Positions 1 to 64,000 of a DNA stretch of 64,000 nucleotides are shown piece by piece (within the stretch, counting starts at the first letter, position 1; every line of letters starts with the position of its first letter). Under the pieces are notes generated by a model. It made no database searches and was not told where the DNA came from. It saw only the letters and a program-made list of their open reading frames with translations. This DNA is from a virus. The translations under genes and the position numbers were made by a program. Where the stretch lies: IMG/VR virus record IMGVR_UViG_3300028920_000047, positions 1 through 64,000 of that record; one strand, given 5' to 3'.

Positions 1-127
1 TAGCAGTTGGGTCAAATTTTAACAAACTATTAAAAATATTCTCATCTATTTTACCGGTATCAAGGTATAGTCTTTTAGCACTGCTTTTTGATTCTCTCCA
101 TAATGCTTCAAAATATTGTTTTAACAT
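1..127 (-). CDS. Unknown protein, 5' part only (runs off window)
   Basis: The reading frame opens with an ATG that overlaps the stop codon of the upstream hub gene (TAATG) and stays open to the window edge, giving 42 visible residues. It starts MLKQYFEALWRES, which loosely resembles the aromatic/basic start (Y/F-F-x-x-F/L-N/W) seen on several putative head proteins further right in the window. The visible part is too short to assign a function. The overlap argues for translational coupling with the hub gene, so a baseplate or virion role is likely but is inference. Confidence 0.6.
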   Translation of the reverse strand, partial: MLKQYFEALWRESKSSAKRLYLDTGKIDENIFNSLLKFDPTA

Positions 128-1227
128 TAACTTAATAAGTCCTTTCGTTTTTGTTTCTTACCTTGTATAATACCCACTTTTGCTAAAGTAATATTTGATA
201 TCACTTCTCTTGATATATTAGTATTGATTCCATATATTATAAATTTTGTAGTATATTCATCTTTTATTCTGGTTTTTTCGCTGGTAAAGTGTTTAGAACT
301 TAAATTTAACGGTTTACCTGGAATTAATAATATATGATTTTTTATAAATATTTGAAACATATTTAATAAAATTATTTTTTGTTGACTTTTAATTTTGTTT
401 AATCTTTTTCTTTCGTCGGCTCCACCGCGGCCATATACTGTTTTAATCAAATAGCGAGCAAATATTTTATCTTTGTTCTTTTCTGTATTTTTTAAAGGTA
501 GACGGCCATCGTATAAATCTCCTGCAAAATCTTTTACAAATAAATTTTGTTCCTCAAATTCACCGGTTCTAAAATTATAAAAAACATAAATATGATTTTT
601 CATATATTTATCTAAAACCGCTTGATTATAAGAATAAGGTGAAACTCCAGACACATTATCAGAAGGGCTAACAAAATTATAGCCTTTATCTACCGGTCTA
701 TTAAATATATCTTCCCATAACAAATAATTAATACTATTATCTAAACCAAAAAAGAAGTAAACATCAGGATTTATATTTCGTATAAATTCACAATTATTTT
801 CAGCCTCAAAGCGAAAAACTTTTTGTGAATTTACTACACTATTAGCTGTAAAGTTTACAGTTGTAAAATCATCAAATAATTTACCAATAAAATTTCGTGG
901 ATTTTTATTTTTATAAGCAAGTTCAGTTTTTACCGATTCATTACCAGGACATAATTCAGCAGTTATTTTAACTGCTTCTTTATAATCAACTAATTCTATT
1001 TTACTATAATTTTTAATTTGAAACCTTGTTTGATATTGTTTTTTATTATCGTCTTCAATTAAAACATCAATATAATCATTTCCTATCAAAGAATAACTAA
1101 AAGGTAGATAATAAACCATTGTTAAAATGGGTTTAATTATTTCAATAGATTGTATTATATTAACTTCGGTTACATTTTCTGATGGTACCAAATCTATTTC
1201 AGAATTTAACCTAAAATGAAATTTCAT
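127..1227 (-). CDS. Baseplate hub protein, gp27-like
   Basis: A 366-residue protein without signal peptide or membrane segment. It has a beta-rich N-terminal half (about residues 1-100) ending in charged tail-hub-like strands, and a middle part with the F-x-F-E-A-E-N-N-C-E-F-I stretch typical of T4 gp27/gpD-type hub proteins, in which the hub ring links tail tube and spike. It lies at the end of the tail block after tube, junction and LysM-like genes, as hub genes usually do. The C-terminal 100 residues are basic. The start is an ATG 118 bp after the previous gene, preceded by AGGTGG, and the gap upstream carries a promoter-like repeat shared with 38915-38990. Assignment rests on overall pattern and position, not on a diagnostic motif. 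Confidence 0.55.
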   Translation of the reverse strand: MKFHFRLNSEIDLVPSENVTEVNIIQSIEIIKPILTMVYYLPFSYSLIGNDYIDVLIEDDNKKQYQTRFQIKNYSKIELVDYKEAVKITAELCPGNESVKTELAYKNKNPRNFIGKLFDDFTTVNFTANSVVNSQKVFRFEAENNCEFIRNINPDVYFFFGLDNSINYLLWEDIFNRPVDKGYNFVSPSDNVSGVSPYSYNQAVLDKYMKNHIYVFYNFRTGEFEEQNLFVKDFAGDLYDGRLPLKNTEKNKDKIFARYLIKTVYGRGGADERKRLNKIKSQQKIILLNMFQIFIKNHILLIPGKPLNLSSKHFTSEKTRIKDEYTTKFIIYGINTNISREVISNITLAKVGIIQGKKQKRKDLLS

Positions 1228-1243
1228 AAACCACCTTTAAATT

Positions 1244-1320
1244 TTTGATTTAAACGGTTTTATATAGCTACCTACACAAAACCATATATATACTTTAAAT
1301 CTCTTTATAAATCGCATATT
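1244..1320 (-). promoter_or_regulatory. Shared upstream element, copy A (candidate late promoter)
   Basis: This stretch in the gap before the hub gene matches 38915-38990 over about 77 bp at roughly three quarters identity. The best conserved blocks are AAATCTCTTTATAAATC and CCTACAYAAAACCATRTAT (+ strand). Read on the coding (minus) strand it holds TTTATAAAGAG followed by TGTAGGTA. TTTATAAA resembles the TATAAATA core of T4 late promoters. The promoter role is inference. Confidence 0.4.
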
Positions 1321-1345
1321 TCTTTGTTATATATTAAATTTTTAG

Positions 1346-1645
1346 CTATTCATTATAAAATATCCTCATAAACTCGGTTAATTCCGGTCCGACTGGATAA
1401 AAAATTGTTTTTCCATCAACTAATTCATCTACATCTTTAATATTATTTATATCCATTAACAACTCCATATGTTCACTATCCTCAATACCTGGAATCATAT
1501 TTACTATAATATCTGGTCTATACTCTTCCCGTTCAGATATTCTAATCATACCTGATAATCTTAATTTATCTCTTTTAGCAAAAGATTTCTTACCTAAAAA
1601 AATAGGTTCTACTCTTCCTAATGTTTGTGTTTTCTTTAAATACAT
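1346..1645 (-). CDS. Small LysM-like baseplate/tail protein
   Basis: A 99-residue protein. Residues about 60-92 read D-I-N-N-I-K-D-V-D-E-L-V-D-G-K-T-I-F-Y-P, the N-x-I-x-D-x-x-E-L-x-x-G-x-x-I-x-x-P pattern of the LysM-like domain found in small phage tail proteins such as P2 gpX and T4 gp53. Those proteins help to close the baseplate. It sits between a tube-junction-like protein and the hub, which fits. The N-terminal 40 residues are basic. No catalytic residues are expected in this fold. The family call is moderate; the exact T4 counterpart is unclear. Confidence 0.5.
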   Translation of the reverse strand: MYLKKTQTLGRVEPIFLGKKSFAKRDKLRLSGMIRISEREEYRPDIIVNMIPGIEDSEHMELLMDINNIKDVDELVDGKTIFYPVGPELTEFMRIFYNE

Positions 1646-1660
1646 TATTTCCTTATCCTT

Positions 1661-2518
1661 TTATTTAAGATATTTTTTTACTATTTTTTTAATATTCTTT
1701 TTACCAGAATTAGTCGGGCTTATTCTTGAACTTGGATTACCTAATTCTTCATTACCCTGTCCTTTTTTTTCTTTCTCCTCTACTTGTATTTTAAATAATT
1801 TATCTATCTCATTAGCTGCTAATACCTTTTGAGTCGTTATTATTATATCAACATTAGCTGAAACAGGATATCCTAAATAATCAAAAGTTTCTGAAAAATT
1901 AACTCCGGTTATTCTTATAAAAGCGCCTGTAATAAACAATATATTACCCACTTTAACCGTTATATCCTCTCGAGGTTGTAATAAAATTTGGTCAGCCATT
2001 AAACTACCTTTTTTATTTTTAACCATTTTTGTATCTTCTTGGTTCAATCCTAAATCACTTATATAATTTTCCCAGTCTTTGTAAATTAAATAAGTCTTAT
2101 TTGTTTCTTTCTCATCGTTAGATAAACTACTTAGTTCAATAGGACTACCTAATTTCATTAAAGTAACAACTTTATCGATTACATCTGTTTTTCCATTACC
2201 ATTTTCTATAACAAATTTCATTGTTAAATTTAGTCTCAAAGGTTCGCCCGGGCCTAACCATATTTGTTTGGCACCCCACTTAACATGACCGGTAGGTAAA
2301 TCGGTTCCCCATTTACCCGCTAATCCTTTTATTCGTGCCCAAACATTTAATAATCCAGAACCAAAGCCGGCAGCAATTGCTCCCCACCGCTGGTCATTAG
2401 CAATTCTTATATTACCTACCAAATAAGCTATTATAGGAGTAAAATTAGTATCACCAGCTCGGTCAATAGTTATTTGATATTGGTTTTTCTTATTTCCCTT
2501 GGTTACCCAATACTGCAT
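1661..2518 (-). CDS. Tail tube-baseplate junction protein (gp48/gp54-like)
   Basis: A 285-residue protein with a hydrophobic glycine/alanine stretch (about residues 25-65) and a C-terminal beta domain (about 180-230) with the V-K-V-G-N-I-L...G-V-N-F-S-E...G-Y-P-V-S-A-x-V-D-I-x-I pattern of tail-tube-fold proteins, which line the first rings above the hub. The last 40 residues are Lys-rich. It lies between a putative tape measure and the LysM-like gene. In T4-like phages this place is held by gp48 and gp54, which start tube polymerisation on the baseplate. The exact identity is inferred. Confidence 0.45.
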   Translation of the reverse strand: MQYWVTKGNKKNQYQITIDRAGDTNFTPIIAYLVGNIRIANDQRWGAIAAGFGSGLLNVWARIKGLAGKWGTDLPTGHVKWGAKQIWLGPGEPLRLNLTMKFVIENGNGKTDVIDKVVTLMKLGSPIELSSLSNDEKETNKTYLIYKDWENYISDLGLNQEDTKMVKNKKGSLMADQILLQPREDITVKVGNILFITGAFIRITGVNFSETFDYLGYPVSANVDIIITTQKVLAANEIDKLFKIQVEEKEKKGQGNEELGNPSSRISPTNSGKKNIKKIVKKYLK

Positions 2519-2530
2519 TGTTTACCTCTT

Positions 2531-3703
2531 TTAATATGATATTGTATCATTTTTTTCAGAATTTTTAAATTTGGTAGCGTCTGGTATATCTACAGACGAA
2601 TTAGCCGTTCCCTGATTCAGATTATTAAATCCCATCCAACTTGTAACTAACTTATCTAACTTATCTACTAATTCTTTTAATATAGATTGATTAAAAGCTT
2701 CTATAAAAGCTTTCTTAAATATCTGAGATTCATTACCTACGTTACTTATATTAGTTTGATTTTTTTTACTTTCTGCTAATAAGCTTTTTTGATACTCCTT
2801 ATTTTCATCAGCGTATTTCGTATACAATTCCTGTAATTTAGTAATTTCAGCTTGTTGCTTCTTCTTTTCAGATATTGTCCAATTCCAATCAATGAAATCT
2901 TCAATATTTTTTACTAATTTATCTTTAACATCACCAATTTGTTTAGCCCAATACCACCCAGCAAAATTTAAAAAATTTTTTGTTTCTTTTATATCCGTTT
3001 CTGTTTTTTCTTTTAATTCGGATTCACGTTCTGTTATTATGGGTTTATTATGTTCCTTTTCTTTTTCTGTCTGTTCATAATCCAGATTTGGAAATAATTT
3101 CCAATATTCTTTTGGTATAACTTTTCTAAATAAATATCCAGTTTTACCACTTCTTTCAAATGGTATAGTACCTATGGTAAAGGTAGTATCTTTTTCCCAT
3201 TGTTCGTCTGAGCCTTTTTTTGGTTCTACAGGAATTTTTGATAACATACCTAAAGCATTTAAAACTTTACCGGCCTGGTCGCCTATGTGCTCACCGCCCT
3301 GTTCGAGAAACTTTTTCCATATAGGCATAGTAATAAGAATAGCCAACGCCCCTAATCCTTTAGCAAAGGTCAAAACTGAGCCTAAAGTTAAACCAGTTAC
3401 GCCATAAAATACACTTGATAATAAACTACCGCCTCCACCAAATAAACCATGATTACTGTTTTTATCTTTTATAATTTGTTGCTGTTGTTCTTTATCTTCT
3501 TGTTCTAACCGTTCATCAATTATTCTACGTTTTTCTATTAAGTCGACCTGCTTCTCTAAACTGGTCGAAACACCCGTCATAATCGTAGTTAATTTACCTA
3601 TATTATTAGATAGAGAATTTAACCTATTATTATTATCTTCTGTTAACTTAATACTATTATCTAATCTCTCAATAACACCAGTTAATAATTCATCATTATC
3701 CAT
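2531..3703 (-). CDS. Putative tape-measure or tail internal protein
   Basis: A 390-residue protein. Residues 1-75 form a heptad-like coiled coil rich in Asn, Leu and Ile; residues about 90-130 form a glycine-rich and then strongly hydrophobic stretch that could span a membrane (F-Y-G-V-T-G-L-T-L-G-S-V then G-A-L-A-I-L-I-T-M-P-I-W). A long charged helical part follows (210-330), with Lys/Glu repeats, before a hydrophilic tail. Coiled coil plus hydrophobic core and position directly after the assembly-chaperone-like gene fit a tape measure, but it is short for one (T4 gp29 is about 590 residues). It could instead be another tail-lumen protein. Confidence 0.4.
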   Translation of the reverse strand: MDNDELLTGVIERLDNSIKLTEDNNNRLNSLSNNIGKLTTIMTGVSTSLEKQVDLIEKRRIIDERLEQEDKEQQQQIIKDKNSNHGLFGGGGSLLSSVFYGVTGLTLGSVLTFAKGLGALAILITMPIWKKFLEQGGEHIGDQAGKVLNALGMLSKIPVEPKKGSDEQWEKDTTFTIGTIPFERSGKTGYLFRKVIPKEYWKLFPNLDYEQTEKEKEHNKPIITERESELKEKTETDIKETKNFLNFAGWYWAKQIGDVKDKLVKNIEDFIDWNWTISEKKKQQAEITKLQELYTKYADENKEYQKSLLAESKKNQTNISNVGNESQIFKKAFIEAFNQSILKELVDKLDKLVTSWMGFNNLNQGTANSSVDIPDATKFKNSEKNDTISY

Positions 3704-3705
3704 AA

Positions 3706-3816
3706 TTATTTATCTAAATACCTTTTAATAAAAAATTCAATAATTCTAAAATTCATCAATAAAATTTTATCCCAACTATCACCAAATATTATTTTATATG
3801 TATAACACTGATTCAT
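3706..3816 (-). CDS. 36-residue ORF filling the gap before the tape-measure-like gene
   Basis: An ATG-started ORF of 36 codons (MNQCYTYKIIFGDS at the start, FIKRYLDK at the end) exactly fills the gap between the gp26-like gene and the tape-measure-like gene. It has no clear Shine-Dalgarno sequence. Its frame is open upstream through the last 50 or so bases of the gp26-like gene, across an A-rich run. It could therefore be an independent small gene or the extension made by a frameshift at the end of the chaperone, as is common just before tape-measure genes. See findings. Confidence 0.4.
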   Translation of the reverse strand: MNQCYTYKIIFGDSWDKILLMNFRIIEFFIKRYLDK

Positions 3817-3838
3817 TAAATGTTTAATATTTAATTTT

Positions 3839-4528
3839 TTAAATACTGAAGAAATTATTGTTGAAGTTGAGGCGAAGTCGCACCTCTTTTTTACATTTTG
3901 TACATATTACTGTAACTATGGGGCTAATACCATGAGAAAAACTTTGCATTTGACTTTTTGTTTGTTTTATAAATGATATAGCTTTGTTCCTATCAGGTTT
4001 ATATATATCATTAAAAATTTGTAAACATTCTTCAAACGTTTTTCCTTCAATACAATTAAATATAGTTAACATAAACATCGGTATGTTTGAATATTCAAGT
4101 TTTTGAACACGTGCTTGAAGTACGTTTTGATAAGTAGGGACTTTAATTTTACCAAAATCCTCTAAAACCTGTTCCTTATAATTTACCAACGGGTCAATAT
4201 CTATATTTGTCAAATGCACATCAACTTCAACATCTTCTTCCTTACATTCCGGACAATCAATTCTTGCCTTATAAATATCACCGCCAGGAAAACTGTTTAT
4301 TTTGTGCCATAATTTTAAATATAAAACATCGGACGATGTAAATTCTGTTAAATTATAATTTGTTATGGAGTTATCAATTTGTTGTTCATATAAATCATCA
4401 AACATTTCTTCAGGACATTCCGATAATTCAAGTACGTTATCAACAGTTAATAGATTAATATTTAACGCATCATCCCTTGGTAATACCGAATTTCCTCTAC
4501 TTGGTAAATTACTTAATTCAATATACAT
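3839..4528 (-). CDS. Baseplate hub assembly / tail chaperone, gp26-like
   Basis: A 229-residue protein that begins with MYIELSNLPSRG and contains two Cys pairs (C-P-E-C near residue 90 and C-T-K-C near 212), as in the T4 gp26 / phage hub-assembly family, where the pairs probably hold a zinc ion. These proteins help build the hub and tape measure and are not necessarily in the finished particle. It is followed by a 36-residue ORF in another frame and the tape-measure-like gene. The start has an AGGAGGTAGTTAA leader, shared with three other genes of this window. Confidence 0.5.
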   Translation of the reverse strand: MYIELSNLPSRGNSVLPRDDALNINLLTVDNVLELSECPEEMFDDLYEQQIDNSITNYNLTEFTSSDVLYLKLWHKINSFPGGDIYKARIDCPECKEEDVEVDVHLTNIDIDPLVNYKEQVLEDFGKIKVPTYQNVLQARVQKLEYSNIPMFMLTIFNCIEGKTFEECLQIFNDIYKPDRNKAISFIKQTKSQMQSFSHGISPIVTVICTKCKKEVRLRLNFNNNFFSI

Positions 4529-4556
4529 TATCTTAACTACCTCCTAAAAACACTAA

Positions 4557-5459
4557 CTATGGAAATAATTTTAATTTTTGAAATTTTTCCAATAATCCTG
4601 CAGAACTGGTAGATGATTTTTTTTCTGAATCGCTGAAACCCTTTATTTTTTGATTATCCTTTTTTTCCAGACCGTTCCAAAAGGCGTTATCGTCAATATT
4701 AAACTGAGCAGTAAATTTTAACGGTTTATCATTATTTCTATCAAATGATACAGATGGAAAACTGGCTAAACTTACTCCTATTGCTTCATAAGTAAATAAG
4801 GTTCTATCAGCATCACCTATAACTGTTCTTAAAGCATTTACAATTTGCTTACCTCCTATCTTTCCGCCGCTCTTTGCAACTCTATCTGCTATTTTAAGTA
4901 AAGTCTTACCAGCACCTTGTTTATTTTTTTCCCAAATCTTTTGTGCATTAAATCCTTTAAAAGGATTGCTTAAACCTTTAAATGGTTCGGTAATAGACCA
5001 TTTATCAGTCTTTTTATCTTTAAAATGGTCTTTAAGACGCCACGCTGCTTGTACTGGATTATTTTTCATAAAAGCCAAATCTTCCATTAACTGTGGTAAT
5101 AATGTTGAATGTATTTTTACTATAGTTATATTTTTTTTATAAAGCCGGGGAATACCTGTTTCCATACATAATCCCCAGGCTAACAACCAATTAAGAACTA
5201 AAGCCTTCCTTTTTTTAACAGTTTCTATAAAAGTTATACTCATTGTTTGCGGCTGCTGCCCATCCCAAATATGAGTTACTTTATTCATAAATTTAAACGC
5301 ATCTATATTATAAACAAAAGGGTCAAAAGTTACATTTTGTACCTGCTGAGATAAAGGAGCGGTAACAACTACATCGTCTAAAGTTATTTCCGGTAATTGA
5401 ACATCAAAATATGATGTTGGTGTTGGTACCAACTCTTGTAATTTTTGTATACTACTCAT
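4557..5459 (-). CDS. Tube-fold tail/baseplate junction protein with internal insertion
   Basis: A 300-residue protein whose ends look like tail-tube strands: residues about 45-75 (F-K-F-M-N-K-V-T-H-I-W-D-G-Q-Q-P) and 220-260 (F-T-Y-E-A-I-G-V-S-L-A-S-F-P-S-V-S-F-D). The middle (about 110-210) is a Lys/Gly-rich insertion. Tube-fold proteins with insertions are known as tube initiators such as T4 gp54. It directly follows the tube gene, separated by a large hairpin. I infer a role in joining the tube to the baseplate; it could equally be a second tube protein. Confidence 0.4.
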   Translation of the reverse strand: MSSIQKLQELVPTPTSYFDVQLPEITLDDVVVTAPLSQQVQNVTFDPFVYNIDAFKFMNKVTHIWDGQQPQTMSITFIETVKKRKALVLNWLLAWGLCMETGIPRLYKKNITIVKIHSTLLPQLMEDLAFMKNNPVQAAWRLKDHFKDKKTDKWSITEPFKGLSNPFKGFNAQKIWEKNKQGAGKTLLKIADRVAKSGGKIGGKQIVNALRTVIGDADRTLFTYEAIGVSLASFPSVSFDRNNDKPLKFTAQFNIDDNAFWNGLEKKDNQKIKGFSDSEKKSSTSSAGLLEKFQKLKLFP

Positions 5460-5474
5460 TACTTTCTCTTAAAG

Positions 5475-5584
5475 ATGGAGAAGGGTTATTTTAAAAAATT
5501 TATTTATAGGAGGTAGTTAATTATACAACGAACGCCATAAAAACTTTGTAAAAAACTGCCAAAAAAAAATAACCGCTTCTCCAT
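5475..5584 (-). ncRNA. Large intergenic hairpin with anti-Shine-Dalgarno loop
   Basis: The whole gap between the tube and next tail gene is closed by an inverted repeat: 5475-5492 pairs with 5566-5584 (ATGGAGAAGGGTTATTTT against its complement, one bulged base). The 73-nt loop, in the direction of late transcription, contains TTAACTACCTCCT (5508-5520 complement), the exact complement of the AGGAGGTAGTTAA leader found before the genes starting at 4528, 27562, 38279 and 38895. It has no good U-run for termination. A regulatory RNA or an mRNA-processing element is inferred; nothing here shows that it is a stable RNA. Confidence 0.35.
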
Positions 5585-5594
5585 TGAATTAACT

Positions 5595-6110
5595 TTATTC
5601 ATTTGTCCAAAGGTCATAACTCCACTCAACAGAAAATTTCATTCTTTTTGCATCTTCATCATGACTAACCGGGTGGTCTGGGCGCTTCCGTGGAAATAGA
5701 CCAACTATTCGACAGTTTTTAACCACAGTCTCACCATCATCGCTGTATAACATAGCCCTGGCTGTGGCCTTTGCTAACTCAATAGAAACAGTCATTAAAC
5801 CCGTTTCCGGGTCATAAATTGCTCGCCACCAGGTATCTATTGTATTAAAAAGACCTAAAGTTTGGGTATCAATAACTGTAGATGGTATTATATGATTAAA
5901 TTTAACTGCGTTTGTTTTAACTATTTCAGCACCCATATATTTTAATACTTCTGTTTCTACTTCTGCTCCGGGTATAACGCCGGTTCTTATTTGTATAGGA
6001 AATTGATTAGGTATAGAAACTCCAGGAACAGTCGGTCCCGCAGTTATTTCCAACTTCCACCTATGGTCGTGTATGGGGTCACCAAGATTTTGTAACGATT
6101 TTATTGACAT
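5595..6110 (-). CDS. gp19: Tail tube protein, gp19-like
   Basis: A 171-residue protein, very close to the length of T4 gp19 (163), placed directly after the sheath gene as in all T4-like phages. It has the tube-protein pattern: N-terminal D-P-I-H-D-H-R-W-K-L-E-I, then a beta-rich middle and the closing strand M-K-F-S-V-E-W-S-Y-D-L-W near the end. It polymerises into the inner tube through which DNA passes. The start is preceded by AAAGGAGGTAAAAAAGT, a strong ribosome site suited to a highly made protein. The next gap holds the large hairpin. Confidence 0.85.
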   Translation of the reverse strand: MSIKSLQNLGDPIHDHRWKLEITAGPTVPGVSIPNQFPIQIRTGVIPGAEVETEVLKYMGAEIVKTNAVKFNHIIPSTVIDTQTLGLFNTIDTWWRAIYDPETGLMTVSIELAKATARAMLYSDDGETVVKNCRIVGLFPRKRPDHPVSHDEDAKRMKFSVEWSYDLWTNE

Positions 6111-6128
6111 TACTTTTTTACCTCCTTT

Positions 6129-7796
6129 TTATACTATAGTGGTTGATAACTCACTTGATTGTTTCATAACTATTAACCTCTGTACTACATATCGAGCATT
6201 TGGGTTTGGTTTAAATTTATAGGCCACTATAGCTATATGCTGGTCAATTTTAGATGTTGGATTATTTGTAGCATTAGCTATAATTTCATATTCAGATATG
6301 GCTCTTTCTTCATCACTAAGCGGTATATCAAGTACCGGTTTAGCCAAGTCATAAATTTTATTACGCATATTTGACTCATCTTCTCTTAAATCGATTATCA
6401 AATATTTAATATACTCACCAACATATTGCAAACTATATTGTAACCAGTTTAATAAACCCCGCACACCTACAGCATTAAAATAACTTTCACTTCCATACAT
6501 ATTTTTATCTCCATCAAGATATAACTGAGAACCAAATCTGTGAATACAATTTACATCTACATCCCATAGAACATCTCGAGTAGTTTGTGCTTCCAAATCT
6601 ATAGTATTACCTAAACTATCTTCAATATACCCTATACCATCTCTAATACCAGCAGGCGTGTGCCAGGGATAAGTAAATTTAGCATCACGTTTTAGATAAC
6701 AACGAATAGCAAAAAAGCTGGCTGGTATATTTAATACATTACCATAAATCGAATGAATACCTTTTTGATAAGGTGCTACCGGACTAATATAACTCCCATT
6801 ATCACTGGTAACAGTAGCTCGAACCGTTGTATAAAAAGTAACAATATCACTATAATCATTTACTAATGGTGAATCCGCAACAGCTTGGCATAATATCTTT
6901 TGGGTACAAATGGTGTATAATTCTGTTAATAAAGCTATAAACTCAGTTGTTTTGGTAGTAGCATCACTATTACCTGCGGTTATTAAATAACCGAAAGCTA
7001 TTTCAGTATCTCTAAACTTTGCATAAGCGGTAACAATATCAGCATCAGTTACACTACTATAATCAGCACCCTCCGCCAAACTAACCGCTACGCCCTCATC
7101 ATCCGGCACAACCGCTGTAGCCGAAGGGTTAACATAAGCTCGAACATAATCGGATTCTCTTTCCAAAAAATCAGTAATAAAAATATTTTGATTATATTCA
7201 TTTGTAGCATTTACATCAGTAGAAATACCTTCCCAGGTTTCAACCAGTACACCATCGTCATAAATTAATAAATCAAATGTTAAATTTACCGCATCAGAGT
7301 TTTCTATCTTGTAGCTCAAATCATTTCCCCAGCTTCCGGGATTTCGAGCCATAAGTACCGCATATTCAGTAACACCGCCAAAAGTAAATACATTAGCAGC
7401 ACCTACTTCGTCCGCAGTAGGTATACGCTCATATTCAGTAGCATACATATAATTTAAATCCTCAGCCTGAGCAGCAGAAATTGCTACACCACCATCATCG
7501 GCAACACCATCACCATCTAATACACAACCGGCGGTCAAATCATCAGTCATTAAAGGTCTAACAAATAATACTGCACTATCCTTTAATACTAAACGCAAAC
7601 CTTCCCTTTGATAATTGGTTCTACTCTCTATATCAATAAATTTATTAAAATTATCACTATTTGATAAAAGTTTTGGTATTAGTACATCACCTTTATCACA
7701 AGGAAAGGATATTCCCACAATAGAAGACATTGATGGAAAAATGGATATGGTTCTGTCATAAATTTCAAATTCTGATTTTGGAGCTTTGTAAGCCAT
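6129..7796 (-). CDS. gp18: Contractile tail sheath protein, gp18-like
   Basis: A 555-residue protein. The N-terminal G-I-S-F-P-C-D-K-G region, the middle P-G-S-W-G-N-D-L motif (about residues 152-160; typical N-P-G-x-W-G-N-x-L of sheath proteins) and the C-terminal domain with H-R-F-G-S-Q-L-Y-L-D-G, F-N-A-V-G-V-R-G-L-L-N-W and Y-K-F-K-P-N-P-N-A-R-Y (about 435-535) are hallmarks of tail sheath subunits. Sheath subunits wrap the tube and contract to inject. A variable part (about 175-330), rich in Asp, Ala and Thr, is the surface domain. It is followed by the tube gene, which confirms the call. Confidence 0.93.
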   Translation of the reverse strand: MAYKAPKSEFEIYDRTISIFPSMSSIVGISFPCDKGDVLIPKLLSNSDNFNKFIDIESRTNYQREGLRLVLKDSAVLFVRPLMTDDLTAGCVLDGDGVADDGGVAISAAQAEDLNYMYATEYERIPTADEVGAANVFTFGGVTEYAVLMARNPGSWGNDLSYKIENSDAVNLTFDLLIYDDGVLVETWEGISTDVNATNEYNQNIFITDFLERESDYVRAYVNPSATAVVPDDEGVAVSLAEGADYSSVTDADIVTAYAKFRDTEIAFGYLITAGNSDATTKTTEFIALLTELYTICTQKILCQAVADSPLVNDYSDIVTFYTTVRATVTSDNGSYISPVAPYQKGIHSIYGNVLNIPASFFAIRCYLKRDAKFTYPWHTPAGIRDGIGYIEDSLGNTIDLEAQTTRDVLWDVDVNCIHRFGSQLYLDGDKNMYGSESYFNAVGVRGLLNWLQYSLQYVGEYIKYLIIDLREDESNMRNKIYDLAKPVLDIPLSDEERAISEYEIIANATNNPTSKIDQHIAIVAYKFKPNPNARYVVQRLIVMKQSSELSTTIV

Positions 7797-7832
7797 AATA
7801 CATTACCTCTCTTTTTAACTTGGTTTTTACAT

Positions 7833-8486
7833 TTACATATTTATTCTTCCTATTTCATTTCTTATTTGCAATAAATGTTTTTCTATTATATCTATCACTT
7901 CTTGGTCATTATAAGAATAATTGGATAATTTAGATAATCTCATTACCTCTTGATTTACATGCCACAAATGAGATTTAATATTTGTTATATTACCTTCTTT
8001 AAATTTCCTTTTACTTTCAGGCACATAATCAGCATCTATCCCGGTATCGCCACCAAAAGATTTTGGTTTAATAGGTTCAAATATACTACTTGGATACCAC
8101 TCCTCATCACCGTAATCATTCCAAATTAAATAATGTGTTTCATTATTCATAGTCTTAGTATCTTCAACATCATATAATTCATTAAGTGTTAAAGCGTAAT
8201 CATCAACGTCTACACATTTGACCTCAGTAGGAGGTTCACCCTGATACCTTTCTTCATTTTCTACGAGCTGCTGATTTCTTTTACGATGTGCTATTTTTGG
8301 TTTGTTAAATGATTGGAAAAAACCAAGTTCTTTCTCATAATCATCTGCTTCTAACGGTTTATTATACGAAGACTGTATTGTTGATGGTTCAATAACCGGT
8401 TTACCTCCAACAAGCCGTTCACCATCAATACCCAGTTTATCATTCATAAGTTTCATCATATCAGTTTCCACACTATTTGCTCCCAT
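7833..8486 (-). CDS. Hypothetical virion-region protein between neck and sheath
   Basis: A 217-residue acidic protein without membrane segments. It has a central E-T-H-Y-L-I-W-N-D-Y-G-D-E-E-W-Y motif (about residues 118-135) and a helical C-terminal quarter (about 165-217). I recognise no family. It sits between a tail-completion-like gene and the sheath, in one dense leftward run. A structural or assembly role is implied only by that place. Confidence 0.6.
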   Translation of the reverse strand: MGANSVETDMMKLMNDKLGIDGERLVGGKPVIEPSTIQSSYNKPLEADDYEKELGFFQSFNKPKIAHRKRNQQLVENEERYQGEPPTEVKCVDVDDYALTLNELYDVEDTKTMNNETHYLIWNDYGDEEWYPSSIFEPIKPKSFGGDTGIDADYVPESKRKFKEGNITNIKSHLWHVNQEVMRLSKLSNYSYNDQEVIDIIEKHLLQIRNEIGRINM

Positions 8487-8496
8487 ATTATCCTCC

Positions 8497-9084
8497 TTAT
8501 ATAGTTAAATCTATAGTATAACTATCATCAATAGTTAAACAAATTTTACCACCATCTACATCATCGTCTATTAAAAATGTACTATATTCAAAAGATGCTC
8601 GAAATTCATAATAAGTAGTACCTTCATATATACGCTGAGCGGTAGGTGTGGTCTTATCAAATTTTAAATTAAGATAAAATGTATAATCGATACTTTCGTT
8701 AGTAAAAGTTAATTGAGGATTTTTACGCTGCATAAAAAAGAAATTCTTTAAAAATGGTATATACTCAGTTAACACTTTTCCATAATTAAAAAAAGCATAA
8801 AAATTCATTGGTGCTCTTATTGGCACTAAAGGTTTTTTTGTGGCAACATCATCATCATGAGACACATAAATACCATCATAATATTCTGGATAATCTATGG
8901 ACTTATCTATTTGCACCTGGTTATCATTAAACCATAAACAATAGAATGGACATAATATTTTATTATTAGCCTCGGCATTTTTACGAAAAGCTTCCTCAGG
9001 TTGAGCTATACGAAAATTATTATCATCAATATCCAACAAATCTTTTAAATATGCTTCTAAAGCTAATACCGACACTTTTAACAC
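8497..9084 (-). CDS. Putative tail completion / tail terminator protein
   Basis: A 195-residue protein with alternating hydrophobic beta strands: F-Y-C-L-W-F-N-D, then residues 90-120 with F-Y-A-F-F-N-Y-G and an aromatic F-F-F-M stretch, then Y-T-F-Y-L-N-L-K-F and a closing Y-Y-E-F-R-A-S-F-E-Y. This layout and the place just before the sheath fit the T4 gp15/gp3 group that caps the tail tube. No diagnostic motif is visible, so the call is by position and strand pattern. Confidence 0.4.
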   Translation of the reverse strand: MLKVSVLALEAYLKDLLDIDDNNFRIAQPEEAFRKNAEANNKILCPFYCLWFNDNQVQIDKSIDYPEYYDGIYVSHDDDVATKKPLVPIRAPMNFYAFFNYGKVLTEYIPFLKNFFFMQRKNPQLTFTNESIDYTFYLNLKFDKTTPTAQRIYEGTTYYEFRASFEYSTFLIDDDVDGGKICLTIDDSYTIDLTI

Positions 9085-9087
9085 TTT

Positions 9088-9534
9088 TTACCAAACCTCC
9101 TCTTTATCAAAATCTATTACATAAATTCTTTTGACCTCGTTTATCCTGGAACTAACTAAAACATCAACAACCTTATAATATTCAGTAATTGTCGTATCAT
9201 CAATATTATTTCTAATCGATTTAAACTTGGCACCCTTTTGAACATCATCAATATATTTAAAATGCGCCAACATTACTTCCGGTGTACCAATACCCGGCCC
9301 CTCCTCTTTCAATAAACCATAACTTCTCAATAATTTTCTATCTCTAACATTTCTAATTAAAGCCGTAGTTTCAATAGGGTCATCATATGTTATAGTTTCT
9401 TCATCAAAATCATTTAGAGTAACACTCGCTACGTTTTTTAGTTCTACATCAATATTTAATAATGGTATACGTACCAACACATCGTTTATTCGCCGCATCG
9501 CTGCCGCGAATGCTTTACTTATTATTTTAGCCAT
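9088..9534 (-). CDS. Putative head-tail joining (neck) protein
   Basis: A 148-residue protein. It starts with a basic amphipathic helix (MAKIISKAFAAAMRR) and continues with beta-rich sequence and the closing R-I-Y-V-I-D-F-D-K-E-E-V-W. It overlaps the preceding 134-residue gene by one base (TAATG) and lies between the putative internal head proteins and the tail genes, where neck proteins are normally coded. I do not recognise the family by motif; neck function is inferred from gene order. Confidence 0.4.
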   Translation of the reverse strand: MAKIISKAFAAAMRRINDVLVRIPLLNIDVELKNVASVTLNDFDEETITYDDPIETTALIRNVRDRKLLRSYGLLKEEGPGIGTPEVMLAHFKYIDDVQKGAKFKSIRNNIDDTTITEYYKVVDVLVSSRINEVKRIYVIDFDKEEVW

Positions 9535-9938
9535 TATTGTGGTACCTTTACTTCAAAACTTTGTAAAGCTGTTTCTTCAAAATAATCTACAGCTTGTTTA
9601 AAATCAATGAGGGATTGCTCCTCAATCAAATAAAATTGCATTACAAAACTACCATCAATATTAACCATAAAATTATCCCCCAAATTAGAGGGTTGTGAGT
9701 TAATATTGACTCTAACTGTCCACTTATCTTCCTCTATAGATATGAGTTCACAAGTTAGTATAATATATTTATTTTCCCAGGCTCGTGTATAGACCAAAAT
9801 ATTTTCATTTGGTTGTTCTATTAACCGATAACCATACTTACTAATAATATCCTCAATTTTATCCTTCATATATCTACGGTTAACACGACCTGCTTCATAA
9901 ATTTTCTTATTTATCCTATCTATAATTTTTTTAATCAT
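9534..9938 (-). CDS. Hypothetical protein, head-tail junction region
   Basis: A 134-residue protein. It has a basic helical start (MIKKIIDRINKKIYEAGRVN) followed by a beta-rich part with W-E-N-K-Y-I-I-L-T and W-T-V-R-V-N-I-N, then an acidic C-terminal helix. It is coupled by a stop/start overlap to the next gene and has a clear GGAAGAGGAAAT ribosome site. No family is recognised. A connector or chaperone role would fit the position but cannot be shown. Confidence 0.5.
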   Translation of the reverse strand: MIKKIIDRINKKIYEAGRVNRRYMKDKIEDIISKYGYRLIEQPNENILVYTRAWENKYIILTCELISIEEDKWTVRVNINSQPSNLGDNFMVNIDGSFVMQFYLIEEQSLIDFKQAVDYFEETALQSFEVKVPQ

Positions 9939-9940
9939 TT

Positions 9941-12900
9941 TTATATTTCCTCTTCCATATCTGACGGCACTCTTGAGCCAGGCTCATTAACTGGTAAAGC
10001 TTGTTGAGATTCGCCGGTATCATATGGTTCTATTATTTCATTTTCAATAAGCTCAGCAAATTGGTCCTGACTGAAATATACTTTCTCACCTTCAACAGAA
10101 ATTTCTACATAAGTAGCCGGTACTTCCTCAAGTTCATTATTGTCATCAAAACCTAATACATCGTCACCCAACAATTCGGGTTCAACCAATATATCATTCT
10201 TTTTATCTTCTATATCATTTCTATCAATAACTGGATATTCATCACCCGCTGTAATATTACCGACCTCTTTTTTTATCCGCTTTTCGAGCTCAATATAATC
10301 ATCATCTTCAAGCTCATTATTATTATCATATTCAGAGCCAGATAATTCGTCTACAAATCTCTGTATAATGGAAATCAATTTTTCATCACCTAATGCTTGA
10401 ATAAGTTCTGGATTATTGGCGAATATTGATATAACTTTTTTATCAACACTATCTAAATCATTATACGATTTTTTATCATAATGCCAGGCATAAAACTTTC
10501 CTAACAATTTTGATATAAACCCTTCTTTTTTCAATCTCTGATTTTTGATTTGTTCAGTTAACTTATCAAATATTGTTTTAGCCCACTGTTTAAAGTCTAA
10601 AGCTTCACCACCCATTTCTGCCATATCGTTTTTATATTCCTGATAATTTGTTTTTAAATTTTTATCAGTTTTATATTTATCAAACCATTCAGTAAAAGAA
10701 TCGCCGTTTGGTACCCAGGTTTTGACCCATTCACCTTCTTTAATAGATTTTGATTCACCTATTAAATTTACATTACACTTTGGACATTTTATTTCATTAC
10801 AAGGTTCCCCTTTTTTATGTACTTCTTTATATCCACATTCCGGACATACGCAGGTAATAGCTCCTCCATCACCTTGTCGGCGTCCACCTTTTCCTAAACC
10901 TTGACCACGGCCTTCCTTTTTGGCTTTATGACCTATACCCATTAACTCATCACTATCCTGAATAGGTGATAAGTTGTAATCAATACCCTCTTCTTCCATG
11001 CGTTTAAATAATTGTAACGCTTCATATTGGTCAAGTATTATTTTAACAACCGGTATCTGCTGGTTTTCATTTTGTTTTTTATAAGCTCTAACTCGATGAT
11101 GTCCGTCTAATATAAAATTATCTTCACTTATAAAAACAGGAGTGGTAAAATTTTCTTCACCTGATTCAATAGCTTTATAAATATTATCAACTTTTTCCTG
11201 CACAAAATCTTCCTGACTTGGTTTCAGGTCGGAAACCTTAGCTATTGTCTCCTTGTACTGAATTGCTAAATTATCTAAAATCTTTTTAGCAGCATGCCAT
11301 TCTTTATCCCTGATTTGAGAAATTTGATTACGTTTAAGTTCAGTCTTTTCACTAAACCCATCTTCCTGCTCTTCCTCATCTTCTTCAATTTCTTCTTCCG
11401 GACCAGAACTTTCCACATTATCCACTATAAAGGTCTGACCCTCGGCCACTAACTGTTCTATATAATTATCAAGCTGTGTTTTTGATACAATTTCTCCTTC
11501 CGGCGCTTTACCGATTCTATAAATATCTTCATTAGCTATAAACTGGTCGCCATCATTTACTTCCAATATTTCATCTTCCTCAATATCTTCTTCCGGTTCC
11601 ATAGGTTCTTCAGCTACCGGGTCACTAAATTCATCAATATCTTCATCCTGTTCTTTTTTTAACTTTTTTTTCTCAACTTCTAAACCTACATCCATTAATA
11701 TTGTATCAGTTAACTCCCCGCCGGGAAAAGCGGCATCTAAATTATCTGTTAATTCTTTTAAATTGGTAGCAGACAAAACACCAGTTTTTGCCTTATCGAA
11801 ATCCGCTTTTTTTGGAAAAGCGGTTGAATCAGATTCCCATTCCGGGTCATCTTCTAATATTGATTCATATTCTTGATTAAGTCTGTTAATTACTTTATTC
11901 TTGATACTTTTACTAACCGTTTCTTTTAACTTTTTTTTCTCAACCGGCGTTAATTTCGGAACCCTATTTACATCCACCGACGTCTGATTTAATGTTGGGG
12001 GTTCCTCCCCAGGTCTTGGTAGTCTGGTCTTAGGTTCAAGATTGGCGTTTATAACCACACTATCAATATTCATAAATTCATCAAGCGTATTGATTTGAGT
12101 ATCAAGTTTATTAAAAATATTTTCCCATTCATTTTTAGAATAACTACTTCTGGCTATTTCCGTTGAACCGTATTTAGATAAATTATTGAAATCAGTCGGT
12201 AATAAACAAAACTGTGCCGGTTTAAGCTGGTTTTCTCTAAATGATTTTTCTTTTAATGTTGCTTTAGCATCTTTAGCGTTAGGATTATCTATCATGAACT
12301 TCTCCAAAGCTTGTCGAACATTTTCCGCTTCTACTGTTTTAGAGCATTCCTGACCATCCTGGTCGATATAATCTATTATAATTGTCGCCTCGTTTAAACC
12401 CATTAACTCATCACTGCCCTGAATAGGTGATAAATTGTAATCAATTTCTTTAAACAATTTATCTAAAACCCTTTTAACATATTCAACTCTTTTTACATTA
12501 TTTAAAAGTACACCTTTTTCAGTTTTTTTAAATCCCTGGATATGTCCAATTTTTTTCAATTTACTTAAACAATAACGAATTGGTACAACATTTTTAACTT
12601 TAGCAAAAGATAAAACATAATTACTTTCCTGCTTTATACCCTTTTTGCCAGGTATACCAATTCCCATAAGCTCATCAGAACCGGACATTGGGCTTAGATT
12701 GTAATCTACCTCATAAATCTTCATATCAATATCCCTAAGCTCTTTTTCCAACTCTTTTAATCTACTTACCGGGCCAATAGCAGTTATACTATTATCTTCA
12801 AAATTTTCTTCTAATTTACAATCCTGATAACGGTACATAATATTAACAAACACTTCGTTCATTACGCCCTCAAATACCAGTTTACCCGATTCCTTTGATA

Positions 12901-13204
12901 CTTTAGATTCTTTAAAAGTGTGGTATTTATCATCCTGTTCATCAATCATTCGTACAATGGTTTTACCCGCTGCTGCTAATACTATAAATTTTTCACTGCC
13001 AAAGAATCCTTTACCCTCATTAAAACTATCAATAAGATTTTTAGCGTATTTATCACTATCAAACTTTTGTACCTTATCATATTTATTAGCCACTTTTTTA
13101 AGAGTATATACTTTACCCTCAAATTTTAACTTTTCGCCCGGTATCAATTTTTGTTTTGGTTCAATCTTTTTATTGAACTCTTTGAAAAATCCTTTTGTAC
13201 TCAT
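9941..13204 (-). CDS. Large multidomain putative internal head protein (ParB-like, zinc ribbon)
   Basis: 1087 residues. The start MSTKGFFKEFNKK has the aromatic-basic pattern shared with other proteins here and similar in style to T4 capsid-targeting sequences. Domains in order: basic/beta region; a 15-residue element Y-N-L-S-P-x-x-x-S-D-E-L-M-G three times (about residues 165, 254 and 741); acidic low-complexity linkers with K-K-L-K-K-E-Q (about 518); a ParB/sulfiredoxin-like domain with I-L-D-G-H-H-R-V-R-A (about 697); a glycine-rich stretch and a double zinc ribbon with C-V-C-P-E-C-G-Y and C-P-K-C (about 778-805); a second L-K-K-E-G junction (about 903); an acidic C terminus. ParB-like folds bind or cut nucleic acid in other systems; activity here is unknown. 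It looks like several domains joined by linkers, possibly processed after assembly. Confidence 0.6.
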   Translation of the reverse strand: MSTKGFFKEFNKKIEPKQKLIPGEKLKFEGKVYTLKKVANKYDKVQKFDSDKYAKNLIDSFNEGKGFFGSEKFIVLAAAGKTIVRMIDEQDDKYHTFKESKVSKESGKLVFEGVMNEVFVNIMYRYQDCKLEENFEDNSITAIGPVSRLKELEKELRDIDMKIYEVDYNLSPMSGSDELMGIGIPGKKGIKQESNYVLSFAKVKNVVPIRYCLSKLKKIGHIQGFKKTEKGVLLNNVKRVEYVKRVLDKLFKEIDYNLSPIQGSDELMGLNEATIIIDYIDQDGQECSKTVEAENVRQALEKFMIDNPNAKDAKATLKEKSFRENQLKPAQFCLLPTDFNNLSKYGSTEIARSSYSKNEWENIFNKLDTQINTLDEFMNIDSVVINANLEPKTRLPRPGEEPPTLNQTSVDVNRVPKLTPVEKKKLKETVSKSIKNKVINRLNQEYESILEDDPEWESDSTAFPKKADFDKAKTGVLSATNLKELTDNLDAAFPGGELTDTILMDVGLEVEKKKLKKEQDEDIDEFSDPVAEEPMEPEEDIEEDEILEVNDGDQFIANEDIYRIGKAPEGEIVSKTQLDNYIEQLVAEGQTFIVDNVESSGPEEEIEEDEEEQEDGFSEKTELKRNQISQIRDKEWHAAKKILDNLAIQYKETIAKVSDLKPSQEDFVQEKVDNIYKAIESGEENFTTPVFISEDNFILDGHHRVRAYKKQNENQQIPVVKIILDQYEALQLFKRMEEEGIDYNLSPIQDSDELMGIGHKAKKEGRGQGLGKGGRRQGDGGAITCVCPECGYKEVHKKGEPCNEIKCPKCNVNLIGESKSIKEGEWVKTWVPNGDSFTEWFDKYKTDKNLKTNYQEYKNDMAEMGGEALDFKQWAKTIFDKLTEQIKNQRLKKEGFISKLLGKFYAWHYDKKSYNDLDSVDKKVISIFANNPELIQALGDEKLISIIQRFVDELSGSEYDNNNELEDDDYIELEKRIKKEVGNITAGDEYPVIDRNDIEDKKNDILVEPELLGDDVLGFDDNNELEEVPATYVEISVEGEKVYFSQDQFAELIENEIIEPYDTGESQQALPVNEPGSRVPSDMEEEI
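10938..10984 (-). repeat. 47-bp in-gene repeat, copy 3 (DYNLSP element)
   Basis: Differs from the copy at 12399-12445 at only 3 of 47 bases, far closer than expected for protein-level constraint alone, so one copy is recent or homogenised. It encodes I-D-Y-N-L-S-P-I-Q-D-S-D-E-L-M-G, directly before the glycine-rich zinc-ribbon domain. Confidence 0.8.
12399..12445 (-). repeat. 47-bp in-gene repeat, copy 2 (DYNLSP element)
   Basis: Nearly identical at DNA level to 10938-10984. It encodes I-D-Y-N-L-S-P-I-Q-G-S-D-E-L-M-G and joins a helical domain to a beta domain of the same protein. Confidence 0.8.
12663..12709 (-). repeat. 47-bp in-gene repeat, copy 1 (diverged DYNLSP element)
   Basis: Same protein element (V-D-Y-N-L-S-P-M-S-G-S-D-E-L-M-G) with many synonymous differences from copies 2 and 3, so it is the older copy. 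It lies at another domain boundary. Confidence 0.7.
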
Positions 13205-13253
13205 TATAAATTACCTCGCTTTTAAAAATTTAATATTTTTCCCATACTCATTC

Positions 13254-13721
13254 TCATTTATTTTTTTCGAACTCAGTTTTAGCCAACTGTTGTACTCTTT
13301 TTATAGCTGCATCCAAATAGTCAAATAATGTATCATCACCAACAACATCATAATATTTGTCCTTTAATTGATTTACAGCGCTGATAAATTGTTCTATCTC
13401 TTCACTATTACCGATTGACCAGGTTCCTTCTTTTTTTAGTTTTTTCTCGAACACAGCCTTTAGATATTTCTCCGTTTGGCCGTCAGGATATTGAAAAGTT
13501 ACTGTTGTATCATCCAGCTCTATTATTTTTACTTTTGCTTCTTTACCGGTTAATGAACTTTGAGCTGGTAAGGTTATAATTTTATCAAGTGTCAACTTTT
13601 GCTTTTTAATATCAGCATCACCGCTTTGTAACTCTTCCTTACCTGCGTCTGTATCCGGTTTAGGGGTTTTAGTTTCTTTCTCATAAACAGCTTTACCTTT
13701 TTTCTTAAATCTTATTTTCAT
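13254..13721 (-). CDS. Small putative internal head protein with Lys-Lys-Glu junction
   Basis: 155 residues: a very basic N terminus (MKIRFKKKGKAVYEKE), a beta-rich middle with V-K-I-I-E-L-D-D-T-T-V-T-F-Q-Y, then the junction F-E-K-K-L-K-K-E-G-T-W at about residue 98, then a helical domain ending K-Y-Y-D-V-V-G-D-D-T-L-F-D-Y-L-D-A-A. The K-K-L-K-K-E element recurs in its neighbours, always before a new domain. I recognise no family. It is in the middle of a run of large proteins with similar build and probably belongs with them in the particle. Confidence 0.55.
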   Translation of the reverse strand: MKIRFKKKGKAVYEKETKTPKPDTDAGKEELQSGDADIKKQKLTLDKIITLPAQSSLTGKEAKVKIIELDDTTVTFQYPDGQTEKYLKAVFEKKLKKEGTWSIGNSEEIEQFISAVNQLKDKYYDVVGDDTLFDYLDAAIKRVQQLAKTEFEKNK

Positions 13722-13737
13722 AATTACCTCACCTTTT

Positions 13738-15579
13738 TTATATTATTTTATCAACAATACCATACTCTACTGAATCATCGGCTGACATCCAATAATCACG
13801 TTCAATATCTTTTTCAATCTTTTCTGTGGTATGTCCACAAGCTTCAGCCAAAATATTAACAATTTGTTTCTTTAATCTTTTAGTCTCTTTTAACTCAATT
13901 TCCTGGTCGGTAGCTGATTCCATGGAAAAGAATTTAAAAGTAGCTATATCATGGATTAAAATCCTACTATGTTCGGTAATATATCTTTTACCTTTAGTAC
14001 CACAAGCAAGTAAAATTGCCCCCATTGAGGCAGCTTGCCCAATACAAATAGTCTTGATTTCACACTTACATCTTCTCATCACGTCTATTAAAGCCAGACC
14101 AGACACCACGGCACCGCCAGGACTGTTTATATATAACTCAATAGGTTTTTTAGGATTTTCAGCTTCTAATAATAATATATCCTGCATCAGCCTATTTACA
14201 CTATCACTATACACACCATCTACAAAAAACAATTTTCTATTTTTACGTAATTTTTCTTCGGTCGTCATTTCTTTTTCTTCTTCATAAGTTTTTTCTACTT
14301 CCGTTACCAACTGTTCATTAAATAATTTTTTTTCAGCCGCGGCCCTTACTGTTTCTTTAATATTATGGTCTCTCATTAGCTGGTCAAGTCTTTGTATAGC
14401 ACTGATAATATCATCGGTAGAAGTATGTCTTATATCCTGAATATTAGCGGTACTATTCATTACTTCATCAACCTGCGGTTCTAATGCTGAATAGTTTTCG
14501 ATTATATTATCAGCCTTATCTATTAGTAAATCAATCAATTTACGACGGCTATATTTACTATAACTATATTTACCTTCTTTTTTTAAAGGTTCGTCTGCTA
14601 CCAATGTATGAACCTCGGCGTTTGGGGTCAATTCGTAGTTATAAATCTTACCGGTTTTGTGGTTAACCAGGTTCCATTTATTATCAATATCAACAATGAT
14701 TAACTTTGTTGGGTCTACCTTATCTAAACTTTGTTCTAATTCTGAAGGTATTTCAAGCTGCATATAACTTTTGCCGTAATCAACATTTTGTGGTTCACCC
14801 TTTACTTTTATAATAACATCTTTATCATTTACTTTAGTGGTAAATGATGTATAAGGTGCTGGTGTTACTTTTGGGTTTTCTTGAGGCCCACGAGCATCTT
14901 GGGACGGTTCTTCATAATCTTTAGGTGTATCCTGTTTTACATCTTTTTCAATAATACCACGCCTCTTTAAAATCTTTTTTATTTTTTCGCTCATACCTTC
15001 TTCGCCTCCTAAAATTAAATCACCATTATCATTTTTTTTAATATTTTTAGCCATTTGTTGCATTGTTTCAAACGCATCTTCGTAATCATCGGTATAATAA
15101 GATTTTTCTTCGTCAATCTTATCGCCCTCTATCCACTGTATAACCCATTCATCCCGCTCTTTATTCCTTACCATTTTTAAAGTTATATCGTTTATAGTTA
15201 TTTTTTTATCAGTACTCTCTTTAATAAATTTACCATTTAAATTTTTCATTTTTACTAACCTCTTATCCGTATACCAAAATACATAATTAAAATTAGTTAT
15301 ATTTTTGTTAATATATCTCAATACCTTTCGCCAATCGTTTTCTAATGTTTCGTTATTTGAATATATTTGTATTTCACTTTCATCTTTTTTAACTCGTAAA
15401 GCAATTTCACCAAGTCTAATTAAATCCTTACGATTACCTTTTTGTATTCGGGTTGAATAACTGCTATGGGTATCATCCGGGTGTAATTCTATTGTTCGAT
15501 AAGTATCACCTACCGGTGTTAAAAAGTATCCATCATAATCTTTTGATACATACTGGTCCCAATTAAACATTTTCCACAT
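13738..15579 (-). CDS. Two-part protein with C-terminal ClpP-like serine protease
   Basis: 613 residues. The first 340 residues are unrecognised, with lysine-rich and beta parts, and end at P-L-K-K-E-G-K-Y-S-Y (about residue 335). A helical spacer follows, then a ClpP (S14) domain from about residue 440 to the end: Y-I-N-S-P-G-G-A-V-V-S-G-L, catalytic Ser in G-Q-A-A-S-M-G-A (about 516), His in I-L-I-H-D (about 543), and the D-I-E-R-D-Y-W-M-S-A-D-D-S-V-E-Y-G close with the expected Asp. The full triad is present. In many siphophages a ClpP-like enzyme matures the prohead; in this window a gp21-like prohead protease is also present. The N-terminal half is an unusual addition to ClpP. The start overlaps the previous gene by 17 bases. 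Confidence 0.85.
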   Translation of the reverse strand: MWKMFNWDQYVSKDYDGYFLTPVGDTYRTIELHPDDTHSSYSTRIQKGNRKDLIRLGEIALRVKKDESEIQIYSNNETLENDWRKVLRYINKNITNFNYVFWYTDKRLVKMKNLNGKFIKESTDKKITINDITLKMVRNKERDEWVIQWIEGDKIDEEKSYYTDDYEDAFETMQQMAKNIKKNDNGDLILGGEEGMSEKIKKILKRRGIIEKDVKQDTPKDYEEPSQDARGPQENPKVTPAPYTSFTTKVNDKDVIIKVKGEPQNVDYGKSYMQLEIPSELEQSLDKVDPTKLIIVDIDNKWNLVNHKTGKIYNYELTPNAEVHTLVADEPLKKEGKYSYSKYSRRKLIDLLIDKADNIIENYSALEPQVDEVMNSTANIQDIRHTSTDDIISAIQRLDQLMRDHNIKETVRAAAEKKLFNEQLVTEVEKTYEEEKEMTTEEKLRKNRKLFFVDGVYSDSVNRLMQDILLLEAENPKKPIELYINSPGGAVVSGLALIDVMRRCKCEIKTICIGQAASMGAILLACGTKGKRYITEHSRILIHDIATFKFFSMESATDQEIELKETKRLKKQIVNILAEACGHTTEKIEKDIERDYWMSADDSVEYGIVDKII

Positions 15580-16426
15580 CTCTCCTAATATCTTTATATT
15601 GTTTTAATTTCAGAATATACCCGGTTTTGTCTAACATTTTATAAATCATATTTTGTATACTTTTATTACCTTTACCTAAACCTCCGTGAAGCTCAAGTTC
15701 TTCACCGGCGTAAGCACCACTACGTAAATCCTTTAACATTTTCTTTTGTAAGAATAAAGCATCTAAATCACTTTTTAGTTCCTCCTGTTTTTGAGCTATC
15801 CTTGTTTCTATTTCATCTTTTTCCCACTCTTCTGCATAATTTAGATAATCCTGGTACATTTCTATTTCCGCTTTATCGGCTTCATACTCCTGTATCCTAT
15901 CATCTATACCACTCATAAATATTTTAGCTATTTCCATTATATGGGATACCGGCGGTTTAATCTTTTCATATTCGGGTTTTTCTATCCACTTATTATTTAA
16001 CAAATCATAGACCGAACCCTTACCAACACTACCAACAAATTCATCACCTACATGAGCATAATATTCTATACGATGGCCGGTATCGGCTAAATTCTCCTGC
16101 GGGCCAGCGGTTACTAATCTTACCGCCTCTTCTACCTCATCGTCAGCTACTTCAATATGTATATCTATATCAGTACTATCATTATATTGATATCCTGTAT
16201 TAGAACCGGTAAAATGAACATTAACTATTTTATCTTTCATTCGCTCTGGCAAATCTTTAAATATAGGATTTAATAATTCTTCTCTTACTTCCGGTTTTAT
16301 CGTCATATCATCATTCCAAATAGCCGGGTTTAATTCCTTATGTACCGGGTCTAAAATTGATTCCATTTTTAACTTTGGTATCTTACTATTTCTTATTTGA
16401 TTAAATTTTCTAAAAAATTCCTTCAT
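15563..16426 (-). CDS. Nucleotidyltransferase-fold protein with capsid-targeting-like start
   Basis: 287 residues. It begins MKEFFRKFNQ, the shared aromatic-basic start. Residues 24-50 (I-L-D-P-V-H-K-E-L-N-P-x-x-W then K-P-E-V-R-E-E-L-L) and the signature F-T-G-S-N-T-G-Y-x-Y-N-D-S-T-D-I-D-I-H-I (about 88-107) form the G-S...D-x-D core of the polymerase-beta-type nucleotidyltransferase fold; the two Asp of D-I-D would bind metal. A similar I-L-D-P/K-P-E-V-R arrangement is known from proteins of T4-like phages. A coiled region (about 175-235) follows. Substrate unknown. Context suggests a protein packaged in the head for use at infection, which is inference. Confidence 0.7.
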   Translation of the reverse strand: MKEFFRKFNQIRNSKIPKLKMESILDPVHKELNPAIWNDDMTIKPEVREELLNPIFKDLPERMKDKIVNVHFTGSNTGYQYNDSTDIDIHIEVADDEVEEAVRLVTAGPQENLADTGHRIEYYAHVGDEFVGSVGKGSVYDLLNNKWIEKPEYEKIKPPVSHIMEIAKIFMSGIDDRIQEYEADKAEIEMYQDYLNYAEEWEKDEIETRIAQKQEELKSDLDALFLQKKMLKDLRSGAYAGEELELHGGLGKGNKSIQNMIYKMLDKTGYILKLKQYKDIRRDVENV

Positions 16427-16452
16427 TATTTATCATACCGGCCTTAATATTT

Positions 16453-17541
16453 TTAAACTTTTGACCACAAAGGTATTATTTCACTAACATCTTTCAACTT
16501 CTTATTTTCATTTTGTTGATTTTGTACAAAGTTTATATCAAAATTTTCCTCTAAACATTTATACACCTTATCAGCTGTTTTGTCATATTCGGGAGCTACA
16601 TCAACTAACAAATCATATCCGCCGGCCATATTGCCCTGTATATACAAATGAACTTCGTGGTCAGTAAATTCAGGTATGTCGCCGGTTAATTGTTCCATTA
16701 TTAACTCCCAGGCTTGCCAATCTTCTACATGTTCACCATTTATTTCCGCATAATCAATACCTTGCCCACTCATTTTGATATGGTCAGTATAATAAAAAGT
16801 TATTTTAGATTTGTTATTCTCTTCTGGATAATAATCTTCGTCGGTTGAATTCATTGCCCAACTCATTTCATCTTCCTCTTTTTTTACCTTTTTGTTTTCA
16901 CGTAAAAAATAATTATTACTTATTTGTACAACTTCATCAGATGTTAAATCCTTTATATTATGTTGCCAGGCAAAATTGTTAACAAAATTAGGACTGGCTT
17001 CGTCGGTTAAAACTTCTTCTTTTCTCATCATTTGTATAATTTTATCTATTACATTCTGTCTTATATTCTGTTCTTTTTTCATTTTTTTCTTATCATATAT
17101 ACCTACGAAGTCTTCTTCATCTTCATCCGTTTCACGGCTATCTTCCTTTCCTGCGACAAATATATGACTACGATGTGGATATTTACTCCAGCTTTCACCG
17201 TTCCAATAATCAGTACCACCGAAATAACTATAGTATACCTCACCATCAGTATCAGCAACAAAAATAACCTGTATATCTTCAGCGGTAGGATTATCATTCC
17301 ACATATTATCTATTTGTTCAGCCAAACCATTAACGAAGTCATCATTTTTAAACTCTTCACAACTTTGTTCAATCATATTTATAATTTCATCAGGCTCATC
17401 ACCATCAAAAGTTCGTTCAAACTCCATAAAGATATCGTTTACAATTCTTTTAGCTTCTTCACGAGCTTCATTACTTGCACTTTCTTTTATAACTCTTCTC
17501 TTCTTTTCCCAAAACTTTTTAAAATAATTTTTAACCGTCAT
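16453..17541 (-). CDS. Putative internal head protein, acidic, unknown function
   Basis: 362 residues. The start MTVKNYFKKFWEKKRRVIKES matches the shared N-terminal pattern, with a basic tail after it. The body is acidic and shows three parts split by junctions D-K-K-K-M-K-K-E-Q (about residue 153) and N-K-K-V-K-K-E-E (about 220). The first part has W-x-x-N-P-T-A-E-D and strands around V-Y-Y-S-Y-F-G-G-T-D; the last has H-I-K-M-S-G-Q-G-I-D-Y and V-H-L-Y-I-Q-G-N-M-A-G-G-Y-D-L-L-V-D-V. No family recognised. The pattern of CTS-like start plus repeated junctions links it to the neighbouring large proteins. Confidence 0.55.
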   Translation of the reverse strand: MTVKNYFKKFWEKKRRVIKESASNEAREEAKRIVNDIFMEFERTFDGDEPDEIINMIEQSCEEFKNDDFVNGLAEQIDNMWNDNPTAEDIQVIFVADTDGEVYYSYFGGTDYWNGESWSKYPHRSHIFVAGKEDSRETDEDEEDFVGIYDKKKMKKEQNIRQNVIDKIIQMMRKEEVLTDEASPNFVNNFAWQHNIKDLTSDEVVQISNNYFLRENKKVKKEEDEMSWAMNSTDEDYYPEENNKSKITFYYTDHIKMSGQGIDYAEINGEHVEDWQAWELIMEQLTGDIPEFTDHEVHLYIQGNMAGGYDLLVDVAPEYDKTADKVYKCLEENFDINFVQNQQNENKKLKDVSEIIPLWSKV

Positions 17542-17545
17542 TGTT

Positions 17546-17776
17546 TTAACTCCTTACATCTAAATATAAACCTTTTAATAGTTTAAAATTTCTAACACCG
17601 GAACTGGTGCTAACCGGTCCCTTGTTTATATGATTAACACTTAATTTCTTATTTGTATTTGATACATTTTTTACAGCCTGTACTACAGTTTCGTTTTTTG
17701 GTAATACCTCAGATGCTTTCATTATCATTAAATTATTAAAACTTCCTTTTATACCAATATTACCTACTACATTCAT
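17546..17776 (-). CDS. Small hypothetical protein
   Basis: A 76-residue basic protein rich in Asn, Val and Lys (MNVVGNIGIKGSFNNLMIMK at the start). The start overlaps the end of the giant upstream gene by four bases (ATGA), which supports it as a real, coupled gene. No motif is recognised. It lies between two putative internal head proteins. Confidence 0.55.
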   Translation of the reverse strand: MNVVGNIGIKGSFNNLMIMKASEVLPKNETVVQAVKNVSNTNKKLSVNHINKGPVSTSSGVRNFKLLKGLYLDVRS

Positions 17777-20700
17777 GCTAACCTTTTCTCCTTATTATAA
17801 GCCCGGCCTTTAGGCAACTCTTTACCCTGCATTTTTAAAATACGAGCAAAAGTTCGATAAAACTCATCATAATGCTGCTCCGCTGCTTTTAGATTTTTTT
17901 CAAACTCTTCCTTAGGTATTAAATAATTACCCTCGTCGTCTAAATATTTTTCGTCAAAATAAGTTTCTATATCCATATACAAATGAGCTAACACCGGGTA
18001 ATCAATATGAACCTGATTAATAGCATTATCTATGGCAATACTTAACTTGTTTGTATCATTTTTTTGTATAGCCTGGGACAATTCATCTCTATTGGCCTTA
18101 AAATCATTTATTACTTTACCTTCACCTTCATCCCATCTTATACTGCCAGGATAATCCTTATACCATTGTAAATAATCGTCAAAATAGTATAACAAATCAT
18201 TAGCTATTTTAAACAAATCGACTTTATCCGGCATCAGCCCCATTTCATAATCTCTATATATTTTGTTTAAAGTTTTAAAATCGACAGTAGCAGCGCGTTC
18301 TTTTTTTAACTTCTTTTCACTTAACTGGTCCAAAGTTTGTCTTCCTCCTTCAACCCATTCATCGCCATAATCAATTCTATCGTGAGCAAAATTTATAAAC
18401 TGGTCGAGCGCTGTCATTTTTTCTTTATTTGTTTTAGCGTAATACATTAAATTATCCCAAAGTATAATACCTGGGCCACTATCATAAAAACTAAATAACA
18501 TATCAGTATTATCTTTTTTAATATCACTGGTTATGTTATATGTTTGTTCCCAAATGTTAAAATGTTCTCTCTCTTCTTCGTTGGTTAAATTATTATAATA
18601 ATCTTTAAATTGTTTCACATTATTTATAAAATTACTTAAATTTCTGTAAATAGTTTTTATAATTAGGTCTAATAATTTTTCATCTATATAACCTTCAGCT
18701 TCTTTTTTATATAATCTTTGTAACCAGTTTTTCTTAATAAACCCGGTATCAGTGGATAAATCCAAACTTTCAGTCCATTCCCATAACTCTTGTGGTGATA
18801 AATGTTTCTGTTCCTTTTTTAATTTTTTCTGTTCATTTAAATCCTCTATATCCACATCAACTAAACTACTGCCGGTATCTATTTTAACTACATTAACGTC
18901 AACATTTTTTACAACGCCGGGCTTATTGGCTTCAGAAGAATATTTTGCCATATTAGGAATAGTAATTTCGTCCCCTATTTCATATTCTTTTTTAAAACCT
19001 TTTTGTTTTCTTACACTGTCCCAGTTAATTATATTTATAGCATCCTCCAATTCCTGTGAACTATAACCCGATATATCTACGTTTAAATTACTTGCTGTAT
19101 AATAAATCGCTTTTTCTTTTGCATGGGCAACATTTTTTATCTTGGCATACTGCTTTAATATATCATCCCCATATATCATAACGAAATCCTTTATAGTACT
19201 GCTTCCACCAGATGTTTTTTCTTTTACCTTAGGCCAATTGATTAAAGCCGCCAATTTATCATATTTATAATTTTCTGTTCCCGATAATCCTTGGCTCATT
19301 TCATTAGCAGTTGCAAATATTGCGTCCATTTTATCCTCAATTGTGTTGGAGTAATCATGTATGTGCCAGAACTCGAGTATCTGGTCTTCATATTTTTTAA
19401 TAAAAGAAGCAATATCCATCGTTCGATTTGTTGAAACAATACCTACATAATGCCCGGACAACGAAGGATTGTGGGCACAATAACTACGCAATGAATCATT
19501 AACCTCATCATACCAGTCCGGGTCGTTCTTTTTTGAACCGTCGATAGTGACTATTACCTTTGTCCCGCCATCTACAATTTGTCCGACTTCTAAAGCCAGC
19601 TCGTGGTGCTTAATTGCGTTTTTTATTGTTTGTATATTATCTTCAGTAACAACCTTATCATCGAATATTAAGTAATATTCATTTTTCCATTCTTTAGCTG
19701 ATTTACCTTTTTCAACATTACTAAGAAATTCTTTTGCTGATATAATAAAATTATCGGCTTTATTTTGAGCCCAATGCGGTTTATTACCAATATATAATTT
19801 ACCAAAATTAACAATATCCAGTTTAATTAATGTATTATCTTTATAATCATTAAACATATCCCCTAAGTCTATTTCGGCTTCCGACCAGCCCCATTCGTAA
19901 TCATCTATTAATATTTCAACAATCTTGTTAAATTCCTGTTGAGTGGGAGTATGTATGAACACATTTTTACCACAATGTTCCTCAATTTCTTCAATAGCTG
20001 TAGGAAATGGGTTTTTTAATAAATCCTTTATCATGATTTCATTTTTTTCATTCTGTTCTAAAGACAGGGTTAAAAATTCACCATAAGATAATTTAGCTCT
20101 TTTTTCTTCATCATCGGATAATAAAAAAACATAATCATCATCATAATCATCAACGTTCATCAATATACCATTATATTCAATAATATTACCCATAGAATTC
20201 TTTATAATATCTTCTATATCTTCATCACTTAACTGTTCTTCTTCTTCCTTAGATTGAACATCCGGTTCAGAAATTTTTTCAATTTCAGAAGCATTAACAT
20301 ACCAACACGCTTTATCCTTCCCAACTATCTTTTTTCCATTATTTATATCAATTAAACCATTTCCATTATGCCCTGTATTGTAATTCTCAAATTCAACACA
20401 GATGGACTTCGAATCGTGTGCAATCGCAATTATTTTTCCAATACTATCAGTAGATGGTGCCATTTTATTCTTAGTAGACAACGACTTTAAAATTACCTTA
20501 TCACCTACTTTAAATTCTTCTTTCTTACCAACAACGTTTTGTTCGGGTTCAGGAGCAGTAATATTTACATCTTTTGAAAGTAGCTCAACTAATTCAAAAA
20601 AAGATATACGAGCTTCTTTAGTGATGAACAGGCCTTCCGGGTCTGTGTCGGTCATAAGAATGACTTTACCACCAGAAACCGGGTCAGAGTCAATACTATC

Positions 20701-23604
20701 AACAACATGCATTAGTACACCATCAAAAAGTACTTCATCACCTATTGCATCAGTAGCAAGATTTTCCAACTGTTTATTACTAAGGTCTTCAATATAAGTA
20801 AAATTCGGATATTGAGATTTAACCATTTTATAAACTTCTTCTGTAGACACACGTATATTATCTTTCATCGGGTCTATTAAGATAATATTTTCATAATCCT
20901 CGTCCCAATATTCTTCAATGGTTACGTTAACACCCTCGTATTCAATATTTAACCCAATCAAATTATATTTAGTATAAACTTTGTTAGGTAATATTGACGG
21001 AACTGGACTAACTGAAACCTTTTTAGTAGCTGTTTTTAATATTATAGTGCCATATTCTTTTTTATTTAAAAAATCCTCTAACGTTGTACCCTCCACATCT
21101 TTTAAAGCTTTGGCAAAAGGACCTTTCAACTGAGTACTTATTTTTTCATATATTTCCCATATATCCTTTAATTTGGCTTTAAAATCCAAAGCTTTTTTAA
21201 TCCAATTATAACCATTGCCATAATATGATTTAATCTTATTAAAAACTGTATTTGTATTATGCTGTAAATCATATACATGGTCAACAGCTATTATTTTATC
21301 CTGCTCATTATCCGCATCAATTAACATTATTAACCCTTTAGCTATACCACTCCACGCAGCGCCGCCATAGGCCGTGCGCCAGCGAATGTTTCCATAATCG
21401 CCACCAAAATCAAATATATTTGCTATCATATACGCAACTTCTTTAATAGTGGTACCAGTTTTACTCATAGCTGTAACCAATGCCTGATAACTTTTTTTAT
21501 AGGATGATTGATTATCTTTTAAACTTTTTCTTATCCTATCCAGGTCAAACACTATATCATCCGGGTCTTGAGTATAACCACTTATATAATATTGCCAGAA
21601 TTTAGGATTACCATAATTTTTAAACCAGCTACGCAGAAGTTTTTTAGAATTTTCGTCAAACATATGTCTTAGTTCTGCAGAAATGGCAAACAATAAACTC
21701 TTTTTAAACTCCTTTAAATGAAAATCAATTATCGCGTCCTTAGCTTCCTGTAAAGCGGTTCTTAAATCCATGTCGTTTATTGCATTTATATTCAAATAGG
21801 TTAAAGCATAAAAATCAAATAATCTATCCTTCGGGTTATCGGGAACTTTATAAACCCAGTTTGCATATGCTTCTTTAAGTTCCCCAGGTTCCCGACCCGA
21901 CGCAATAAATTGGTTTAGCGCGTCTATCTGGTCAACAAAATTATTATATAATTTAGTAGTGTCCATATATTTATCAATCCAATTATATTTATCAGTTTCA
22001 ATAAATGTTTCTAAGGTCGGTAAAACTACTTCATCAAGAAGAGTATCCGCCCATAAATCAGAATCAATTGCAAAAATCTTACCGTTACTAATCTCACCAG
22101 AACCGGATATCCATTGTGTTGATTCCTCTTCGTAATCAATATGCCCAATAATTTCTTTATAAAAGTCAACATGAATTTTCTCATATGCGTCCCAAACATA
22201 AACCTTTTGATTTCGTAAATCAGCGGCAAACCTTATTTCATATGGCCATCTTAACGATTGTTTCATCATTTTTATAAGCTTTGCTACATCCCGGCTATTT
22301 GGGTTTACAAAAACAGCTACACCATCTTTAAAAGTATTATAATATTTCTCATTTATCCTTTTATTTTTTTCTAACGTCATGGTCGACCAATCGATATATT
22401 TATGTAACCACGGCGGATATAATTCATTATCGTTCATTGTGTGAGAACTAACCATATCAACTTGTATACGGTCTCTATATACCGTCCCGTCAAATAAACA
22501 ATTTGAATCCGATACCGGTATTAAAGCCTTTTCAAAATCTTCATGTAAATGGTCATATCCATCAAACACGTATAGTGTTTGTGCTTCATAATCTATTATA
22601 CCCTTTATCTCATTACTTACAGAATTTTTTCTAAGCTCAATTATATCTTTTTGATTAGGGTTAATAAACACATCTGTCGATTTTCCTTCTGGATTAGTTA
22701 TGGTTTCAAACCACTTTTCATTTATTTTTTTACTCTCTTTTCTAAATCCCTCATCATCAACTTCTTTTTCACCAGGTGGATTGAAATGCCAATCATTTAA
22801 ATACTGGTCAACTGTTTTTAACTTTTTAGCATTTATATCAAGTTGTTTTTCTATTTCCTCATCCGGTACTTCTAAAGGTTCCTCCGTCTCCGGTAATTCC
22901 TCCCCAGGTTCAACCCTCTGTACCTCTTTACCAAAATTTTTCAAATGAAATGATGGTTTAGCACCTTTTATAGAAGCTGCTGTTATTTCTGCTTCAGTAG
23001 GCGGTTCAACTTTTAATTCCCGGTCTGGTGTAGCTGGTGCTTTTTTGTCTATTAAATATTTTCTAATATCATGTGTTATAGTCATCATTACAAATGGTAA
23101 TACTTTTAATACTCTATACAAATGCTTACATACCGTGCCGGCTAATCCAGGATTTCTAACATCGGGAAATCTATCTTCCGGTTCAATACCCGCATCAATA
23201 TTCCATAATATATATTGTGGCCCCCAGTAGAGAAAAGCGGGACAGCTACAATATAATGCAACATCACCAAAAACCAGTAGCCTTATTTTTTCATTAGGTT
23301 TTAATGTATCATCATTCAATATATCTTTTGTTTCTAACAATTCTATCTTCTCTTCATATTTAATACCTTTCTTATACCTGCTATTATCCCCTTCTCTATC
23401 CATACTGGGGGTGATGAAAAGTATTTCAATATTACCATTATCATTTATATAACTTTTTTCATAATAGGTAGGCCAACCATCAACTCTGTCCTCTATTTTT
23501 GTTTTAATAGGCGGAGAGTCATCAGAGTCGGCCAATAATTGTTTAAATGTTATTTCATCTAAACGTTCCTTATGTAAAAAAGCATTTAATGTTTCAGCTA
23601 TCAT
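17773..23604 (-). CDS. Giant multidomain putative internal virion protein (SWIM, SH3-like)
   Basis: 1943 residues. Near the N terminus a SWIM-type zinc motif is visible: C-S-C-P-x-F at about residue 118 and G-T-V-C-K-H-L at about 157. A domain occurs twice (about 300-360 and 395-460): F-x-N-P-N-x-x-D-x-x-x-L-x-K, then Y-V-F/W-D-x-Y-x-x-x-H-x-D-F. Around 1031-1107 lies an SH3-like barrel (V-G-D-K-V-I-L...W-Y-V), and another I-G-D-E-I module near 1540. Junctions of the K-K-E kind precede several of these: about 1029, 1536, 1591 and 1763. The rest is mostly helical and unrecognised. No signal or membrane segment. It may be a structural polyprotein or a large ejected protein; neither is proven. 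It is the largest protein of the head block. Confidence 0.6.
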   Translation of the reverse strand: MIAETLNAFLHKERLDEITFKQLLADSDDSPPIKTKIEDRVDGWPTYYEKSYINDNGNIEILFITPSMDREGDNSRYKKGIKYEEKIELLETKDILNDDTLKPNEKIRLLVFGDVALYCSCPAFLYWGPQYILWNIDAGIEPEDRFPDVRNPGLAGTVCKHLYRVLKVLPFVMMTITHDIRKYLIDKKAPATPDRELKVEPPTEAEITAASIKGAKPSFHLKNFGKEVQRVEPGEELPETEEPLEVPDEEIEKQLDINAKKLKTVDQYLNDWHFNPPGEKEVDDEGFRKESKKINEKWFETITNPEGKSTDVFINPNQKDIIELRKNSVSNEIKGIIDYEAQTLYVFDGYDHLHEDFEKALIPVSDSNCLFDGTVYRDRIQVDMVSSHTMNDNELYPPWLHKYIDWSTMTLEKNKRINEKYYNTFKDGVAVFVNPNSRDVAKLIKMMKQSLRWPYEIRFAADLRNQKVYVWDAYEKIHVDFYKEIIGHIDYEEESTQWISGSGEISNGKIFAIDSDLWADTLLDEVVLPTLETFIETDKYNWIDKYMDTTKLYNNFVDQIDALNQFIASGREPGELKEAYANWVYKVPDNPKDRLFDFYALTYLNINAINDMDLRTALQEAKDAIIDFHLKEFKKSLLFAISAELRHMFDENSKKLLRSWFKNYGNPKFWQYYISGYTQDPDDIVFDLDRIRKSLKDNQSSYKKSYQALVTAMSKTGTTIKEVAYMIANIFDFGGDYGNIRWRTAYGGAAWSGIAKGLIMLIDADNEQDKIIAVDHVYDLQHNTNTVFNKIKSYYGNGYNWIKKALDFKAKLKDIWEIYEKISTQLKGPFAKALKDVEGTTLEDFLNKKEYGTIILKTATKKVSVSPVPSILPNKVYTKYNLIGLNIEYEGVNVTIEEYWDEDYENIILIDPMKDNIRVSTEEVYKMVKSQYPNFTYIEDLSNKQLENLATDAIGDEVLFDGVLMHVVDSIDSDPVSGGKVILMTDTDPEGLFITKEARISFFELVELLSKDVNITAPEPEQNVVGKKEEFKVGDKVILKSLSTKNKMAPSTDSIGKIIAIAHDSKSICVEFENYNTGHNGNGLIDINNGKKIVGKDKACWYVNASEIEKISEPDVQSKEEEEQLSDEDIEDIIKNSMGNIIEYNGILMNVDDYDDDYVFLLSDDEEKRAKLSYGEFLTLSLEQNEKNEIMIKDLLKNPFPTAIEEIEEHCGKNVFIHTPTQQEFNKIVEILIDDYEWGWSEAEIDLGDMFNDYKDNTLIKLDIVNFGKLYIGNKPHWAQNKADNFIISAKEFLSNVEKGKSAKEWKNEYYLIFDDKVVTEDNIQTIKNAIKHHELALEVGQIVDGGTKVIVTIDGSKKNDPDWYDEVNDSLRSYCAHNPSLSGHYVGIVSTNRTMDIASFIKKYEDQILEFWHIHDYSNTIEDKMDAIFATANEMSQGLSGTENYKYDKLAALINWPKVKEKTSGGSSTIKDFVMIYGDDILKQYAKIKNVAHAKEKAIYYTASNLNVDISGYSSQELEDAINIINWDSVRKQKGFKKEYEIGDEITIPNMAKYSSEANKPGVVKNVDVNVVKIDTGSSLVDVDIEDLNEQKKLKKEQKHLSPQELWEWTESLDLSTDTGFIKKNWLQRLYKKEAEGYIDEKLLDLIIKTIYRNLSNFINNVKQFKDYYNNLTNEEEREHFNIWEQTYNITSDIKKDNTDMLFSFYDSGPGIILWDNLMYYAKTNKEKMTALDQFINFAHDRIDYGDEWVEGGRQTLDQLSEKKLKKERAATVDFKTLNKIYRDYEMGLMPDKVDLFKIANDLLYYFDDYLQWYKDYPGSIRWDEGEGKVINDFKANRDELSQAIQKNDTNKLSIAIDNAINQVHIDYPVLAHLYMDIETYFDEKYLDDEGNYLIPKEEFEKNLKAAEQHYDEFYRTFARILKMQGKELPKGRAYNKEKRLA

Positions 23605-23650
23605 AATTTAATCCGAATTCATTTTAAATCTGACTCCCTATTTTTTAAAA

Positions 23651-24421
23651 TTATGAGAAATCAAACCCTTCAATACCTAAATTTTGACAAAACTGTTCCC
23701 AGGCCATGACCTCAATTTGTAGTTGTTCATTATCTTCATCCATATCTAATTGGTTTGATAGCTCATCATGAATTTGTTCACATTTATTTTGCACGAACTG
23801 GATACCCTCATCTGTTAAATCATAATAAATATTACCCGCAGCTGATTCTTTCTTTAGCTTCTTTTTACTTTCATTTAATTTTACAACAGATTGAACGGAA
23901 CCTTGACCATAATCCGAATACTCTGAATCAATAATACCAAACAAGGATAAAGTATCACTATCCCCTAAATTATTGATTGCTGTTATCTTTAATATATCAC
24001 CTTCGTTTTGTACGTCTTCAATTTCTATACCATACTCACTTGAAGCATATCTTAACGCCTTTTCTAAGTCCTGTGAAGCCGTTTCCTTTGCCCGGATTGT
24101 GATTAAAACTTTGTCACCTTTATTTAGTGGTACATTTTCCGGCTCAGTTCCATTACTTGAAATTTCATTTTTAGTATTTTTCGACTCAGCCATAGGAACA
24201 ATTTCTAAATTATCAAATAAATATGTCCAAATAGTTTGATTTTGAGCTGCTAAATCATCTTCAAAATTTGTTAAAAACTCATCAATTATTTCGTCCTTCT
24301 CCGCTGCGTCTGTAACTACTTCAGGAAAAGAAACAGAAAGTTTAAATTTCTTTCTATCTTGTTCCTTTTTAATCTTCTTTTCCTCGTTAAACTTTTTCAT
24401 AAATTCTTTTTCACTACTCAT
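23651..24421 (-). CDS. Putative internal head protein with early Lys-Lys-Glu site
   Basis: 256 residues. The start MSSEKEFMKKFNEEKKIKKEQ carries the shared F-M-K-K-F-N pattern followed at once by I-K-K-E-Q, the arrangement expected of a short targeting peptide with its cleavage site. A beta-rich body follows (F-K-L-S-V-S-F-P-E-V-V; K-V-L-I-T-I-R-A-K-E), then E-S-K-K-K-L-K-K-E-S at about residue 193 and an acidic helical tail. No family recognised. It has a TAGGAGG ribosome site and lies directly after the M16 peptidase gene. Confidence 0.6.
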   Translation of the reverse strand: MSSEKEFMKKFNEEKKIKKEQDRKKFKLSVSFPEVVTDAAEKDEIIDEFLTNFEDDLAAQNQTIWTYLFDNLEIVPMAESKNTKNEISSNGTEPENVPLNKGDKVLITIRAKETASQDLEKALRYASSEYGIEIEDVQNEGDILKITAINNLGDSDTLSLFGIIDSEYSDYGQGSVQSVVKLNESKKKLKKESAAGNIYYDLTDEGIQFVQNKCEQIHDELSNQLDMDEDNEQLQIEVMAWEQFCQNLGIEGFDFS

Positions 24422-24433
24422 TTTAAAATCCTC

Positions 24434-25591
24434 CTACATACTTACATACCAATAAATATTATCTTCGTTCAAATATTTATTAACCACGTATAACATTTTA
24501 TCATAAGTTATATCATTTAAATTATCATATACACTCCAATAATCAGGCCGCAAAAATTTATCAATATGTTTATATCTTTCTATTTCATATATTTGATGCT
24601 GAATCTTAACCGATTCCTTAAACCCGTCAAAACTCTTTTCACTTATTTCACATTTTTTAAAAACCTTTAGTGTATCATCTATTAAATTATTTAAATTTTC
24701 TTTTGCTGTTGTTGTACCAAGTATTGTTAACATCTTATTTCCCAACCATAAACAATTAAGACCAATACTATAAACATACTGCTTCTCTTCACGAAGTTTT
24801 TTGTATAAAGGAGATTTTAACCCATCGACCATCATTTCACAAGCTGTTCGCAGTACTGCCACCTCATTTTTAAGTGGATTTTGTTTTAAAATGGCGTGTA
24901 TATTAGCATTACCGTCGTTTATTTTGTTTTTAACCTGGTGAATATGCGATTTAACAGCTTTAAATTGTAAATCAACTGTTTGATGTAGGTTAGCTTGATT
25001 TTCGTGAAATTTCAAAGATTTTAAAGGTATTTCAAAGGGTTTATTTGTGACAAACACTATCTTAGGATTGTTATGTTGGTCTTGCCAAAAATTTTCTACT
25101 TGTTCAAACTTAAAATTAGTTATATCATCAATATTACCTATCTCACTATGATAATCCAAATAATACTTTAACATATCATAATAGTTTATATGACTAAACG
25201 ATGAGTAGCTATCAAAATATTCCTGCATTACAATCTTTTTCTCCCGGTTAAAAATATCCTGATTGGGTTTAAACTTAAAAATATTATTAACAAACTTTTC
25301 TATAAATGTATTTACCTTTTCATTTAGACCCACCAAATGATAAACTATTTCTGTTTGACTGGTATAAGCATTAGCACTAATCGCATTATGATTAAAATCA
25401 TCAAACAACATTTCATTTTGATAATAGGTTAAATGCTCAAGTAAATGGCTAATACCCCTAAATCCTTTTTGTTCATTTAATGTTGAACCGGGAAAACTAA
25501 TATAAACCCCGCTCATATCGGTTTTACTTGGAACAACCAATACTATATCGTTTTGTTCCTTATTAAATTGTTCAAAATACTTTTTAATCAT
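24434..25591 (-). CDS. M16-family zinc metallopeptidase
   Basis: 385 residues. The inverted zinc motif H-L-L-E-H is at residues 49-53 (H49, E52, H53), and the third zinc ligand is probably E124 in K-I-V-M-Q-E-Y-F, about 70 residues on, as in pitrilysin/insulinase (M16) enzymes. The I-S-F-P-G-S-T-L-N-E stretch before the motif and the later R-E-E-K-Q-Y-V-Y-S-I-G region (about 285) match the family. One M16 core usually has two halves of about 220 residues; this length fits a compact two-lobed form. The first residues, MIKKYFEQFNKEQ, carry the same N-terminal pattern as several putative head proteins. M16 enzymes digest peptides in other systems; here a role in clearing cleaved scaffold or targeting peptides is speculation. 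Confidence 0.85.
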   Translation of the reverse strand: MIKKYFEQFNKEQNDIVLVVPSKTDMSGVYISFPGSTLNEQKGFRGISHLLEHLTYYQNEMLFDDFNHNAISANAYTSQTEIVYHLVGLNEKVNTFIEKFVNNIFKFKPNQDIFNREKKIVMQEYFDSYSSFSHINYYDMLKYYLDYHSEIGNIDDITNFKFEQVENFWQDQHNNPKIVFVTNKPFEIPLKSLKFHENQANLHQTVDLQFKAVKSHIHQVKNKINDGNANIHAILKQNPLKNEVAVLRTACEMMVDGLKSPLYKKLREEKQYVYSIGLNCLWLGNKMLTILGTTTAKENLNNLIDDTLKVFKKCEISEKSFDGFKESVKIQHQIYEIERYKHIDKFLRPDYWSVYDNLNDITYDKMLYVVNKYLNEDNIYWYVSM

Positions 25592-25596
25592 TTTAC

Positions 25597-25713
25597 TTAT
25601 AGTCCTAATAATTGTTTAGCTTTATCAAATCCTACCCACATACCTTCAGTATCATGACCACGGTCAGTCAAAGTTTGTTTAGCTATTTGTATTATATCAA
25701 TTTCGCCACTCAT
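25597..25713 (-). CDS. 38-residue protein between OMP-like and M16 genes
   Basis: A short ATG ORF (MSGEIDIIQIAKQTLTDRGH at its start, F-D-K-A-K-Q-L-L-G-L at its end) with a good GGAGG site 9-10 bases upstream, located exactly in the gap between two larger genes. Soluble, helical, near neutral charge. No family is recognised. Confidence 0.6.
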   Translation of the reverse strand: MSGEIDIIQIAKQTLTDRGHDTEGMWVGFDKAKQLLGL

Positions 25714-25717
25714 TTGT

Positions 25718-26131
25718 TTAAAACCTCCATCCTAAAGATAGTGACGGCATTACTTTTTCTGAATTTATATCTAAAGCCGTAGCCACATATAAACTATCAC
25801 TTAAATAAGTATTAAATTTTAATCTACCGGAAAACTGGTATTCGGTTGAATAACCTATCCCCGGGAAAAATAATATATCCACATTTTCAATTTCTATAGG
25901 AACGGTTATAGCTGCATACAAACTAATATTATCCCGATAATTATACTGAAGCGCTCCCTTTAGTCCCAAAACATTTAAAGATGATTCAACCATTACATTG
26001 TTGTATTTATACCCAGCCTCAAAATTTATAGCTGCGTACCAAAAATCTGCATAACCATGAGCATATAAAGAATTAGTATATATAGTTATACTCAGAACTG
26101 TTAAAAAAATTATTAACCATACTTTTTTCAT
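25718..26131 (-). CDS. Exported outer-membrane beta-barrel-like protein
   Basis: 137 residues from the ATG at 26131, chosen because AAGGAGAAC lies just before it and the product then starts with a typical Sec signal peptide (MKKVWLIIFLTVLSITIYTN, cleavage likely after S-L-Y-A-H). The mature part is built of alternating hydrophobic strands with turns (Y-A-A-I-N-F-E-A-G-Y, G-A-L-Q-Y-N-Y, G-I-G-Y-S-T-E-Y-Q-F) and ends P-S-L-S-L-G-W-R-F, the terminal Phe signature read by the BAM machinery. An eight-strand barrel is plausible. It sits between head genes. Phage-made outer-membrane proteins are known in lambdoid phages (Lom); a role in surface change or exclusion is inferred. Confidence 0.7.
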   Translation of the reverse strand: MKKVWLIIFLTVLSITIYTNSLYAHGYADFWYAAINFEAGYKYNNVMVESSLNVLGLKGALQYNYRDNISLYAAITVPIEIENVDILFFPGIGYSTEYQFSGRLKFNTYLSDSLYVATALDINSEKVMPSLSLGWRF

Positions 26132-26156
26132 TTTTATGTTCTCCTTATTTATAATA

Positions 26157-27116
26157 TTATCCTCTCGCTTTACTTGATAAGGCAATTGGTTGCCTCTCTC
26201 TAAACTCTTCCTCAAGTTCCTTTTTTAATGTATAACCCTGGTCTTCTAATCGTGGCCCACCTACTTTTAAGTCAACCGCTTCACTTTTTAATAATATTCT
26301 ACCTTCTTTTATCATAGTTAATATTGATGCATACCGTAAAATAAAATCCACATCATCTTCAAACACTATTTCCATATCATTAGCAAAGGTATATCCATAA
26401 ATATATCTTATAAAAAGTTTACTGGTGCCGGTAGGGGCTCTATGGATTAATAAATAATCACCATAGTGGTCAAAGTCTAACAATAAACTTGCCCATTTTC
26501 GCATTGCTTGATGAGTTCTTTTTAATATTAAATGGTCAATAAAGTTTACATCTATATAGTTAACACCAAGTAGTTGTGCTCGTAAATCCGTTGCCCAAAT
26601 TGATACTTTCTGGTCCGGATATACTTTTACTACTTTAGTAATTTTATAGGGAGCGTCAGGAGTAGGAAGGGTTAACTTCTCTTCACCATTAAAATCTTTT
26701 TCTATATAATGGGTATTACCATTATATTTATTAAAAAATCTTAAAGCATCTTTTATACTATAAATTATCCCCTCAATACTTTTATCAGTAGAATAATCAG
26801 CAGTAACCGCCTCACTGGTTACTGCGGCAAAACTTACGTTATAATCACCGGTTATATAATCAATAGTATTAACACCACTTTCATCAACATCCCCAATTAA
26901 ATTACCATTACCATCATCCGTTACTGTTTGAGTACTACCTTCTTTTATGGTAACACCATTTATCTCAACCGGATAATAAGTAAAAGTGCCGGAATAATCA
27001 GCAACCCCGGCACTTCCAATTGCTTCATCAGCTACCTCAGAGGATTCGTCTCCTTCAATTAGAGGTATAGGTTTAAACTGTGCTTGTATATACTTTATTA
27101 TTTCCAATAAAGTCAT
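26157..27116 (-). CDS. Putative head completion/adaptor protein with capsid-like beta insert
   Basis: 319 residues. It starts with a helix (MTLLEIIKYIQAQFK). Residues about 42-110 form a beta domain with V-T-D-D-G-N-G-N...G-D-V-D and T-I-D-Y-I-T-G, which recurs as an insert in the capsid protein. The rest is helical and basic (F-I-L-R-Y-A-S-I-L-T-M-I-K-E-G-R). The position two genes after the capsid suggests a connector, adaptor or decoration protein. Its start overlaps the stop of the 148-residue gene. Confidence 0.45.
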   Translation of the reverse strand: MTLLEIIKYIQAQFKPIPLIEGDESSEVADEAIGSAGVADYSGTFTYYPVEINGVTIKEGSTQTVTDDGNGNLIGDVDESGVNTIDYITGDYNVSFAAVTSEAVTADYSTDKSIEGIIYSIKDALRFFNKYNGNTHYIEKDFNGEEKLTLPTPDAPYKITKVVKVYPDQKVSIWATDLRAQLLGVNYIDVNFIDHLILKRTHQAMRKWASLLLDFDHYGDYLLIHRAPTGTSKLFIRYIYGYTFANDMEIVFEDDVDFILRYASILTMIKEGRILLKSEAVDLKVGGPRLEDQGYTLKKELEEEFRERQPIALSSKARG

Positions 27117-27562
27117 TATTCACCATCCGGTTTATTATTATCTTCTTTATTAAGTTCTTTTTGAACTTGTTCAAACCTGGCAACCAAAGCATTAATTAAA
27201 ACACTTTTTTTAACCTTATTATCATATTTAACACCAGCTTTATCAGCCAGGGTTTTCAGCTCATCAACATTAAAATTATTTTCTAAATGCTCAGCGGGAC
27301 TAATCTCTTCGGCTTTTTTGGCCTTTGGTGTGAGCTTTATTGGTTTGGGTACATGAAGTACAGACGAAACTTCACCAGCCTGGGTTTGATATGTTTGACC
27401 TGGATAAATTGTTATAATCTCTCGATTTGTTCGAACTATTTTTGTTTGGCTATATTTCTCACCGTCACATGTAATAGCCTGCGCCTTGTGCCACTTACGT
27501 GCTTCCTTAGCATTTTTCTCCTTTTGTGTAGTAATAACTTTTTCACTAATTTTTCTTGGCAA
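27116..27562 (-). CDS. Small protein with HeH/LEM- or SAP-like C-terminal motif
   Basis: 148 residues; the start is probably TTG at 27562, since AGGAGGTAGTTAA lies 9 bases before it. The N-terminal half is basic and beta-like (E-I-I-T-I-Y-P-G-Q-T-Y). The C-terminal part (about 95-130) reads F-N-V-D-E-L-K-T-L-A-D-K-A-G-V-K-Y-D-N-K-V-K-K-S-V-L-I-N-A-L, the helix-extended-loop-helix pattern (HeH/LEM, SAP-like) found in small head-adjacent phage proteins and thought to bind DNA or protein. It follows the capsid gene after a terminator. Confidence 0.55.
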   Translation of the reverse strand: MPRKISEKVITTQKEKNAKEARKWHKAQAITCDGEKYSQTKIVRTNREIITIYPGQTYQTQAGEVSSVLHVPKPIKLTPKAKKAEEISPAEHLENNFNVDELKTLADKAGVKYDNKVKKSVLINALVARFEQVQKELNKEDNNKPDGE

Positions 27563-27593
27563 CTTTAACTACCTCCTCTTTCCTTGATATCTA

Positions 27594-27629
27594 AAAAAGG
27601 AAAGGGTGGCCTGTTAAATCGACCACCCT
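27594..27629 (-). terminator. Rho-independent terminator after the capsid gene
   Basis: Coding-strand order: GGGTGG stem (complement of 27623-27629), 13-nt loop, CCACCCT (27603-27609), then TTTCCTTTTTT. The short GC-rich stem followed by a T-rich run, 31 bp after the capsid stop codon, is a classical terminator and would make the capsid a separately terminated message. Confidence 0.8.
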
Positions 27630-27659
27630 ATCTCAAAAACAAAAAACACACAAAGGTTT

Positions 27660-29156
27660 TTAACTGTAATTACTTATAGCAAATTTACCAAACATTTTAT
27701 CGTTAATCATCTTAAATTTACCCTTCGAGGCAATACCTCTACGATATTTCATATCATCCGGGAATAATATTGGGTCAGTGATAAACAGTGGTAAATAATT
27801 GGCCCAAACAGCGCCAGCTTCTAACCAGTTGTCACCCTTAAAGTTAATAAACGCTTTATCACTATTAGGTGAACCAGCAGTAGTAAACGCGGGTACCTTG
27901 TAAACCTTAAATTTATTTAGAAAAGTACCGATATAATGAGGACCGGTTGGCACACGGTCAGAAGTTAAAGCGGATTTAAACATTGTATCGGGTAAACTTT
28001 CTAAAATGGTACAAATATTAACACCGGCTGCAATTCTGTTACCGGTAGCTTTCTGAGTACCTGATAAAATTTTATTACTGGCTTCCAGTATCTTTCGAGC
28101 AATAGCCTGGAACTGCCAAATTTCAGGAACATTACTAATAGCTGTACAGTCAAAAGTAGTAGTAGATAATCCAGCACCATTATAACAACTTTCTAAAATT
28201 AAAGTATCAATTGCAGCTCTAATTGTAGCAGTCATTGAAGCTAACAATTCCTGACCTGAATCCTTCCCATGAGCTTTCATCAAATCATAAGCGGAATCGA
28301 AAGACCAAATAGCCTTCAATTTGAAATCTTCAACTTCAACTAACTCGTAACCAACATCCCAAACAACTGTTCCGATATTATCGGGAGCTGTTTCAAAATT
28401 GGTACGGTAAGTAGCGGTAACACTGGCGGTTGTGATAGCATTAAAATTAAAACTCAAAGCACCGGTTGTATAATTGATTGTACCGCCCGGGTCAACGTCG
28501 CCCTCCATTACTCCGGCACCATCGTCGGTAGCAACCAGAGTACCATCAGTAACCGTTATAGACGATGCTCGAACCGGTATTTGTAACAACGCGCCTGAAT
28601 TTGAACCGGCAACACCTTTAGTTCCAAGTGTGTTAGTACAGGGCTCGCCCTGTAACTGTTCAGAAGGATACCAATATTTGATATCCGGACCTGTTTTGTA
28701 ATGAAATAAAGAATCATCAGCAGTAACCGAGCCTCGGGTAGAACCATAAAGAATGTTCATATAATAAATTTCAGCACTACGTCTATCAATAGTCTGAAAA
28801 TTTATTATTTCCGGAGCAATAAGGTTAGGTAATAAAGCAGATATAACCTGGAAACCGTATTTGATAAAAGATGCAATATCAGTAGTTACGTTATACTCAT
28901 TAGCTTCAGTAAACATACCAATACCACGTTTAAATCTTTCACTGCAAACAAAGTCTTCCAGATTTTCCAATGATTGAGCAATATCCATTTTCATTCTGTT
29001 GGTAAATGTTTTACTGGTACCTCTGTTTAAATGCTCAAATACCTCTTTAGCGGTTCCAACATATCTACCCCATTTCTTATTTGCTAAGTACAATGCTCGT
29101 TTATCACGCTGTTCAATCTTCTCCATTATAATCTGTTCTTTTGTCTTGCTTGGCAT
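27660..29156 (-). CDS. gp23: Major capsid protein, gp23-like HK97 fold
   Basis: 498 residues from the ATG at 29156 (MPSKTKEQ); the ATG six codons earlier is rejected because its GGAGG is the ribosome site of this one. The N-terminal 84 residues are helical and probably removed: G-M-F-T-E-A-N-E at 80-87 lines up with the T4 gp23 maturation site (F-L-T-E/A). Then V-I-S-A-L-L-P-N-L-I-A-P-E-I-I-N-F-Q (about 104-121) matches the start of the mature gp23 core, and Y-Y-M-N-I-L-Y-G-S-T-R-G fits its next segment. Residues about 190-253 are an inserted beta domain shared with the 319-residue neighbour. The C-terminal P-L-F-I-T-D-P-I-L-F-P-D-D-M-K-Y-R-R-G-I-A-S-K-G is typical. It forms the head shell. 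Confidence 0.93.
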   Translation of the reverse strand: MPSKTKEQIIMEKIEQRDKRALYLANKKWGRYVGTAKEVFEHLNRGTSKTFTNRMKMDIAQSLENLEDFVCSERFKRGIGMFTEANEYNVTTDIASFIKYGFQVISALLPNLIAPEIINFQTIDRRSAEIYYMNILYGSTRGSVTADDSLFHYKTGPDIKYWYPSEQLQGEPCTNTLGTKGVAGSNSGALLQIPVRASSITVTDGTLVATDDGAGVMEGDVDPGGTINYTTGALSFNFNAITTASVTATYRTNFETAPDNIGTVVWDVGYELVEVEDFKLKAIWSFDSAYDLMKAHGKDSGQELLASMTATIRAAIDTLILESCYNGAGLSTTTFDCTAISNVPEIWQFQAIARKILEASNKILSGTQKATGNRIAAGVNICTILESLPDTMFKSALTSDRVPTGPHYIGTFLNKFKVYKVPAFTTAGSPNSDKAFINFKGDNWLEAGAVWANYLPLFITDPILFPDDMKYRRGIASKGKFKMINDKMFGKFAISNYS

Positions 29157-29174
29157 GATAAAAAAATCCTCCAT

Positions 29175-29277
29175 TAAAAAATTTTAAAACATTTGATTTT
29201 TTCACTACTACCTATGTAGCTCCGGAAAAGATTTATAAAGCATGAACAGATTGTTTTATTACTTGTGTAATCGCTTC
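29175..29277 (-). promoter_or_regulatory. Capsid gene upstream region
   Basis: A 103-bp gap before the capsid gene. It holds TTTATAAA (29232-29239) and ACCTATG (29210) in the same order as the shared elements at 1244-1320 and 38915-38990, but with 12 bp shorter spacing and little identity between. A late promoter here would fit an abundant protein with its own terminator. Evidence is weak beyond the two short blocks. Confidence 0.3.
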
Positions 29278-30000
29278 TTACATCTTGTTCATAATTGCTT
29301 CCATATTACTTTTTATTTCTTCATCTTCTTTACTTATTGGTGAATTACTACTACCCGCTTCTAATTTTAAATTATCGGGTAACTCTATATCATCGTCAAA
29401 ATTTGTTTGTAAATCATCAAAATAAGATTTCAAAATATTTTTAACTTGTTCTTTATCCTTTGCTTCCTTTATACGATAAATAAACTTATCATCAATTATT
29501 TTATTCAAAACTATCACTTTAAATTTATATAACTCCAGTTTAAGATTTTTATTTATTTCCTGAAAACGTTGATTATTTTTATTTTGTGCTTTGAGGCCGT
29601 CTACCTGCTGTAAAATTTGTTTAGAATTTTTTCTCAGCGATTCATATTTCTCCCGCTTACTTTCATAATCTTTCTTCAAGTCTTCGTTTTGTAGCCTCAA
29701 AGCATTATTATCTCTTTTTAACTTTTTTAACTTTAATCTTTGTAACCTGGATTTTTTTTCTAATATAGTTAAAGTATTATCCAGCCTTTCAATCGCTTCT
29801 TCATATAATTCTTTTTCCTGCATTATTTTATCAAATTTATCCTGCAAATCGAGTTGTTGGTTTAAAATCTTTTTAGCAATGGATTTGTGAAAATCCTTAC
29901 TTCTTACCAAACTATCGGTCTCGTTTTCTAATAATTTATTTTTATCAATATAGTCAGCAATAACGTTCTCCAAACTTTCTTTAACTTTTTTAATTTTCAT
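29278..30000 (-). CDS. Candidate nested scaffold protein (internal start)
   Basis: Within the protease gene the codons K-D-E-V-T give GACGAGGTGACT directly before an in-frame ATG (Met244 of the long form). This is a strong ribosome site with five-base spacing exactly where the protease domain ends and the coiled coil begins. The product would be a 240-residue scaffold. The same arrangement is known for lambda C/Nu3. Internal initiation is inferred from the DNA only. Confidence 0.45.
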   Translation of the reverse strand: MKIKKVKESLENVIADYIDKNKLLENETDSLVRSKDFHKSIAKKILNQQLDLQDKFDKIMQEKELYEEAIERLDNTLTILEKKSRLQRLKLKKLKRDNNALRLQNEDLKKDYESKREKYESLRKNSKQILQQVDGLKAQNKNNQRFQEINKNLKLELYKFKVIVLNKIIDDKFIYRIKEAKDKEQVKNILKSYFDDLQTNFDDDIELPDNLKLEAGSSNSPISKEDEEIKSNMEAIMNKM

Positions 30001-30729
30001 AGTCACCTCGTCTTTACTTTCAGTAAAATGTTGGTCTTTAGTACTTGTTGACGGTTTATAGTGACTTTCTTTTTTTAAGGAGTTTAAAATATGTTCACAT
30101 TGTTTACCAATAATCTTATCCTCTTTATGTTCGTATAAAAATTTCTCAACTTCTTTTTTCTTTTTATTCTCTAAATAGGAAATAGATTTTACTACAGACG
30201 GGCCAATAACGTGGTCATATGTTATAAGTTCAAAATCATCTGGGTCAACAATTTCTGTTCCTTCTTCAAAATAAGAACTACCTACTCCCCTGGAACTCCA
30301 GCCTATATTACCACCGGCTTTTAAAATAGTATAAACTAAATTACCGGCTGGTGTATCAAGTATATCTTCGTAAATATGATATTCTTTATCTTTTTTCTCT
30401 ATATTAGTTATTAAATGAGATGCTCTATGTATTGATACATCTATTTCATCAGGATGGTCAGCCTCCCCGTATAAACCCCGGCTTTTCATTTGTTCTGTAA
30501 AAGGACTATCAAAATGAGCTTTATCAAATAGGTCTTCCGAATAAAATCTATCATTCTCATTTTTTATATCGGCTATAGTACAAATACCGTAAGCCCGACC
30601 TAACACTCCTTCTGGTAATGGTTTATCCGTTTCTTTTTGTTCAACTAATTTAAACTGAGAACTCTTCCACTGTTTACCTTTTTCACAAATAAGTCGCTTT
30701 TCTATTATCTTAACTCCGTCAAGCTTCAT
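29278..30729 (-). CDS. gp21: Prohead protease fused to scaffold, gp21-like
   Basis: 483 residues. The first 200 match the T4 gp21-type prohead protease: N-D-R-F-Y-S-E-D-L-F (58-68), Y-G-E-A-D-H-P (87-93, candidate catalytic His92), S-I-H-R-A-S-H-L-I and W-S-S-R-G-V-G-S (144-151, candidate nucleophile Ser), then D-H-V-I-G-P-S. Residues about 244-400 are a long highly charged coiled coil, as in head scaffold proteins, and the acidic end closes with M-N-K-M. A protease and scaffold in one frame is known in other phages. There is an internal ribosome site and ATG at the start of the coiled coil (see next entry). The gene sits directly upstream of the capsid gene as expected. It should cut capsid and internal proteins and itself. 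Confidence 0.88.
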   Translation of the reverse strand: MKLDGVKIIEKRLICEKGKQWKSSQFKLVEQKETDKPLPEGVLGRAYGICTIADIKNENDRFYSEDLFDKAHFDSPFTEQMKSRGLYGEADHPDEIDVSIHRASHLITNIEKKDKEYHIYEDILDTPAGNLVYTILKAGGNIGWSSRGVGSSYFEEGTEIVDPDDFELITYDHVIGPSVVKSISYLENKKKKEVEKFLYEHKEDKIIGKQCEHILNSLKKESHYKPSTSTKDQHFTESKDEVTMKIKKVKESLENVIADYIDKNKLLENETDSLVRSKDFHKSIAKKILNQQLDLQDKFDKIMQEKELYEEAIERLDNTLTILEKKSRLQRLKLKKLKRDNNALRLQNEDLKKDYESKREKYESLRKNSKQILQQVDGLKAQNKNNQRFQEINKNLKLELYKFKVIVLNKIIDDKFIYRIKEAKDKEQVKNILKSYFDDLQTNFDDDIELPDNLKLEAGSSNSPISKEDEEIKSNMEAIMNKM

Positions 30730-30911
30730 TATTTAAAACACCTCGCAACAAACTAATAATTAAATTAAACAACCTTCATTCTTCATATATTATATAATAT
30801 AAATAACTATAATACAAAAGACGGATATTCTGTACAACTTTTATCAGACTTTTCTCCGGATTTTTTAGTATTATATTTTATATACTGTTTTTAAAGTGAG
30901 GGTTTGGTAAT
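30730..30911. promoter_or_regulatory. Divergent gap between protease gene and small-gene island
   Basis: 182 bp, very AT-rich, between the leftward protease gene and the rightward small genes. It holds TATTATATAATATAAATAA (about 30787) and TTTTATATACTG (about 30881), either of which could serve as a -10 region. No repeats or hairpins with good stems were seen. Confidence 0.3.
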
Positions 30912-31040
30912 ATGAATTTAAAAATACAAATACATTATTTAAAAACAATAAATCCATATTTTGTAGAAGTATTATTGGGATATAAAAATTTTGAATTAAG
31001 AAAAAATGATAGAGATTTTAGAGTAAAAAGGGAAGTTTAG
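30912..31040 (+). pseudogene. Truncated DUF3850 (ASCH-like) gene
   Basis: 42 codons. H-Y-L-K-T-I-N-P-Y-F-V-E-V-L-L-G-Y-K-N-F-E-L-R-K-N-D-R-D-F matches the N-terminal half of DUF3850 proteins (H-x-L-K...Y-F...G-x-K-x-F-E-x-R-K-N-D-R-D-F), which are small ASCH-related, probably RNA-binding phage proteins. Where the family continues with V-G-D-x-L-x-L, this frame reads V-K-R-E-V and stops. I tested the other two frames and they do not restore the family sequence, so the 3' half is missing rather than shifted. It may be a relic or a short functional peptide. Confidence 0.6.
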
Positions 31041-31041
31041 T

Positions 31042-31122
31042 ATGAATGTTGCAGTTGCGGGTAGCATTGTTTTATATGATAGAATATCAAAAAATAATAA
31101 AAAAGTCGGAGGGCAAAGATGA
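31042..31122 (+). CDS. 26-residue peptide ORF
   Basis: A small ORF (MNVAVAGSIVLYDRISKNN at its start) immediately after the truncated DUF3850 frame. It ends in an ATGA overlap with the next gene, and its last codons supply that gene's GGAGGG ribosome site. The overlap suggests coupling, but it may simply be a leader. Confidence 0.35.
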   Translation: MNVAVAGSIVLYDRISKNNKKVGGQR

Positions 31123-31559
31123 TAACCGGTAAACAAAAGCAGTATGCGGCGTTGTGGAAACGGGTTGCGAAGAAGTTAAAAGAAGATATAAGTATGTGTA
31201 AAAAAATTTGTTTATTATGTCAACGGTCAATTCCAAAACCTGATATTGATGAAAAGTATATTTCCGAACTCGAACAAGACAACAAAGATTTAGAAGTGAT
31301 TGCAAAGAATTTAGCACATAATACAGAATTGTTAAGAGAAGAAAACAAAGAACTACAGATTAAACTTGATGAGTCAGAAGGTTGGCAAACTTTTCATTTC
31401 AACAGGGCAAACAAAGTTGAAAACGAACTTATGCAATGTAAAAATAACAATTCCGAATGGACTATTGCTAATGACGCATTAACTTTTGAGAATAATATGT
31501 TAAGAACTGAAAACGCTAAACTGAAAGAACAGTTAAAGGAGGCACAAAATGGACAGTAA
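31119..31559 (+). CDS. Coiled-coil protein of the small rightward island
   Basis: 146 residues. A basic start (K-Q-K-Q-Y-A-A-L-W-K-R-V-A-K-K-L-K), a C-x-x-x-x-C-x-x-C cluster (about residues 27-35), then a long heptad-rich coiled coil from about 47 to the end. It has a GGAGGG ribosome site. No family is recognised. It belongs to a run of tiny overlapping genes on the strand opposite to the late genes. Confidence 0.6.
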   Translation: MITGKQKQYAALWKRVAKKLKEDISMCKKICLLCQRSIPKPDIDEKYISELEQDNKDLEVIAKNLAHNTELLREENKELQIKLDESEGWQTFHFNRANKVENELMQCKNNNSEWTIANDALTFENNMLRTENAKLKEQLKEAQNGQ

Positions 31560-31716
31560 TATGAAAAAATCAACTATTTTTTTTGATTATTGCAAAGGGT
31601 TAGGAATTGCGATAATTATATTATTACACCTTGTTTGGTTAATTATTACTTTGCCACTTTTCTTAGTGGATGAAGAAAAATATAAAAAGATAACTGATTG
31701 GTTAAATATAGTATGA
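31549..31716 (+). CDS. Small membrane protein (one or two spans)
   Basis: 55 residues; the start ATG overlaps the end of the previous gene by 11 bases and follows AAGGAGGC. Residues 18-40 (G-L-G-I-A-I-I-I-L-L-H-L-V-W-L-I-I-T-L-P-L-F-L) form a transmembrane segment. It ends in an ATGA overlap with the next gene. No family; inner-membrane location inferred. Confidence 0.55.
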   Translation: MDSNMKKSTIFFDYCKGLGIAIIILLHLVWLIITLPLFLVDEEKYKKITDWLNIV

Positions 31717-31904
31717 AGATAAATCCTTGTAGAGAAAAAACTAAGTTAGAAAAACTACTTATTGAAATAGTATATTATATATTTGTTCTTATATTTCTTT
31801 TATTTTCACCGGTATTTTTAATAATGTTTTACTTTCAAGAAAGAAAAGATAGATTAACCAATAGGAGGCAAACTAATGAATCCAAAATACGAAAGATATT
31901 TTAA
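31713..31904 (+). CDS. Small membrane protein
   Basis: 63 residues from the ATG at 31713, chosen because it overlaps the previous stop (ATGA). Residues about 19-44 are a strongly hydrophobic span (I-V-Y-Y-I-F-V-L-I-F-L-L-F-S-P-V-F-L-I-M-F-Y-F), flanked by basic residues on both sides. Together with its neighbour it might form a small membrane complex. Function unknown. Confidence 0.5.
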   Translation: MKINPCREKTKLEKLLIEIVYYIFVLIFLLFSPVFLIMFYFQERKDRLTNRRQTNESKIRKIF

Positions 31905-31992
31905 ATGTGGGAAATGTAGGGTTAAAATTAAATTTAGTATGAGTAACGAAGAACGAATACGATTACGCCGTTCTATTTATCGACTTTTTTAA
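31876..31992 (+). CDS. 38-residue basic protein with CxxC
   Basis: ATG preceded by AGGAGG at seven-base spacing. The product has C-G-K-C (residues 11-14) and is very basic at the end (R-I-R-L-R-R-S-I-Y-R-L-F). A single Cys pair could bind zinc as a dimer. The last 20 bases overlap the tail of the opposing leftward gene. Confidence 0.5.
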   Translation: MNPKYERYFKCGKCRVKIKFSMSNEERIRLRRSIYRLF

Positions 31993-32182
31993 AAATCAAA
32001 GATAATTGAAAAGTACCTTTATACTCATACCCCTGGCTATACATATAATTTAATATATCGTGTAACTCTATTTTTTGATTATCCGGTGTATTTGTTGCTT
32101 CCTTCATAGTATTAAGAATATCATTATCAATAGTATTAATTACTACATACTCGTCCTTAACTGGATTTTCAAATTCTGACAT
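31973..32182 (-). CDS. Small hypothetical protein
   Basis: 69 residues (MSEFENPVKDEYVVINTIDN at the start, G-T-F-Q-L-S-L-I-F-K-K-V-D-K at the end), with a TAGGAGG ribosome site. Mixed alpha/beta character; no motif recognised. It meets the rightward island tail to tail. Confidence 0.55.
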   Translation of the reverse strand: MSEFENPVKDEYVVINTIDNDILNTMKEATNTPDNQKIELHDILNYMYSQGYEYKGTFQLSLIFKKVDK

Positions 32183-32205
32183 TATTAATCCTCCTATTTT
32201 TTATA

Positions 32206-32282
32206 GGGCTAAGATATATTCTGATTTTACGTGGAAGAAAAAAGAAAAATCTACATAAATATATAAAATAACATCTTAGCCC
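32206..32282 (-). repeat. Long-loop inverted repeat between two head genes
   Basis: A perfect 10-bp inverted repeat (GGGCTAAGAT at 32206-32215, complement at 32273-32282) closes a 57-nt AT-rich loop. One arm contains the stop codon of the 122-residue gene and the other ends just before the ribosome site of the next. No T-run follows, so it is not a standard terminator; it could protect or process the message. Confidence 0.5.
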
Positions 32283-32644
32283 ATTTTTTTATATATTTTT
32301 GTTAGTGTATCGTTCATATTATCAAATGATTTAGTCAAATTATTCAATCCCCTAATAATAGCTTTAACCTGGGATTGGGTATCTTTTTTCACATCGCCTA
32401 ACGGTACCAATTTTGTTTTTAATGCTTCGCTTAGATTATATGTTGGGGGGTTATCGTTTGGAGCCATTCTCAGCTTGAGTAAAATCCTTCGCCAGGTATT
32501 CATAACATTATTCGTTATATCATTATTATCTTCATTAAAAAATCTTTTATTACTTACTGATTTAGGGGGCATCTCTACAGACCCGCAAAATTCGTCTACA
32601 ATAATACCTAATATTTCTTTTTCTATATTTTTTGTTATTTCCAA
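32276..32644 (-). CDS. Small hypothetical protein after portal
   Basis: 122 residues. It has an acidic start, a central basic part (W-R-R-I-L-L-K-L-R) and a helical end (N-N-L-T-K-S-F-D-N-M-N-D-T-L-T-K-I-Y-K-K). It overlaps the previous gene by ten bases. No family recognised. Position between portal and protease genes suggests a head assembly role. Confidence 0.55.
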   Translation of the reverse strand: MEITKNIEKEILGIIVDEFCGSVEMPPKSVSNKRFFNEDNNDITNNVMNTWRRILLKLRMAPNDNPPTYNLSEALKTKLVPLGDVKKDTQSQVKAIIRGLNNLTKSFDNMNDTLTKIYKKMG

Positions 32645-33207
32645 TCCTCAAACCTCCTCTTATATTTTAATACTTTTTTTAATTGTTGTTTGGCGGTTTT
32701 TTCCGTAACAAAATTTAATTGTATAACCTTTATAAAATCTTTTAAAAATCGATTTAATGGGAAATCTTTGTTTTCCTTTTTATATAAAGCTGCATAAGTA
32801 CCTATTTGAAATAAAATTAAAGTTTGTTCCTCATTACTAACATCCTGCTCCATAATCTTATGAACGTTTGAAAATTTATTTTTAGCTTTTAAAAAATCAC
32901 GAAATCCAAACACATGTTCTTCAAACTCTACTTCCTTATTAACCAGGGTGTCGGTTATACCTAATAACATATGCCCATATTTTTCAAACTCATTATAACC
33001 ATTTATAAGGGAATAGTCTATTATCTTTTGTACTAATTCTAAAAAGATATTTTGCTTTTTCTCAATCAAATAACTTTTTAAATTGTATAAAAACGATAAA
33101 TAGTCGTTATCTATACCTACTTCTTTTAGTAAACTATAAGAAGACTTATCAAGATAATACATATAATAAAATCTTTTTAATTCTTTTTTTATACTCTTAC
33201 TATCCAT
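32635..33207 (-). CDS. Hypothetical helical protein after portal
   Basis: 190 residues, almost wholly alpha-helical by composition, rich in Lys, Leu and Tyr (K-R-F-Y-Y-M-Y-Y near the start). Its start overlaps the portal stop by one base. No family recognised. In T4 the genes after portal code small prohead core proteins (gp67, gp68), but no similarity is visible. Confidence 0.55.
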   Translation of the reverse strand: MDSKSIKKELKRFYYMYYLDKSSYSLLKEVGIDNDYLSFLYNLKSYLIEKKQNIFLELVQKIIDYSLINGYNEFEKYGHMLLGITDTLVNKEVEFEEHVFGFRDFLKAKNKFSNVHKIMEQDVSNEEQTLILFQIGTYAALYKKENKDFPLNRFLKDFIKVIQLNFVTEKTAKQQLKKVLKYKRRFEDWK

Positions 33208-34862
33208 TATTCTTCACCATCTTCTTTTTGTTTTTTTATAATAACCTTTCCATCCAACTTTTCAATTATTTTATGCTGTACATATCTTTTTTTATTAACA
33301 TCTATTTTATAAGGTAGATAAGATTTAATATCCCCATTTCTATGATAATATTTTAACTCTTGTTTATCTTTTTTTATTTCGGTTAAAATAGTTTGAAAAT
33401 CTATTTTATTAGTCATGAAACTTTTTACATCAAACTCCGGTAAACTTAAATACTTTAACAACCAGTATATTACATATTTTACCTGAGCATCATTTTCTAT
33501 ACCAATACTACGAAAAAAATCTAACACTTCTCTGGATACATCGAGCTGAGATTTTAAAGCGTTGGTTAATTCCAACTCTTCAGCAGTAGAGGTTGTACCC
33601 AGCATAACATCAAATTCATTAGGATTTATAACTTTTTTATATTTCCAGGATAAATGAATTAAAAACATACGCTTCATTGCTATTAAATCGGCATTTTGTA
33701 AACGTTTACTCATTCTTGCATATCTTAACGAAGTCCATTTTAAACTACCCTCACCAACTTGAAACCCTTCATTAGTAAATCCTAAATATTCTGGCGGAGT
33801 TCGTAAGGCGCCAAAATAGATTTTAGTAAAATAATCAATATCAACCATCCCCCGCACCTCTACATCACCACCAATAGTATCAGCTTTAACATCACCCTTA
33901 CCTGATGCAGTTACAGGTAAAAATAAATCATCAGTAAAGTTTAAAGGATTGTACTCACTATAATATTGGTCAGCAGAAAAATTTATAGATTTTGATTTTT
34001 TAAATGTTTCTTCATAATCATTTAACATATCAGTAGCTTCAGTTGTATTAGCATTACCTACATTTACATAAAACACTCTTATAAACGGAGCCCGGGCTAA
34101 ACGAGCCATTATTATACTATCCTGGGATAATTTTAATTGTTTAAAAATTTTTCGAGCAGCTTCAAAAAAACTTATACCATATTTTGTTGTTAATCTCAAT
34201 GGATGCCCTTTCTCATCTAATTTTAATGCCCCAAATATTTTTTCCCTATCCAATAATCTATATTTTCTACGCGGCCCTAATAATCTAAAATGCACCACTT
34301 CCCAGGGTTCCAATAGATTATCAGCACCTATTGCTCCGGAAAAGCCCGCCGTCTCTAATAAAGCAAAACCGAGTAATTTACCATTCACATCAAACCTATA
34401 AACATCCTCAGGATGATGTTGGTCATCATAACCAGTAATCCCTTTACCAGGTTCACCATATAATTTAATAAACATATCTCCATACAAAGCGGTTTGCCAT
34501 GTCCAATCTATTAAATTATCTTCTAAATTAATTATATTAATAAATCTATCCCATTCTCTTTTATAATCTTTTACATTAGTCTCTAACCACATTGTGGCTC
34601 TATGTAATTTTGAATAAATTGCAGAATCCTCAACAAGTAATTCCAAAGCACCGCCTGCAATCCCATCAGATAACATGGACTCATAATCCAAATACCTGAT
34701 TTTTCTATCATGGTCAACAGAAGTCATAGTCCCATAAAATGACCATAAATAATTATATAACTCCCGGCGTTCATGCTGCCCATGATTCTTAGAAGGAGTC
34801 TTATTAAAAACTATATCTATTACTTCCGCTAAATGATTTTTAATCAAATTCCATTTTGCCAT
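33207..34862 (-). CDS. gp20: Portal protein, gp20-like
   Basis: 551 residues, close to T4 gp20 (524). The middle part shows the family's D-W-T-W-Q-T-A-L-Y-G-D-M-F-I-K-L-Y (about residues 120-136), the W-E-V-V-H-F-R-L-L-G stretch (about 187) and the hallmark G-K-G-D-V...D-T-I-G-G-D-V-E-V-R-G-M-V-D-I-D-Y-F-T-K-I-Y (about 323-350) followed by P-P-E-Y-L-G-F. It forms the 12-fold ring for DNA entry and exit and docks terminase. It lies just after the C-terminal terminase half, keeping the usual terL-portal order. Confidence 0.93.
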   Translation of the reverse strand: MAKWNLIKNHLAEVIDIVFNKTPSKNHGQHERRELYNYLWSFYGTMTSVDHDRKIRYLDYESMLSDGIAGGALELLVEDSAIYSKLHRATMWLETNVKDYKREWDRFINIINLEDNLIDWTWQTALYGDMFIKLYGEPGKGITGYDDQHHPEDVYRFDVNGKLLGFALLETAGFSGAIGADNLLEPWEVVHFRLLGPRRKYRLLDREKIFGALKLDEKGHPLRLTTKYGISFFEAARKIFKQLKLSQDSIIMARLARAPFIRVFYVNVGNANTTEATDMLNDYEETFKKSKSINFSADQYYSEYNPLNFTDDLFLPVTASGKGDVKADTIGGDVEVRGMVDIDYFTKIYFGALRTPPEYLGFTNEGFQVGEGSLKWTSLRYARMSKRLQNADLIAMKRMFLIHLSWKYKKVINPNEFDVMLGTTSTAEELELTNALKSQLDVSREVLDFFRSIGIENDAQVKYVIYWLLKYLSLPEFDVKSFMTNKIDFQTILTEIKKDKQELKYYHRNGDIKSYLPYKIDVNKKRYVQHKIIEKLDGKVIIKKQKEDGEE

Positions 34863-34885
34863 CTAATATCAACACCTCTTTTACT

Positions 34886-36325
34886 CTACTTAGAAAATAA
34901 CCAAGCCAAATCTTCGTTAATAATTCCTTTTCTATTATGGTCGCGTTCATCTTTTTGTTTTTCTAATACCGATTTAAAAGTGTCCAATAATATACGTGGA
35001 TTACTAACCGTATCTACTAAAGCGTTCCAACAAGCACCACAAAAAGCATCCGCCACACCCTTATCACCAATTTCACCTTTAAGATTTTTTTCTGGAGGAT
35101 AAACCTTTCCTTTTTCTGTATCATGTAAAAGGTCTCCAAGTTCCATAACTAATACTTCATAATCATATATATCCACTCTCTCTTCAAGAATACAATCGCG
35201 TAAACTCTTATATTGAACATCATTTCTATCTACAGACAATAACGATGAGGGAATACCACCAAGTACCATTGATTGTATACTTTCCTCCGACTGGAACTGG
35301 TCAAATGTTCCCCTTACTATGTTTACACCTTTTTTTCTTAACCAAAAATAAAATTCTCTAATCTTATAAATAGGTATTTTTGAATCATACGGAGGTCTTA
35401 TTTGAAGAGCAAAATCCAAATATAATCCCGGAGCCTGAATTTCCTTTACTTGACCAGTATCTATATTTACTTTAACTGTGTTTACCATGCCCCGCTTACG
35501 CACCATTGCCATTCCTAATTCATTGCCCGATTTAGATAAATCTGTATGAATATAACGAGCAGCAGTTATATCTTCCAATTTGTTAAAAATAAAATAATCC
35601 TGAATTTTTTGTTGTTTATTTTTATAATCAAGAACCAAATACTCTTTTGTAAAAGGATGAGCTTCATACTCCCGCCTAACTGCTTTACTAACATATGTTC
35701 TTTGTGGTATCAACCTTTTTCTTACACTATGTCTGGCCAGTATCCCCGCCTGGCGCTTTAAAAAAGTTGATAAATCTAATTTTGCTAATCTTTTTAATTC
35801 CACCGGACAGTCGTTTAATATAGCATGACCTTCTCGTACATAAACACTTATATCTTCACCTTTCTCAATTATTTTTGGTGGATGATATTCAGTACCGCAG
35901 GCAATAGTAAACGTTATACCACTATAAGCTTTCCTTTTAATTCGCCATATTGGGTCATTATATATAAGTACGTGCTCCTCGTCTTTTACCATCTCAATAT
36001 AATTATCTAAAAATGAAGCCACATCCTCTTCTACCTGCTGAATCATAAACAATTTACTTATTAAAGGTAAAATACCTTTATCCATAAATCGAGATATAAT
36101 ACGAGAAATAGTTTCGGTATAAACTTTAAAAACCTTAGTTAGTTCAACACGCCTGGTACTAAATTGAGCGGTTTTATTATCCGCTGCTGATAACTCGTCC
36201 AAACAATTATGAACAATTATGTTATGTGGTCCAACATAAAGATGATTACCACCCACATCTTTAACATCATAACTATCCTGAACACCAATACTTTTTATAG
36301 ACTTTATTTTAATTGGTTTTAACAT
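34886..36325 (-). CDS. terL: Large terminase, C-terminal half behind a C-intein
   Basis: 479 residues. Residues 1-40 are a C-intein: MLKPIKIKSIKSIG, Y-D-V-K-D-V-G-G-N-H-L-Y-V (block F) and G-P-H-N-I-I-V-H-N at 32-40 (block G, His-Asn end), followed by Cys41 as the +1 nucleophile. The C-extein opens C-L-D-E-L-S, the end of the Walker B motif with catalytic Glu, and later has a large-terminase RNase-H-like nuclease with acidic residues in H-T-D-L-S-K-S-G-N-E (about 261), T-F-D-Q-F-Q-S-E (about 340) and G-V-A-D-A-F (about 424). Spliced to the N half coded at 56429-55509, it would give a terminase of about 645 residues. Alone it lacks the P-loop. The start overlaps the previous stop (TAATG). Confidence 0.92.
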   Translation of the reverse strand: MLKPIKIKSIKSIGVQDSYDVKDVGGNHLYVGPHNIIVHNCLDELSAADNKTAQFSTRRVELTKVFKVYTETISRIISRFMDKGILPLISKLFMIQQVEEDVASFLDNYIEMVKDEEHVLIYNDPIWRIKRKAYSGITFTIACGTEYHPPKIIEKGEDISVYVREGHAILNDCPVELKRLAKLDLSTFLKRQAGILARHSVRKRLIPQRTYVSKAVRREYEAHPFTKEYLVLDYKNKQQKIQDYFIFNKLEDITAARYIHTDLSKSGNELGMAMVRKRGMVNTVKVNIDTGQVKEIQAPGLYLDFALQIRPPYDSKIPIYKIREFYFWLRKKGVNIVRGTFDQFQSEESIQSMVLGGIPSSLLSVDRNDVQYKSLRDCILEERVDIYDYEVLVMELGDLLHDTEKGKVYPPEKNLKGEIGDKGVADAFCGACWNALVDTVSNPRILLDTFKSVLEKQKDERDHNRKGIINEDLAWLFSK

Positions 36326-36861
36326 TATTTTAAATCATCTCTATTTGAACTTAATAATTTATATAAAACAAATCCTATTATTGTCGATAGAGGAATAAAA
36401 CCAAACGGAAGTAATATTTTCCAGCCGGAAAGAGTATCCATTGTGAAACAAAAAATTGTTAATGATACAATAATACCAAAAATGGTTGAATTAACTAACG
36501 TCTTAGATATATTACCACCAAACGACGATACCCATTGACAAAATTTATTATCTGAAGTTAATCCAAGCATAGTTATAAAACCAAGTATAATACCGGTTAT
36601 TGCACCATAGACAACACCTTCCTTGATTTTCTTATTATCCTCCATTACATAATCCATAACCGCCTTTTTTTCTTGTTGCTTTTCCTGCTGCTTTATAAAA
36701 TTTATAAGTTTATTTAAATCCGCTTGAGATACTTTAGACCAATCATCCTCTACCGCTTCAACAATTTTCTTTAAAGTATCATCTATACCAGACATATCAA
36801 TTGCTTCTAATATAGCTTCCACATCTTCCCGTTTTTCGGTTTTATAAAACTCCTTGTTCAT
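36325..36861 (-). CDS. Membrane protein, candidate holin
   Basis: 178 residues. A charged helical N-terminal half (residues 1-75) precedes three membrane spans: about 81-100 (V-V-Y-G-A-I-T-G-I-I-L-G-F-I-T-M), 121-140 (T-L-V-N-S-T-I-F-G-I-I-V-S-L-T-I-F) and 147-171 (L-L-P-F-G-F-I-P-L-S-T-I-I-G-F-V-L-Y). A small multispan protein near a muramidase-like gene is a holin candidate, although the long soluble N terminus is unusual. It is translationally coupled to the terminase C half. Confidence 0.5.
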   Translation of the reverse strand: MNKEFYKTEKREDVEAILEAIDMSGIDDTLKKIVEAVEDDWSKVSQADLNKLINFIKQQEKQQEKKAVMDYVMEDNKKIKEGVVYGAITGIILGFITMLGLTSDNKFCQWVSSFGGNISKTLVNSTIFGIIVSLTIFCFTMDTLSGWKILLPFGFIPLSTIIGFVLYKLLSSNRDDLK

Positions 36862-37081
36862 CTAACTCTCTCATCTTTCTTAATAAATTTCTTATCAACA
36901 CTTTTAACAAAGCATTTCTTAACTTAAAGTGGGGCTTACCCTTTAACTTTTTTAACTCTACATTACACTCATCCCGAAATGTTTTGTTCTCTCTTGCTAT
37001 ATCAAAACACATTTGTAAATAAGTATCTAATTCAGTATCATTAAATTTTAACTTATCTACAAGTTTATCTACTTTACTCAT
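36842..37081 (-). CDS. Small hypothetical basic protein
   Basis: 79 residues, helical, very basic in its second half (L-K-K-L-K-G-K-P-H-F-K-L-R-N-A-L-L-K-V-L). It overlaps both neighbours by 4 and 20 bases. No family recognised; it belongs to the lysis-region run. Confidence 0.55.
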   Translation of the reverse strand: MSKVDKLVDKLKFNDTELDTYLQMCFDIARENKTFRDECNVELKKLKGKPHFKLRNALLKVLIRNLLRKMRELDEQGVL

Positions 37082-37857
37082 ACTTTATTACCATTTAACT
37101 TCTTTTCTTTAAATTCGTCTTTTTCTTGAATCACTTCTTTAAATTTATCTTCACCAAGTTCCATAGCCATTTTTGACAAATAAAACTGATTTGATAAAGT
37201 TTTAGAAAGCAATTCACTTTGAGTATCCATATACTTCTTTTGCCATTTACGATTACTAATAATAAGTGCTAAACAAATAGTTGATAGTATAGATAGAGCA
37301 GATAAAGCAACTTCGGGATTATTTGTAATAATGTTTCCCTTAGCTTCAAATTTTTGGTTTATCGAATTATCGAAACCGGCAAATAGTTTTGCATTAGCAT
37401 CTACTTTATTACTTACTTCTAAAATATTATCTGACATTGCTTTAAAATCTATTTTAACAAAATTATCAGATAAAGCTTTTACATTAGTCTTTATATCTAA
37501 TACATTATTTGACATTGCTTTTAAATCTAACTTAAATTCGTCAAGTAATTTTATTTTAACATTTAATTCTTTTATCAACTGCATATCGGTTTGAATCTTA
37601 CCAATATTAGCATTCATATTATTCTGGAGCTGAATAAAATTATCCCTTAAATCATTTAACCCTGATTTATTATCATTTACTCCTACCTGAACTTTAAGCA
37701 TAACATCACTAATTTTAACTACATTATCTTTAGTAGCTCTAACATCACTTTTAATCGTCGCCAACGATGGTAAAAGAGAAAAAGAATACCCAAAAGAAAG
37801 GCAAACAAATATATAAAAAATAATTAAAGCAATTACTTGCCAATGAAAAGTACTCAT
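37078..37857 (-). CDS. Two-span membrane protein with long coiled coil
   Basis: 259 residues. A span at about 7-28 (V-I-A-L-I-I-F-Y-I-F-V-C-L-S-F), a long heptad region (about 35-165) with recurring L-K-A-M-S-D-N and L-D-I-K-T-N-V-K-A-L repeats, and a second span at about 178-198 (A-L-S-A-L-S-I-L-S-T-I-C-L-A-L-I-I). This places the coil in the periplasm, as in spanin-like or envelope-linking proteins. Role in lysis is inferred from neighbours only. Confidence 0.5.
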   Translation of the reverse strand: MSTFHWQVIALIIFYIFVCLSFGYSFSLLPSLATIKSDVRATKDNVVKISDVMLKVQVGVNDNKSGLNDLRDNFIQLQNNMNANIGKIQTDMQLIKELNVKIKLLDEFKLDLKAMSNNVLDIKTNVKALSDNFVKIDFKAMSDNILEVSNKVDANAKLFAGFDNSINQKFEAKGNIITNNPEVALSALSILSTICLALIISNRKWQKKYMDTQSELLSKTLSNQFYLSKMAMELGEDKFKEVIQEKDEFKEKKLNGNKV

Positions 37858-38279
37858 TATATGACCTTCTTTTGTTTTAATTCCATATAAACATCTTGAA
37901 TAAAAGTTATAAAATATGATGGCTGTTTAATCTTTTCTTTTAACTCACCCTTCACACCAGTACTAAGAACTTTTAAATCAGCCTTTAATATTTTTCCTAT
38001 CTGAGCAATTAAATCATCTTTTGCACTATCCAATTTTTCAAGACCGTTACCATCTCTCTTATCCCACTCTATAATTATTTTAATCGCCATTTCTTTCAGC
38101 TGCTCTAAATCATCATCAGTTGCTAAATGAAATAATCTTCGAGTCCACACTTTAAAATACTTTTCATAAATATTTTTTACCACTTCTAAAAAATCTTGAA
38201 CCTCAGGTTTCTTATAAAACCTCACAACCCTGACCGGAAAAGCACAAATATTTTTCCACGCCCTCTTAAAAAAATTCAT
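37857..38279 (-). CDS. Hypothetical protein of the lysis region
   Basis: 140 residues, with a basic aromatic start (MNFFKRAWKNICAFPVRVVR) that could sit on a membrane surface, and a helical body. AGGAGGTAGTTAA stands directly before the ATG. The stop overlaps the next start. No family recognised. Confidence 0.5.
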   Translation of the reverse strand: MNFFKRAWKNICAFPVRVVRFYKKPEVQDFLEVVKNIYEKYFKVWTRRLFHLATDDDLEQLKEMAIKIIIEWDKRDGNGLEKLDSAKDDLIAQIGKILKADLKVLSTGVKGELKEKIKQPSYFITFIQDVYMELKQKKVI

Positions 38280-38315
38280 CTTTAACTACCTCCTCTTTTT
38301 ATCAAAAAATCAAAA

Positions 38316-38510
38316 TTATATTTTAACTACCATTCGAATTTTATAATAATTAGCGTTTGTATTATTTGATACATCTCTCAAAAAGGCTAAATGCTCCACA
38401 TCCAGTTTTGTATCCTGAACAAATTTTTCAATAATTTTTTGAATAGCTTTTTCAGATATCTGACGCTTTCTCTGCACCTCTTCAACGGATAAACTTTTTT
38501 CCTTACTCAT
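38316..38510 (-). CDS. Small hypothetical protein
   Basis: 64 residues from the ATG at 38510, selected because TAGGAGG lies 9 bases upstream; longer upstream readings would overlap the lipoprotein gene. The product (MSKEKSLSVEEVQRKRQ at the start, Y-Y-K-I-R-M-V-V-K-I at the end) is charged and helical. No family recognised. Confidence 0.6.
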   Translation of the reverse strand: MSKEKSLSVEEVQRKRQISEKAIQKIIEKFVQDTKLDVEHLAFLRDVSNNTNANYYKIRMVVKI

Positions 38511-38523
38511 AATTTTTAACCTC

Positions 38524-38895
38524 CTATTTATATTTATCTTTTTGATAATAGGTCGGCCACTTATAACCATATCCCCATCTCCAATAAGTAGGCAAAAGCG
38601 GATGACCAAAAATTCTTACACCTATATAATATATTTTAGCGATTATTGGATATCCGGATTTTTCTATATCCTTTTTAAATATTTTATCAGCATATCTTCT
38701 ATCCTTTTTAGAACCACCCTGCCAATATAACCAATCATGTTTTATTCCTGCCCAGGTAAAATTGAAATCAGGAACCAAAGTACACCCGTCGGATTTAAAA
38801 GGTCTTATATGCTCTCTTCTGGTAGGAATATGGGAACAATGGATAAGGAAAAAAAGAAGAAATAAAAATATTATAAAATTACAACTATTTTTCAC
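38524..38895 (-). CDS. Exported PLA2-like-motif protein, possible lipoprotein
   Basis: 123 residues, GTG start seven bases after AGGAGGTAGTTAA. The first 20 residues are a signal peptide ending L-I-H-C; His before Cys is unusual for a lipobox. The mature part has S-D-G-C-T-L-V-P-D, then K-H-D-W-L-Y-W-Q-G-G-S...R-R-Y-A-D-K-I-F and G-V-R-I-F-G...P-T-Y-W-R-W-G-Y-G. This pattern is seen in a family of small bacterial exported proteins and its H-D-x-x-Y-x-x-G...A-D part resembles the phospholipase A2 active site. Function unproven; a lipid-acting lysis helper is one idea. The gap upstream carries the shared promoter-like element. Confidence 0.6.
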   Translation of the reverse strand: MKNSCNFIIFLFLLFFLIHCSHIPTRREHIRPFKSDGCTLVPDFNFTWAGIKHDWLYWQGGSKKDRRYADKIFKKDIEKSGYPIIAKIYYIGVRIFGHPLLPTYWRWGYGYKWPTYYQKDKYK

Positions 38896-38914
38896 TTAAC
38901 TACCTCCTAAAATC

Positions 38915-38990
38915 TTCGATTTAAGCGATTTATACTAATTACCTACATAAAACCATGTATTATATAAAATCTCTTTATAAATCATATATT
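38915..38990 (-). promoter_or_regulatory. Shared upstream element, copy B (candidate late promoter)
   Basis: Second copy of the element at 1244-1320, with the blocks AAATCTCTTTATAAATC and CCTACATAAAACCATGTAT. It ends just before the ribosome site of the exported-protein gene. Two copies in the same relation to a gene start support a regulatory role. Confidence 0.45.
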
Positions 38991-39004
38991 TACACGATTT
39001 TACT

Positions 39005-39035
39005 GGTTATTTTAATGTTAATTTAAAATAAAACC
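39005..39035 (-). terminator. Weak hairpin after the lysozyme-like gene
   Basis: GGTTATTTTAA (39005-39015) pairs with TTAAAATAAAACC (39023-39035) with a two-base bulge. It is AT-rich and lacks a clean T-run, so it is at best a weak terminator before the element at 38915-38990. Confidence 0.25.
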
Positions 39036-39049
39036 AAACTTCTTTATGT

Positions 39050-39652
39050 TTATATCGATTCATTTAACCCTTTTATTTGTATTTCCTGCTGTTCTTTCAA
39101 CAAAGTATGTTTCATTATTTGGAGTAACTGCCAACTATTTCTACAATTATCATCTGCTGCAGATTTTATATAATGATATGCTCGTTGCCCCCTTAATTCT
39201 GGTTTAGATTTATTATAATGATTAGCATAATACTCACCCTGTTCATAAATTGATACTGGTATTATTACAGGAACTTTTAGATAACTTAATCGACAAAATA
39301 ATATTGACCAAAGGGGTGAACCGTCTAATTGATAAGCAACAGTTTCTGTATCTATAAAAAATCTATAATCAATTTTTAGTTCTTTCAACTTATCTTGCCA
39401 ATCAGGCTTTCTTTTAATTCTATTTAATAACTCAGCAATTTCTTCTTTATCATGTTGACATAAACCATGACCTTCAGATATATAACCATCTGGATAATCG
39501 CCTAACTGAGTTTCGGCATAAATAGTTCTAAGAATCATTTCACAAGCATTATCGTTTTCACCATAACCAAACACACCACACACCGCAAAAATACTTTTTA
39601 TAATAAAAATTTCATTTGAACTTCTATCATTTGGTAATAATCCATATCCCAT
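39050..39652 (-). CDS. Lysozyme-fold peptidoglycan hydrolase (probable endolysin)
   Basis: 200 residues. The first half shows M-I-L-R-T-I-Y-A-E-T-Q-L-G-D-Y (about 39-53) and G-H-G-L-C-Q-H-D-K (about 62-70), the E...G-x-G-L-x-Q layout of lytic-transglycosylase/lysozyme folds with Glu in A-E-T as catalytic acid. The second half, L-F-C-R-L-S-Y-L-K-V-P...Y-E-Q-G-E-Y-Y-A-N-H-Y-N, is typical of the phage versions. No signal peptide, so a holin would be needed. It lies among small membrane-protein genes, which supports a lysis role; a virion-associated muramidase is the alternative. Confidence 0.65.
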   Translation of the reverse strand: MGYGLLPNDRSSNEIFIIKSIFAVCGVFGYGENDNACEMILRTIYAETQLGDYPDGYISEGHGLCQHDKEEIAELLNRIKRKPDWQDKLKELKIDYRFFIDTETVAYQLDGSPLWSILFCRLSYLKVPVIIPVSIYEQGEYYANHYNKSKPELRGQRAYHYIKSAADDNCRNSWQLLQIMKHTLLKEQQEIQIKGLNESI

Positions 39653-40173
39653 TATTTTCTCACCCTAACCTCTTTACCTAAATTGTTATAATTTGAATAC
39701 ATTTTTTGAACAGCCGGACAATGTGAAAATAAAGATAAAATTAACACAATCACCAGCCCACTAATAACAAATATTACTCCACGAGAAAAACCTGCTTTAA
39801 AATCTTTAAAAGCACCGAGAGCAGCTGAATCTTCGACCGCTTTAACAACAGATACTCTAAAATCACGAGCAATAAATTCTTTTTGAGGATTATACACTTC
39901 TTTTTTAAAATAAGTTTCTATATCTTTTTGATTCTCTTTTTCACGAATCTTCTCACACTGTGAAGTATGTTCATGAAAAGCAAGATTTTGTTTTTCTAAT
40001 AGTGATTCTTTAAGATACTCACCTAAATTATTTATCGATTTTTCCACATTTTGTATTGATTCTTTAATAGTCACTTCAAGATGTTCAATTTTTTTACTAA
40101 TCTCATCCTTAGCTTCTTTTACTTTTTTATCTACAATTTCTATCACTTCTGACCTTAAAACATTTTCTGGCAT
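39652..40173 (-). CDS. Tail-anchored coiled-coil membrane protein
   Basis: 173 residues. A charged coiled coil (about 10-75), then a single membrane span near the C terminus (about 130-150: G-V-I-F-V-I-S-G-L-V-I-V-L-I-L-S-L-F) and a short basic tail. The stop overlaps the start of the lysozyme-like gene (TAATG). This shape fits a holin or antiholin-like partner, but no family is recognised. Confidence 0.5.
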   Translation of the reverse strand: MPENVLRSEVIEIVDKKVKEAKDEISKKIEHLEVTIKESIQNVEKSINNLGEYLKESLLEKQNLAFHEHTSQCEKIREKENQKDIETYFKKEVYNPQKEFIARDFRVSVVKAVEDSAALGAFKDFKAGFSRGVIFVISGLVIVLILSLFSHCPAVQKMYSNYNNLGKEVRVRK

Positions 40174-40216
40174 ATTCTACAGCTCCTTAATAATTATTAT
40201 TAGTAAGTATTATCTT

Positions 40217-42322
40217 TTAGTAATCCGCCTTTAATTTACTAACAAACTGTGGCCAGGTGTATTTTGTATTGGCGCCATAGGTTTTATTCATCATTTCTCG
40301 TTTTGTTGAGGTTGCTGTTATTCCCAAACCTGAATTTATGGGTGAAGAAAGAATTCGCCTAACCACTGCGGCTGATGGAACATTTGTTATTGTATCTGGC
40401 ACAGTTACAGTTGAATAATTAACCGTTATAGTATCGGCTGTTTCCAATCCCATTTCAACCATACTACCAAAATATACAGAAATACTATCACCCAATCCGT
40501 TTAAGGAAGTCGTTCCTGACCAAACTGCACCAGCAGTAGGATATGACTGAAAAACCATATTATTAAAAATTACAATCACATCTCTACCATTTTGAGCGGT
40601 AGAAGTTCCACCAATGGTTATTATTGATATATTTGTATCGTGATTATCTGGGGGATAAGTTATTGCAATAGACAGATATTTGACTGTTATTGAATCTTTT
40701 GCAATATTATCTCCATCGAAAAAAACAACTAAAACACTATCATAATAATCATTCAAACTTGCTGTGCCAGACCAAGCGTTTGAACTGATATTCACAGAAT
40801 CGTTATATACCCAACCCATACCGTTTTCGCCAACATATATGCCAATTGAGTCATAATCGTCTGCGTTTGTAGTAGTTCCGCCGATATGTATTAAAACTAT
40901 TTCTGTTTCGTGATTGTCGTCTGGATATGTAATACTCATTGCTATATAAGTAACACCAATAGTGTCATAAGCGATATTAGTTCCATCATAGAATTTTACC
41001 ATAATAGAATCTGCACCAGTCAGACTTGCAGTTCCACTCCAAGCATCACTTGAAACTTCAACTGTATCTTGATATACTCCATTGACATATATTCCAACGC
41101 TATCGTGGTCGGTAGCGTCTGTTGTTACACCATCAATTTTTATCAGTTTTTGTGTTGTGTCGTGGTTATCAGCAGGGTGTGAAAATGATATAGTCGGAAC
41201 AGATGGAGAAGGATATTGACCATTAAAAAAAAGAGTAAAAAACGAATCGCCGGTCGCATCAAAACCAACAGTATCACTACCAGTTACCAAAGGCACTGTT
41301 TCAGCACTATCGCAGTTCGGCTCTAATAAATCCGTTCCTGATTCCCTTGCAAAAAGATTAAGTCCAACAGGGTCGCCCGTAATATTATACACCACATTGT
41401 CCGTATCATTATAATATATATCTTGTCCATTGTCTTGATTAATATAATAATCATCAAAATATGAATTTCTAATATAATTAGATTTAATTTGCGAATTATA
41501 ATCTTTTTCATCGTGTTCATTAAGCCACGAACCTGCCGAATAACAGCTATCAAACACATTTGAATCGCAAGCACCAGCACCAGTAAAAAATATGTTTGCA
41601 TACCACGAAGTCGTGCCAGTAACCTTTATATTATATACATAATTGTTCCGAAAATATGATGTATCACTTGTATCGTTATCATAGAGAAAAATGTTCCCGC
41701 GAGTATTTTTAAACACAGTAATAAAATTATAAGTAAAAACTGATTTTTTACCAAACCAATCCCCATAAGTACTACCACCATTAAATCGCATAAATCCTAT
41801 AAATCCAGTTGAATCACTTGTAGCAGAGTATATTACTTGGTTTGAGCCTGAATTTTGTTTTAACCTGCCTCCATTAGAAATAAAAATAACCGGTTTTTCG
41901 ATAGTCAGTCGTGAACTGATATAATAACTATCACCAATAAATGTCGAATAATCAAAAGTTCCAAATTTGATACACCACACAACGATTTGAGTTCCGTCAG
42001 CAGGGACAGTATCATCAGCATAGTCATAAGCATAGGGAATTGATTTAAGCGGAGCAGGCGGAGTTGCTTGATTAGAATTGTTATTTGCGTCATTGCCGGC
42101 TGCAAATGTAAGTGATGTATCAACCATAGTATATTCGCCACAGGTGCAGTTCATAGATAAGTCGGCAAAATCAACATTAACAAGAGGGAAAGCACAAGTT
42201 GTTTCACTTCCGCCATTAACAACTATTCTATACAATTTTTGCCCGTTGACATATATTGTATCCCACGCATATATATTTGACAAAAACAGCAACATAAATA
42301 ATATAGATATTATAATTCTCAT
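40217..42322 (-). CDS. Exported beta-helix protein with Ig-like repeats, copy A
   Basis: 701 residues from the ATG at 42322, chosen for the GAGG site in the end of the previous gene. Signal peptide about 1-19 (MRIIISILFMLLFLSNIYAW). The first 360 residues have the short repeated strands of a right-handed beta-helix (Y-I-S-S-R-L-T-I-E-K-P-V-I-F-I-S; Y-F-R-N-N-Y-V-Y-N-I), as in tail spikes and pectate-lyase folds. Three Ig-like repeats of the D-N-H-D-T type follow, then a short C-terminal tail. The N-terminal 430 residues are nearly identical to those of copy B (46530). Fibre- or spike-like protein, but exported: may act on or be shown at the host surface. Confidence 0.7.
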   Translation of the reverse strand: MRIIISILFMLLFLSNIYAWDTIYVNGQKLYRIVVNGGSETTCAFPLVNVDFADLSMNCTCGEYTMVDTSLTFAAGNDANNNSNQATPPAPLKSIPYAYDYADDTVPADGTQIVVWCIKFGTFDYSTFIGDSYYISSRLTIEKPVIFISNGGRLKQNSGSNQVIYSATSDSTGFIGFMRFNGGSTYGDWFGKKSVFTYNFITVFKNTRGNIFLYDNDTSDTSYFRNNYVYNIKVTGTTSWYANIFFTGAGACDSNVFDSCYSAGSWLNEHDEKDYNSQIKSNYIRNSYFDDYYINQDNGQDIYYNDTDNVVYNITGDPVGLNLFARESGTDLLEPNCDSAETVPLVTGSDTVGFDATGDSFFTLFFNGQYPSPSVPTISFSHPADNHDTTQKLIKIDGVTTDATDHDSVGIYVNGVYQDTVEVSSDAWSGTASLTGADSIMVKFYDGTNIAYDTIGVTYIAMSITYPDDNHETEIVLIHIGGTTTNADDYDSIGIYVGENGMGWVYNDSVNISSNAWSGTASLNDYYDSVLVVFFDGDNIAKDSITVKYLSIAITYPPDNHDTNISIITIGGTSTAQNGRDVIVIFNNMVFQSYPTAGAVWSGTTSLNGLGDSISVYFGSMVEMGLETADTITVNYSTVTVPDTITNVPSAAVVRRILSSPINSGLGITATSTKREMMNKTYGANTKYTWPQFVSKLKADY

Positions 42323-42323
42323 T

Positions 42324-42689
42324 TTATTTTTCCTCAAAGGTTACTAAATTTCCAGTTGCAATTCCACCAATAATTATATATCGAAAATGCCATTGTATCT
42401 TAAATGGAAACTCATCACATTCAATTATCTTTTTTGTCGGTATTTTTGTTCTGATATATCCAGGCCGAAATTGAAAATTGTCTTTACAGGCATAATATAC
42501 TATGTCGGAATCGTTTGTCGTTGAATATACATACAATTCGCTATCGGCAGTTACAATTTCAAACAATATATCAACCGAATTGGAATCGCTGATTATCCAA
42601 CTATCGCCAGTAACATTATCCACAACATAGTTGTCCGCAAAACAAACCGAACACATAAGTAATAGTATCAAAAAAACAATCATTCTCAT
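42324..42689 (-). CDS. Small exported protein, copy A
   Basis: 121 residues with a Sec signal peptide (MRMIVFLILLLMCSVCFA, cut before D-N-Y-V-V). The mature part is a small beta domain: D-N-V-T-G-D-S-W, V-D-I-L-F-E-I-V-T-A-D-S-E-L-Y-V-Y-S, then I-I-E-C-D-E-F-P-F-K-I-Q-W-H. It is about 90 percent identical to the copy at 46900. Its stop leads straight into the beta-helix protein start, so the two are made together; it may be a partner or chaperone of that protein. Confidence 0.7.
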   Translation of the reverse strand: MRMIVFLILLLMCSVCFADNYVVDNVTGDSWIISDSNSVDILFEIVTADSELYVYSTTNDSDIVYYACKDNFQFRPGYIRTKIPTKKIIECDEFPFKIQWHFRYIIIGGIATGNLVTFEEK

Positions 42690-42790
42690 TACTTATCACC
42701 TAACCAAAATTTTTGTGGAATGACATACATCAGCAATATTACAATCACCGCAAATAACGTAATTACTATTTCATCAATTATCTTTCTCAT
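42689..42790 (-). CDS. 33-residue membrane peptide
   Basis: An ATG overlapping the stop of the 482-residue gene (TAATG), and its own stop overlapping the next start in the same way. The product (MRKIIDEIVITLFAVIVILL at the start) is one membrane span with a short tail. No equivalent lies at this place in unit 1 of the duplication; a similar peptide follows the giant repeat protein at 48679. Coupling on both sides makes a chance ORF unlikely. Confidence 0.6.
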   Translation of the reverse strand: MRKIIDEIVITLFAVIVILLMYVIPQKFWLGDK

Positions 42791-44238
42791 TATTTATATA
42801 ATCCTCGCAAAACAACATTATTGACAACATTATCCGAATTGTTGTATATGAAAAACTCGTCTGTATCATTCTTTATCTCACACCAAGTTGCCGAGTATGG
42901 AGCTGAATCACCGCTATCAAGTTCAACAAAATAGTCAAGACCACGAAGGTCATCAAAAATTGTTGATACTGTGTTGGATATGTTTGGCACATAAACTGTC
43001 CAAGTGTCGTAAGGAGCAATACCAGAACCGCTATCAGAAACACAATTAGTATCCCACTCACGAGCATATACACCATACGCCACACCCTTTACATTAAGCG
43101 AATCAGCAAGTATTCCGCCGGCCACTTCTAAACTATCTGATGCTATATCATCTAAACCAACACCAATATTTCCATAACTTGAAACTGTTACCCAATCAAT
43201 TCCTCCGAGCTGGTCAGAAAATCTTAAAGAATTATCACTTGCTTTATGCCTTATTGTCCAGCCATCGGCAACTTCAGCTAACTGTAACATCGCATCTCCT
43301 GAACTTGCACCATTCCATCCTATTACGATTCGAGAACTATTTGCAATTCCATCTATAGTTTCTTTATGCCTAACTTGTAACCCTGCACCATTCGTTATAT
43401 TTGCGCCTCCTATAACGGCTGTTTCGCTTATTTGGACAGTTCCTACAACATGAAAACTATCACTGGGATTAGCAATACCTATACCTACATGACTATCGCT
43501 GTATAGCCAGCCAGTTACTACATCAATATCCCACCAGCCGCCAACCAGTCCTGTTAATCCTGAACCATCGCCTATAAATGCATTAGCATACACGCTGCTG
43601 GCAAATGTCGCACTGTCCGCAAATAAATCATCTGATAAATATAAATTCTGAAACTGATACATACCGGAACCACCAGTGCCTCCTAAATTCATTTGTAATC
43701 CACTTCCACGAGGAGCAATTCCCATACTACCAAGCCAAATAAGAGGAGTATCCGCTTTTCTAAATTCAAACATTTGACCACTACCATTGAGATACCAAAT
43801 TTTACCCTGAGTATCTCCAGGCGAACCTCCGGTAGCAATTTCAAAATATATAAAATTTGAATTATTGCTCGAAGCACCAAGCATTCCAATATTACCATCT
43901 CCAGTAGTAACTCCGTAAGGGTCCGTTCCATCACCCCAAATTTCTAAAGAATTGTTTGGTTTAGTAGAACCTATACTTACATAGGAATCAGTCGATATAG
44001 CATTATCGGAAGCGCTAATAGTCCAATCTGAATCTCCTGAGCCAGAAGTTGAAATTTCAATACCGCTAATATATACCTTACCGGTGTAAGTGGTTGTTCC
44101 CGCAGTAATACTTACACAAGAATCCGATACAGAAAGATATTTATTTAATTGTGTCAAATCATCAGACGTACCCACTTCAGAAAATAAAGGTAAAGTAAAA
44201 AGTAAACATAAAAATATAATTAAATAATTTTTCATCAT
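42790..44238 (-). CDS. Exported fibre-like protein, copy A
   Basis: 482 residues with signal peptide MMKNYLIIFLCLLFTLPLFS. The body has the modular phrases of phage fibre/surface proteins: S-A-T-F-A-S-S-V-Y-A-N-A-F-I-G-D-G-S-G-L-T-G-L (about 210-233) and G-N-I-G-V-G-L...S-L-E-V-A-G-G. Related phrases occur in many tail fibres that end with an intramolecular chaperone, but the Ser-Asp catalytic chaperone end is not recognisable here. Paralogous to the 545-residue protein at 48538. Exported fibre-like proteins are not usual virion parts. Confidence 0.65.
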   Translation of the reverse strand: MMKNYLIIFLCLLFTLPLFSEVGTSDDLTQLNKYLSVSDSCVSITAGTTTYTGKVYISGIEISTSGSGDSDWTISASDNAISTDSYVSIGSTKPNNSLEIWGDGTDPYGVTTGDGNIGMLGASSNNSNFIYFEIATGGSPGDTQGKIWYLNGSGQMFEFRKADTPLIWLGSMGIAPRGSGLQMNLGGTGGSGMYQFQNLYLSDDLFADSATFASSVYANAFIGDGSGLTGLVGGWWDIDVVTGWLYSDSHVGIGIANPSDSFHVVGTVQISETAVIGGANITNGAGLQVRHKETIDGIANSSRIVIGWNGASSGDAMLQLAEVADGWTIRHKASDNSLRFSDQLGGIDWVTVSSYGNIGVGLDDIASDSLEVAGGILADSLNVKGVAYGVYAREWDTNCVSDSGSGIAPYDTWTVYVPNISNTVSTIFDDLRGLDYFVELDSGDSAPYSATWCEIKNDTDEFFIYNNSDNVVNNVVLRGLYK

Positions 44239-44244
44239 AATCTC

Positions 44245-46530
44245 CTATTCCGATAATCTCTTTATAAATCCACTTAATGTTTTATAATTTCTTAAATCTG
44301 GTTTAGTTGGTTCTTGTTTACAAATATGATTTACTGTTGAAGCTGAAGAAGAACTTTTATAGCCATAAATTTCATATGCTTTTTGTTTAAACTGAGTTAC
44401 GTTTTTTATTGTTCTATAATTAAAAGTAGAAGTAGAATAATTAACAGTTATTGTATCTTCATCCATTCTGCCAAAACTATCATTTAATCTGGCAGTAATG
44501 CTATCACCAATTCCCGATAACGCAACTGTACCTGACCAAGCGTTTGAAGAAATAGTAGCTATTGAATGAACTGTATCACTACCTGTCAACACACTAATTT
44601 GAACTTCGTCTAAGTATAAAGCATCACCGTCGCCATTTCTATGAAAAGCTATTGCCTTAACTGTTTGTTCTGGATAATCTATTTCTACCCAAGTATTTTT
44701 TGAATGGTTTAATTCTGTATCTATTTCTGTCCAATTTGTAGGGTCTCCTGCACCATCTGAAGAAATAGATATTGTACATTCCCAATCACTAATCATATAA
44801 TTTTGTTTAGAAGCCCACACTCTTATTTGATTACTTGTAACAGCTGAAGTAAGTATAAGCTGAAACCAACTATGATTCCCTGGTGGTGGACCTGATTCTT
44901 TACAAACTTTTGTTGAACCATCTGGATAACTATCATTATATGCATTAGCTTCATTATACCAAGTTGCTCCGCCATCATTATGACTATCAAAACAACGCCA
45001 CTCATAATGCTCTAAACTCGTTTCATAAAGGTATAACTGAACAGTATCACCATCTTTACAGTTTACAGTAGTGCCACTAACAATTATTATCTGAGTATTA
45101 GTATCGTGATTATCAGAAGGAGCATTTATACTAATGTCTATTGAACTATAATAATTGACGGTAATAGTATCCCAGTTAATATTAGTACCATCCCAAAACT
45201 TGACTTGAACAGAATCACCAAGTCCAGTCAGACTTGCAGTTCCACTCCAAGCATCACTTGAAACTTCAACTGTATCTTGATATACTCCATTGACATATAT
45301 TCCAACGCTATCGTGGTCGGTAGCGTCTGTTGTTACACCATCAATTTTTATCAGTTTTTGTGTTGTGTCGTGGTTATCAGCAGGATGTGAAAATGATATA
45401 GTCGGAACAGATGGAGAAGGATATTGACCATTAAAAAAAAGAGTAAAAAACGAATCGCCGGTCATATCAAACCCAACAGTATCACTGCCAGTTACTAAAG
45501 GCACTGTTTCAGCACTATCACAGTTCGGCTCTAATAAATCTGTTCCTGATTCCCTTGCAAAAAGTTCAAGACCAACAGGAGCACCCGTAATATTATACAC
45601 CACATTGTCCGTATCATTATAATATATATCTTGTCCAGCATCTTGATTAATATAATAATCATCAAAATATGAATTTCTAATATAGTTAGATTTGACTTGC
45701 GAATTATAATCTTTTTCATCGTGTTCATTAAGCCACGAACCTGCCGAATAACAGCTATCAAACACATTTGAATCGCAAGCACCAGCACCAGTAAAAAATA
45801 TGGTAGATTTCCACGCATCTATACCAGTCATTTTTACATTATATATATAATTATTCCTAAAATATGATGTATCATTTTTATCATTATCGTATAGATGAGC
45901 ATTCGAGATAGTATTTTTAAACACAGTATAAAAATTATAAGTAAAAACTGCTTTTTTACTAAAATAATCTGGTTCAGGCGCGCCTCCATTAAATCGCATA
46001 AATCCTATAAATCCAGTTGAATCACTTACAAGAGAAGTTATTAATTGGTTTTTGCCGGGATTTTGTTTTAACCTGCCTCCATTAGAAATAAAAATAACCG
46101 GTTTTTCAATAATCAGTTGTGAACTGATATAATAACTATCGCCGATAAATGTTGAGTAGTCAAAAGTTCCAAATTTGATACACCACACAACGATTTGAGT
46201 TCCGTCAGCAGGGACAGTATCATCAGCATAATCATAAGCATAAGGAATTGATTTAAGCGGAGCAGACGGAGTCGCCTGATTAGCATTATTATTTGCGTCA
46301 TTACCAGCCCCAAATGTAAGTGATGTATCAACCATAGTATATTCACCACAGGTGCAGTTCATAGATAAGTCGGCAAAATCAACATTAACAAGAGGGAAAG
46401 CACAAGTTGTTTCACTTCCGCCATTAACAACTATTCTATACAATTTTTGTCCGTTGACATATATTGTATCCCAAGCATATATATTTGATAAAAACAGCAA
46501 TATAAATAATATAGATATTATAATTCTCAT
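44245..46530 (-). CDS. Exported beta-helix protein with nested discoidin-like domain, copy B
   Basis: 761 residues from the ATG at 46530 (AAGGA site upstream; the earlier TTG reading is rejected). Signal peptide MRIIISILFILLFLSNIYA. N-terminal 430 residues nearly the same as copy A: beta-helix then first D-N-H-D-T Ig-like repeats. The last repeat is split: after K-D-G-D-T-V-Q-L-Y-L-Y-E a domain of about 140 residues is inserted (S-W-F-Q-L-I-L-T-S-A-V-T-S-N-Q-I-R-V-W, W-V-E-I-D-Y-P-E-Q-T-V-K-A-I-A-F), like an F5/8 type C (discoidin) carbohydrate-binding domain, and the repeat then resumes. C terminus basic. The insertion suggests exchange of a binding module between copies. Confidence 0.7.
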   Translation of the reverse strand: MRIIISILFILLFLSNIYAWDTIYVNGQKLYRIVVNGGSETTCAFPLVNVDFADLSMNCTCGEYTMVDTSLTFGAGNDANNNANQATPSAPLKSIPYAYDYADDTVPADGTQIVVWCIKFGTFDYSTFIGDSYYISSQLIIEKPVIFISNGGRLKQNPGKNQLITSLVSDSTGFIGFMRFNGGAPEPDYFSKKAVFTYNFYTVFKNTISNAHLYDNDKNDTSYFRNNYIYNVKMTGIDAWKSTIFFTGAGACDSNVFDSCYSAGSWLNEHDEKDYNSQVKSNYIRNSYFDDYYINQDAGQDIYYNDTDNVVYNITGAPVGLELFARESGTDLLEPNCDSAETVPLVTGSDTVGFDMTGDSFFTLFFNGQYPSPSVPTISFSHPADNHDTTQKLIKIDGVTTDATDHDSVGIYVNGVYQDTVEVSSDAWSGTASLTGLGDSVQVKFWDGTNINWDTITVNYYSSIDISINAPSDNHDTNTQIIIVSGTTVNCKDGDTVQLYLYETSLEHYEWRCFDSHNDGGATWYNEANAYNDSYPDGSTKVCKESGPPPGNHSWFQLILTSAVTSNQIRVWASKQNYMISDWECTISISSDGAGDPTNWTEIDTELNHSKNTWVEIDYPEQTVKAIAFHRNGDGDALYLDEVQISVLTGSDTVHSIATISSNAWSGTVALSGIGDSITARLNDSFGRMDEDTITVNYSTSTFNYRTIKNVTQFKQKAYEIYGYKSSSSASTVNHICKQEPTKPDLRNYKTLSGFIKRLSE

Positions 46531-46531
46531 T

Positions 46532-46900
46532 TTATTTTCCTTCAAAGGTTACAACGTTTCCAGTTGCAATTCCACCAATAATTATATATCGAAAATGCCA
46601 TTGTATTTTAAATGGAAACTCATCACATTCAATTATTTTTTTTGTCGGTATTTTTGTTCTGATATATCCAGACCGAAATTGAAAATTTTCTTTAAATGCA
46701 TAATATACTATATCAGAATCGTTTGTTGTTGAATATACATACAATTCGCTATCGGCAGTTACAATTTCAAACAATATATCAACCGAATCTGAATCGCTAA
46801 TTAACCAACTATCACCAGTAACATTATCCACAACATAGTTATCCGCAAAACAAACTGAATACATAAGTAATAAGATAAGTATAAATAAAATTTTATTCAT
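46532..46900 (-). CDS. Small exported protein, copy B
   Basis: 122 residues; signal peptide MNKILFILILLLMYSVCFA. Mature part almost the same as the protein at 42689 (D-N-Y-V-V-D-N-V-T-G-D-S-W-L-I-S). The signal peptides differ more than the mature parts, so the folded domain is what selection keeps. Coupled to the beta-helix gene downstream. Confidence 0.7.
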   Translation of the reverse strand: MNKILFILILLLMYSVCFADNYVVDNVTGDSWLISDSDSVDILFEIVTADSELYVYSTTNDSDIVYYAFKENFQFRSGYIRTKIPTKKIIECDEFPFKIQWHFRYIIIGGIATGNVVTFEGK

Positions 46901-48538
46901 TTATTTTTCTCGTCCTCTTAACTTTATTGTATTAGCCGCATAATCTTGAATTGGTGACATAACATAATAACAATTTTTCCACTCTACAACAGTTACTCCA
47001 AAAACAGGCTCAGTTATCCACACACCCTCAAAAGGTTCAGTATCACCTAATACCCAATTAACTGCTAATAACTCATAATCTACATTAGAAATACAAAAAC
47101 TATCAGCAGTAGTAAAAGTATCGGTATAAGCACAGGAATCAAAAGCTGTATTATAAATCCAAGTATCATTTGTTGGAAATATTTTACAATAAACATTATT
47201 AGTAAAGGTAGCAGAATCAGCAAATATATCTTCTGTTAAATATAATGACCGCCATTGATAAATTCCGGAACCACCAGTACCGCCTAAATCTAATTCTCCA
47301 GTATACTCATCAGTTGGAGCTAACCCTAAAACACCCGCAGTAAATATTGTAGAATCACAATGAGCAAAATGAAACTGAACTCCGGAACCATTATGAAGCC
47401 ATATTCTACCCTGAGTATCCCCATCTATTCCTTGTGGGTCAGCCTGAAAAATTAACTCATTAGATTCATACCCACTTGAAGTCTGTATTTTAACATTATT
47501 GCCATATACATGAATTTTTTCATCTGGTAACAAAGTACCAAACCCAACATAACCGTTTATACCCTCCATAAAAAAATTTGTTTGTCCACCAGAATTTGTA
47601 AAAGGTAATCCACCAGCAAGGCGGCAATTAAAAGCTAAATCTACAAATAAAGTCTCTCCCACTAAAGCATTTGAATCAATATCCAAATTATTAAAATCAC
47701 CTTGACCGGTTACGTCTAAATCACCTATAACATTTAAACTTCCTGCCATAGTATCTTCTTCGTAATTCCTCACAAAAGAATCTGATAAACCAACTATATA
47801 ATATCTACTAATATAAGATACCCTTAATATTTCACCGGTATCAGGAACATACCCTCCGTGGAAAGTTATCTCACTATCTCCACTTTCATAATAATCTACA
47901 CCAATAACTTTAATAACTCCATCAATAGTAACAATAGTTGAACTATCCTCCCAGACATCTAAAGGGTCTGTTAATTCAAATATAGTATCAAAACCATTAG
48001 CAGTATCAGAAAACTCCTGATTAACTTTCATTTGCCCTGTAAAAAAAGTATCAAAAGAAGCACCCGAAACACCTGTTAATAAAGAACCATCGCCAACAAA
48101 AGCATTCGCATATACTGTATTTGTAAATGTTGCCGAATCCGCTTTTAGCTCCTGAGTAAGACTACAACTGCCTGTTGAAATTATTCCACCAACGGTTAAA
48201 GTATCAGTTGTTATTGTCCCTGTATTATCTATTTCTTCAGAATATATTTTAGTGGATATTATTACTGTACCACTAATAACTAATGTTCCTGATATATTTT
48301 CACTTTCAATAGAACCAGCGGTTAAAGTACCTCCAACTTCTAATTCTGTTCCAACAATTCCCGAATCTACTCTTATCCTTCCGGTTGAGGGATTATCCTT
48401 GACTTTTTCAATTTCCTGTTTATTTTGGGAAATTTTACCATCCTGGTCATAATTATAAGTAGTACCTTCAAAAAATCCATCAGCGTAAGAATAACCCAAC
48501 AAAAAAGCAATCAATAATAATACAATTATATATTTCAT
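46901..48538 (-). CDS. Exported fibre-like protein, copy B
   Basis: 545 residues; signal peptide MKYIIVLLLIAFLLGYSYA. Contains T-F-T-N-T-V-Y-A-N-A-F-V-G-D-G-S-L-L-T-G-V, a domain with F-E-L-T-D-P-L-D-V-W and G-D-S-E-I-T-F-H-G-G-Y-V-P (about 180-235), a collagen-less beta-rich core with G-Y-V-G-F-G-T-L-L-P-D-E-K-I-H-V and the same S-G-I-Y-Q-W-R-S-L-Y-L phrase as copy A. Its end shares the pattern N-T-I-K-L-R-G. The ATG has a TAGGAG site. Confidence 0.65.
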   Translation of the reverse strand: MKYIIVLLLIAFLLGYSYADGFFEGTTYNYDQDGKISQNKQEIEKVKDNPSTGRIRVDSGIVGTELEVGGTLTAGSIESENISGTLVISGTVIISTKIYSEEIDNTGTITTDTLTVGGIISTGSCSLTQELKADSATFTNTVYANAFVGDGSLLTGVSGASFDTFFTGQMKVNQEFSDTANGFDTIFELTDPLDVWEDSSTIVTIDGVIKVIGVDYYESGDSEITFHGGYVPDTGEILRVSYISRYYIVGLSDSFVRNYEEDTMAGSLNVIGDLDVTGQGDFNNLDIDSNALVGETLFVDLAFNCRLAGGLPFTNSGGQTNFFMEGINGYVGFGTLLPDEKIHVYGNNVKIQTSSGYESNELIFQADPQGIDGDTQGRIWLHNGSGVQFHFAHCDSTIFTAGVLGLAPTDEYTGELDLGGTGGSGIYQWRSLYLTEDIFADSATFTNNVYCKIFPTNDTWIYNTAFDSCAYTDTFTTADSFCISNVDYELLAVNWVLGDTEPFEGVWITEPVFGVTVVEWKNCYYVMSPIQDYAANTIKLRGREK

Positions 48539-48562
48539 TTCTATTCTCCTAATACCAATAAT

Positions 48563-48679
48563 TTATCTTAATCTATTAACAAATTTTACAAATCCTTTTA
48601 TTAATAAATATGTGACACCAATGCCACCTATAAATACCGCTACTAAAATTCCTACTATTAATAGACATTTTAAAAACAT
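48563..48679 (-). CDS. 38-residue membrane peptide
   Basis: ATG overlapping the stop of the giant repeat gene (TAATG). The product (MFLKCLLIVGILVAVFIGGI then G-V-T-Y-L-L-I-K-G-F) is a single membrane span with a basic end. Same arrangement as the 33-residue peptide at 42790. Function unknown; a membrane anchor or pore for the upstream exported protein is possible. Confidence 0.6.
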   Translation of the reverse strand: MFLKCLLIVGILVAVFIGGIGVTYLLIKGFVKFVNRLR

Positions 48680-51600
48680 TAGGGTACTGTATAATATACT
48701 TTCTCTATTTCATCAACCCGCCCATCTGAACAAGCGGAACCATTCACTCCAAATCTTTCTATAATTATAGTATATACTGCTGTTTTAGCAATATATATTC
48801 TATGAGTAGTCCGAACATTTATCAATATTGAATCACTACCCGCTGAATTAGTGGCGTAACTCAATATTTGGGAATCATATACTTCATACAAACCACTATC
48901 ATACAAATCCTCCATAACTGCCGATAATTGAGCAATAGTGGAATCATTAAAAGCATGAATATCAACAACAACAATTGCTGGATATGTATTCCCTTTACCA
49001 TCCCAGTATGCTTGTAAAACCTTATTCTGAACAATTCTTTCCATGTAAGGTTTTGGATAGGTTGTTAATCGTGGATTACCACTAAAGTTAACAGTTATGC
49101 TATCATAAGCAACCTGGCCGAACTGGTCAATTAGTTTTACAATAACACTATCACCCTTACCTTCCAAATTGGCATACCCTATCCAGGAGCCACTATCACT
49201 AACAACATTAGTTGATGAAGATAAAACACTATTAACATATATTTGAACTGTATCTCCCAACCTTGTGTTCCTTGTAGTTCCCATTATTATAATTCTTGAT
49301 ACTATTGTGTCGTGAGAATTGGTATCTGGATATGTTATGGAAATATAAGACGGCGGTAATACATAACTAAATGTAATTGTATCATATACCTTTGAATCGT
49401 ATCTATTATATAATTTTACCCACACACTATCTCCAATCCCGTTTAATTGAAAAGTGCCGGACCAATTTTCATTATTTTCTGTCAAAATTATTGTATCGTT
49501 AATATTAGAGTTTACAAATATTAACAAAGTATCCCCAGCTATACTATAGTTTGAAGTTCCAAAAATAGTACCCGAATCTACATTTGTATCATTATTATCA
49601 ATCATACTGGTTATAACAATTTCCGGATTATTAGCAAAACAATTTACCGTAATCGTGTCCTGAACTACTTGTCCAAACTGATTAACCAATTTTGTACTAA
49701 CACTGTCGCCATAAGAACTAACATAAACCGTTCCATTCCAATTATCACTATCCGCAGAGATTGTATATTTGCTATTCAAAACATTATTTACATAAATATA
49801 AACAGTATCAACATTTGCAACTGTTTGACAAGTTGTACCACCAATGATAATTATATTTGTATTAGTATCATGATTATCAACCGGATAAGTTATTTCTAAC
49901 GATAAGGTCTCAGATAAATAATGTAATTGAATAGTGTCATTATATAAATTATTATTAAAAGAATTAGCAAGTTTAGCAACCACTATCGGATATGGTGTAC
50001 CGGCTATATAACAAGTTCCTGAAAAACTACCGCTATCAGAAGTTAAAATAATATTAGTATTCATAGTTCCAGTATAATCAAATATTTGAACGGTATCTCC
50101 TACTTTCGAATTTTCTGTTGTACCTGATATAGTTATAACAGATATATTTGTATCATGCCCGGTATCTGGGGACATTATAGCCATTGTAAATACCGGATAA
50201 TAACTTATAGTAATAGTATCATAATAACTTGTTTTATATAAAACACTTTCCAATTTTACAGTTACACTATCCCCCTTAGAAACTACAACAACAGTTCCAG
50301 ACCAGCTCATTGAATCAGACACAACATAAACTGTTGTATTCAAAATATTATTTACATAAATCGATATAGTATCTCCAAGCTGTGACCATTCGGTTGTCCC
50401 GTTTATCCAGTTCATACTAATATTAGTATCAGTATTAACATTACCAGGAATACCTATAGAAATAGTAGGTGTTGCATAATAACTAATTGTTACCGTATTT
50501 CCTACAGTTCTCCCAAACTGGTCTTCCAGTGTTACAGAAATACTATCACTACCGCCAACAACCACTGTTCCAGACCAGGTTCCACTATCTGTTAATATAT
50601 GAGTGATAGAATTAGTTAACCCATTAACACGTAAAACTATTGTATCACCGTTCCGAGAGTTTACGGTTGTTCCGTGAATAGTATTTATAGATATCTTAGT
50701 ATCTGTATTATTAGAAGGATAACTTATCCTCGCCAATATAGTACCATAATAATCAACAGTTATCGTATCATAAATAACTGAACCGGTTAACGCTGTTACT
50801 AATTTGACCGAAACATTATTACTTGTTTCGGATAAAGCCGCTGTCCCTGAAAAGGATTGATTATAATAAGTAATTGCCGCATAAGTGTTTAAAACATTAT
50901 CCACATAAATATAAATTGTATCACCTAACATAGTGTTTTTAGTGGTACAAATAACATTTATAATTTGTATATTTGTATCATGGTTATTTGGAAAATTAGT
51001 AATAACAACAGATGGTGCACCAATATAATTTATAGTTATAGTATCATACACATCAGAATCAAAATTAGTTAATCTTGCTAATATACTATCACCTATATTA
51101 GTTAGAGAAACGGTACCAGACCAGGAACCCGTATCAGCTGTCAAAGTATATGAAGAATTTAAAATACCATTAACATATAAACGTACCCTATCCCCAACTT
51201 TTGAGCTCTTCGAAGTCCCATAAATTGTTATAACTTTAACACAAGTATCATAAGCAGTAGCTGGCGTATCTATACCCACACCAGGATTGGTTTGATATTT
51301 ATTAACAGTTATTGTATCGTATAAAATATTCCCGAAAGAATCATGTAAAACAACCCACAAACTATCACCTTTTGAGGAAACACCGGCTGTACCTGACCAG
51401 TTTGCATTATCTGAAACAATCACAACAGTAGTATTTAAATTTGTATTCGTATATATTTCCACAGTATCGCCCGCCTTAGTAGGACTGGCAATTCCTCCAA
51501 TAATAAAAAAGCTGTTATTAGTATCATGATTATCAGCCGGTACAGTTATTTGTATTGTGGGTATCGAGTAATAATTGATTGTTCTTGTTTCATAATATAC

Positions 51601-54600
51601 CCTGCCAAAACTATCCTCCAATTTTACTACTAAGCTATCACCAATACCTACAAATATTATTGGTGTATCAACCCAATTACCAGAATCCCCAACAATTCTT
51701 GCAGTTGCCTGTAAAATAGTATTTACATATATTCTAACTAAATCCGAATCCCTGGTATTATAGGAAGTACCTGAAATAACATTCTTCTGTATATTAGTAT
51801 CTGTCGGATTGGATAAATTTATTCCGATATTAGGAGTCCCAAAGTAATTTATGGATATTGTATCATATGCTGTTCTATTATATGTATCATGTAGAATAGC
51901 AACGATACTATCATTGTAACCACTAATAGCTACTGTACCTGACCAGGTGCCACTATCCCCGGTTAAAAGATAAACTGTACTTCTTGTATACATATTTGTA
52001 ATTTCAACAGTATCCCCACCATGACATTCAACCGTAGTTCCAGATATTGTTATTGTTGATAAATAGGTATCATGGTTATTAGCCGGTGATGTAATAGCAA
52101 TATCAGGAGTCTTAAAATAATCTATAACAATTGTATCATAAGTGTTTCTTCCAAATTGGTCATGTAATTTTACCACCAGATTACTACCATAATCACTAAA
52201 GGCAGCAGTACCGAAAAAATTTCCATTTAGACTTGTTATAATAACAGTAGTATTTAAAACATTATTAACAAATATTTCAACAGTATCATTCACCTGAACA
52301 TCGTAAGAAGTCCCTCCTATATTTATTATAGAGATATATGTATCATGATTGTCCGCAGGATAAGTAATAGTTAAAACGGGATTAGCAAAGTAATTAATTG
52401 TTATTGTATCATAAGCAACAGAGTCACCGCCATGATTGGTATCTACTCCTATATATGGTTCCATTTTTAGCCACAATTTATCAGCCTGGCCGGTTAGAGT
52501 GGCGGTACCATTAAAAGTTCCTGTTTCATTCGTAGTTACAAACGATGTACATAAGCTTGAATTTACATATAAATATATGGTATCATTAGAGCTATTACCG
52601 ACCCAATCAATATTTACGTTAGATATAGAGTCACTATTGGTATCAGTATTATTAGTTATATTAGTAATACCGGCCCAATGTAGAAAAACAGAAATTGTAT
52701 CATACAAAATTGAGTCAAACCTCGTTTCTAATTTTACCCACACACTATCGGACATATTACTAAGAGCTACAGTACAACCCCAACTACCACTATCAGCAGT
52801 TAAATTTGTTTGTGTCTGGTAACTACTTCCAACATATATTTTTATAGTATCACCAATAGAAGTATTATAAGTGGTCCCAATAAAAGTAGGAGACTTAGTA
52901 TTAGTATCATATTCATCAATCATACTAAAACTAATTTGCGGTTGTGCAAAATATCCAACAGAAATAGTATCATATTGAATATTACCACTATCGGTTAAGA
53001 TTTTTACCCACACCCGACTATTACCGTGCTGTAAACTAACAGTACCAGAAAAATTACCACTATCCGAAAGTAACACAAATAAACAATTAAACTGGGTATC
53101 ACAATAGATATAAACAGTATCACCAGCATAAGTATTATAAGTAGTCCCAGATACATTAGCAATTTTTGTATTTGTATCAGTCCCATCACTCGGACTTGTG
53201 ATTTGTACTTCAACATAACTAACATTTATAGTATCATACCCATTTCGACCAAACTGGTCATGAACCTCAACAGTAATTGAATCATATCTATTTGTAATGT
53301 AAGCAGTGCCGGAAAAATTATTATCATATCCTGAAATAACAGCAATGGAGTTTAAAACATTATTTACATATATAACTACAGTGTCGCCACTACTGGTACC
53401 CACCGTTGTTCCGGTAATAAGATTAGTTTTTAAATTTGTATCAGAATTATGTTCGGGAACAATAATACCAGCCAAAGGGGTATCAATAAAATTTAAAACT
53501 ATTGTATCATAAGCTCGAGCATTAAATTGATTATACATTATCACCCATACCGAATCACCAAGATTGGATATATAAGCGGTTCCTGAAAAATTACCAGAAT
53601 CAGAAGCCAAAACGACTGTGGTATTAACTGTAGTATTCGTATATATAACCACAGTATCTCCGGTTTTACTACCATAAGTGGTACCATTGATTGTTATTAT
53701 ATTCACTATAGTATCATGATTATTACTGGGTTCATTTATTTGTACATTAGCTATTCCCCAATATTTTATTGTAATAGTATCATATACTTTTACTCCAAAT
53801 TGGTCAATCAATATTACCATAACACTATCCCCTACCTGGCTAAATAGAGAAACAGTACCAGACCAATTTTGAGAATCAGCGGTTATAGTAAATATATCAG
53901 TACTATCACCAGCACTGTTATAAATGTATACATAGGAACCAAGCCCTACTTCAGCAGTTGTCCCTCCTATATTTACTATGTTAATATTTGTATCGTGATT
54001 ATTTGTTGGATAACTAATACCAATTGAAGGTGTGTTATAATAATTAACAACGTTAGTATCGGTCGCCGTTCTACCAAACTGGTCATGTAGAACTACCCAA
54101 ACACTATCATTTAGATTTGATACCGAAACAGTACCGGCCCAGGAACCATTATAACCTGAAACGATAACCGTTGTGCAATATGTAGCGTTTGTATATATAA
54201 CAACAGTATCATTAGTGATAGCATGAGTAACAGAGCCCCCTATATTTATTATACCAGTATTTGTGTCATGATTATTTCCAGGATAGTTTATAGTTATTGT
54301 TGGAGTACTAAAATAATTTACTGTTATAGTGTCCCGAGCTGTACCGGAATAACCATTAAAAATAACTATTACCGATTCACCATAATTTGATACACACGCC
54401 GTACCTGACCAATTACCGGTATCATCTACTATAACAATAGTTGTATTTAATCCTACATCAGTATATATTTGAATCGTATCTCCGGCCTGGGCGTCATTAG
54501 TGGTTCCATAAATAGTAAATATTTGAATATCAGTATCTGAATTATTAGCAGGTAGGGTAATATTGATACCAGGATTTCCCCAATAATCAATAGTTATAGT

Positions 54601-55191
54601 ATCCTGGGCCACATCCCCAAAAACACTTTCTAATAAAACTGAAACAGATTCTCCCCGGCTATTTAAAGCAGCTGTTCCACACCACGACGGGCTGTCGATA
54701 TCTAACGTAAAATAAATAGAGGTACAAATAGCACCATCAACATAAACATGAATATGACTACCGGTACCACAATTAGCTGTAGTACCACCTATAATAACAA
54801 TAGAAACATTTGTATCATGATTATCAAGAGGATATGTTATAGCAACACCAATAGAAGAAGTATCATAATAGTCAACATGAATAGTATCATAACCAATCAA
54901 TATACCATCATAGAATCTGGTAACAATTATGTTACCAATACCAGTTAAAGCGGCAGTACCTGAAAAAGAACTATCAGCCGCGATACTATTACTTGATTGC
55001 AAAATATTATTAGTATAAATATGAACAGAATCACCTATATCATAAACACTATTAGCGGTTCCTTGTATAGTAATTACCCTAACATTAGTATCATGATTAT
55101 CCACAGGTGAGGTTATAGTTACCGTATCCGCGAAAATCTGGTAAATAAAAAAAGCAAAAAACAATAATAATAAAATAACAATTTTTTTCAT
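48679..55191 (-). CDS. Giant exported protein with 22 Ig-like repeats
   Basis: 2170 residues. A signal peptide (MKKIVILLLLFFAFFIYQIF, cut after A-D-T) is followed by 22 repeats of about 92 residues, each with I-x-Y/S-P-x-x-N-H-D-T-N near its start, G-D-T-V-x-I-Y-x-N and N-W-S-G-T in the middle, and Y-D-T-I-T-V-N-Y at its end, a beta-sandwich (Ig-like) pattern; the same repeat occurs in the beta-helix proteins. A unique C-terminal domain of about 130 residues follows (V-V-V-D-I-H-A-F-N-D-S-T; S-A-C-S-D-G-R-V-D-E). Such rods bind sugars or span distance from a surface. Being exported, it may be a host-surface adhesin or masking layer rather than a tail fibre. The repeats vary so no close DNA-level tandem copy is seen. 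Confidence 0.75.
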   Translation of the reverse strand: MKKIVILLLLFFAFFIYQIFADTVTITSPVDNHDTNVRVITIQGTANSVYDIGDSVHIYTNNILQSSNSIAADSSFSGTAALTGIGNIIVTRFYDGILIGYDTIHVDYYDTSSIGVAITYPLDNHDTNVSIVIIGGTTANCGTGSHIHVYVDGAICTSIYFTLDIDSPSWCGTAALNSRGESVSVLLESVFGDVAQDTITIDYWGNPGINITLPANNSDTDIQIFTIYGTTNDAQAGDTIQIYTDVGLNTTIVIVDDTGNWSGTACVSNYGESVIVIFNGYSGTARDTITVNYFSTPTITINYPGNNHDTNTGIINIGGSVTHAITNDTVVIYTNATYCTTVIVSGYNGSWAGTVSVSNLNDSVWVVLHDQFGRTATDTNVVNYYNTPSIGISYPTNNHDTNINIVNIGGTTAEVGLGSYVYIYNSAGDSTDIFTITADSQNWSGTVSLFSQVGDSVMVILIDQFGVKVYDTITIKYWGIANVQINEPSNNHDTIVNIITINGTTYGSKTGDTVVIYTNTTVNTTVVLASDSGNFSGTAYISNLGDSVWVIMYNQFNARAYDTIVLNFIDTPLAGIIVPEHNSDTNLKTNLITGTTVGTSSGDTVVIYVNNVLNSIAVISGYDNNFSGTAYITNRYDSITVEVHDQFGRNGYDTINVSYVEVQITSPSDGTDTNTKIANVSGTTYNTYAGDTVYIYCDTQFNCLFVLLSDSGNFSGTVSLQHGNSRVWVKILTDSGNIQYDTISVGYFAQPQISFSMIDEYDTNTKSPTFIGTTYNTSIGDTIKIYVGSSYQTQTNLTADSGSWGCTVALSNMSDSVWVKLETRFDSILYDTISVFLHWAGITNITNNTDTNSDSISNVNIDWVGNSSNDTIYLYVNSSLCTSFVTTNETGTFNGTATLTGQADKLWLKMEPYIGVDTNHGGDSVAYDTITINYFANPVLTITYPADNHDTYISIINIGGTSYDVQVNDTVEIFVNNVLNTTVIITSLNGNFFGTAAFSDYGSNLVVKLHDQFGRNTYDTIVIDYFKTPDIAITSPANNHDTYLSTITISGTTVECHGGDTVEITNMYTRSTVYLLTGDSGTWSGTVAISGYNDSIVAILHDTYNRTAYDTISINYFGTPNIGINLSNPTDTNIQKNVISGTSYNTRDSDLVRIYVNTILQATARIVGDSGNWVDTPIIFVGIGDSLVVKLEDSFGRVYYETRTINYYSIPTIQITVPADNHDTNNSFFIIGGIASPTKAGDTVEIYTNTNLNTTVVIVSDNANWSGTAGVSSKGDSLWVVLHDSFGNILYDTITVNKYQTNPGVGIDTPATAYDTCVKVITIYGTSKSSKVGDRVRLYVNGILNSSYTLTADTGSWSGTVSLTNIGDSILARLTNFDSDVYDTITINYIGAPSVVITNFPNNHDTNIQIINVICTTKNTMLGDTIYIYVDNVLNTYAAITYYNQSFSGTAALSETSNNVSVKLVTALTGSVIYDTITVDYYGTILARISYPSNNTDTKISINTIHGTTVNSRNGDTIVLRVNGLTNSITHILTDSGTWSGTVVVGGSDSISVTLEDQFGRTVGNTVTISYYATPTISIGIPGNVNTDTNISMNWINGTTEWSQLGDTISIYVNNILNTTVYVVSDSMSWSGTVVVVSKGDSVTVKLESVLYKTSYYDTITISYYPVFTMAIMSPDTGHDTNISVITISGTTENSKVGDTVQIFDYTGTMNTNIILTSDSGSFSGTCYIAGTPYPIVVAKLANSFNNNLYNDTIQLHYLSETLSLEITYPVDNHDTNTNIIIIGGTTCQTVANVDTVYIYVNNVLNSKYTISADSDNWNGTVYVSSYGDSVSTKLVNQFGQVVQDTITVNCFANNPEIVITSMIDNNDTNVDSGTIFGTSNYSIAGDTLLIFVNSNINDTIILTENNENWSGTFQLNGIGDSVWVKLYNRYDSKVYDTITFSYVLPPSYISITYPDTNSHDTIVSRIIIMGTTRNTRLGDTVQIYVNSVLSSSTNVVSDSGSWIGYANLEGKGDSVIVKLIDQFGQVAYDSITVNFSGNPRLTTYPKPYMERIVQNKVLQAYWDGKGNTYPAIVVVDIHAFNDSTIAQLSAVMEDLYDSGLYEVYDSQILSYATNSAGSDSILINVRTTHRIYIAKTAVYTIIIERFGVNGSACSDGRVDEIEKVYYTVP

Positions 55192-55208
55192 CTTATAATA
55201 TCCTCCTA

Positions 55209-55505
55209 TTAAGATAAAGCATCATACGCATCATACAATATGGTTAATTCGGCGGCTTCTAAAGTCTTACCCAAGATAGTAACATGCCCGGAAACAAATC
55301 CGGTTTCACTATCTAATAAATAACCAATAGTGACACAATCAACATCACCGGTTCCACCACTATCAATAATATCCTGCATTTTACATAATTTTAAAACCGA
55401 AGTATAACCATTATCATCCAACACTCTATATTCAGCATCATATCCTTTGTCGAAAAATTTTAACAACTCAAAATTTTGAGGTACTGTAATAGGATTTGCA
55501 GCCAT
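55209..55505 (-). CDS. Small hypothetical protein
   Basis: 98 residues (MAANPITVPQNFELLKFFDK at start), acidic, with beta-like core G-Y-L-L-D-S-E-T-G-F-V-S-G-H-V-T-I. No signal peptide. It lies between the terminase N half and the giant exported protein. No family recognised. Confidence 0.6.
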   Translation of the reverse strand: MAANPITVPQNFELLKFFDKGYDAEYRVLDDNGYTSVLKLCKMQDIIDSGGTGDVDCVTIGYLLDSETGFVSGHVTILGKTLEAAELTILYDAYDALS

Positions 55506-55508
55506 TTT

Positions 55509-56429
55509 TTAATTTGCCTCCTCAATTTTTTCTAATAAATATTCTCTTTCTAAATCTATATCTAACAATTTTCTTACACACTGTCTTCCGGTTTCCTGGT
55601 TTTCAATTAAAAATCGCTGGTCACCGGAAGCCTTAAAAGTTTTATTATTTTCTAATCTAACCTCGAACATTTCTTTTCTACCAGTTTTTACGACTTCAGA
55701 TAAAACTATATCTTCATCTTTGTTATAAATAGAAATATAACAACCAATCTTATCCCCAATTCTAAACTCCTCATTATTAGTATCTTTAAAAACAGTATCT
55801 GCAGTCCAACACCCAGCAATAACATCGTCGCCCTGCTGGCCTAATCCCTTCATAAAAGAAGAACCAACTCCAAAAGTAGTATAAGGCATTTCTAACCACT
55901 CATCTTTTGTACCACGTATTCTTCCTATTTCTCGAAACCAGGGAGATTTTAACATAATTTCATTTAATTTTCCCCAATGACCAGATTCTGATAAATTCTT
56001 TTTAATACTAAATAAAAACAGTAACAACTTTTTACCTTCTATAAAATCAAAATAGTCATGTGGATTTTTTAAACAGTGAATATAATAGTCGATATAAAGT
56101 AAACATAAATCAGCAAGATTTGATTTACCAATACCGATTGGTCCGGAAAGAATTATTTCGCATTTTTTAGGAGAGGAAAAAATTTCCTGGAAAGCATCAA
56201 GCCAATAACTATATATTTTACCAGCTGCACCGCGTTCACGACTATATGTACTTCTACCTATATAATCTTTATGTTTAACAAAAGTAAGCACATCTACAGG
56301 AATTTCCCAAAAGTCCAAAGCATAAAGATTTTTATAAAGAGTTTTGTCACCGTTAAGAATTTGTTTTAAAGCTTGACTTTCGTCAACGCTCAAATCTATA
56401 TTTTTTAACATTTTATAGAACTTATCCAC
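55509..56429 (-). CDS. terL: Large terminase, N-terminal half ending in an N-intein
   Basis: 306 residues (GTG at 56429; an ATG at 56411 after AAGGTGG is an alternative start). Residues 1-206 are the N-extein with the terminase P-loop S-G-P-I-G-I-G-K-S-N (about 95-104) and end G-D-D-V-I-A-G. Cys207 begins an intein N domain of 100 residues: C-W-T-A-D-T-V-F (block A), G-D-K-I-G-C-Y, F-E-V-R-L-E-N-N, and A-S-G-D-Q-R-F-L-I as block B. Block B normally has T-x-x-H; here it reads S-G-D-Q (codon CAG, confirmed by reading the DNA). The frame then stops. The C half is at 36325-34886. The hydrophobic strand V-I-A-G plus C-L-D-E from the other half rebuilds Walker B. Confidence 0.92.
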   Translation of the reverse strand: MDKFYKMLKNIDLSVDESQALKQILNGDKTLYKNLYALDFWEIPVDVLTFVKHKDYIGRSTYSRERGAAGKIYSYWLDAFQEIFSSPKKCEIILSGPIGIGKSNLADLCLLYIDYYIHCLKNPHDYFDFIEGKKLLLFLFSIKKNLSESGHWGKLNEIMLKSPWFREIGRIRGTKDEWLEMPYTTFGVGSSFMKGLGQQGDDVIAGCWTADTVFKDTNNEEFRIGDKIGCYISIYNKDEDIVLSEVVKTGRKEMFEVRLENNKTFKASGDQRFLIENQETGRQCVRKLLDIDLEREYLLEKIEEAN

Positions 56430-56847
56430 CTTGCAAAAATTTTATTATATTATTAATATAAAAATTTATAATAAAGTTATCGGTTGTTTTGTATAATGGC
56501 TAAAATAAACTTTTAAAAATTTATATCCAAAACAATAAAAAATCTGGGTACTGGTCTGTTCGTCGCGATGGTTGTATTTTTATCCCGTCTCTCTTTCTAA
56601 AACACTTATATATATATATAAAATAGTTTTAAAAAGGTATATCTACTTTAGTAGATATACCGTCTGAAACTGTTTCAAACATATTTTTACATTTATGTTT
56701 TTGTAAAAAATAAAAGACTGGGAATCAAAAAACCTAACCCTCACAAATAAGTTAAAAGGAAATTTTTTGTCCAGTACTGAAAGTTTTTATAGTAAAAAAA
56801 TATAAGATATTCAATGAAATTCCTCCCAGAAAAAAGTAATATAAGGC
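56430..56847. promoter_or_regulatory. 418-bp divergent control region
   Basis: The only gap over 300 bp. It divides leftward late genes from rightward DNA-metabolism genes. It is AT-rich with a TA run (56609-56620), a 26-bp palindrome (separate entry), GAAACTGTTTC (56666-56676), and GGGAATC/AAGGAAA sites. No ORF of credible length is seen. Divergent promoters, and possibly an origin, are expected here but are not proven. Confidence 0.5.
56636..56661. promoter_or_regulatory. 26-bp perfect palindrome, candidate operator
   Basis: GGTATATCTACT, two bases TT, AGTAGATATACC: 12-bp arms with no mismatch. It lies in the divergent control region, about 190 bp before the first rightward gene. The form fits a binding site for a dimeric regulator; with a 2-nt centre it is a poor RNA hairpin. 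A second small palindrome starts 5 bp later. Confidence 0.55.
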
Positions 56848-57402
56848 ATGAAATATCAAAATATAAAGTTAAATATAGTTTTAGATAAAGAAGTTATTGA
56901 TATTGATATTACAGCTGAACTATCTATCAATAAAAACGTTTATCTGGAATATTTTAAACAACCTGCAAAAGCAGCCTTTTTTGCTGCATTGTGGGCAAGA
57001 GTTAAAAATAAAGAAGATAAAGCAAAAAAAATATATGAAGATTATAAGGATGCAATAGAGGTTTATAAAAGTAAAAGAGCTCAAATATTAAGAACTCAGT
57101 TTAGTGATTTAGCTGTTACAATTTTAAAAGATTTTATAAAAGAAAAAGTTAATATTGATAAAAGAAAAATTTCTATGCAAAAAAAGGTTAATAAATTATA
57201 TGATGACTATTTATACTGGAAAAAATATGCAGATATGTTAGAAGGTATTAAATTTGCTTTTAACCAACGAAAAGATATGTTAATACAAATCGGTACAGAT
57301 AGTCGATACCAGGATAATCAATATAAAGGTGTGCCGACCGCTGGTATTGAAGAAAACATATCTGAACTTGATAGATTTAGAAATAAAAATAATAGGGAGT
57401 GA
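56848..57402 (+). CDS. UvsY-like recombination mediator (putative)
   Basis: 184 residues, highly helical and basic. Residues about 30-65 (Y-L-E-Y-F-K-Q-P-A-K-A-A-F-F-A-A-L-W-A-R-V) and 125-155 (Y-W-K-K-Y-A-D-M-L-E-G-I-K-F-A-F-N-Q-R-K-D-M-L-I-Q-I) match in style the UvsY helices that load UvsX onto gp32-coated DNA. T4 UvsY is 137 residues, so this is longer. Its place in front of the gp32-like and UvsX-like genes supports the call; sequence evidence alone is suggestive. First gene of the rightward run. Confidence 0.5.
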   Translation: MKYQNIKLNIVLDKEVIDIDITAELSINKNVYLEYFKQPAKAAFFAALWARVKNKEDKAKKIYEDYKDAIEVYKSKRAQILRTQFSDLAVTILKDFIKEKVNIDKRKISMQKKVNKLYDDYLYWKKYADMLEGIKFAFNQRKDMLIQIGTDSRYQDNQYKGVPTAGIEENISELDRFRNKNNRE

Positions 57403-57406
57403 AAAT

Positions 57407-57586
57407 ATGGCTATTTTTACCCATAAAAAAAAGACAGAATTATATATGACGGATGAAAAAGGTAAAATTACCAGGAAAAAAATAGTGCCGGAATTTGTTA
57501 ATGATGCAACCTGGCATCATTGTGCTAAATTTAATGTTTATTATATTTTCGGCATTCCTGTATTTAAAATACAGAAATATTCTTAA
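57407..57586 (+). CDS. Small hypothetical protein
   Basis: 59 residues (MAIFTHKKKTELYMTDEKGK at start), with GGGAGTG as ribosome site four bases after the previous stop. Basic N terminus, then W-H-H-C-A-K-F-N-V-Y-Y-I-F-G-I-P-V-F-K. No family recognised. It is in the recombination gene run. Confidence 0.55.
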   Translation: MAIFTHKKKTELYMTDEKGKITRKKIVPEFVNDATWHHCAKFNVYYIFGIPVFKIQKYS

Positions 57587-57605
57587 AAAAGGAGGAAGGT
57601 GTTTT

Positions 57606-59288
57606 ATGGCAATTGATGTTACAGGTATGCAAAAAAGAGCAAAAAGTCGAGGGGGGAAACGTAGCCGTGGTGGCGGCAAAGGTAATCGTAAACAGCGGGC
57701 AAAAAAGGAATTTGTGCTTCAGGAAGGAACTAACGATATTCGAATAGTTCCGTATATTATGGATTATTTTAAAAAGGATTTAAAAGATTTTTCCTATACT
57801 TATTGGGTTCATTGGGGTGTTATTGCCGGAGAGCCTATACTATGTCCGAGAAATGTAGGTAAACCTTGTCCAGTTTGTGAACTGGTTAGAGAACTTTGGG
57901 ATAGTGATGATGCAAATGATAGAGAGCTTGTCAGAAAACGATTAAAAGGTCAAAAGGAACATCTTTTTGGAATTATGAGTCGGGATAATCCCAAGGGTAT
58001 TCAACCAATGTTTACCGGTCCAGATATTCATAATCAAATTGAAGAATTACTTTTTACTCCAAAGTGGACTCGTAAAGGTGATTTTTTTGATTTCAAAAAT
58101 GGACGTGACTTATCCATTACAAAAAAAATTGATGGGCCAAGTCCTCGGGATACAAGTTATAATGTAATACCCGATGCTGTTAGAAATTGTACTAAAGATT
58201 TACCAAAGGACTGGAAAAAGGAAATTGAGAATCTTGCTAAGGCGCTACCAAAACTTTATAGCTATGATGAATTACAGGAAATGTTAAATAATCGTGGTCA
58301 AAATAAAAGCGAAGCCACATTACCGGAAGATATGTACGATACTACTTCAGTTGCTACAAGTAATTCAACTAATGACGATGATGGTGATGATGGAACGGAA
58401 TTTAATAAAAATGATAAAGTTGTTTATGACGGTGATAAAGCTATTGTACTTGAAGCAAGTGAAGATTACATTAAAATTGAAATGATTGATACCGGTGAAC
58501 AATTTGAGTTTGAGCCTGATGAATTTAATTTATTAGAACTTGTTGAATCTGATGAAGAAGAGGAAGATTATGAAGAAGACGATGAGGAAGAAGAAGAAGA
58601 TTATGAGGAAGAAGATGAAGAAGAAGAAGAAGAAGAAGATGAGGAAGAAGATGAAGACGATGAGGAAGAAGAAGAAGACGATGAGGAAGAAGAAGAAGAC
58701 GATGAGGAAGACGATGAGGAAGATGAGGAAGATGAGGAAGATGAAGACGATGAGGAAGATGAAATCCCATCCGGCATGATTGTGTGCCCCGCTTGTGAAG
58801 GTTCGGGAACAAGCTCGCGTGGAAAAACTTGCCGACCATGTAAAGGCTCAGGATACATTCCTGCACCTGAAGAAGAACCAGGTAATAATGAAACAAAATG
58901 TCCCTTTGCTAAAGGTGATGAGGTTATTTACGACGGTGATAAAGGCACTGTTCAATCTGTTAATAATGATGGCGTAATTACGGTTATGTTATACGATAGT
59001 GGTGATGTGTTTGAATTTGAACCGGATGAATATAGTGAGTTAAAACCGGCACCAAAATTGAAAGAAAAATCGAAAAAGAAAAAGAATATAAAAAAACCCG
59101 CAAAAAAAAATCCGGTAAAAGCCTCACCAGTAAAAAAGAAGCAAAAAAGTAATAAGAAAAAAGGTAAAAAAACCCCAAAACCTGGCGGCAGAAAACCAAA
59201 ATGTTTTTCAAATTATCAAGGTAGAACTAAAAAGTGTAGGGAATGTCCTCACAAAAGGTCATGTCAAGAAAAATTTTTAGAGAAGTAA
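57606..59288 (+). CDS. gp32: gp32-like ssDNA-binding protein with extended acidic and zinc-finger tail
   Basis: 560 residues from the ATG at 57606 (AGGAGGAAGG site). A basic Gly/Arg/Lys N terminus (10-35) precedes the gp32-like OB core with zinc motif C-P-R-N-V-G-K-P-C-P-V-C (80-91) and Y-W-V-H-W-G-V-I. After about residue 250 the protein departs from gp32: a small SH3-like module (N-D-K-V-V-Y-D-G-D-K-A-I-V-L), about 73 nearly pure Asp/Glu residues (315-387), a DnaJ-type zinc finger (C-P-A-C-E-G-S-G, C-R-P-C-K-G-S-G), a second copy of the SH3-like module (G-D-E-V-I-Y-D-G-D-K), a Lys-rich region and a final Cys cluster. T4 gp32 is 301 residues with a short acidic tail. It coats single strands in replication and recombination. 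Confidence 0.8.
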   Translation: MAIDVTGMQKRAKSRGGKRSRGGGKGNRKQRAKKEFVLQEGTNDIRIVPYIMDYFKKDLKDFSYTYWVHWGVIAGEPILCPRNVGKPCPVCELVRELWDSDDANDRELVRKRLKGQKEHLFGIMSRDNPKGIQPMFTGPDIHNQIEELLFTPKWTRKGDFFDFKNGRDLSITKKIDGPSPRDTSYNVIPDAVRNCTKDLPKDWKKEIENLAKALPKLYSYDELQEMLNNRGQNKSEATLPEDMYDTTSVATSNSTNDDDGDDGTEFNKNDKVVYDGDKAIVLEASEDYIKIEMIDTGEQFEFEPDEFNLLELVESDEEEEDYEEDDEEEEEDYEEEDEEEEEEEDEEEDEDDEEEEEDDEEEEEDDEEDDEEDEEDEEDEDDEEDEIPSGMIVCPACEGSGTSSRGKTCRPCKGSGYIPAPEEEPGNNETKCPFAKGDEVIYDGDKGTVQSVNNDGVITVMLYDSGDVFEFEPDEYSELKPAPKLKEKSKKKKNIKKPAKKNPVKASPVKKKQKSNKKKGKKTPKPGGRKPKCFSNYQGRTKKCRECPHKRSCQEKFLEK

Positions 59289-59295
59289 AAGGTTT

Positions 59296-59330
59296 AAATA
59301 TGGGTGTGATTTAAAACCACACCCATATTT
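59296..59330 (+). terminator. Stem-loop after the gp32-like gene
   Basis: Thirteen-base arms AAATATGGGTGTG and its complement around a 9-nt loop, 8 bp after the stop codon, then TATATAATG. A strong hairpin; no long T-run, so it may terminate partly or protect the abundant gp32-like message, as is usual for this gene in T4-like phages. Confidence 0.65.
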
Positions 59331-59343
59331 ATATAATGTTATT

Positions 59344-60351
59344 ATGACAAATAAAAAACTATTAAAACAAATTCAAAAAAAATATACCAATTATAAATTA
59401 ACTCAAACTTTTAATGAATGGTTAAATTTTCCAAATTATGCTTTAAACTATATATGTTCGGGAGATTTCTTTAAAGGTATACCAAAAGGCATAATAATTG
59501 AATTATATGGAGAACCCTCAACTGGAAAAAGTTATTTATTAAATACTATATTAGGAATGATACAACAAGCCGGTGGTTATTCTGAATTAGATGATGTTGA
59601 AAAAAGATATAAAAAGGAATTTGGTGCTATTGCCGGTATAGATAATAACGAGTTAATTTATTTGAGAAGTAAAACTATAAAAGAACATTTTGATACGACT
59701 AAAGATACAGTACGAGATATTAGAAAAATTGATAAAACTTCATGGATAGGAATAGCTTTAGACAGTTTAGCAATGTTAGTAGATGCTCATGAAGAGGCAA
59801 CAAGATTTGATAAGGAAGATATGGGTAAAAAGGCTAAAAATATAAAAAAAGGTATAAGATTAAATTTTGTTGGTGAATTTGCCGATTTAGGAGTAGTATA
59901 TATAATTACTAATCACGTCTATTCCTCAATGAGTATGTTTGGACCAGCCAAAAACACCAGCGGTGGCCGGGGTGTTCCTTTTGAAGCTACTATTAGATTA
60001 GAAACAAATATAAAAAAACATATAAGAGATGAAAGAGGAAATACTAAAGGCGTAATATTTGAATTAGTAGCTACTAAAAATTCACTAACCGCACCTTTTA
60101 AAAAATGTGTAATAGAAGTAGATTACAATAGAGGAATAAAAAAGTATTCTGGTCTGGCAGATATATTATACAGGTTACATACTTTAGATAAAAGTAGAAA
60201 AAAGTTTAACAAAGCTGATAAAAAAGCAGGTAAATATACTGGTCTATATTTTTATAAAGATAAAAAATTTAGTGATGATAAAATTAAATATATGATAAAA
60301 AAATATCCACAGCTAATGGTAATACCCAAACCAAAAAGGAGAGAAAAATGA
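59344..60351 (+). CDS. uvsX: UvsX/RecA-like recombinase
   Basis: 335 residues. Walker A G-E-P-S-T-G-K-S at 56-63; a Walker-B-like strand G-I-A-L-D-S-L-A-M-L (about 136-145); I-I-T-N-H-V-Y at about 187 and the L2-like S-G-G-R-G-V-P-F-E-A (about 207-216). This is the RecA core order seen in phage UvsX proteins, which form filaments on gp32-coated DNA and drive strand exchange. It is shorter than T4 UvsX (390) by its ends. It overlaps the next gene by four bases. Confidence 0.85.
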   Translation: MTNKKLLKQIQKKYTNYKLTQTFNEWLNFPNYALNYICSGDFFKGIPKGIIIELYGEPSTGKSYLLNTILGMIQQAGGYSELDDVEKRYKKEFGAIAGIDNNELIYLRSKTIKEHFDTTKDTVRDIRKIDKTSWIGIALDSLAMLVDAHEEATRFDKEDMGKKAKNIKKGIRLNFVGEFADLGVVYIITNHVYSSMSMFGPAKNTSGGRGVPFEATIRLETNIKKHIRDERGNTKGVIFELVATKNSLTAPFKKCVIEVDYNRGIKKYSGLADILYRLHTLDKSRKKFNKADKKAGKYTGLYFYKDKKFSDDKIKYMIKKYPQLMVIPKPKRREK

Positions 60352-60791
60352 TAAATATTGAACAAATTGTAAATTCTGTCGAAATATCAATTAACTCAAT
60401 GATATATGTATATTTAAAAAATGAGGATAAAAAATTAGGAGAAGAAATGGATATATCTAAATATCCACTATCAGAGGAAATTAAAACTTCTTTAAGAATA
60501 GAGATTAAAGATAAAATAATGAAACAACTTCTAATTCCATACTTTCAACCAGTGATTAATGATGACCAATTTTTTGCAATAGGACAAGCAACAAGGTCAG
60601 CGCTGCTTCATAATAATCTTAAATCTATGGACTACGATATAAACAAATTGATGGAGTTTCTTAGTGATAAACCTAAACATTATTTTTGTTACGAAACTAC
60701 AGAAAATTCTTCAACAAAAAGTTATATAAGTAAGAAAGAGTATAGTAAAAGAATACATAAACTATTTAAATTTATAAAAAATGAAGAATGA
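60348..60791 (+). CDS. Hypothetical protein in recombination operon
   Basis: 147 residues, helical, no motif recognised (MINIEQIVNSVEISINSMIY at start; R-I-H-K-L-F-K-F-I-K-N-E-E at end). ATGA-type overlap with uvsX and an 11-base overlap with the next gene show a tight operon. Confidence 0.55.
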   Translation: MINIEQIVNSVEISINSMIYVYLKNEDKKLGEEMDISKYPLSEEIKTSLRIEIKDKIMKQLLIPYFQPVINDDQFFAIGQATRSALLHNNLKSMDYDINKLMEFLSDKPKHYFCYETTENSSTKSYISKKEYSKRIHKLFKFIKNEE

Positions 60792-61089
60792 TATACCAGA
60801 TAGATATTGTGCTAATTGTGGAACAAAGCTAAAGTCCAGGCAACCAACGGCTAAATATTGTAATAAAAGCGAATGTCAACTCGCCAGAAAAAGAGATAAC
60901 AGAATAGCAAAGGCTATTGAAAAAGCAAAAAAAGTAGCTAAAATAAATTTGTTAATTTGTCGTAAATTAAATATGCCTGTTGAAAATAGAATACCAATGT
61001 GTAATGGTTGTAAATTTTATAAACAATGTGAAAAATTTTTATATAAAAAAGTTGAACTATTAAGAGATGGTAGAGAATATGAACAATGA
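60781..61089 (+). CDS. Small zinc-finger protein in recombination operon
   Basis: 102 residues. Y-C-A-N-C-G-T-K-L...A-K-Y-C-N-K-S-E-C at 9-33 is a four-Cys zinc ribbon of the kind found in DNA-binding and ribosomal proteins; later C-N-G-C-K-F-Y-K-Q-C (about 76-85) gives another Cys cluster. Basic middle helix (A-R-K-R-D-N-R-I-A-K-A-I-E-K-A-K-K-V-A-K). Probably binds DNA or a repair partner; unproven. Confidence 0.6.
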   Translation: MKNDIPDRYCANCGTKLKSRQPTAKYCNKSECQLARKRDNRIAKAIEKAKKVAKINLLICRKLNMPVENRIPMCNGCKFYKQCEKFLYKKVELLRDGREYEQ

Positions 61090-61146
61090 AAAAGAGATGA
61101 AGTGGTTACAAAGAAAAGAAATTAAAAAGGATATAGAAATTATAAA

Positions 61147-64000
61147 ATGAAATTTATTATTAGCTCAGACCACCATCACCATAATTGGCGCCAATACGCT
61201 AAATATGTAAATGGTTATAATACAAGATTATTGGATAGTAAAAAAGCCCTGGAAATACTTTTTGAGGAAGCTTATAAAAGAAATATAAAATATCATTTAT
61301 TCGGTGGAGATTTATTTGAAACCTTTGGACAGGTTAAGAACGATGTAAAAAATACTATATTTGAAGTATTCGAAAAATCAGGTATAACTACTATTGCAAT
61401 ACCCGGTCAACATGATTATCAAAATAAATATACAATGCAGAAAAAAGATATAGCATTTTTAAAGTTTACTAAGCTGCAAAATTTCGTTTTACTGGATGAT
61501 AACTGTTATTGTATAGTGAACTCTATAAATAAGCAAAAAAACAGTATAATAAGCAAATATAAAGGTTTTACCATAAGTATTTATGGATTGGGTTATAGAC
61601 CAGTTATAAAATTTAATAGACTAATGCAAAATTTAACTACAAAATTTGATATTGGTTTATTTCATCAAACAGTAATTGGTTCTAATAGTGGACAAATCAC
61701 TTTTACCAGGGGTATAGATAAAGAAGCTTTTAATAGGTTTAAATTAGCAATAATAGGAGATATTCATAAACCACAGAGGTTAAAGCCTAACATATTGGTT
61801 CCAGGTTCATTATTACAGCAATCATTTCAAGATATTGGTAAACGTGGTTTTTGGATTTTAAATTTTAATCCCAATATTAAAAAATATAAGTTAGCTTTTA
61901 ATGAATTAAAAATTAGAAAATTTATTAAGGTCTCTTCGCCTGCAGAAATAAATGAAGATTCAGATAATTATTATTGGGTTGCCGGTGCGGGTAAAAAATT
62001 GAAAAATAAAGTAGCAAAGTTAAAAAATAAAACCAATATAAAAGTTGTACCGTTACCTGATACTAAAAAGCACAGGGAATTTAGTATTGAGGATAAAACT
62101 AATATAGAAACTATTATGAAAAACTACATCGATATTGAAGAAAAATTAAAGACGTTCTATTTAGTTACTTATAAGAACCAAAAGAAAGAGGACCGTGAAA
62201 CACAAATAATTTTTTCCAGAACAGCAATTAAAGAATTTAAAGAGAAGCATCCAAATTTTACTAATGTGAAATTTAAAAAACAAAATCTATTTAAAATAGA
62301 TAAAAAGAGATTAATTGAGTTTGCTAAAAAATATGTACCGAGAACAATAAGTAGAATTTTAAATATTAGTGACTATAGATTACAAAAAATAATTATAAAT
62401 AATTTTGGGCCTTTCCAAGGTAGACATAGTTTTAAATTACAAAATAATATATACACCTTTTCCGGTAAAGTGGGAGCAGGAAAAACCAGCTTTATAGGAG
62501 AAGCTGTTGAATGGTGTTTATTTGACTGTACCTCAAAAGATATATCTGTGAAAGAGATTATTAATAAGTTTGCTAAAAAAGATGGTTGGGTAAAACTTGT
62601 TCTCGAAAATAACAGGGGCAAATCATTAAAAATAAAACGTGGCCGGCAAACAAATGGTCAAACGAAGTTATTAAAAATATGGTCGAATAATAAGGAAATA
62701 ATGCCAGGGCAGGATACAGATGATTTAAATAGTAAGTTAGGTGATTTAATTGGTGTACCTCATTATATATATAAAATAATGAATTATTTTTCCCAGGAGA
62801 ACAATTCGTTTTTTAGTTCTGCTAAAGATAAGCAGCAAAAGGAAATTTGCACTTTATTACTTGGTCTGGAAATATGGGATAAAAGTTATGAAAAATTAAA
62901 TAGAGAATATAAGGGGATAAGCGACAAGATTGAAAGTTATAAACAACAATTAACCGATATAAAATCCAGAATAGAAGAGAATACAAAACTTTTAAATTTG
63001 GAACAAACAAACTATGATAAATTTGAAAAAGGCCGGGCTGTTCAAGTATCTGATTATGAAGCACAAATAAAAAAAATTGAAATAGATAAAAAACATTATT
63101 TACAAAAAGACAAACAATTACAGGCTGAAATTGCTAAACTTAGAAATAAAATTAAACCTCTACATATAGAAAAAGTTAAAGCTAATATCCAATTTACTGA
63201 AAAAGGAATTAAGACCTTAAATGAGAAGATTGAGGAGTTACAAAGTTTTATAGAGAAAAATAAAAATATAAAACAGAAGATACAAACTGTTAAAAAACAA
63301 CAAGCGGAAAATGAAAAAGAGAATGAGATAAAAAATAAAAAAATAAAACTTATTGAAGAACAAATAACCAAGTTAAATATTAAAGTTGATTTATTAGTAG
63401 AAACCCGGAATAAGCAAAATCAGATTTTAATTGATGTAGAAAAAAATAAAAATAAACCTTTGTGCGAATATTGTGGAGCTAAATTAACTAAGGTTAATAT
63501 TCAAAAACATATTACCAAAATTAAAAAAGAGTTGAAAACTAACAAAAACAGCCAGGATAAAATAATCTGGCAGAAGCAAACCCTACAAAAACAAATTGAA
63601 AAAATTGAAGACTCTAAAAAGGAAATTGATTTTGATATTGAATCAAATATTAAAGCTTTAGAAAACAGGTTAGAAAAAAAATTAGAGAAGGAAAAGGAAA
63701 TCAAAAAACTAAAAAATTGTAAAAAAGAACAATCTGAAAAACAATTAAATTTATTAAATATATTAACAGAAGAAGAGGAGAAGAGGGTTAATAATGAAAA
63801 AGTAGAAGAAAAAGTCGACACGCTGCAAAAAAAATTGTATAAAGTTGAAGCTCAAATAGAGATTCAAGATGTGGACCACGAGGAACTTAAAAATACATTG
63901 AATGATTGTATTAAATCAGAAAATCCACATTATAATACTATAGATAATTTAAATAAAAAAATAAAACAATTTGAAAAACAGCAGGATGATTTTTTAACCT
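61147..64000 (+). CDS. Fused Mre11/SbcD nuclease and Rad50/SbcC ATPase (gp47-gp46 fusion), 3' end outside window
   Basis: Open from ATG at 61147 to the window edge without a stop (951 codons read base by base). Residues 1-350: calcineurin-like nuclease with S-S-D-H-H-H-H (D8, H10), F-G-G-D-L-F-E (about 57), P-G-Q-H-D-Y (about 85), L-F-H-Q-T (about 172), I-G-D-I-H (about 204). After a linker, a Rad50-type ABC ATPase starts: N-N-F-G-P-F-Q-G-R-H-S-F then Walker A S-G-K-V-G-A-G-K-T-S at about 439-448, a Q-loop-like S-Q-E-N-N, a long coiled coil and the zinc hook C-E-Y-C-G at about 773. In T4 these are separate genes 47 and 46. The fused complex would resect DNA ends to feed UvsX. A 17-codon ORF just upstream overlaps the start (ATGA). 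Confidence 0.9.
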   Translation, partial: MKFIISSDHHHHNWRQYAKYVNGYNTRLLDSKKALEILFEEAYKRNIKYHLFGGDLFETFGQVKNDVKNTIFEVFEKSGITTIAIPGQHDYQNKYTMQKKDIAFLKFTKLQNFVLLDDNCYCIVNSINKQKNSIISKYKGFTISIYGLGYRPVIKFNRLMQNLTTKFDIGLFHQTVIGSNSGQITFTRGIDKEAFNRFKLAIIGDIHKPQRLKPNILVPGSLLQQSFQDIGKRGFWILNFNPNIKKYKLAFNELKIRKFIKVSSPAEINEDSDNYYWVAGAGKKLKNKVAKLKNKTNIKVVPLPDTKKHREFSIEDKTNIETIMKNYIDIEEKLKTFYLVTYKNQKKEDRETQIIFSRTAIKEFKEKHPNFTNVKFKKQNLFKIDKKRLIEFAKKYVPRTISRILNISDYRLQKIIINNFGPFQGRHSFKLQNNIYTFSGKVGAGKTSFIGEAVEWCLFDCTSKDISVKEIINKFAKKDGWVKLVLENNRGKSLKIKRGRQTNGQTKLLKIWSNNKEIMPGQDTDDLNSKLGDLIGVPHYIYKIMNYFSQENNSFFSSAKDKQQKEICTLLLGLEIWDKSYEKLNREYKGISDKIESYKQQLTDIKSRIEENTKLLNLEQTNYDKFEKGRAVQVSDYEAQIKKIEIDKKHYLQKDKQLQAEIAKLRNKIKPLHIEKVKANIQFTEKGIKTLNEKIEELQSFIEKNKNIKQKIQTVKKQQAENEKENEIKNKKIKLIEEQITKLNIKVDLLVETRNKQNQILIDVEKNKNKPLCEYCGAKLTKVNIQKHITKIKKELKTNKNSQDKIIWQKQTLQKQIEKIEDSKKEIDFDIESNIKALENRLEKKLEKEKEIKKLKNCKKEQSEKQLNLLNILTEEEEKRVNNEKVEEKVDTLQKKLYKVEAQIEIQDVDHEELKNTLNDCIKSENPHYNTIDNLNKKIKQFEKQQDDFLT

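Follow-up and report, generated by a model that had tools for sequence, protein, structure and literature searches.

A phage large-terminase gene split within Walker B by a split intein, with its halves 19 kb apart and its products most likely joined by protein trans-splicing

Two distant frames encode one large terminase

We analyzed a 64,000-nt window (positions 1 to 64,000) of IMG/VR record IMGVR_UViG_3300028920_000047, a metagenomic virus whose full record spans 106.6 kb. Two open frames on its − strand, separated by 19,183 bases, carry the parts of a large terminase (TerL). The N-half frame (56429-55509, 306 residues) encodes a P-loop protein up to Gly206 and then a 100-residue N-intein starting at Cys207; its start codon is ambiguous, being either the GTG at 56429 or an ATG further downstream. 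The C-half frame (36325-34886, 479 residues) starts with a 40-residue C-intein ending in IIVHN, followed by Cys41-LDELS. Joining the two at VIAG and CLDE rebuilds the Walker B motif in a 645-residue protein. The features of the locus, with the evidence for each, are as follows.

55812..56429, − strand: TerL N-extein, residues 1-206, the N-terminal part of the packaging ATPase, ending GDDVIAG (tblastn, related contigs, Foldseek)
56121..56144, − strand: Walker A/P-loop GPIGIGKS, residues 96-103 (invariant residues in the alignment)
55512..55811, − strand: N-intein, 100 residues, from Cys1 of block A to the end of the N-half frame (N-intein profile; tblastn to phage PM2)
55617..55628, − strand: intein block B, S-G-D-Q (Ser62 and Gln65 of the intein; intein alignment)
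36326..55508, − strand: interval between the halves, with a 98-aa gene, a 2170-aa Ig-like repeat protein, two copies of a three-gene fibre-like set, probable lysis genes, and small membrane proteins (ORF list, Pfam/PHROGs, repeats)
36206..36325, − strand: C-intein, 40 residues, blocks F and G, ending IIVHN (C-intein profile; joined intein versus PF14890)
34889..36205, − strand: TerL C-extein, frame residues 41-479, with Cys+1, Walker B LDE, the remaining ATPase, and the nuclease domain (tblastn, Foldseek)
33207..34862, − strand: portal protein, directly after the TerL C-half (Pfam Portal_T4, 1.8e-37)
29278..30729, − strand: prohead protease (PHROG 207, 2e-30; Pfam Peptidase_S77, 3e-11)
27660..29174, − strand: major capsid protein, Gp23-like (Pfam Gp23, 5e-33)

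A first-pass annotation, made from the letters alone, had proposed a terL gene split within Walker B by a split intein with its halves 19 kb apart, and the frames, profiles, and homology bear this out. Its reading of the C-half (a 40-residue C-intein ending V-H-N, then Cys41-L-D-E-L-S) agrees with our frame check, and its reading of the N-half (P-loop, then N-intein from Cys207) stands with two additions, namely, a noncanonical block B and the uncertain start. A search for an intact terL elsewhere in the 106.6-kb record, the finding that would have overturned the proposal, recovered a single N copy and a single C copy and no complete gene.

In tblastn searches, the C-half matched the annotated TerLs of phages SP-15 and LIS04 (E = 1e-47 to 6e-49) and the N-half matched the N-terminal parts of phage TerLs. 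One alignment spans the split region in 84 of 86 related IMG/VR loci, nearly all of which read on to the Walker B Asp-Glu, with two (L072 and L082) entering an intein. Since about 80 related contigs carry terL as a single continuous frame past the split point, as the first-pass annotation had suggested looking for, we take the N-half and C-half to be parts of one protein. In an 18-sequence alignment, G96, G99, G101, and K102 of the P-loop are invariant. On the C-half side, D43-E44 in Walker B and D262, D342, and D426 in the nuclease are invariant as well; thus, both the P-loop/Walker B ATPase motifs and an RNase H-like nuclease domain with its acidic residues are present. AlphaFold models of the halves, which are of moderate confidence and in which both intein parts have pLDDT values of <50, were compared with known structures by Foldseek. 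The best matches of the N-half model were HK97 TerL (probability 1.00, E = 5e-3) and T4 gp17 (0.84), and the C-half model matched the TerLs of HK97, D6E, and G20c (probability 1.00), with the G20c and D6E matches covering the terminase nuclease.

The joined 645-aa protein had no TerL profile match in Pfam or PHROGs, on account of which we consider this terminase divergent, and neither separate half had one in NCBIfam; profile recognition, however, is a test of recognition and not a property that defines TerL. Of the comparison with profile models that had been suggested at the outset, the intein part succeeded, and the TerL part gave no match even though the tblastn evidence is strong. A PDB sequence search with the TerL alignment did not place a terminase among its matches, no close relatives of either half, and none with this intein, were found in IMG/VR, and none of TerL were confirmed in GTDB genomes. 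The branch leading to the window in the terminase tree is long, and its placement is unsure. Such terminases escape standard profiles and may be scored as missing or incomplete in genome annotation.

Intein halves with a noncanonical block B

We built N- and C-intein profiles from seven other split inteins, excluding that of the window (Npu DnaE being one of the seven), and ranked 117 ORFs against them. The N-half ranked first with the N-intein profile (E = 2.4e-5; next best, 0.004) and the C-half ranked first with the C-intein profile (E = 1.1e-4; next best, 0.18), the latter match stopping exactly at Cys41. When joined, the intein matched Pfam Intein_splicing (PF14890) over residues 32 to 140, across the join, with an E value of 4.6e-6, the 27 bits being below the curated cutoff of 35.8 bits; taken singly, the N-half reached 0.041 and the C-half had no intein match. 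Matches of the joined intein to DnaB and Npu DnaE entries in the PDB also cross the join but are weak (E = 0.013 to 0.08). A search of the genome for a further intein with PF14890 recovered the N-half alone. The third-position base composition of the N-intein resembles that of the flanking exteins, as expected for a sequence kept as coding.

The ends are those of a class 1 split intein, with Cys207 as Cys1, the terminal VHN, and Cys41 as Cys+1, and block F Asp and His, the penultimate His, and Asn140 are likewise kept. Block B, in contrast, reads S-G-D-Q in place of T-x-x-H, so that both its Thr and its His are replaced. In an alignment with seven other TerL/DnaE inteins and that of PM2, the canonical T-x-x-H is found elsewhere (T-D-N-H in L072) and S-x-x-Q in none. 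The residue at −1 is Gly. In the Ssp DnaB intein, the His73Ala variant with Gly at −1 did not splice above background, and the known natural inteins that lack the block B His have Leu at −1 (PMC6333167). As such natural inteins exist, the homology of the terL ends to inteins stands; with the block B His missing, however, splicing is less certain than the first-pass annotation assumed.

Replacement of Thr and His in combination with Gly at −1 would fit a reading in which splicing has been lost, the TerL halves act as a noncovalent pair, and the intein halves serve merely as a docking clamp. We regard this as unlikely, given that Cys1, the block F residues, the penultimate His, Asn140, and Cys+1 have all been retained and that an unspliced chain end would sit inside Walker B beside the catalytic Asp-Glu. 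Trans-splicing of the halves is likely, a judgment that we infer mainly from the fact that an essential motor would otherwise be broken at its active site. Another reading, which we consider rather doubtful, is that the intein, despite a block B devoid of Thr and His and a Gly at −1, may splice via an undescribed mode of initiation; TerL assembly might then be slow or conditional, with its rate or trigger helping to set the onset of packaging. A natural intein that lacks the usual catalytic His and Thr allows one to ask directly how far the splicing mechanism can vary.

Split terL genes in other phages

A split intein in the TerL Walker B motif is also present in Bacillus phage SP-15, Listeria phage LIS04, and Streptococcus phage GXN1 and in three contigs (L072, L082, and L085). 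All six are interrupted at IF/C (the slash marks the junction), and their Asp-Glu pair begins at +5. The TerLs of the three named phages belong to the same clade as that of the window, and their inteins are of comparable size (roughly 100 plus 43 to 46 residues) but form one family with the canonical T-x-x-H and lie at IF/CxxxDE rather than VIAG/CxDE; with its Asp at +3, the junction VIAG/CLDE of the window is two residues downstream of theirs. The IF/C inteins mostly match one another at 1e-5 to 1e-65, whereas the best match of the window intein to this family was 26% identity (E = 0.002, L085), not detectably closer than its match to Npu DnaE. As the window intein is thus not detectably closer to the IF/C inteins than to others, a separate insertion is suggested, and a second independent entry of an intein into Walker B looks like the simplest reading of the sequences; alternatively, it may be a drifted descendant of the IF/C intein.

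The distance between halves varies among these genes. Most of the split relatives have adjacent halves. Those of L072 are consecutive, 16 to 20 bases apart, and those of L085 have an endonuclease-like ORF between them, with a frame break in the C-half. In GXN1, an isolate with a deposited complete genome (PQ819873.1), the terL pieces lie at 61208-62146 and from about 122577 onward (L006 and L004), about 60 kb apart. The site is uninterrupted in L087 and L013, so the IF/C insertion is present in some relatives and absent in others, and split rows are scattered among unsplit ones in the terminase tree. Side observations on these loci include a second intein in the nuclease domain of GXN1 TerL (HPPNS/C), where L013 has an intein inside one frame, and, in L082 (8362-11104), a pair of nonidentical C-terminal terL pieces, one after the other, that flank a GIY-YIG-like ORF and of which the first is truncated.

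GXN1 also bears on the possibility of an assembly artifact, whereby the window halves would derive from two phages or misassembly would have broken up an intact terL. The arrangement is known from a single metagenomic record in which no terminal repeats were found, and no near relative confirms its order. Nevertheless, each half has exactly one partner, the junction is exact, the base composition is even, and the intein sequence at both ends is not something that a misassembled intact gene would yield; with a wide separation also seen in an isolate, we consider an artifact very improbable.

Further interruptions were noted in two of the phages. LIS04 terL (L002, 1251-4925) has an extra, intron-like interruption, with an endonuclease ORF before the intein, and SP-15 terL (L044, 5931-11176) is broken, again in an intron-like manner, close to the P-loop and at a second place that carries a resolvase-like gene. 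In phage ICP1, terL is interrupted by an intron and joined by splicing of its RNA (PMC10448857), unlike the intein case here. These cases lend some color to the idea that a split intron joins the window halves as RNA. However, both ends are intein sequence, and searches for Rfam introns in the window and in the LIS04, SP-15, and GXN1 loci gave no match at the gathering threshold, which leaves joining by RNA exceedingly improbable.

Naturally split inteins in large terminases have been described before: AceL-TerL, GOS-TerL, and Cat-TerL were shown to splice in trans (PMC11766414). They are set apart by the lengths of their parts, being atypically split with N parts of 25 to 37 residues (PMC11766414), versus 100 plus 40 here. 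The TerL1-e intein of mycobacteriophages likewise lies in the Walker B motif of TerL, but in one polypeptide and unsplit (PMC5050341). The nearest intein that we found is that of the fractured helicase of Proteus phage PM2 (36% over the N part; E = 7e-3, tblastn). It is also a split intein, with the canonical split near a catalytic motif, right after D-E (NDE/CHLATG), but an endonuclease-like ORF lies between its adjacent halves, versus 19 kb of late genes here. Fractured genes, as reportedly defined by Dassa and colleagues in 2009, are broken at a split intein, with a homing endonuclease between adjacent halves. The terL of the window shares the break at a split intein and departs from the remainder of this description; no endonuclease was recognized by Pfam or PHROGs among the scanned ORFs of the 19-kb interval.

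The first-pass annotation had held a trans-spliced terminase broken at its active site to be singular. With SP-15, LIS04, and GXN1 alike and split TerL inteins published, it is less so than claimed: the kind of arrangement is known, and it is the wide separation and the odd intein chemistry that are unusual. No published description of the SP-15, LIS04, or GXN1 terL split was found in the literature, nor was a paper on a terL with distant intein halves, within incomplete literature coverage. The window adds to the terL genes in public records that are broken at Walker B by seemingly at least two unrelated split inteins, with halves from 16 to 20 bases (L072) to about 60 kb (GXN1) apart. These distances suggest that, once the intein is split, structural genes can separate the gene for an essential viral motor.

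Gene order and the 19-kb interval

Late genes run on the − strand from 56429 downward and early genes on the + strand from 56848. The TerL N-half is the first late gene; the C-half, on the same strand, begins where a small membrane protein gene stops, and the portal, protease, and capsid genes come next. The same terL-portal-protease-capsid order occurs in L014 behind an intact terL, from which we conclude that the C-half has kept its ancestral place. Accordingly, either the fibre/lysis block entered between the halves or the N-half moved. The latter is slightly favored because fibre-like genes precede an intact terL in L012, where they lie just upstream. No shared DNA of ≥13 bases, as a mark of insertion, was found near the two break points.

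The interval genes had been described as surface, fibre, and lysis genes. Ig-like repeat and fibre-like proteins and probable lysis genes are indeed encoded there, but the names are weak, and only the terminase, portal, protease, and capsid are firmly named. Within the interval, the three-gene fibre-like set occurs twice on the − strand (40217-48538), about 4.2 kb apart, with copies of its largest gene up to 98% alike in parts. Several large late proteins (40217-55191, − strand), including the 2170-residue Ig-like repeat protein, have signal-peptide-like starts, which is unusual for phage structural proteins.

It had been suggested that the split could act as a timing or assembly check, i.e., that expression of the two ends of the 20-kb late segment is a prerequisite for TerL formation and so times packaging. 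The N-half is indeed the first gene of the late strand, with the C-half about 19 kb later, and an intact ATPase site requires spliced TerL. Yet the halves share one strand without a sign of separate control in simple scans (promoter-like sites are frequent throughout this AT-rich DNA), the halves adjoin in most split relatives, which are broken at nearly the same site, and some related contigs lack an intein altogether. We therefore find such a device quite improbable. That adjacent, distant, and absent versions occur among relatives points to a tolerated mobile insertion and not to a checkpoint.

The reading that we consider very likely is a fractured gene for the large terminase, with protein trans-splicing as the most likely means of joining its two products and the split probably a tolerated scar of a mobile element. 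An intein would have entered the Walker B codons and then split; the N-half leads the late strand, and 19 kb on, the C-half retains its usual place before the genes for portal, protease, and capsid. The N- and C-half proteins would be synthesized as separate products and brought together by their intein parts. Cys1 and Cys+1 would serve in the acyl shift and transfer, Asn140 would cyclize, and a 645-residue TerL containing V-I-A-G-C-L-D-E would be released. The sequence itself establishes the frames, their homology, the single copies, the junction motifs, and the conserved gene order behind the C-half; how the halves came to lie 19 kb apart, and that the split does not serve regulation, we infer.

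Two further features lie near the head of the late strand. Between the early- and late-strand genes, some 200 bases ahead of the TerL N-half, the − strand has a perfect hairpin followed by a T run (56636-56661). On the + strand, at 57495-59288, a 597-residue protein has a long acidic Glu/Asp repeat tract inside.
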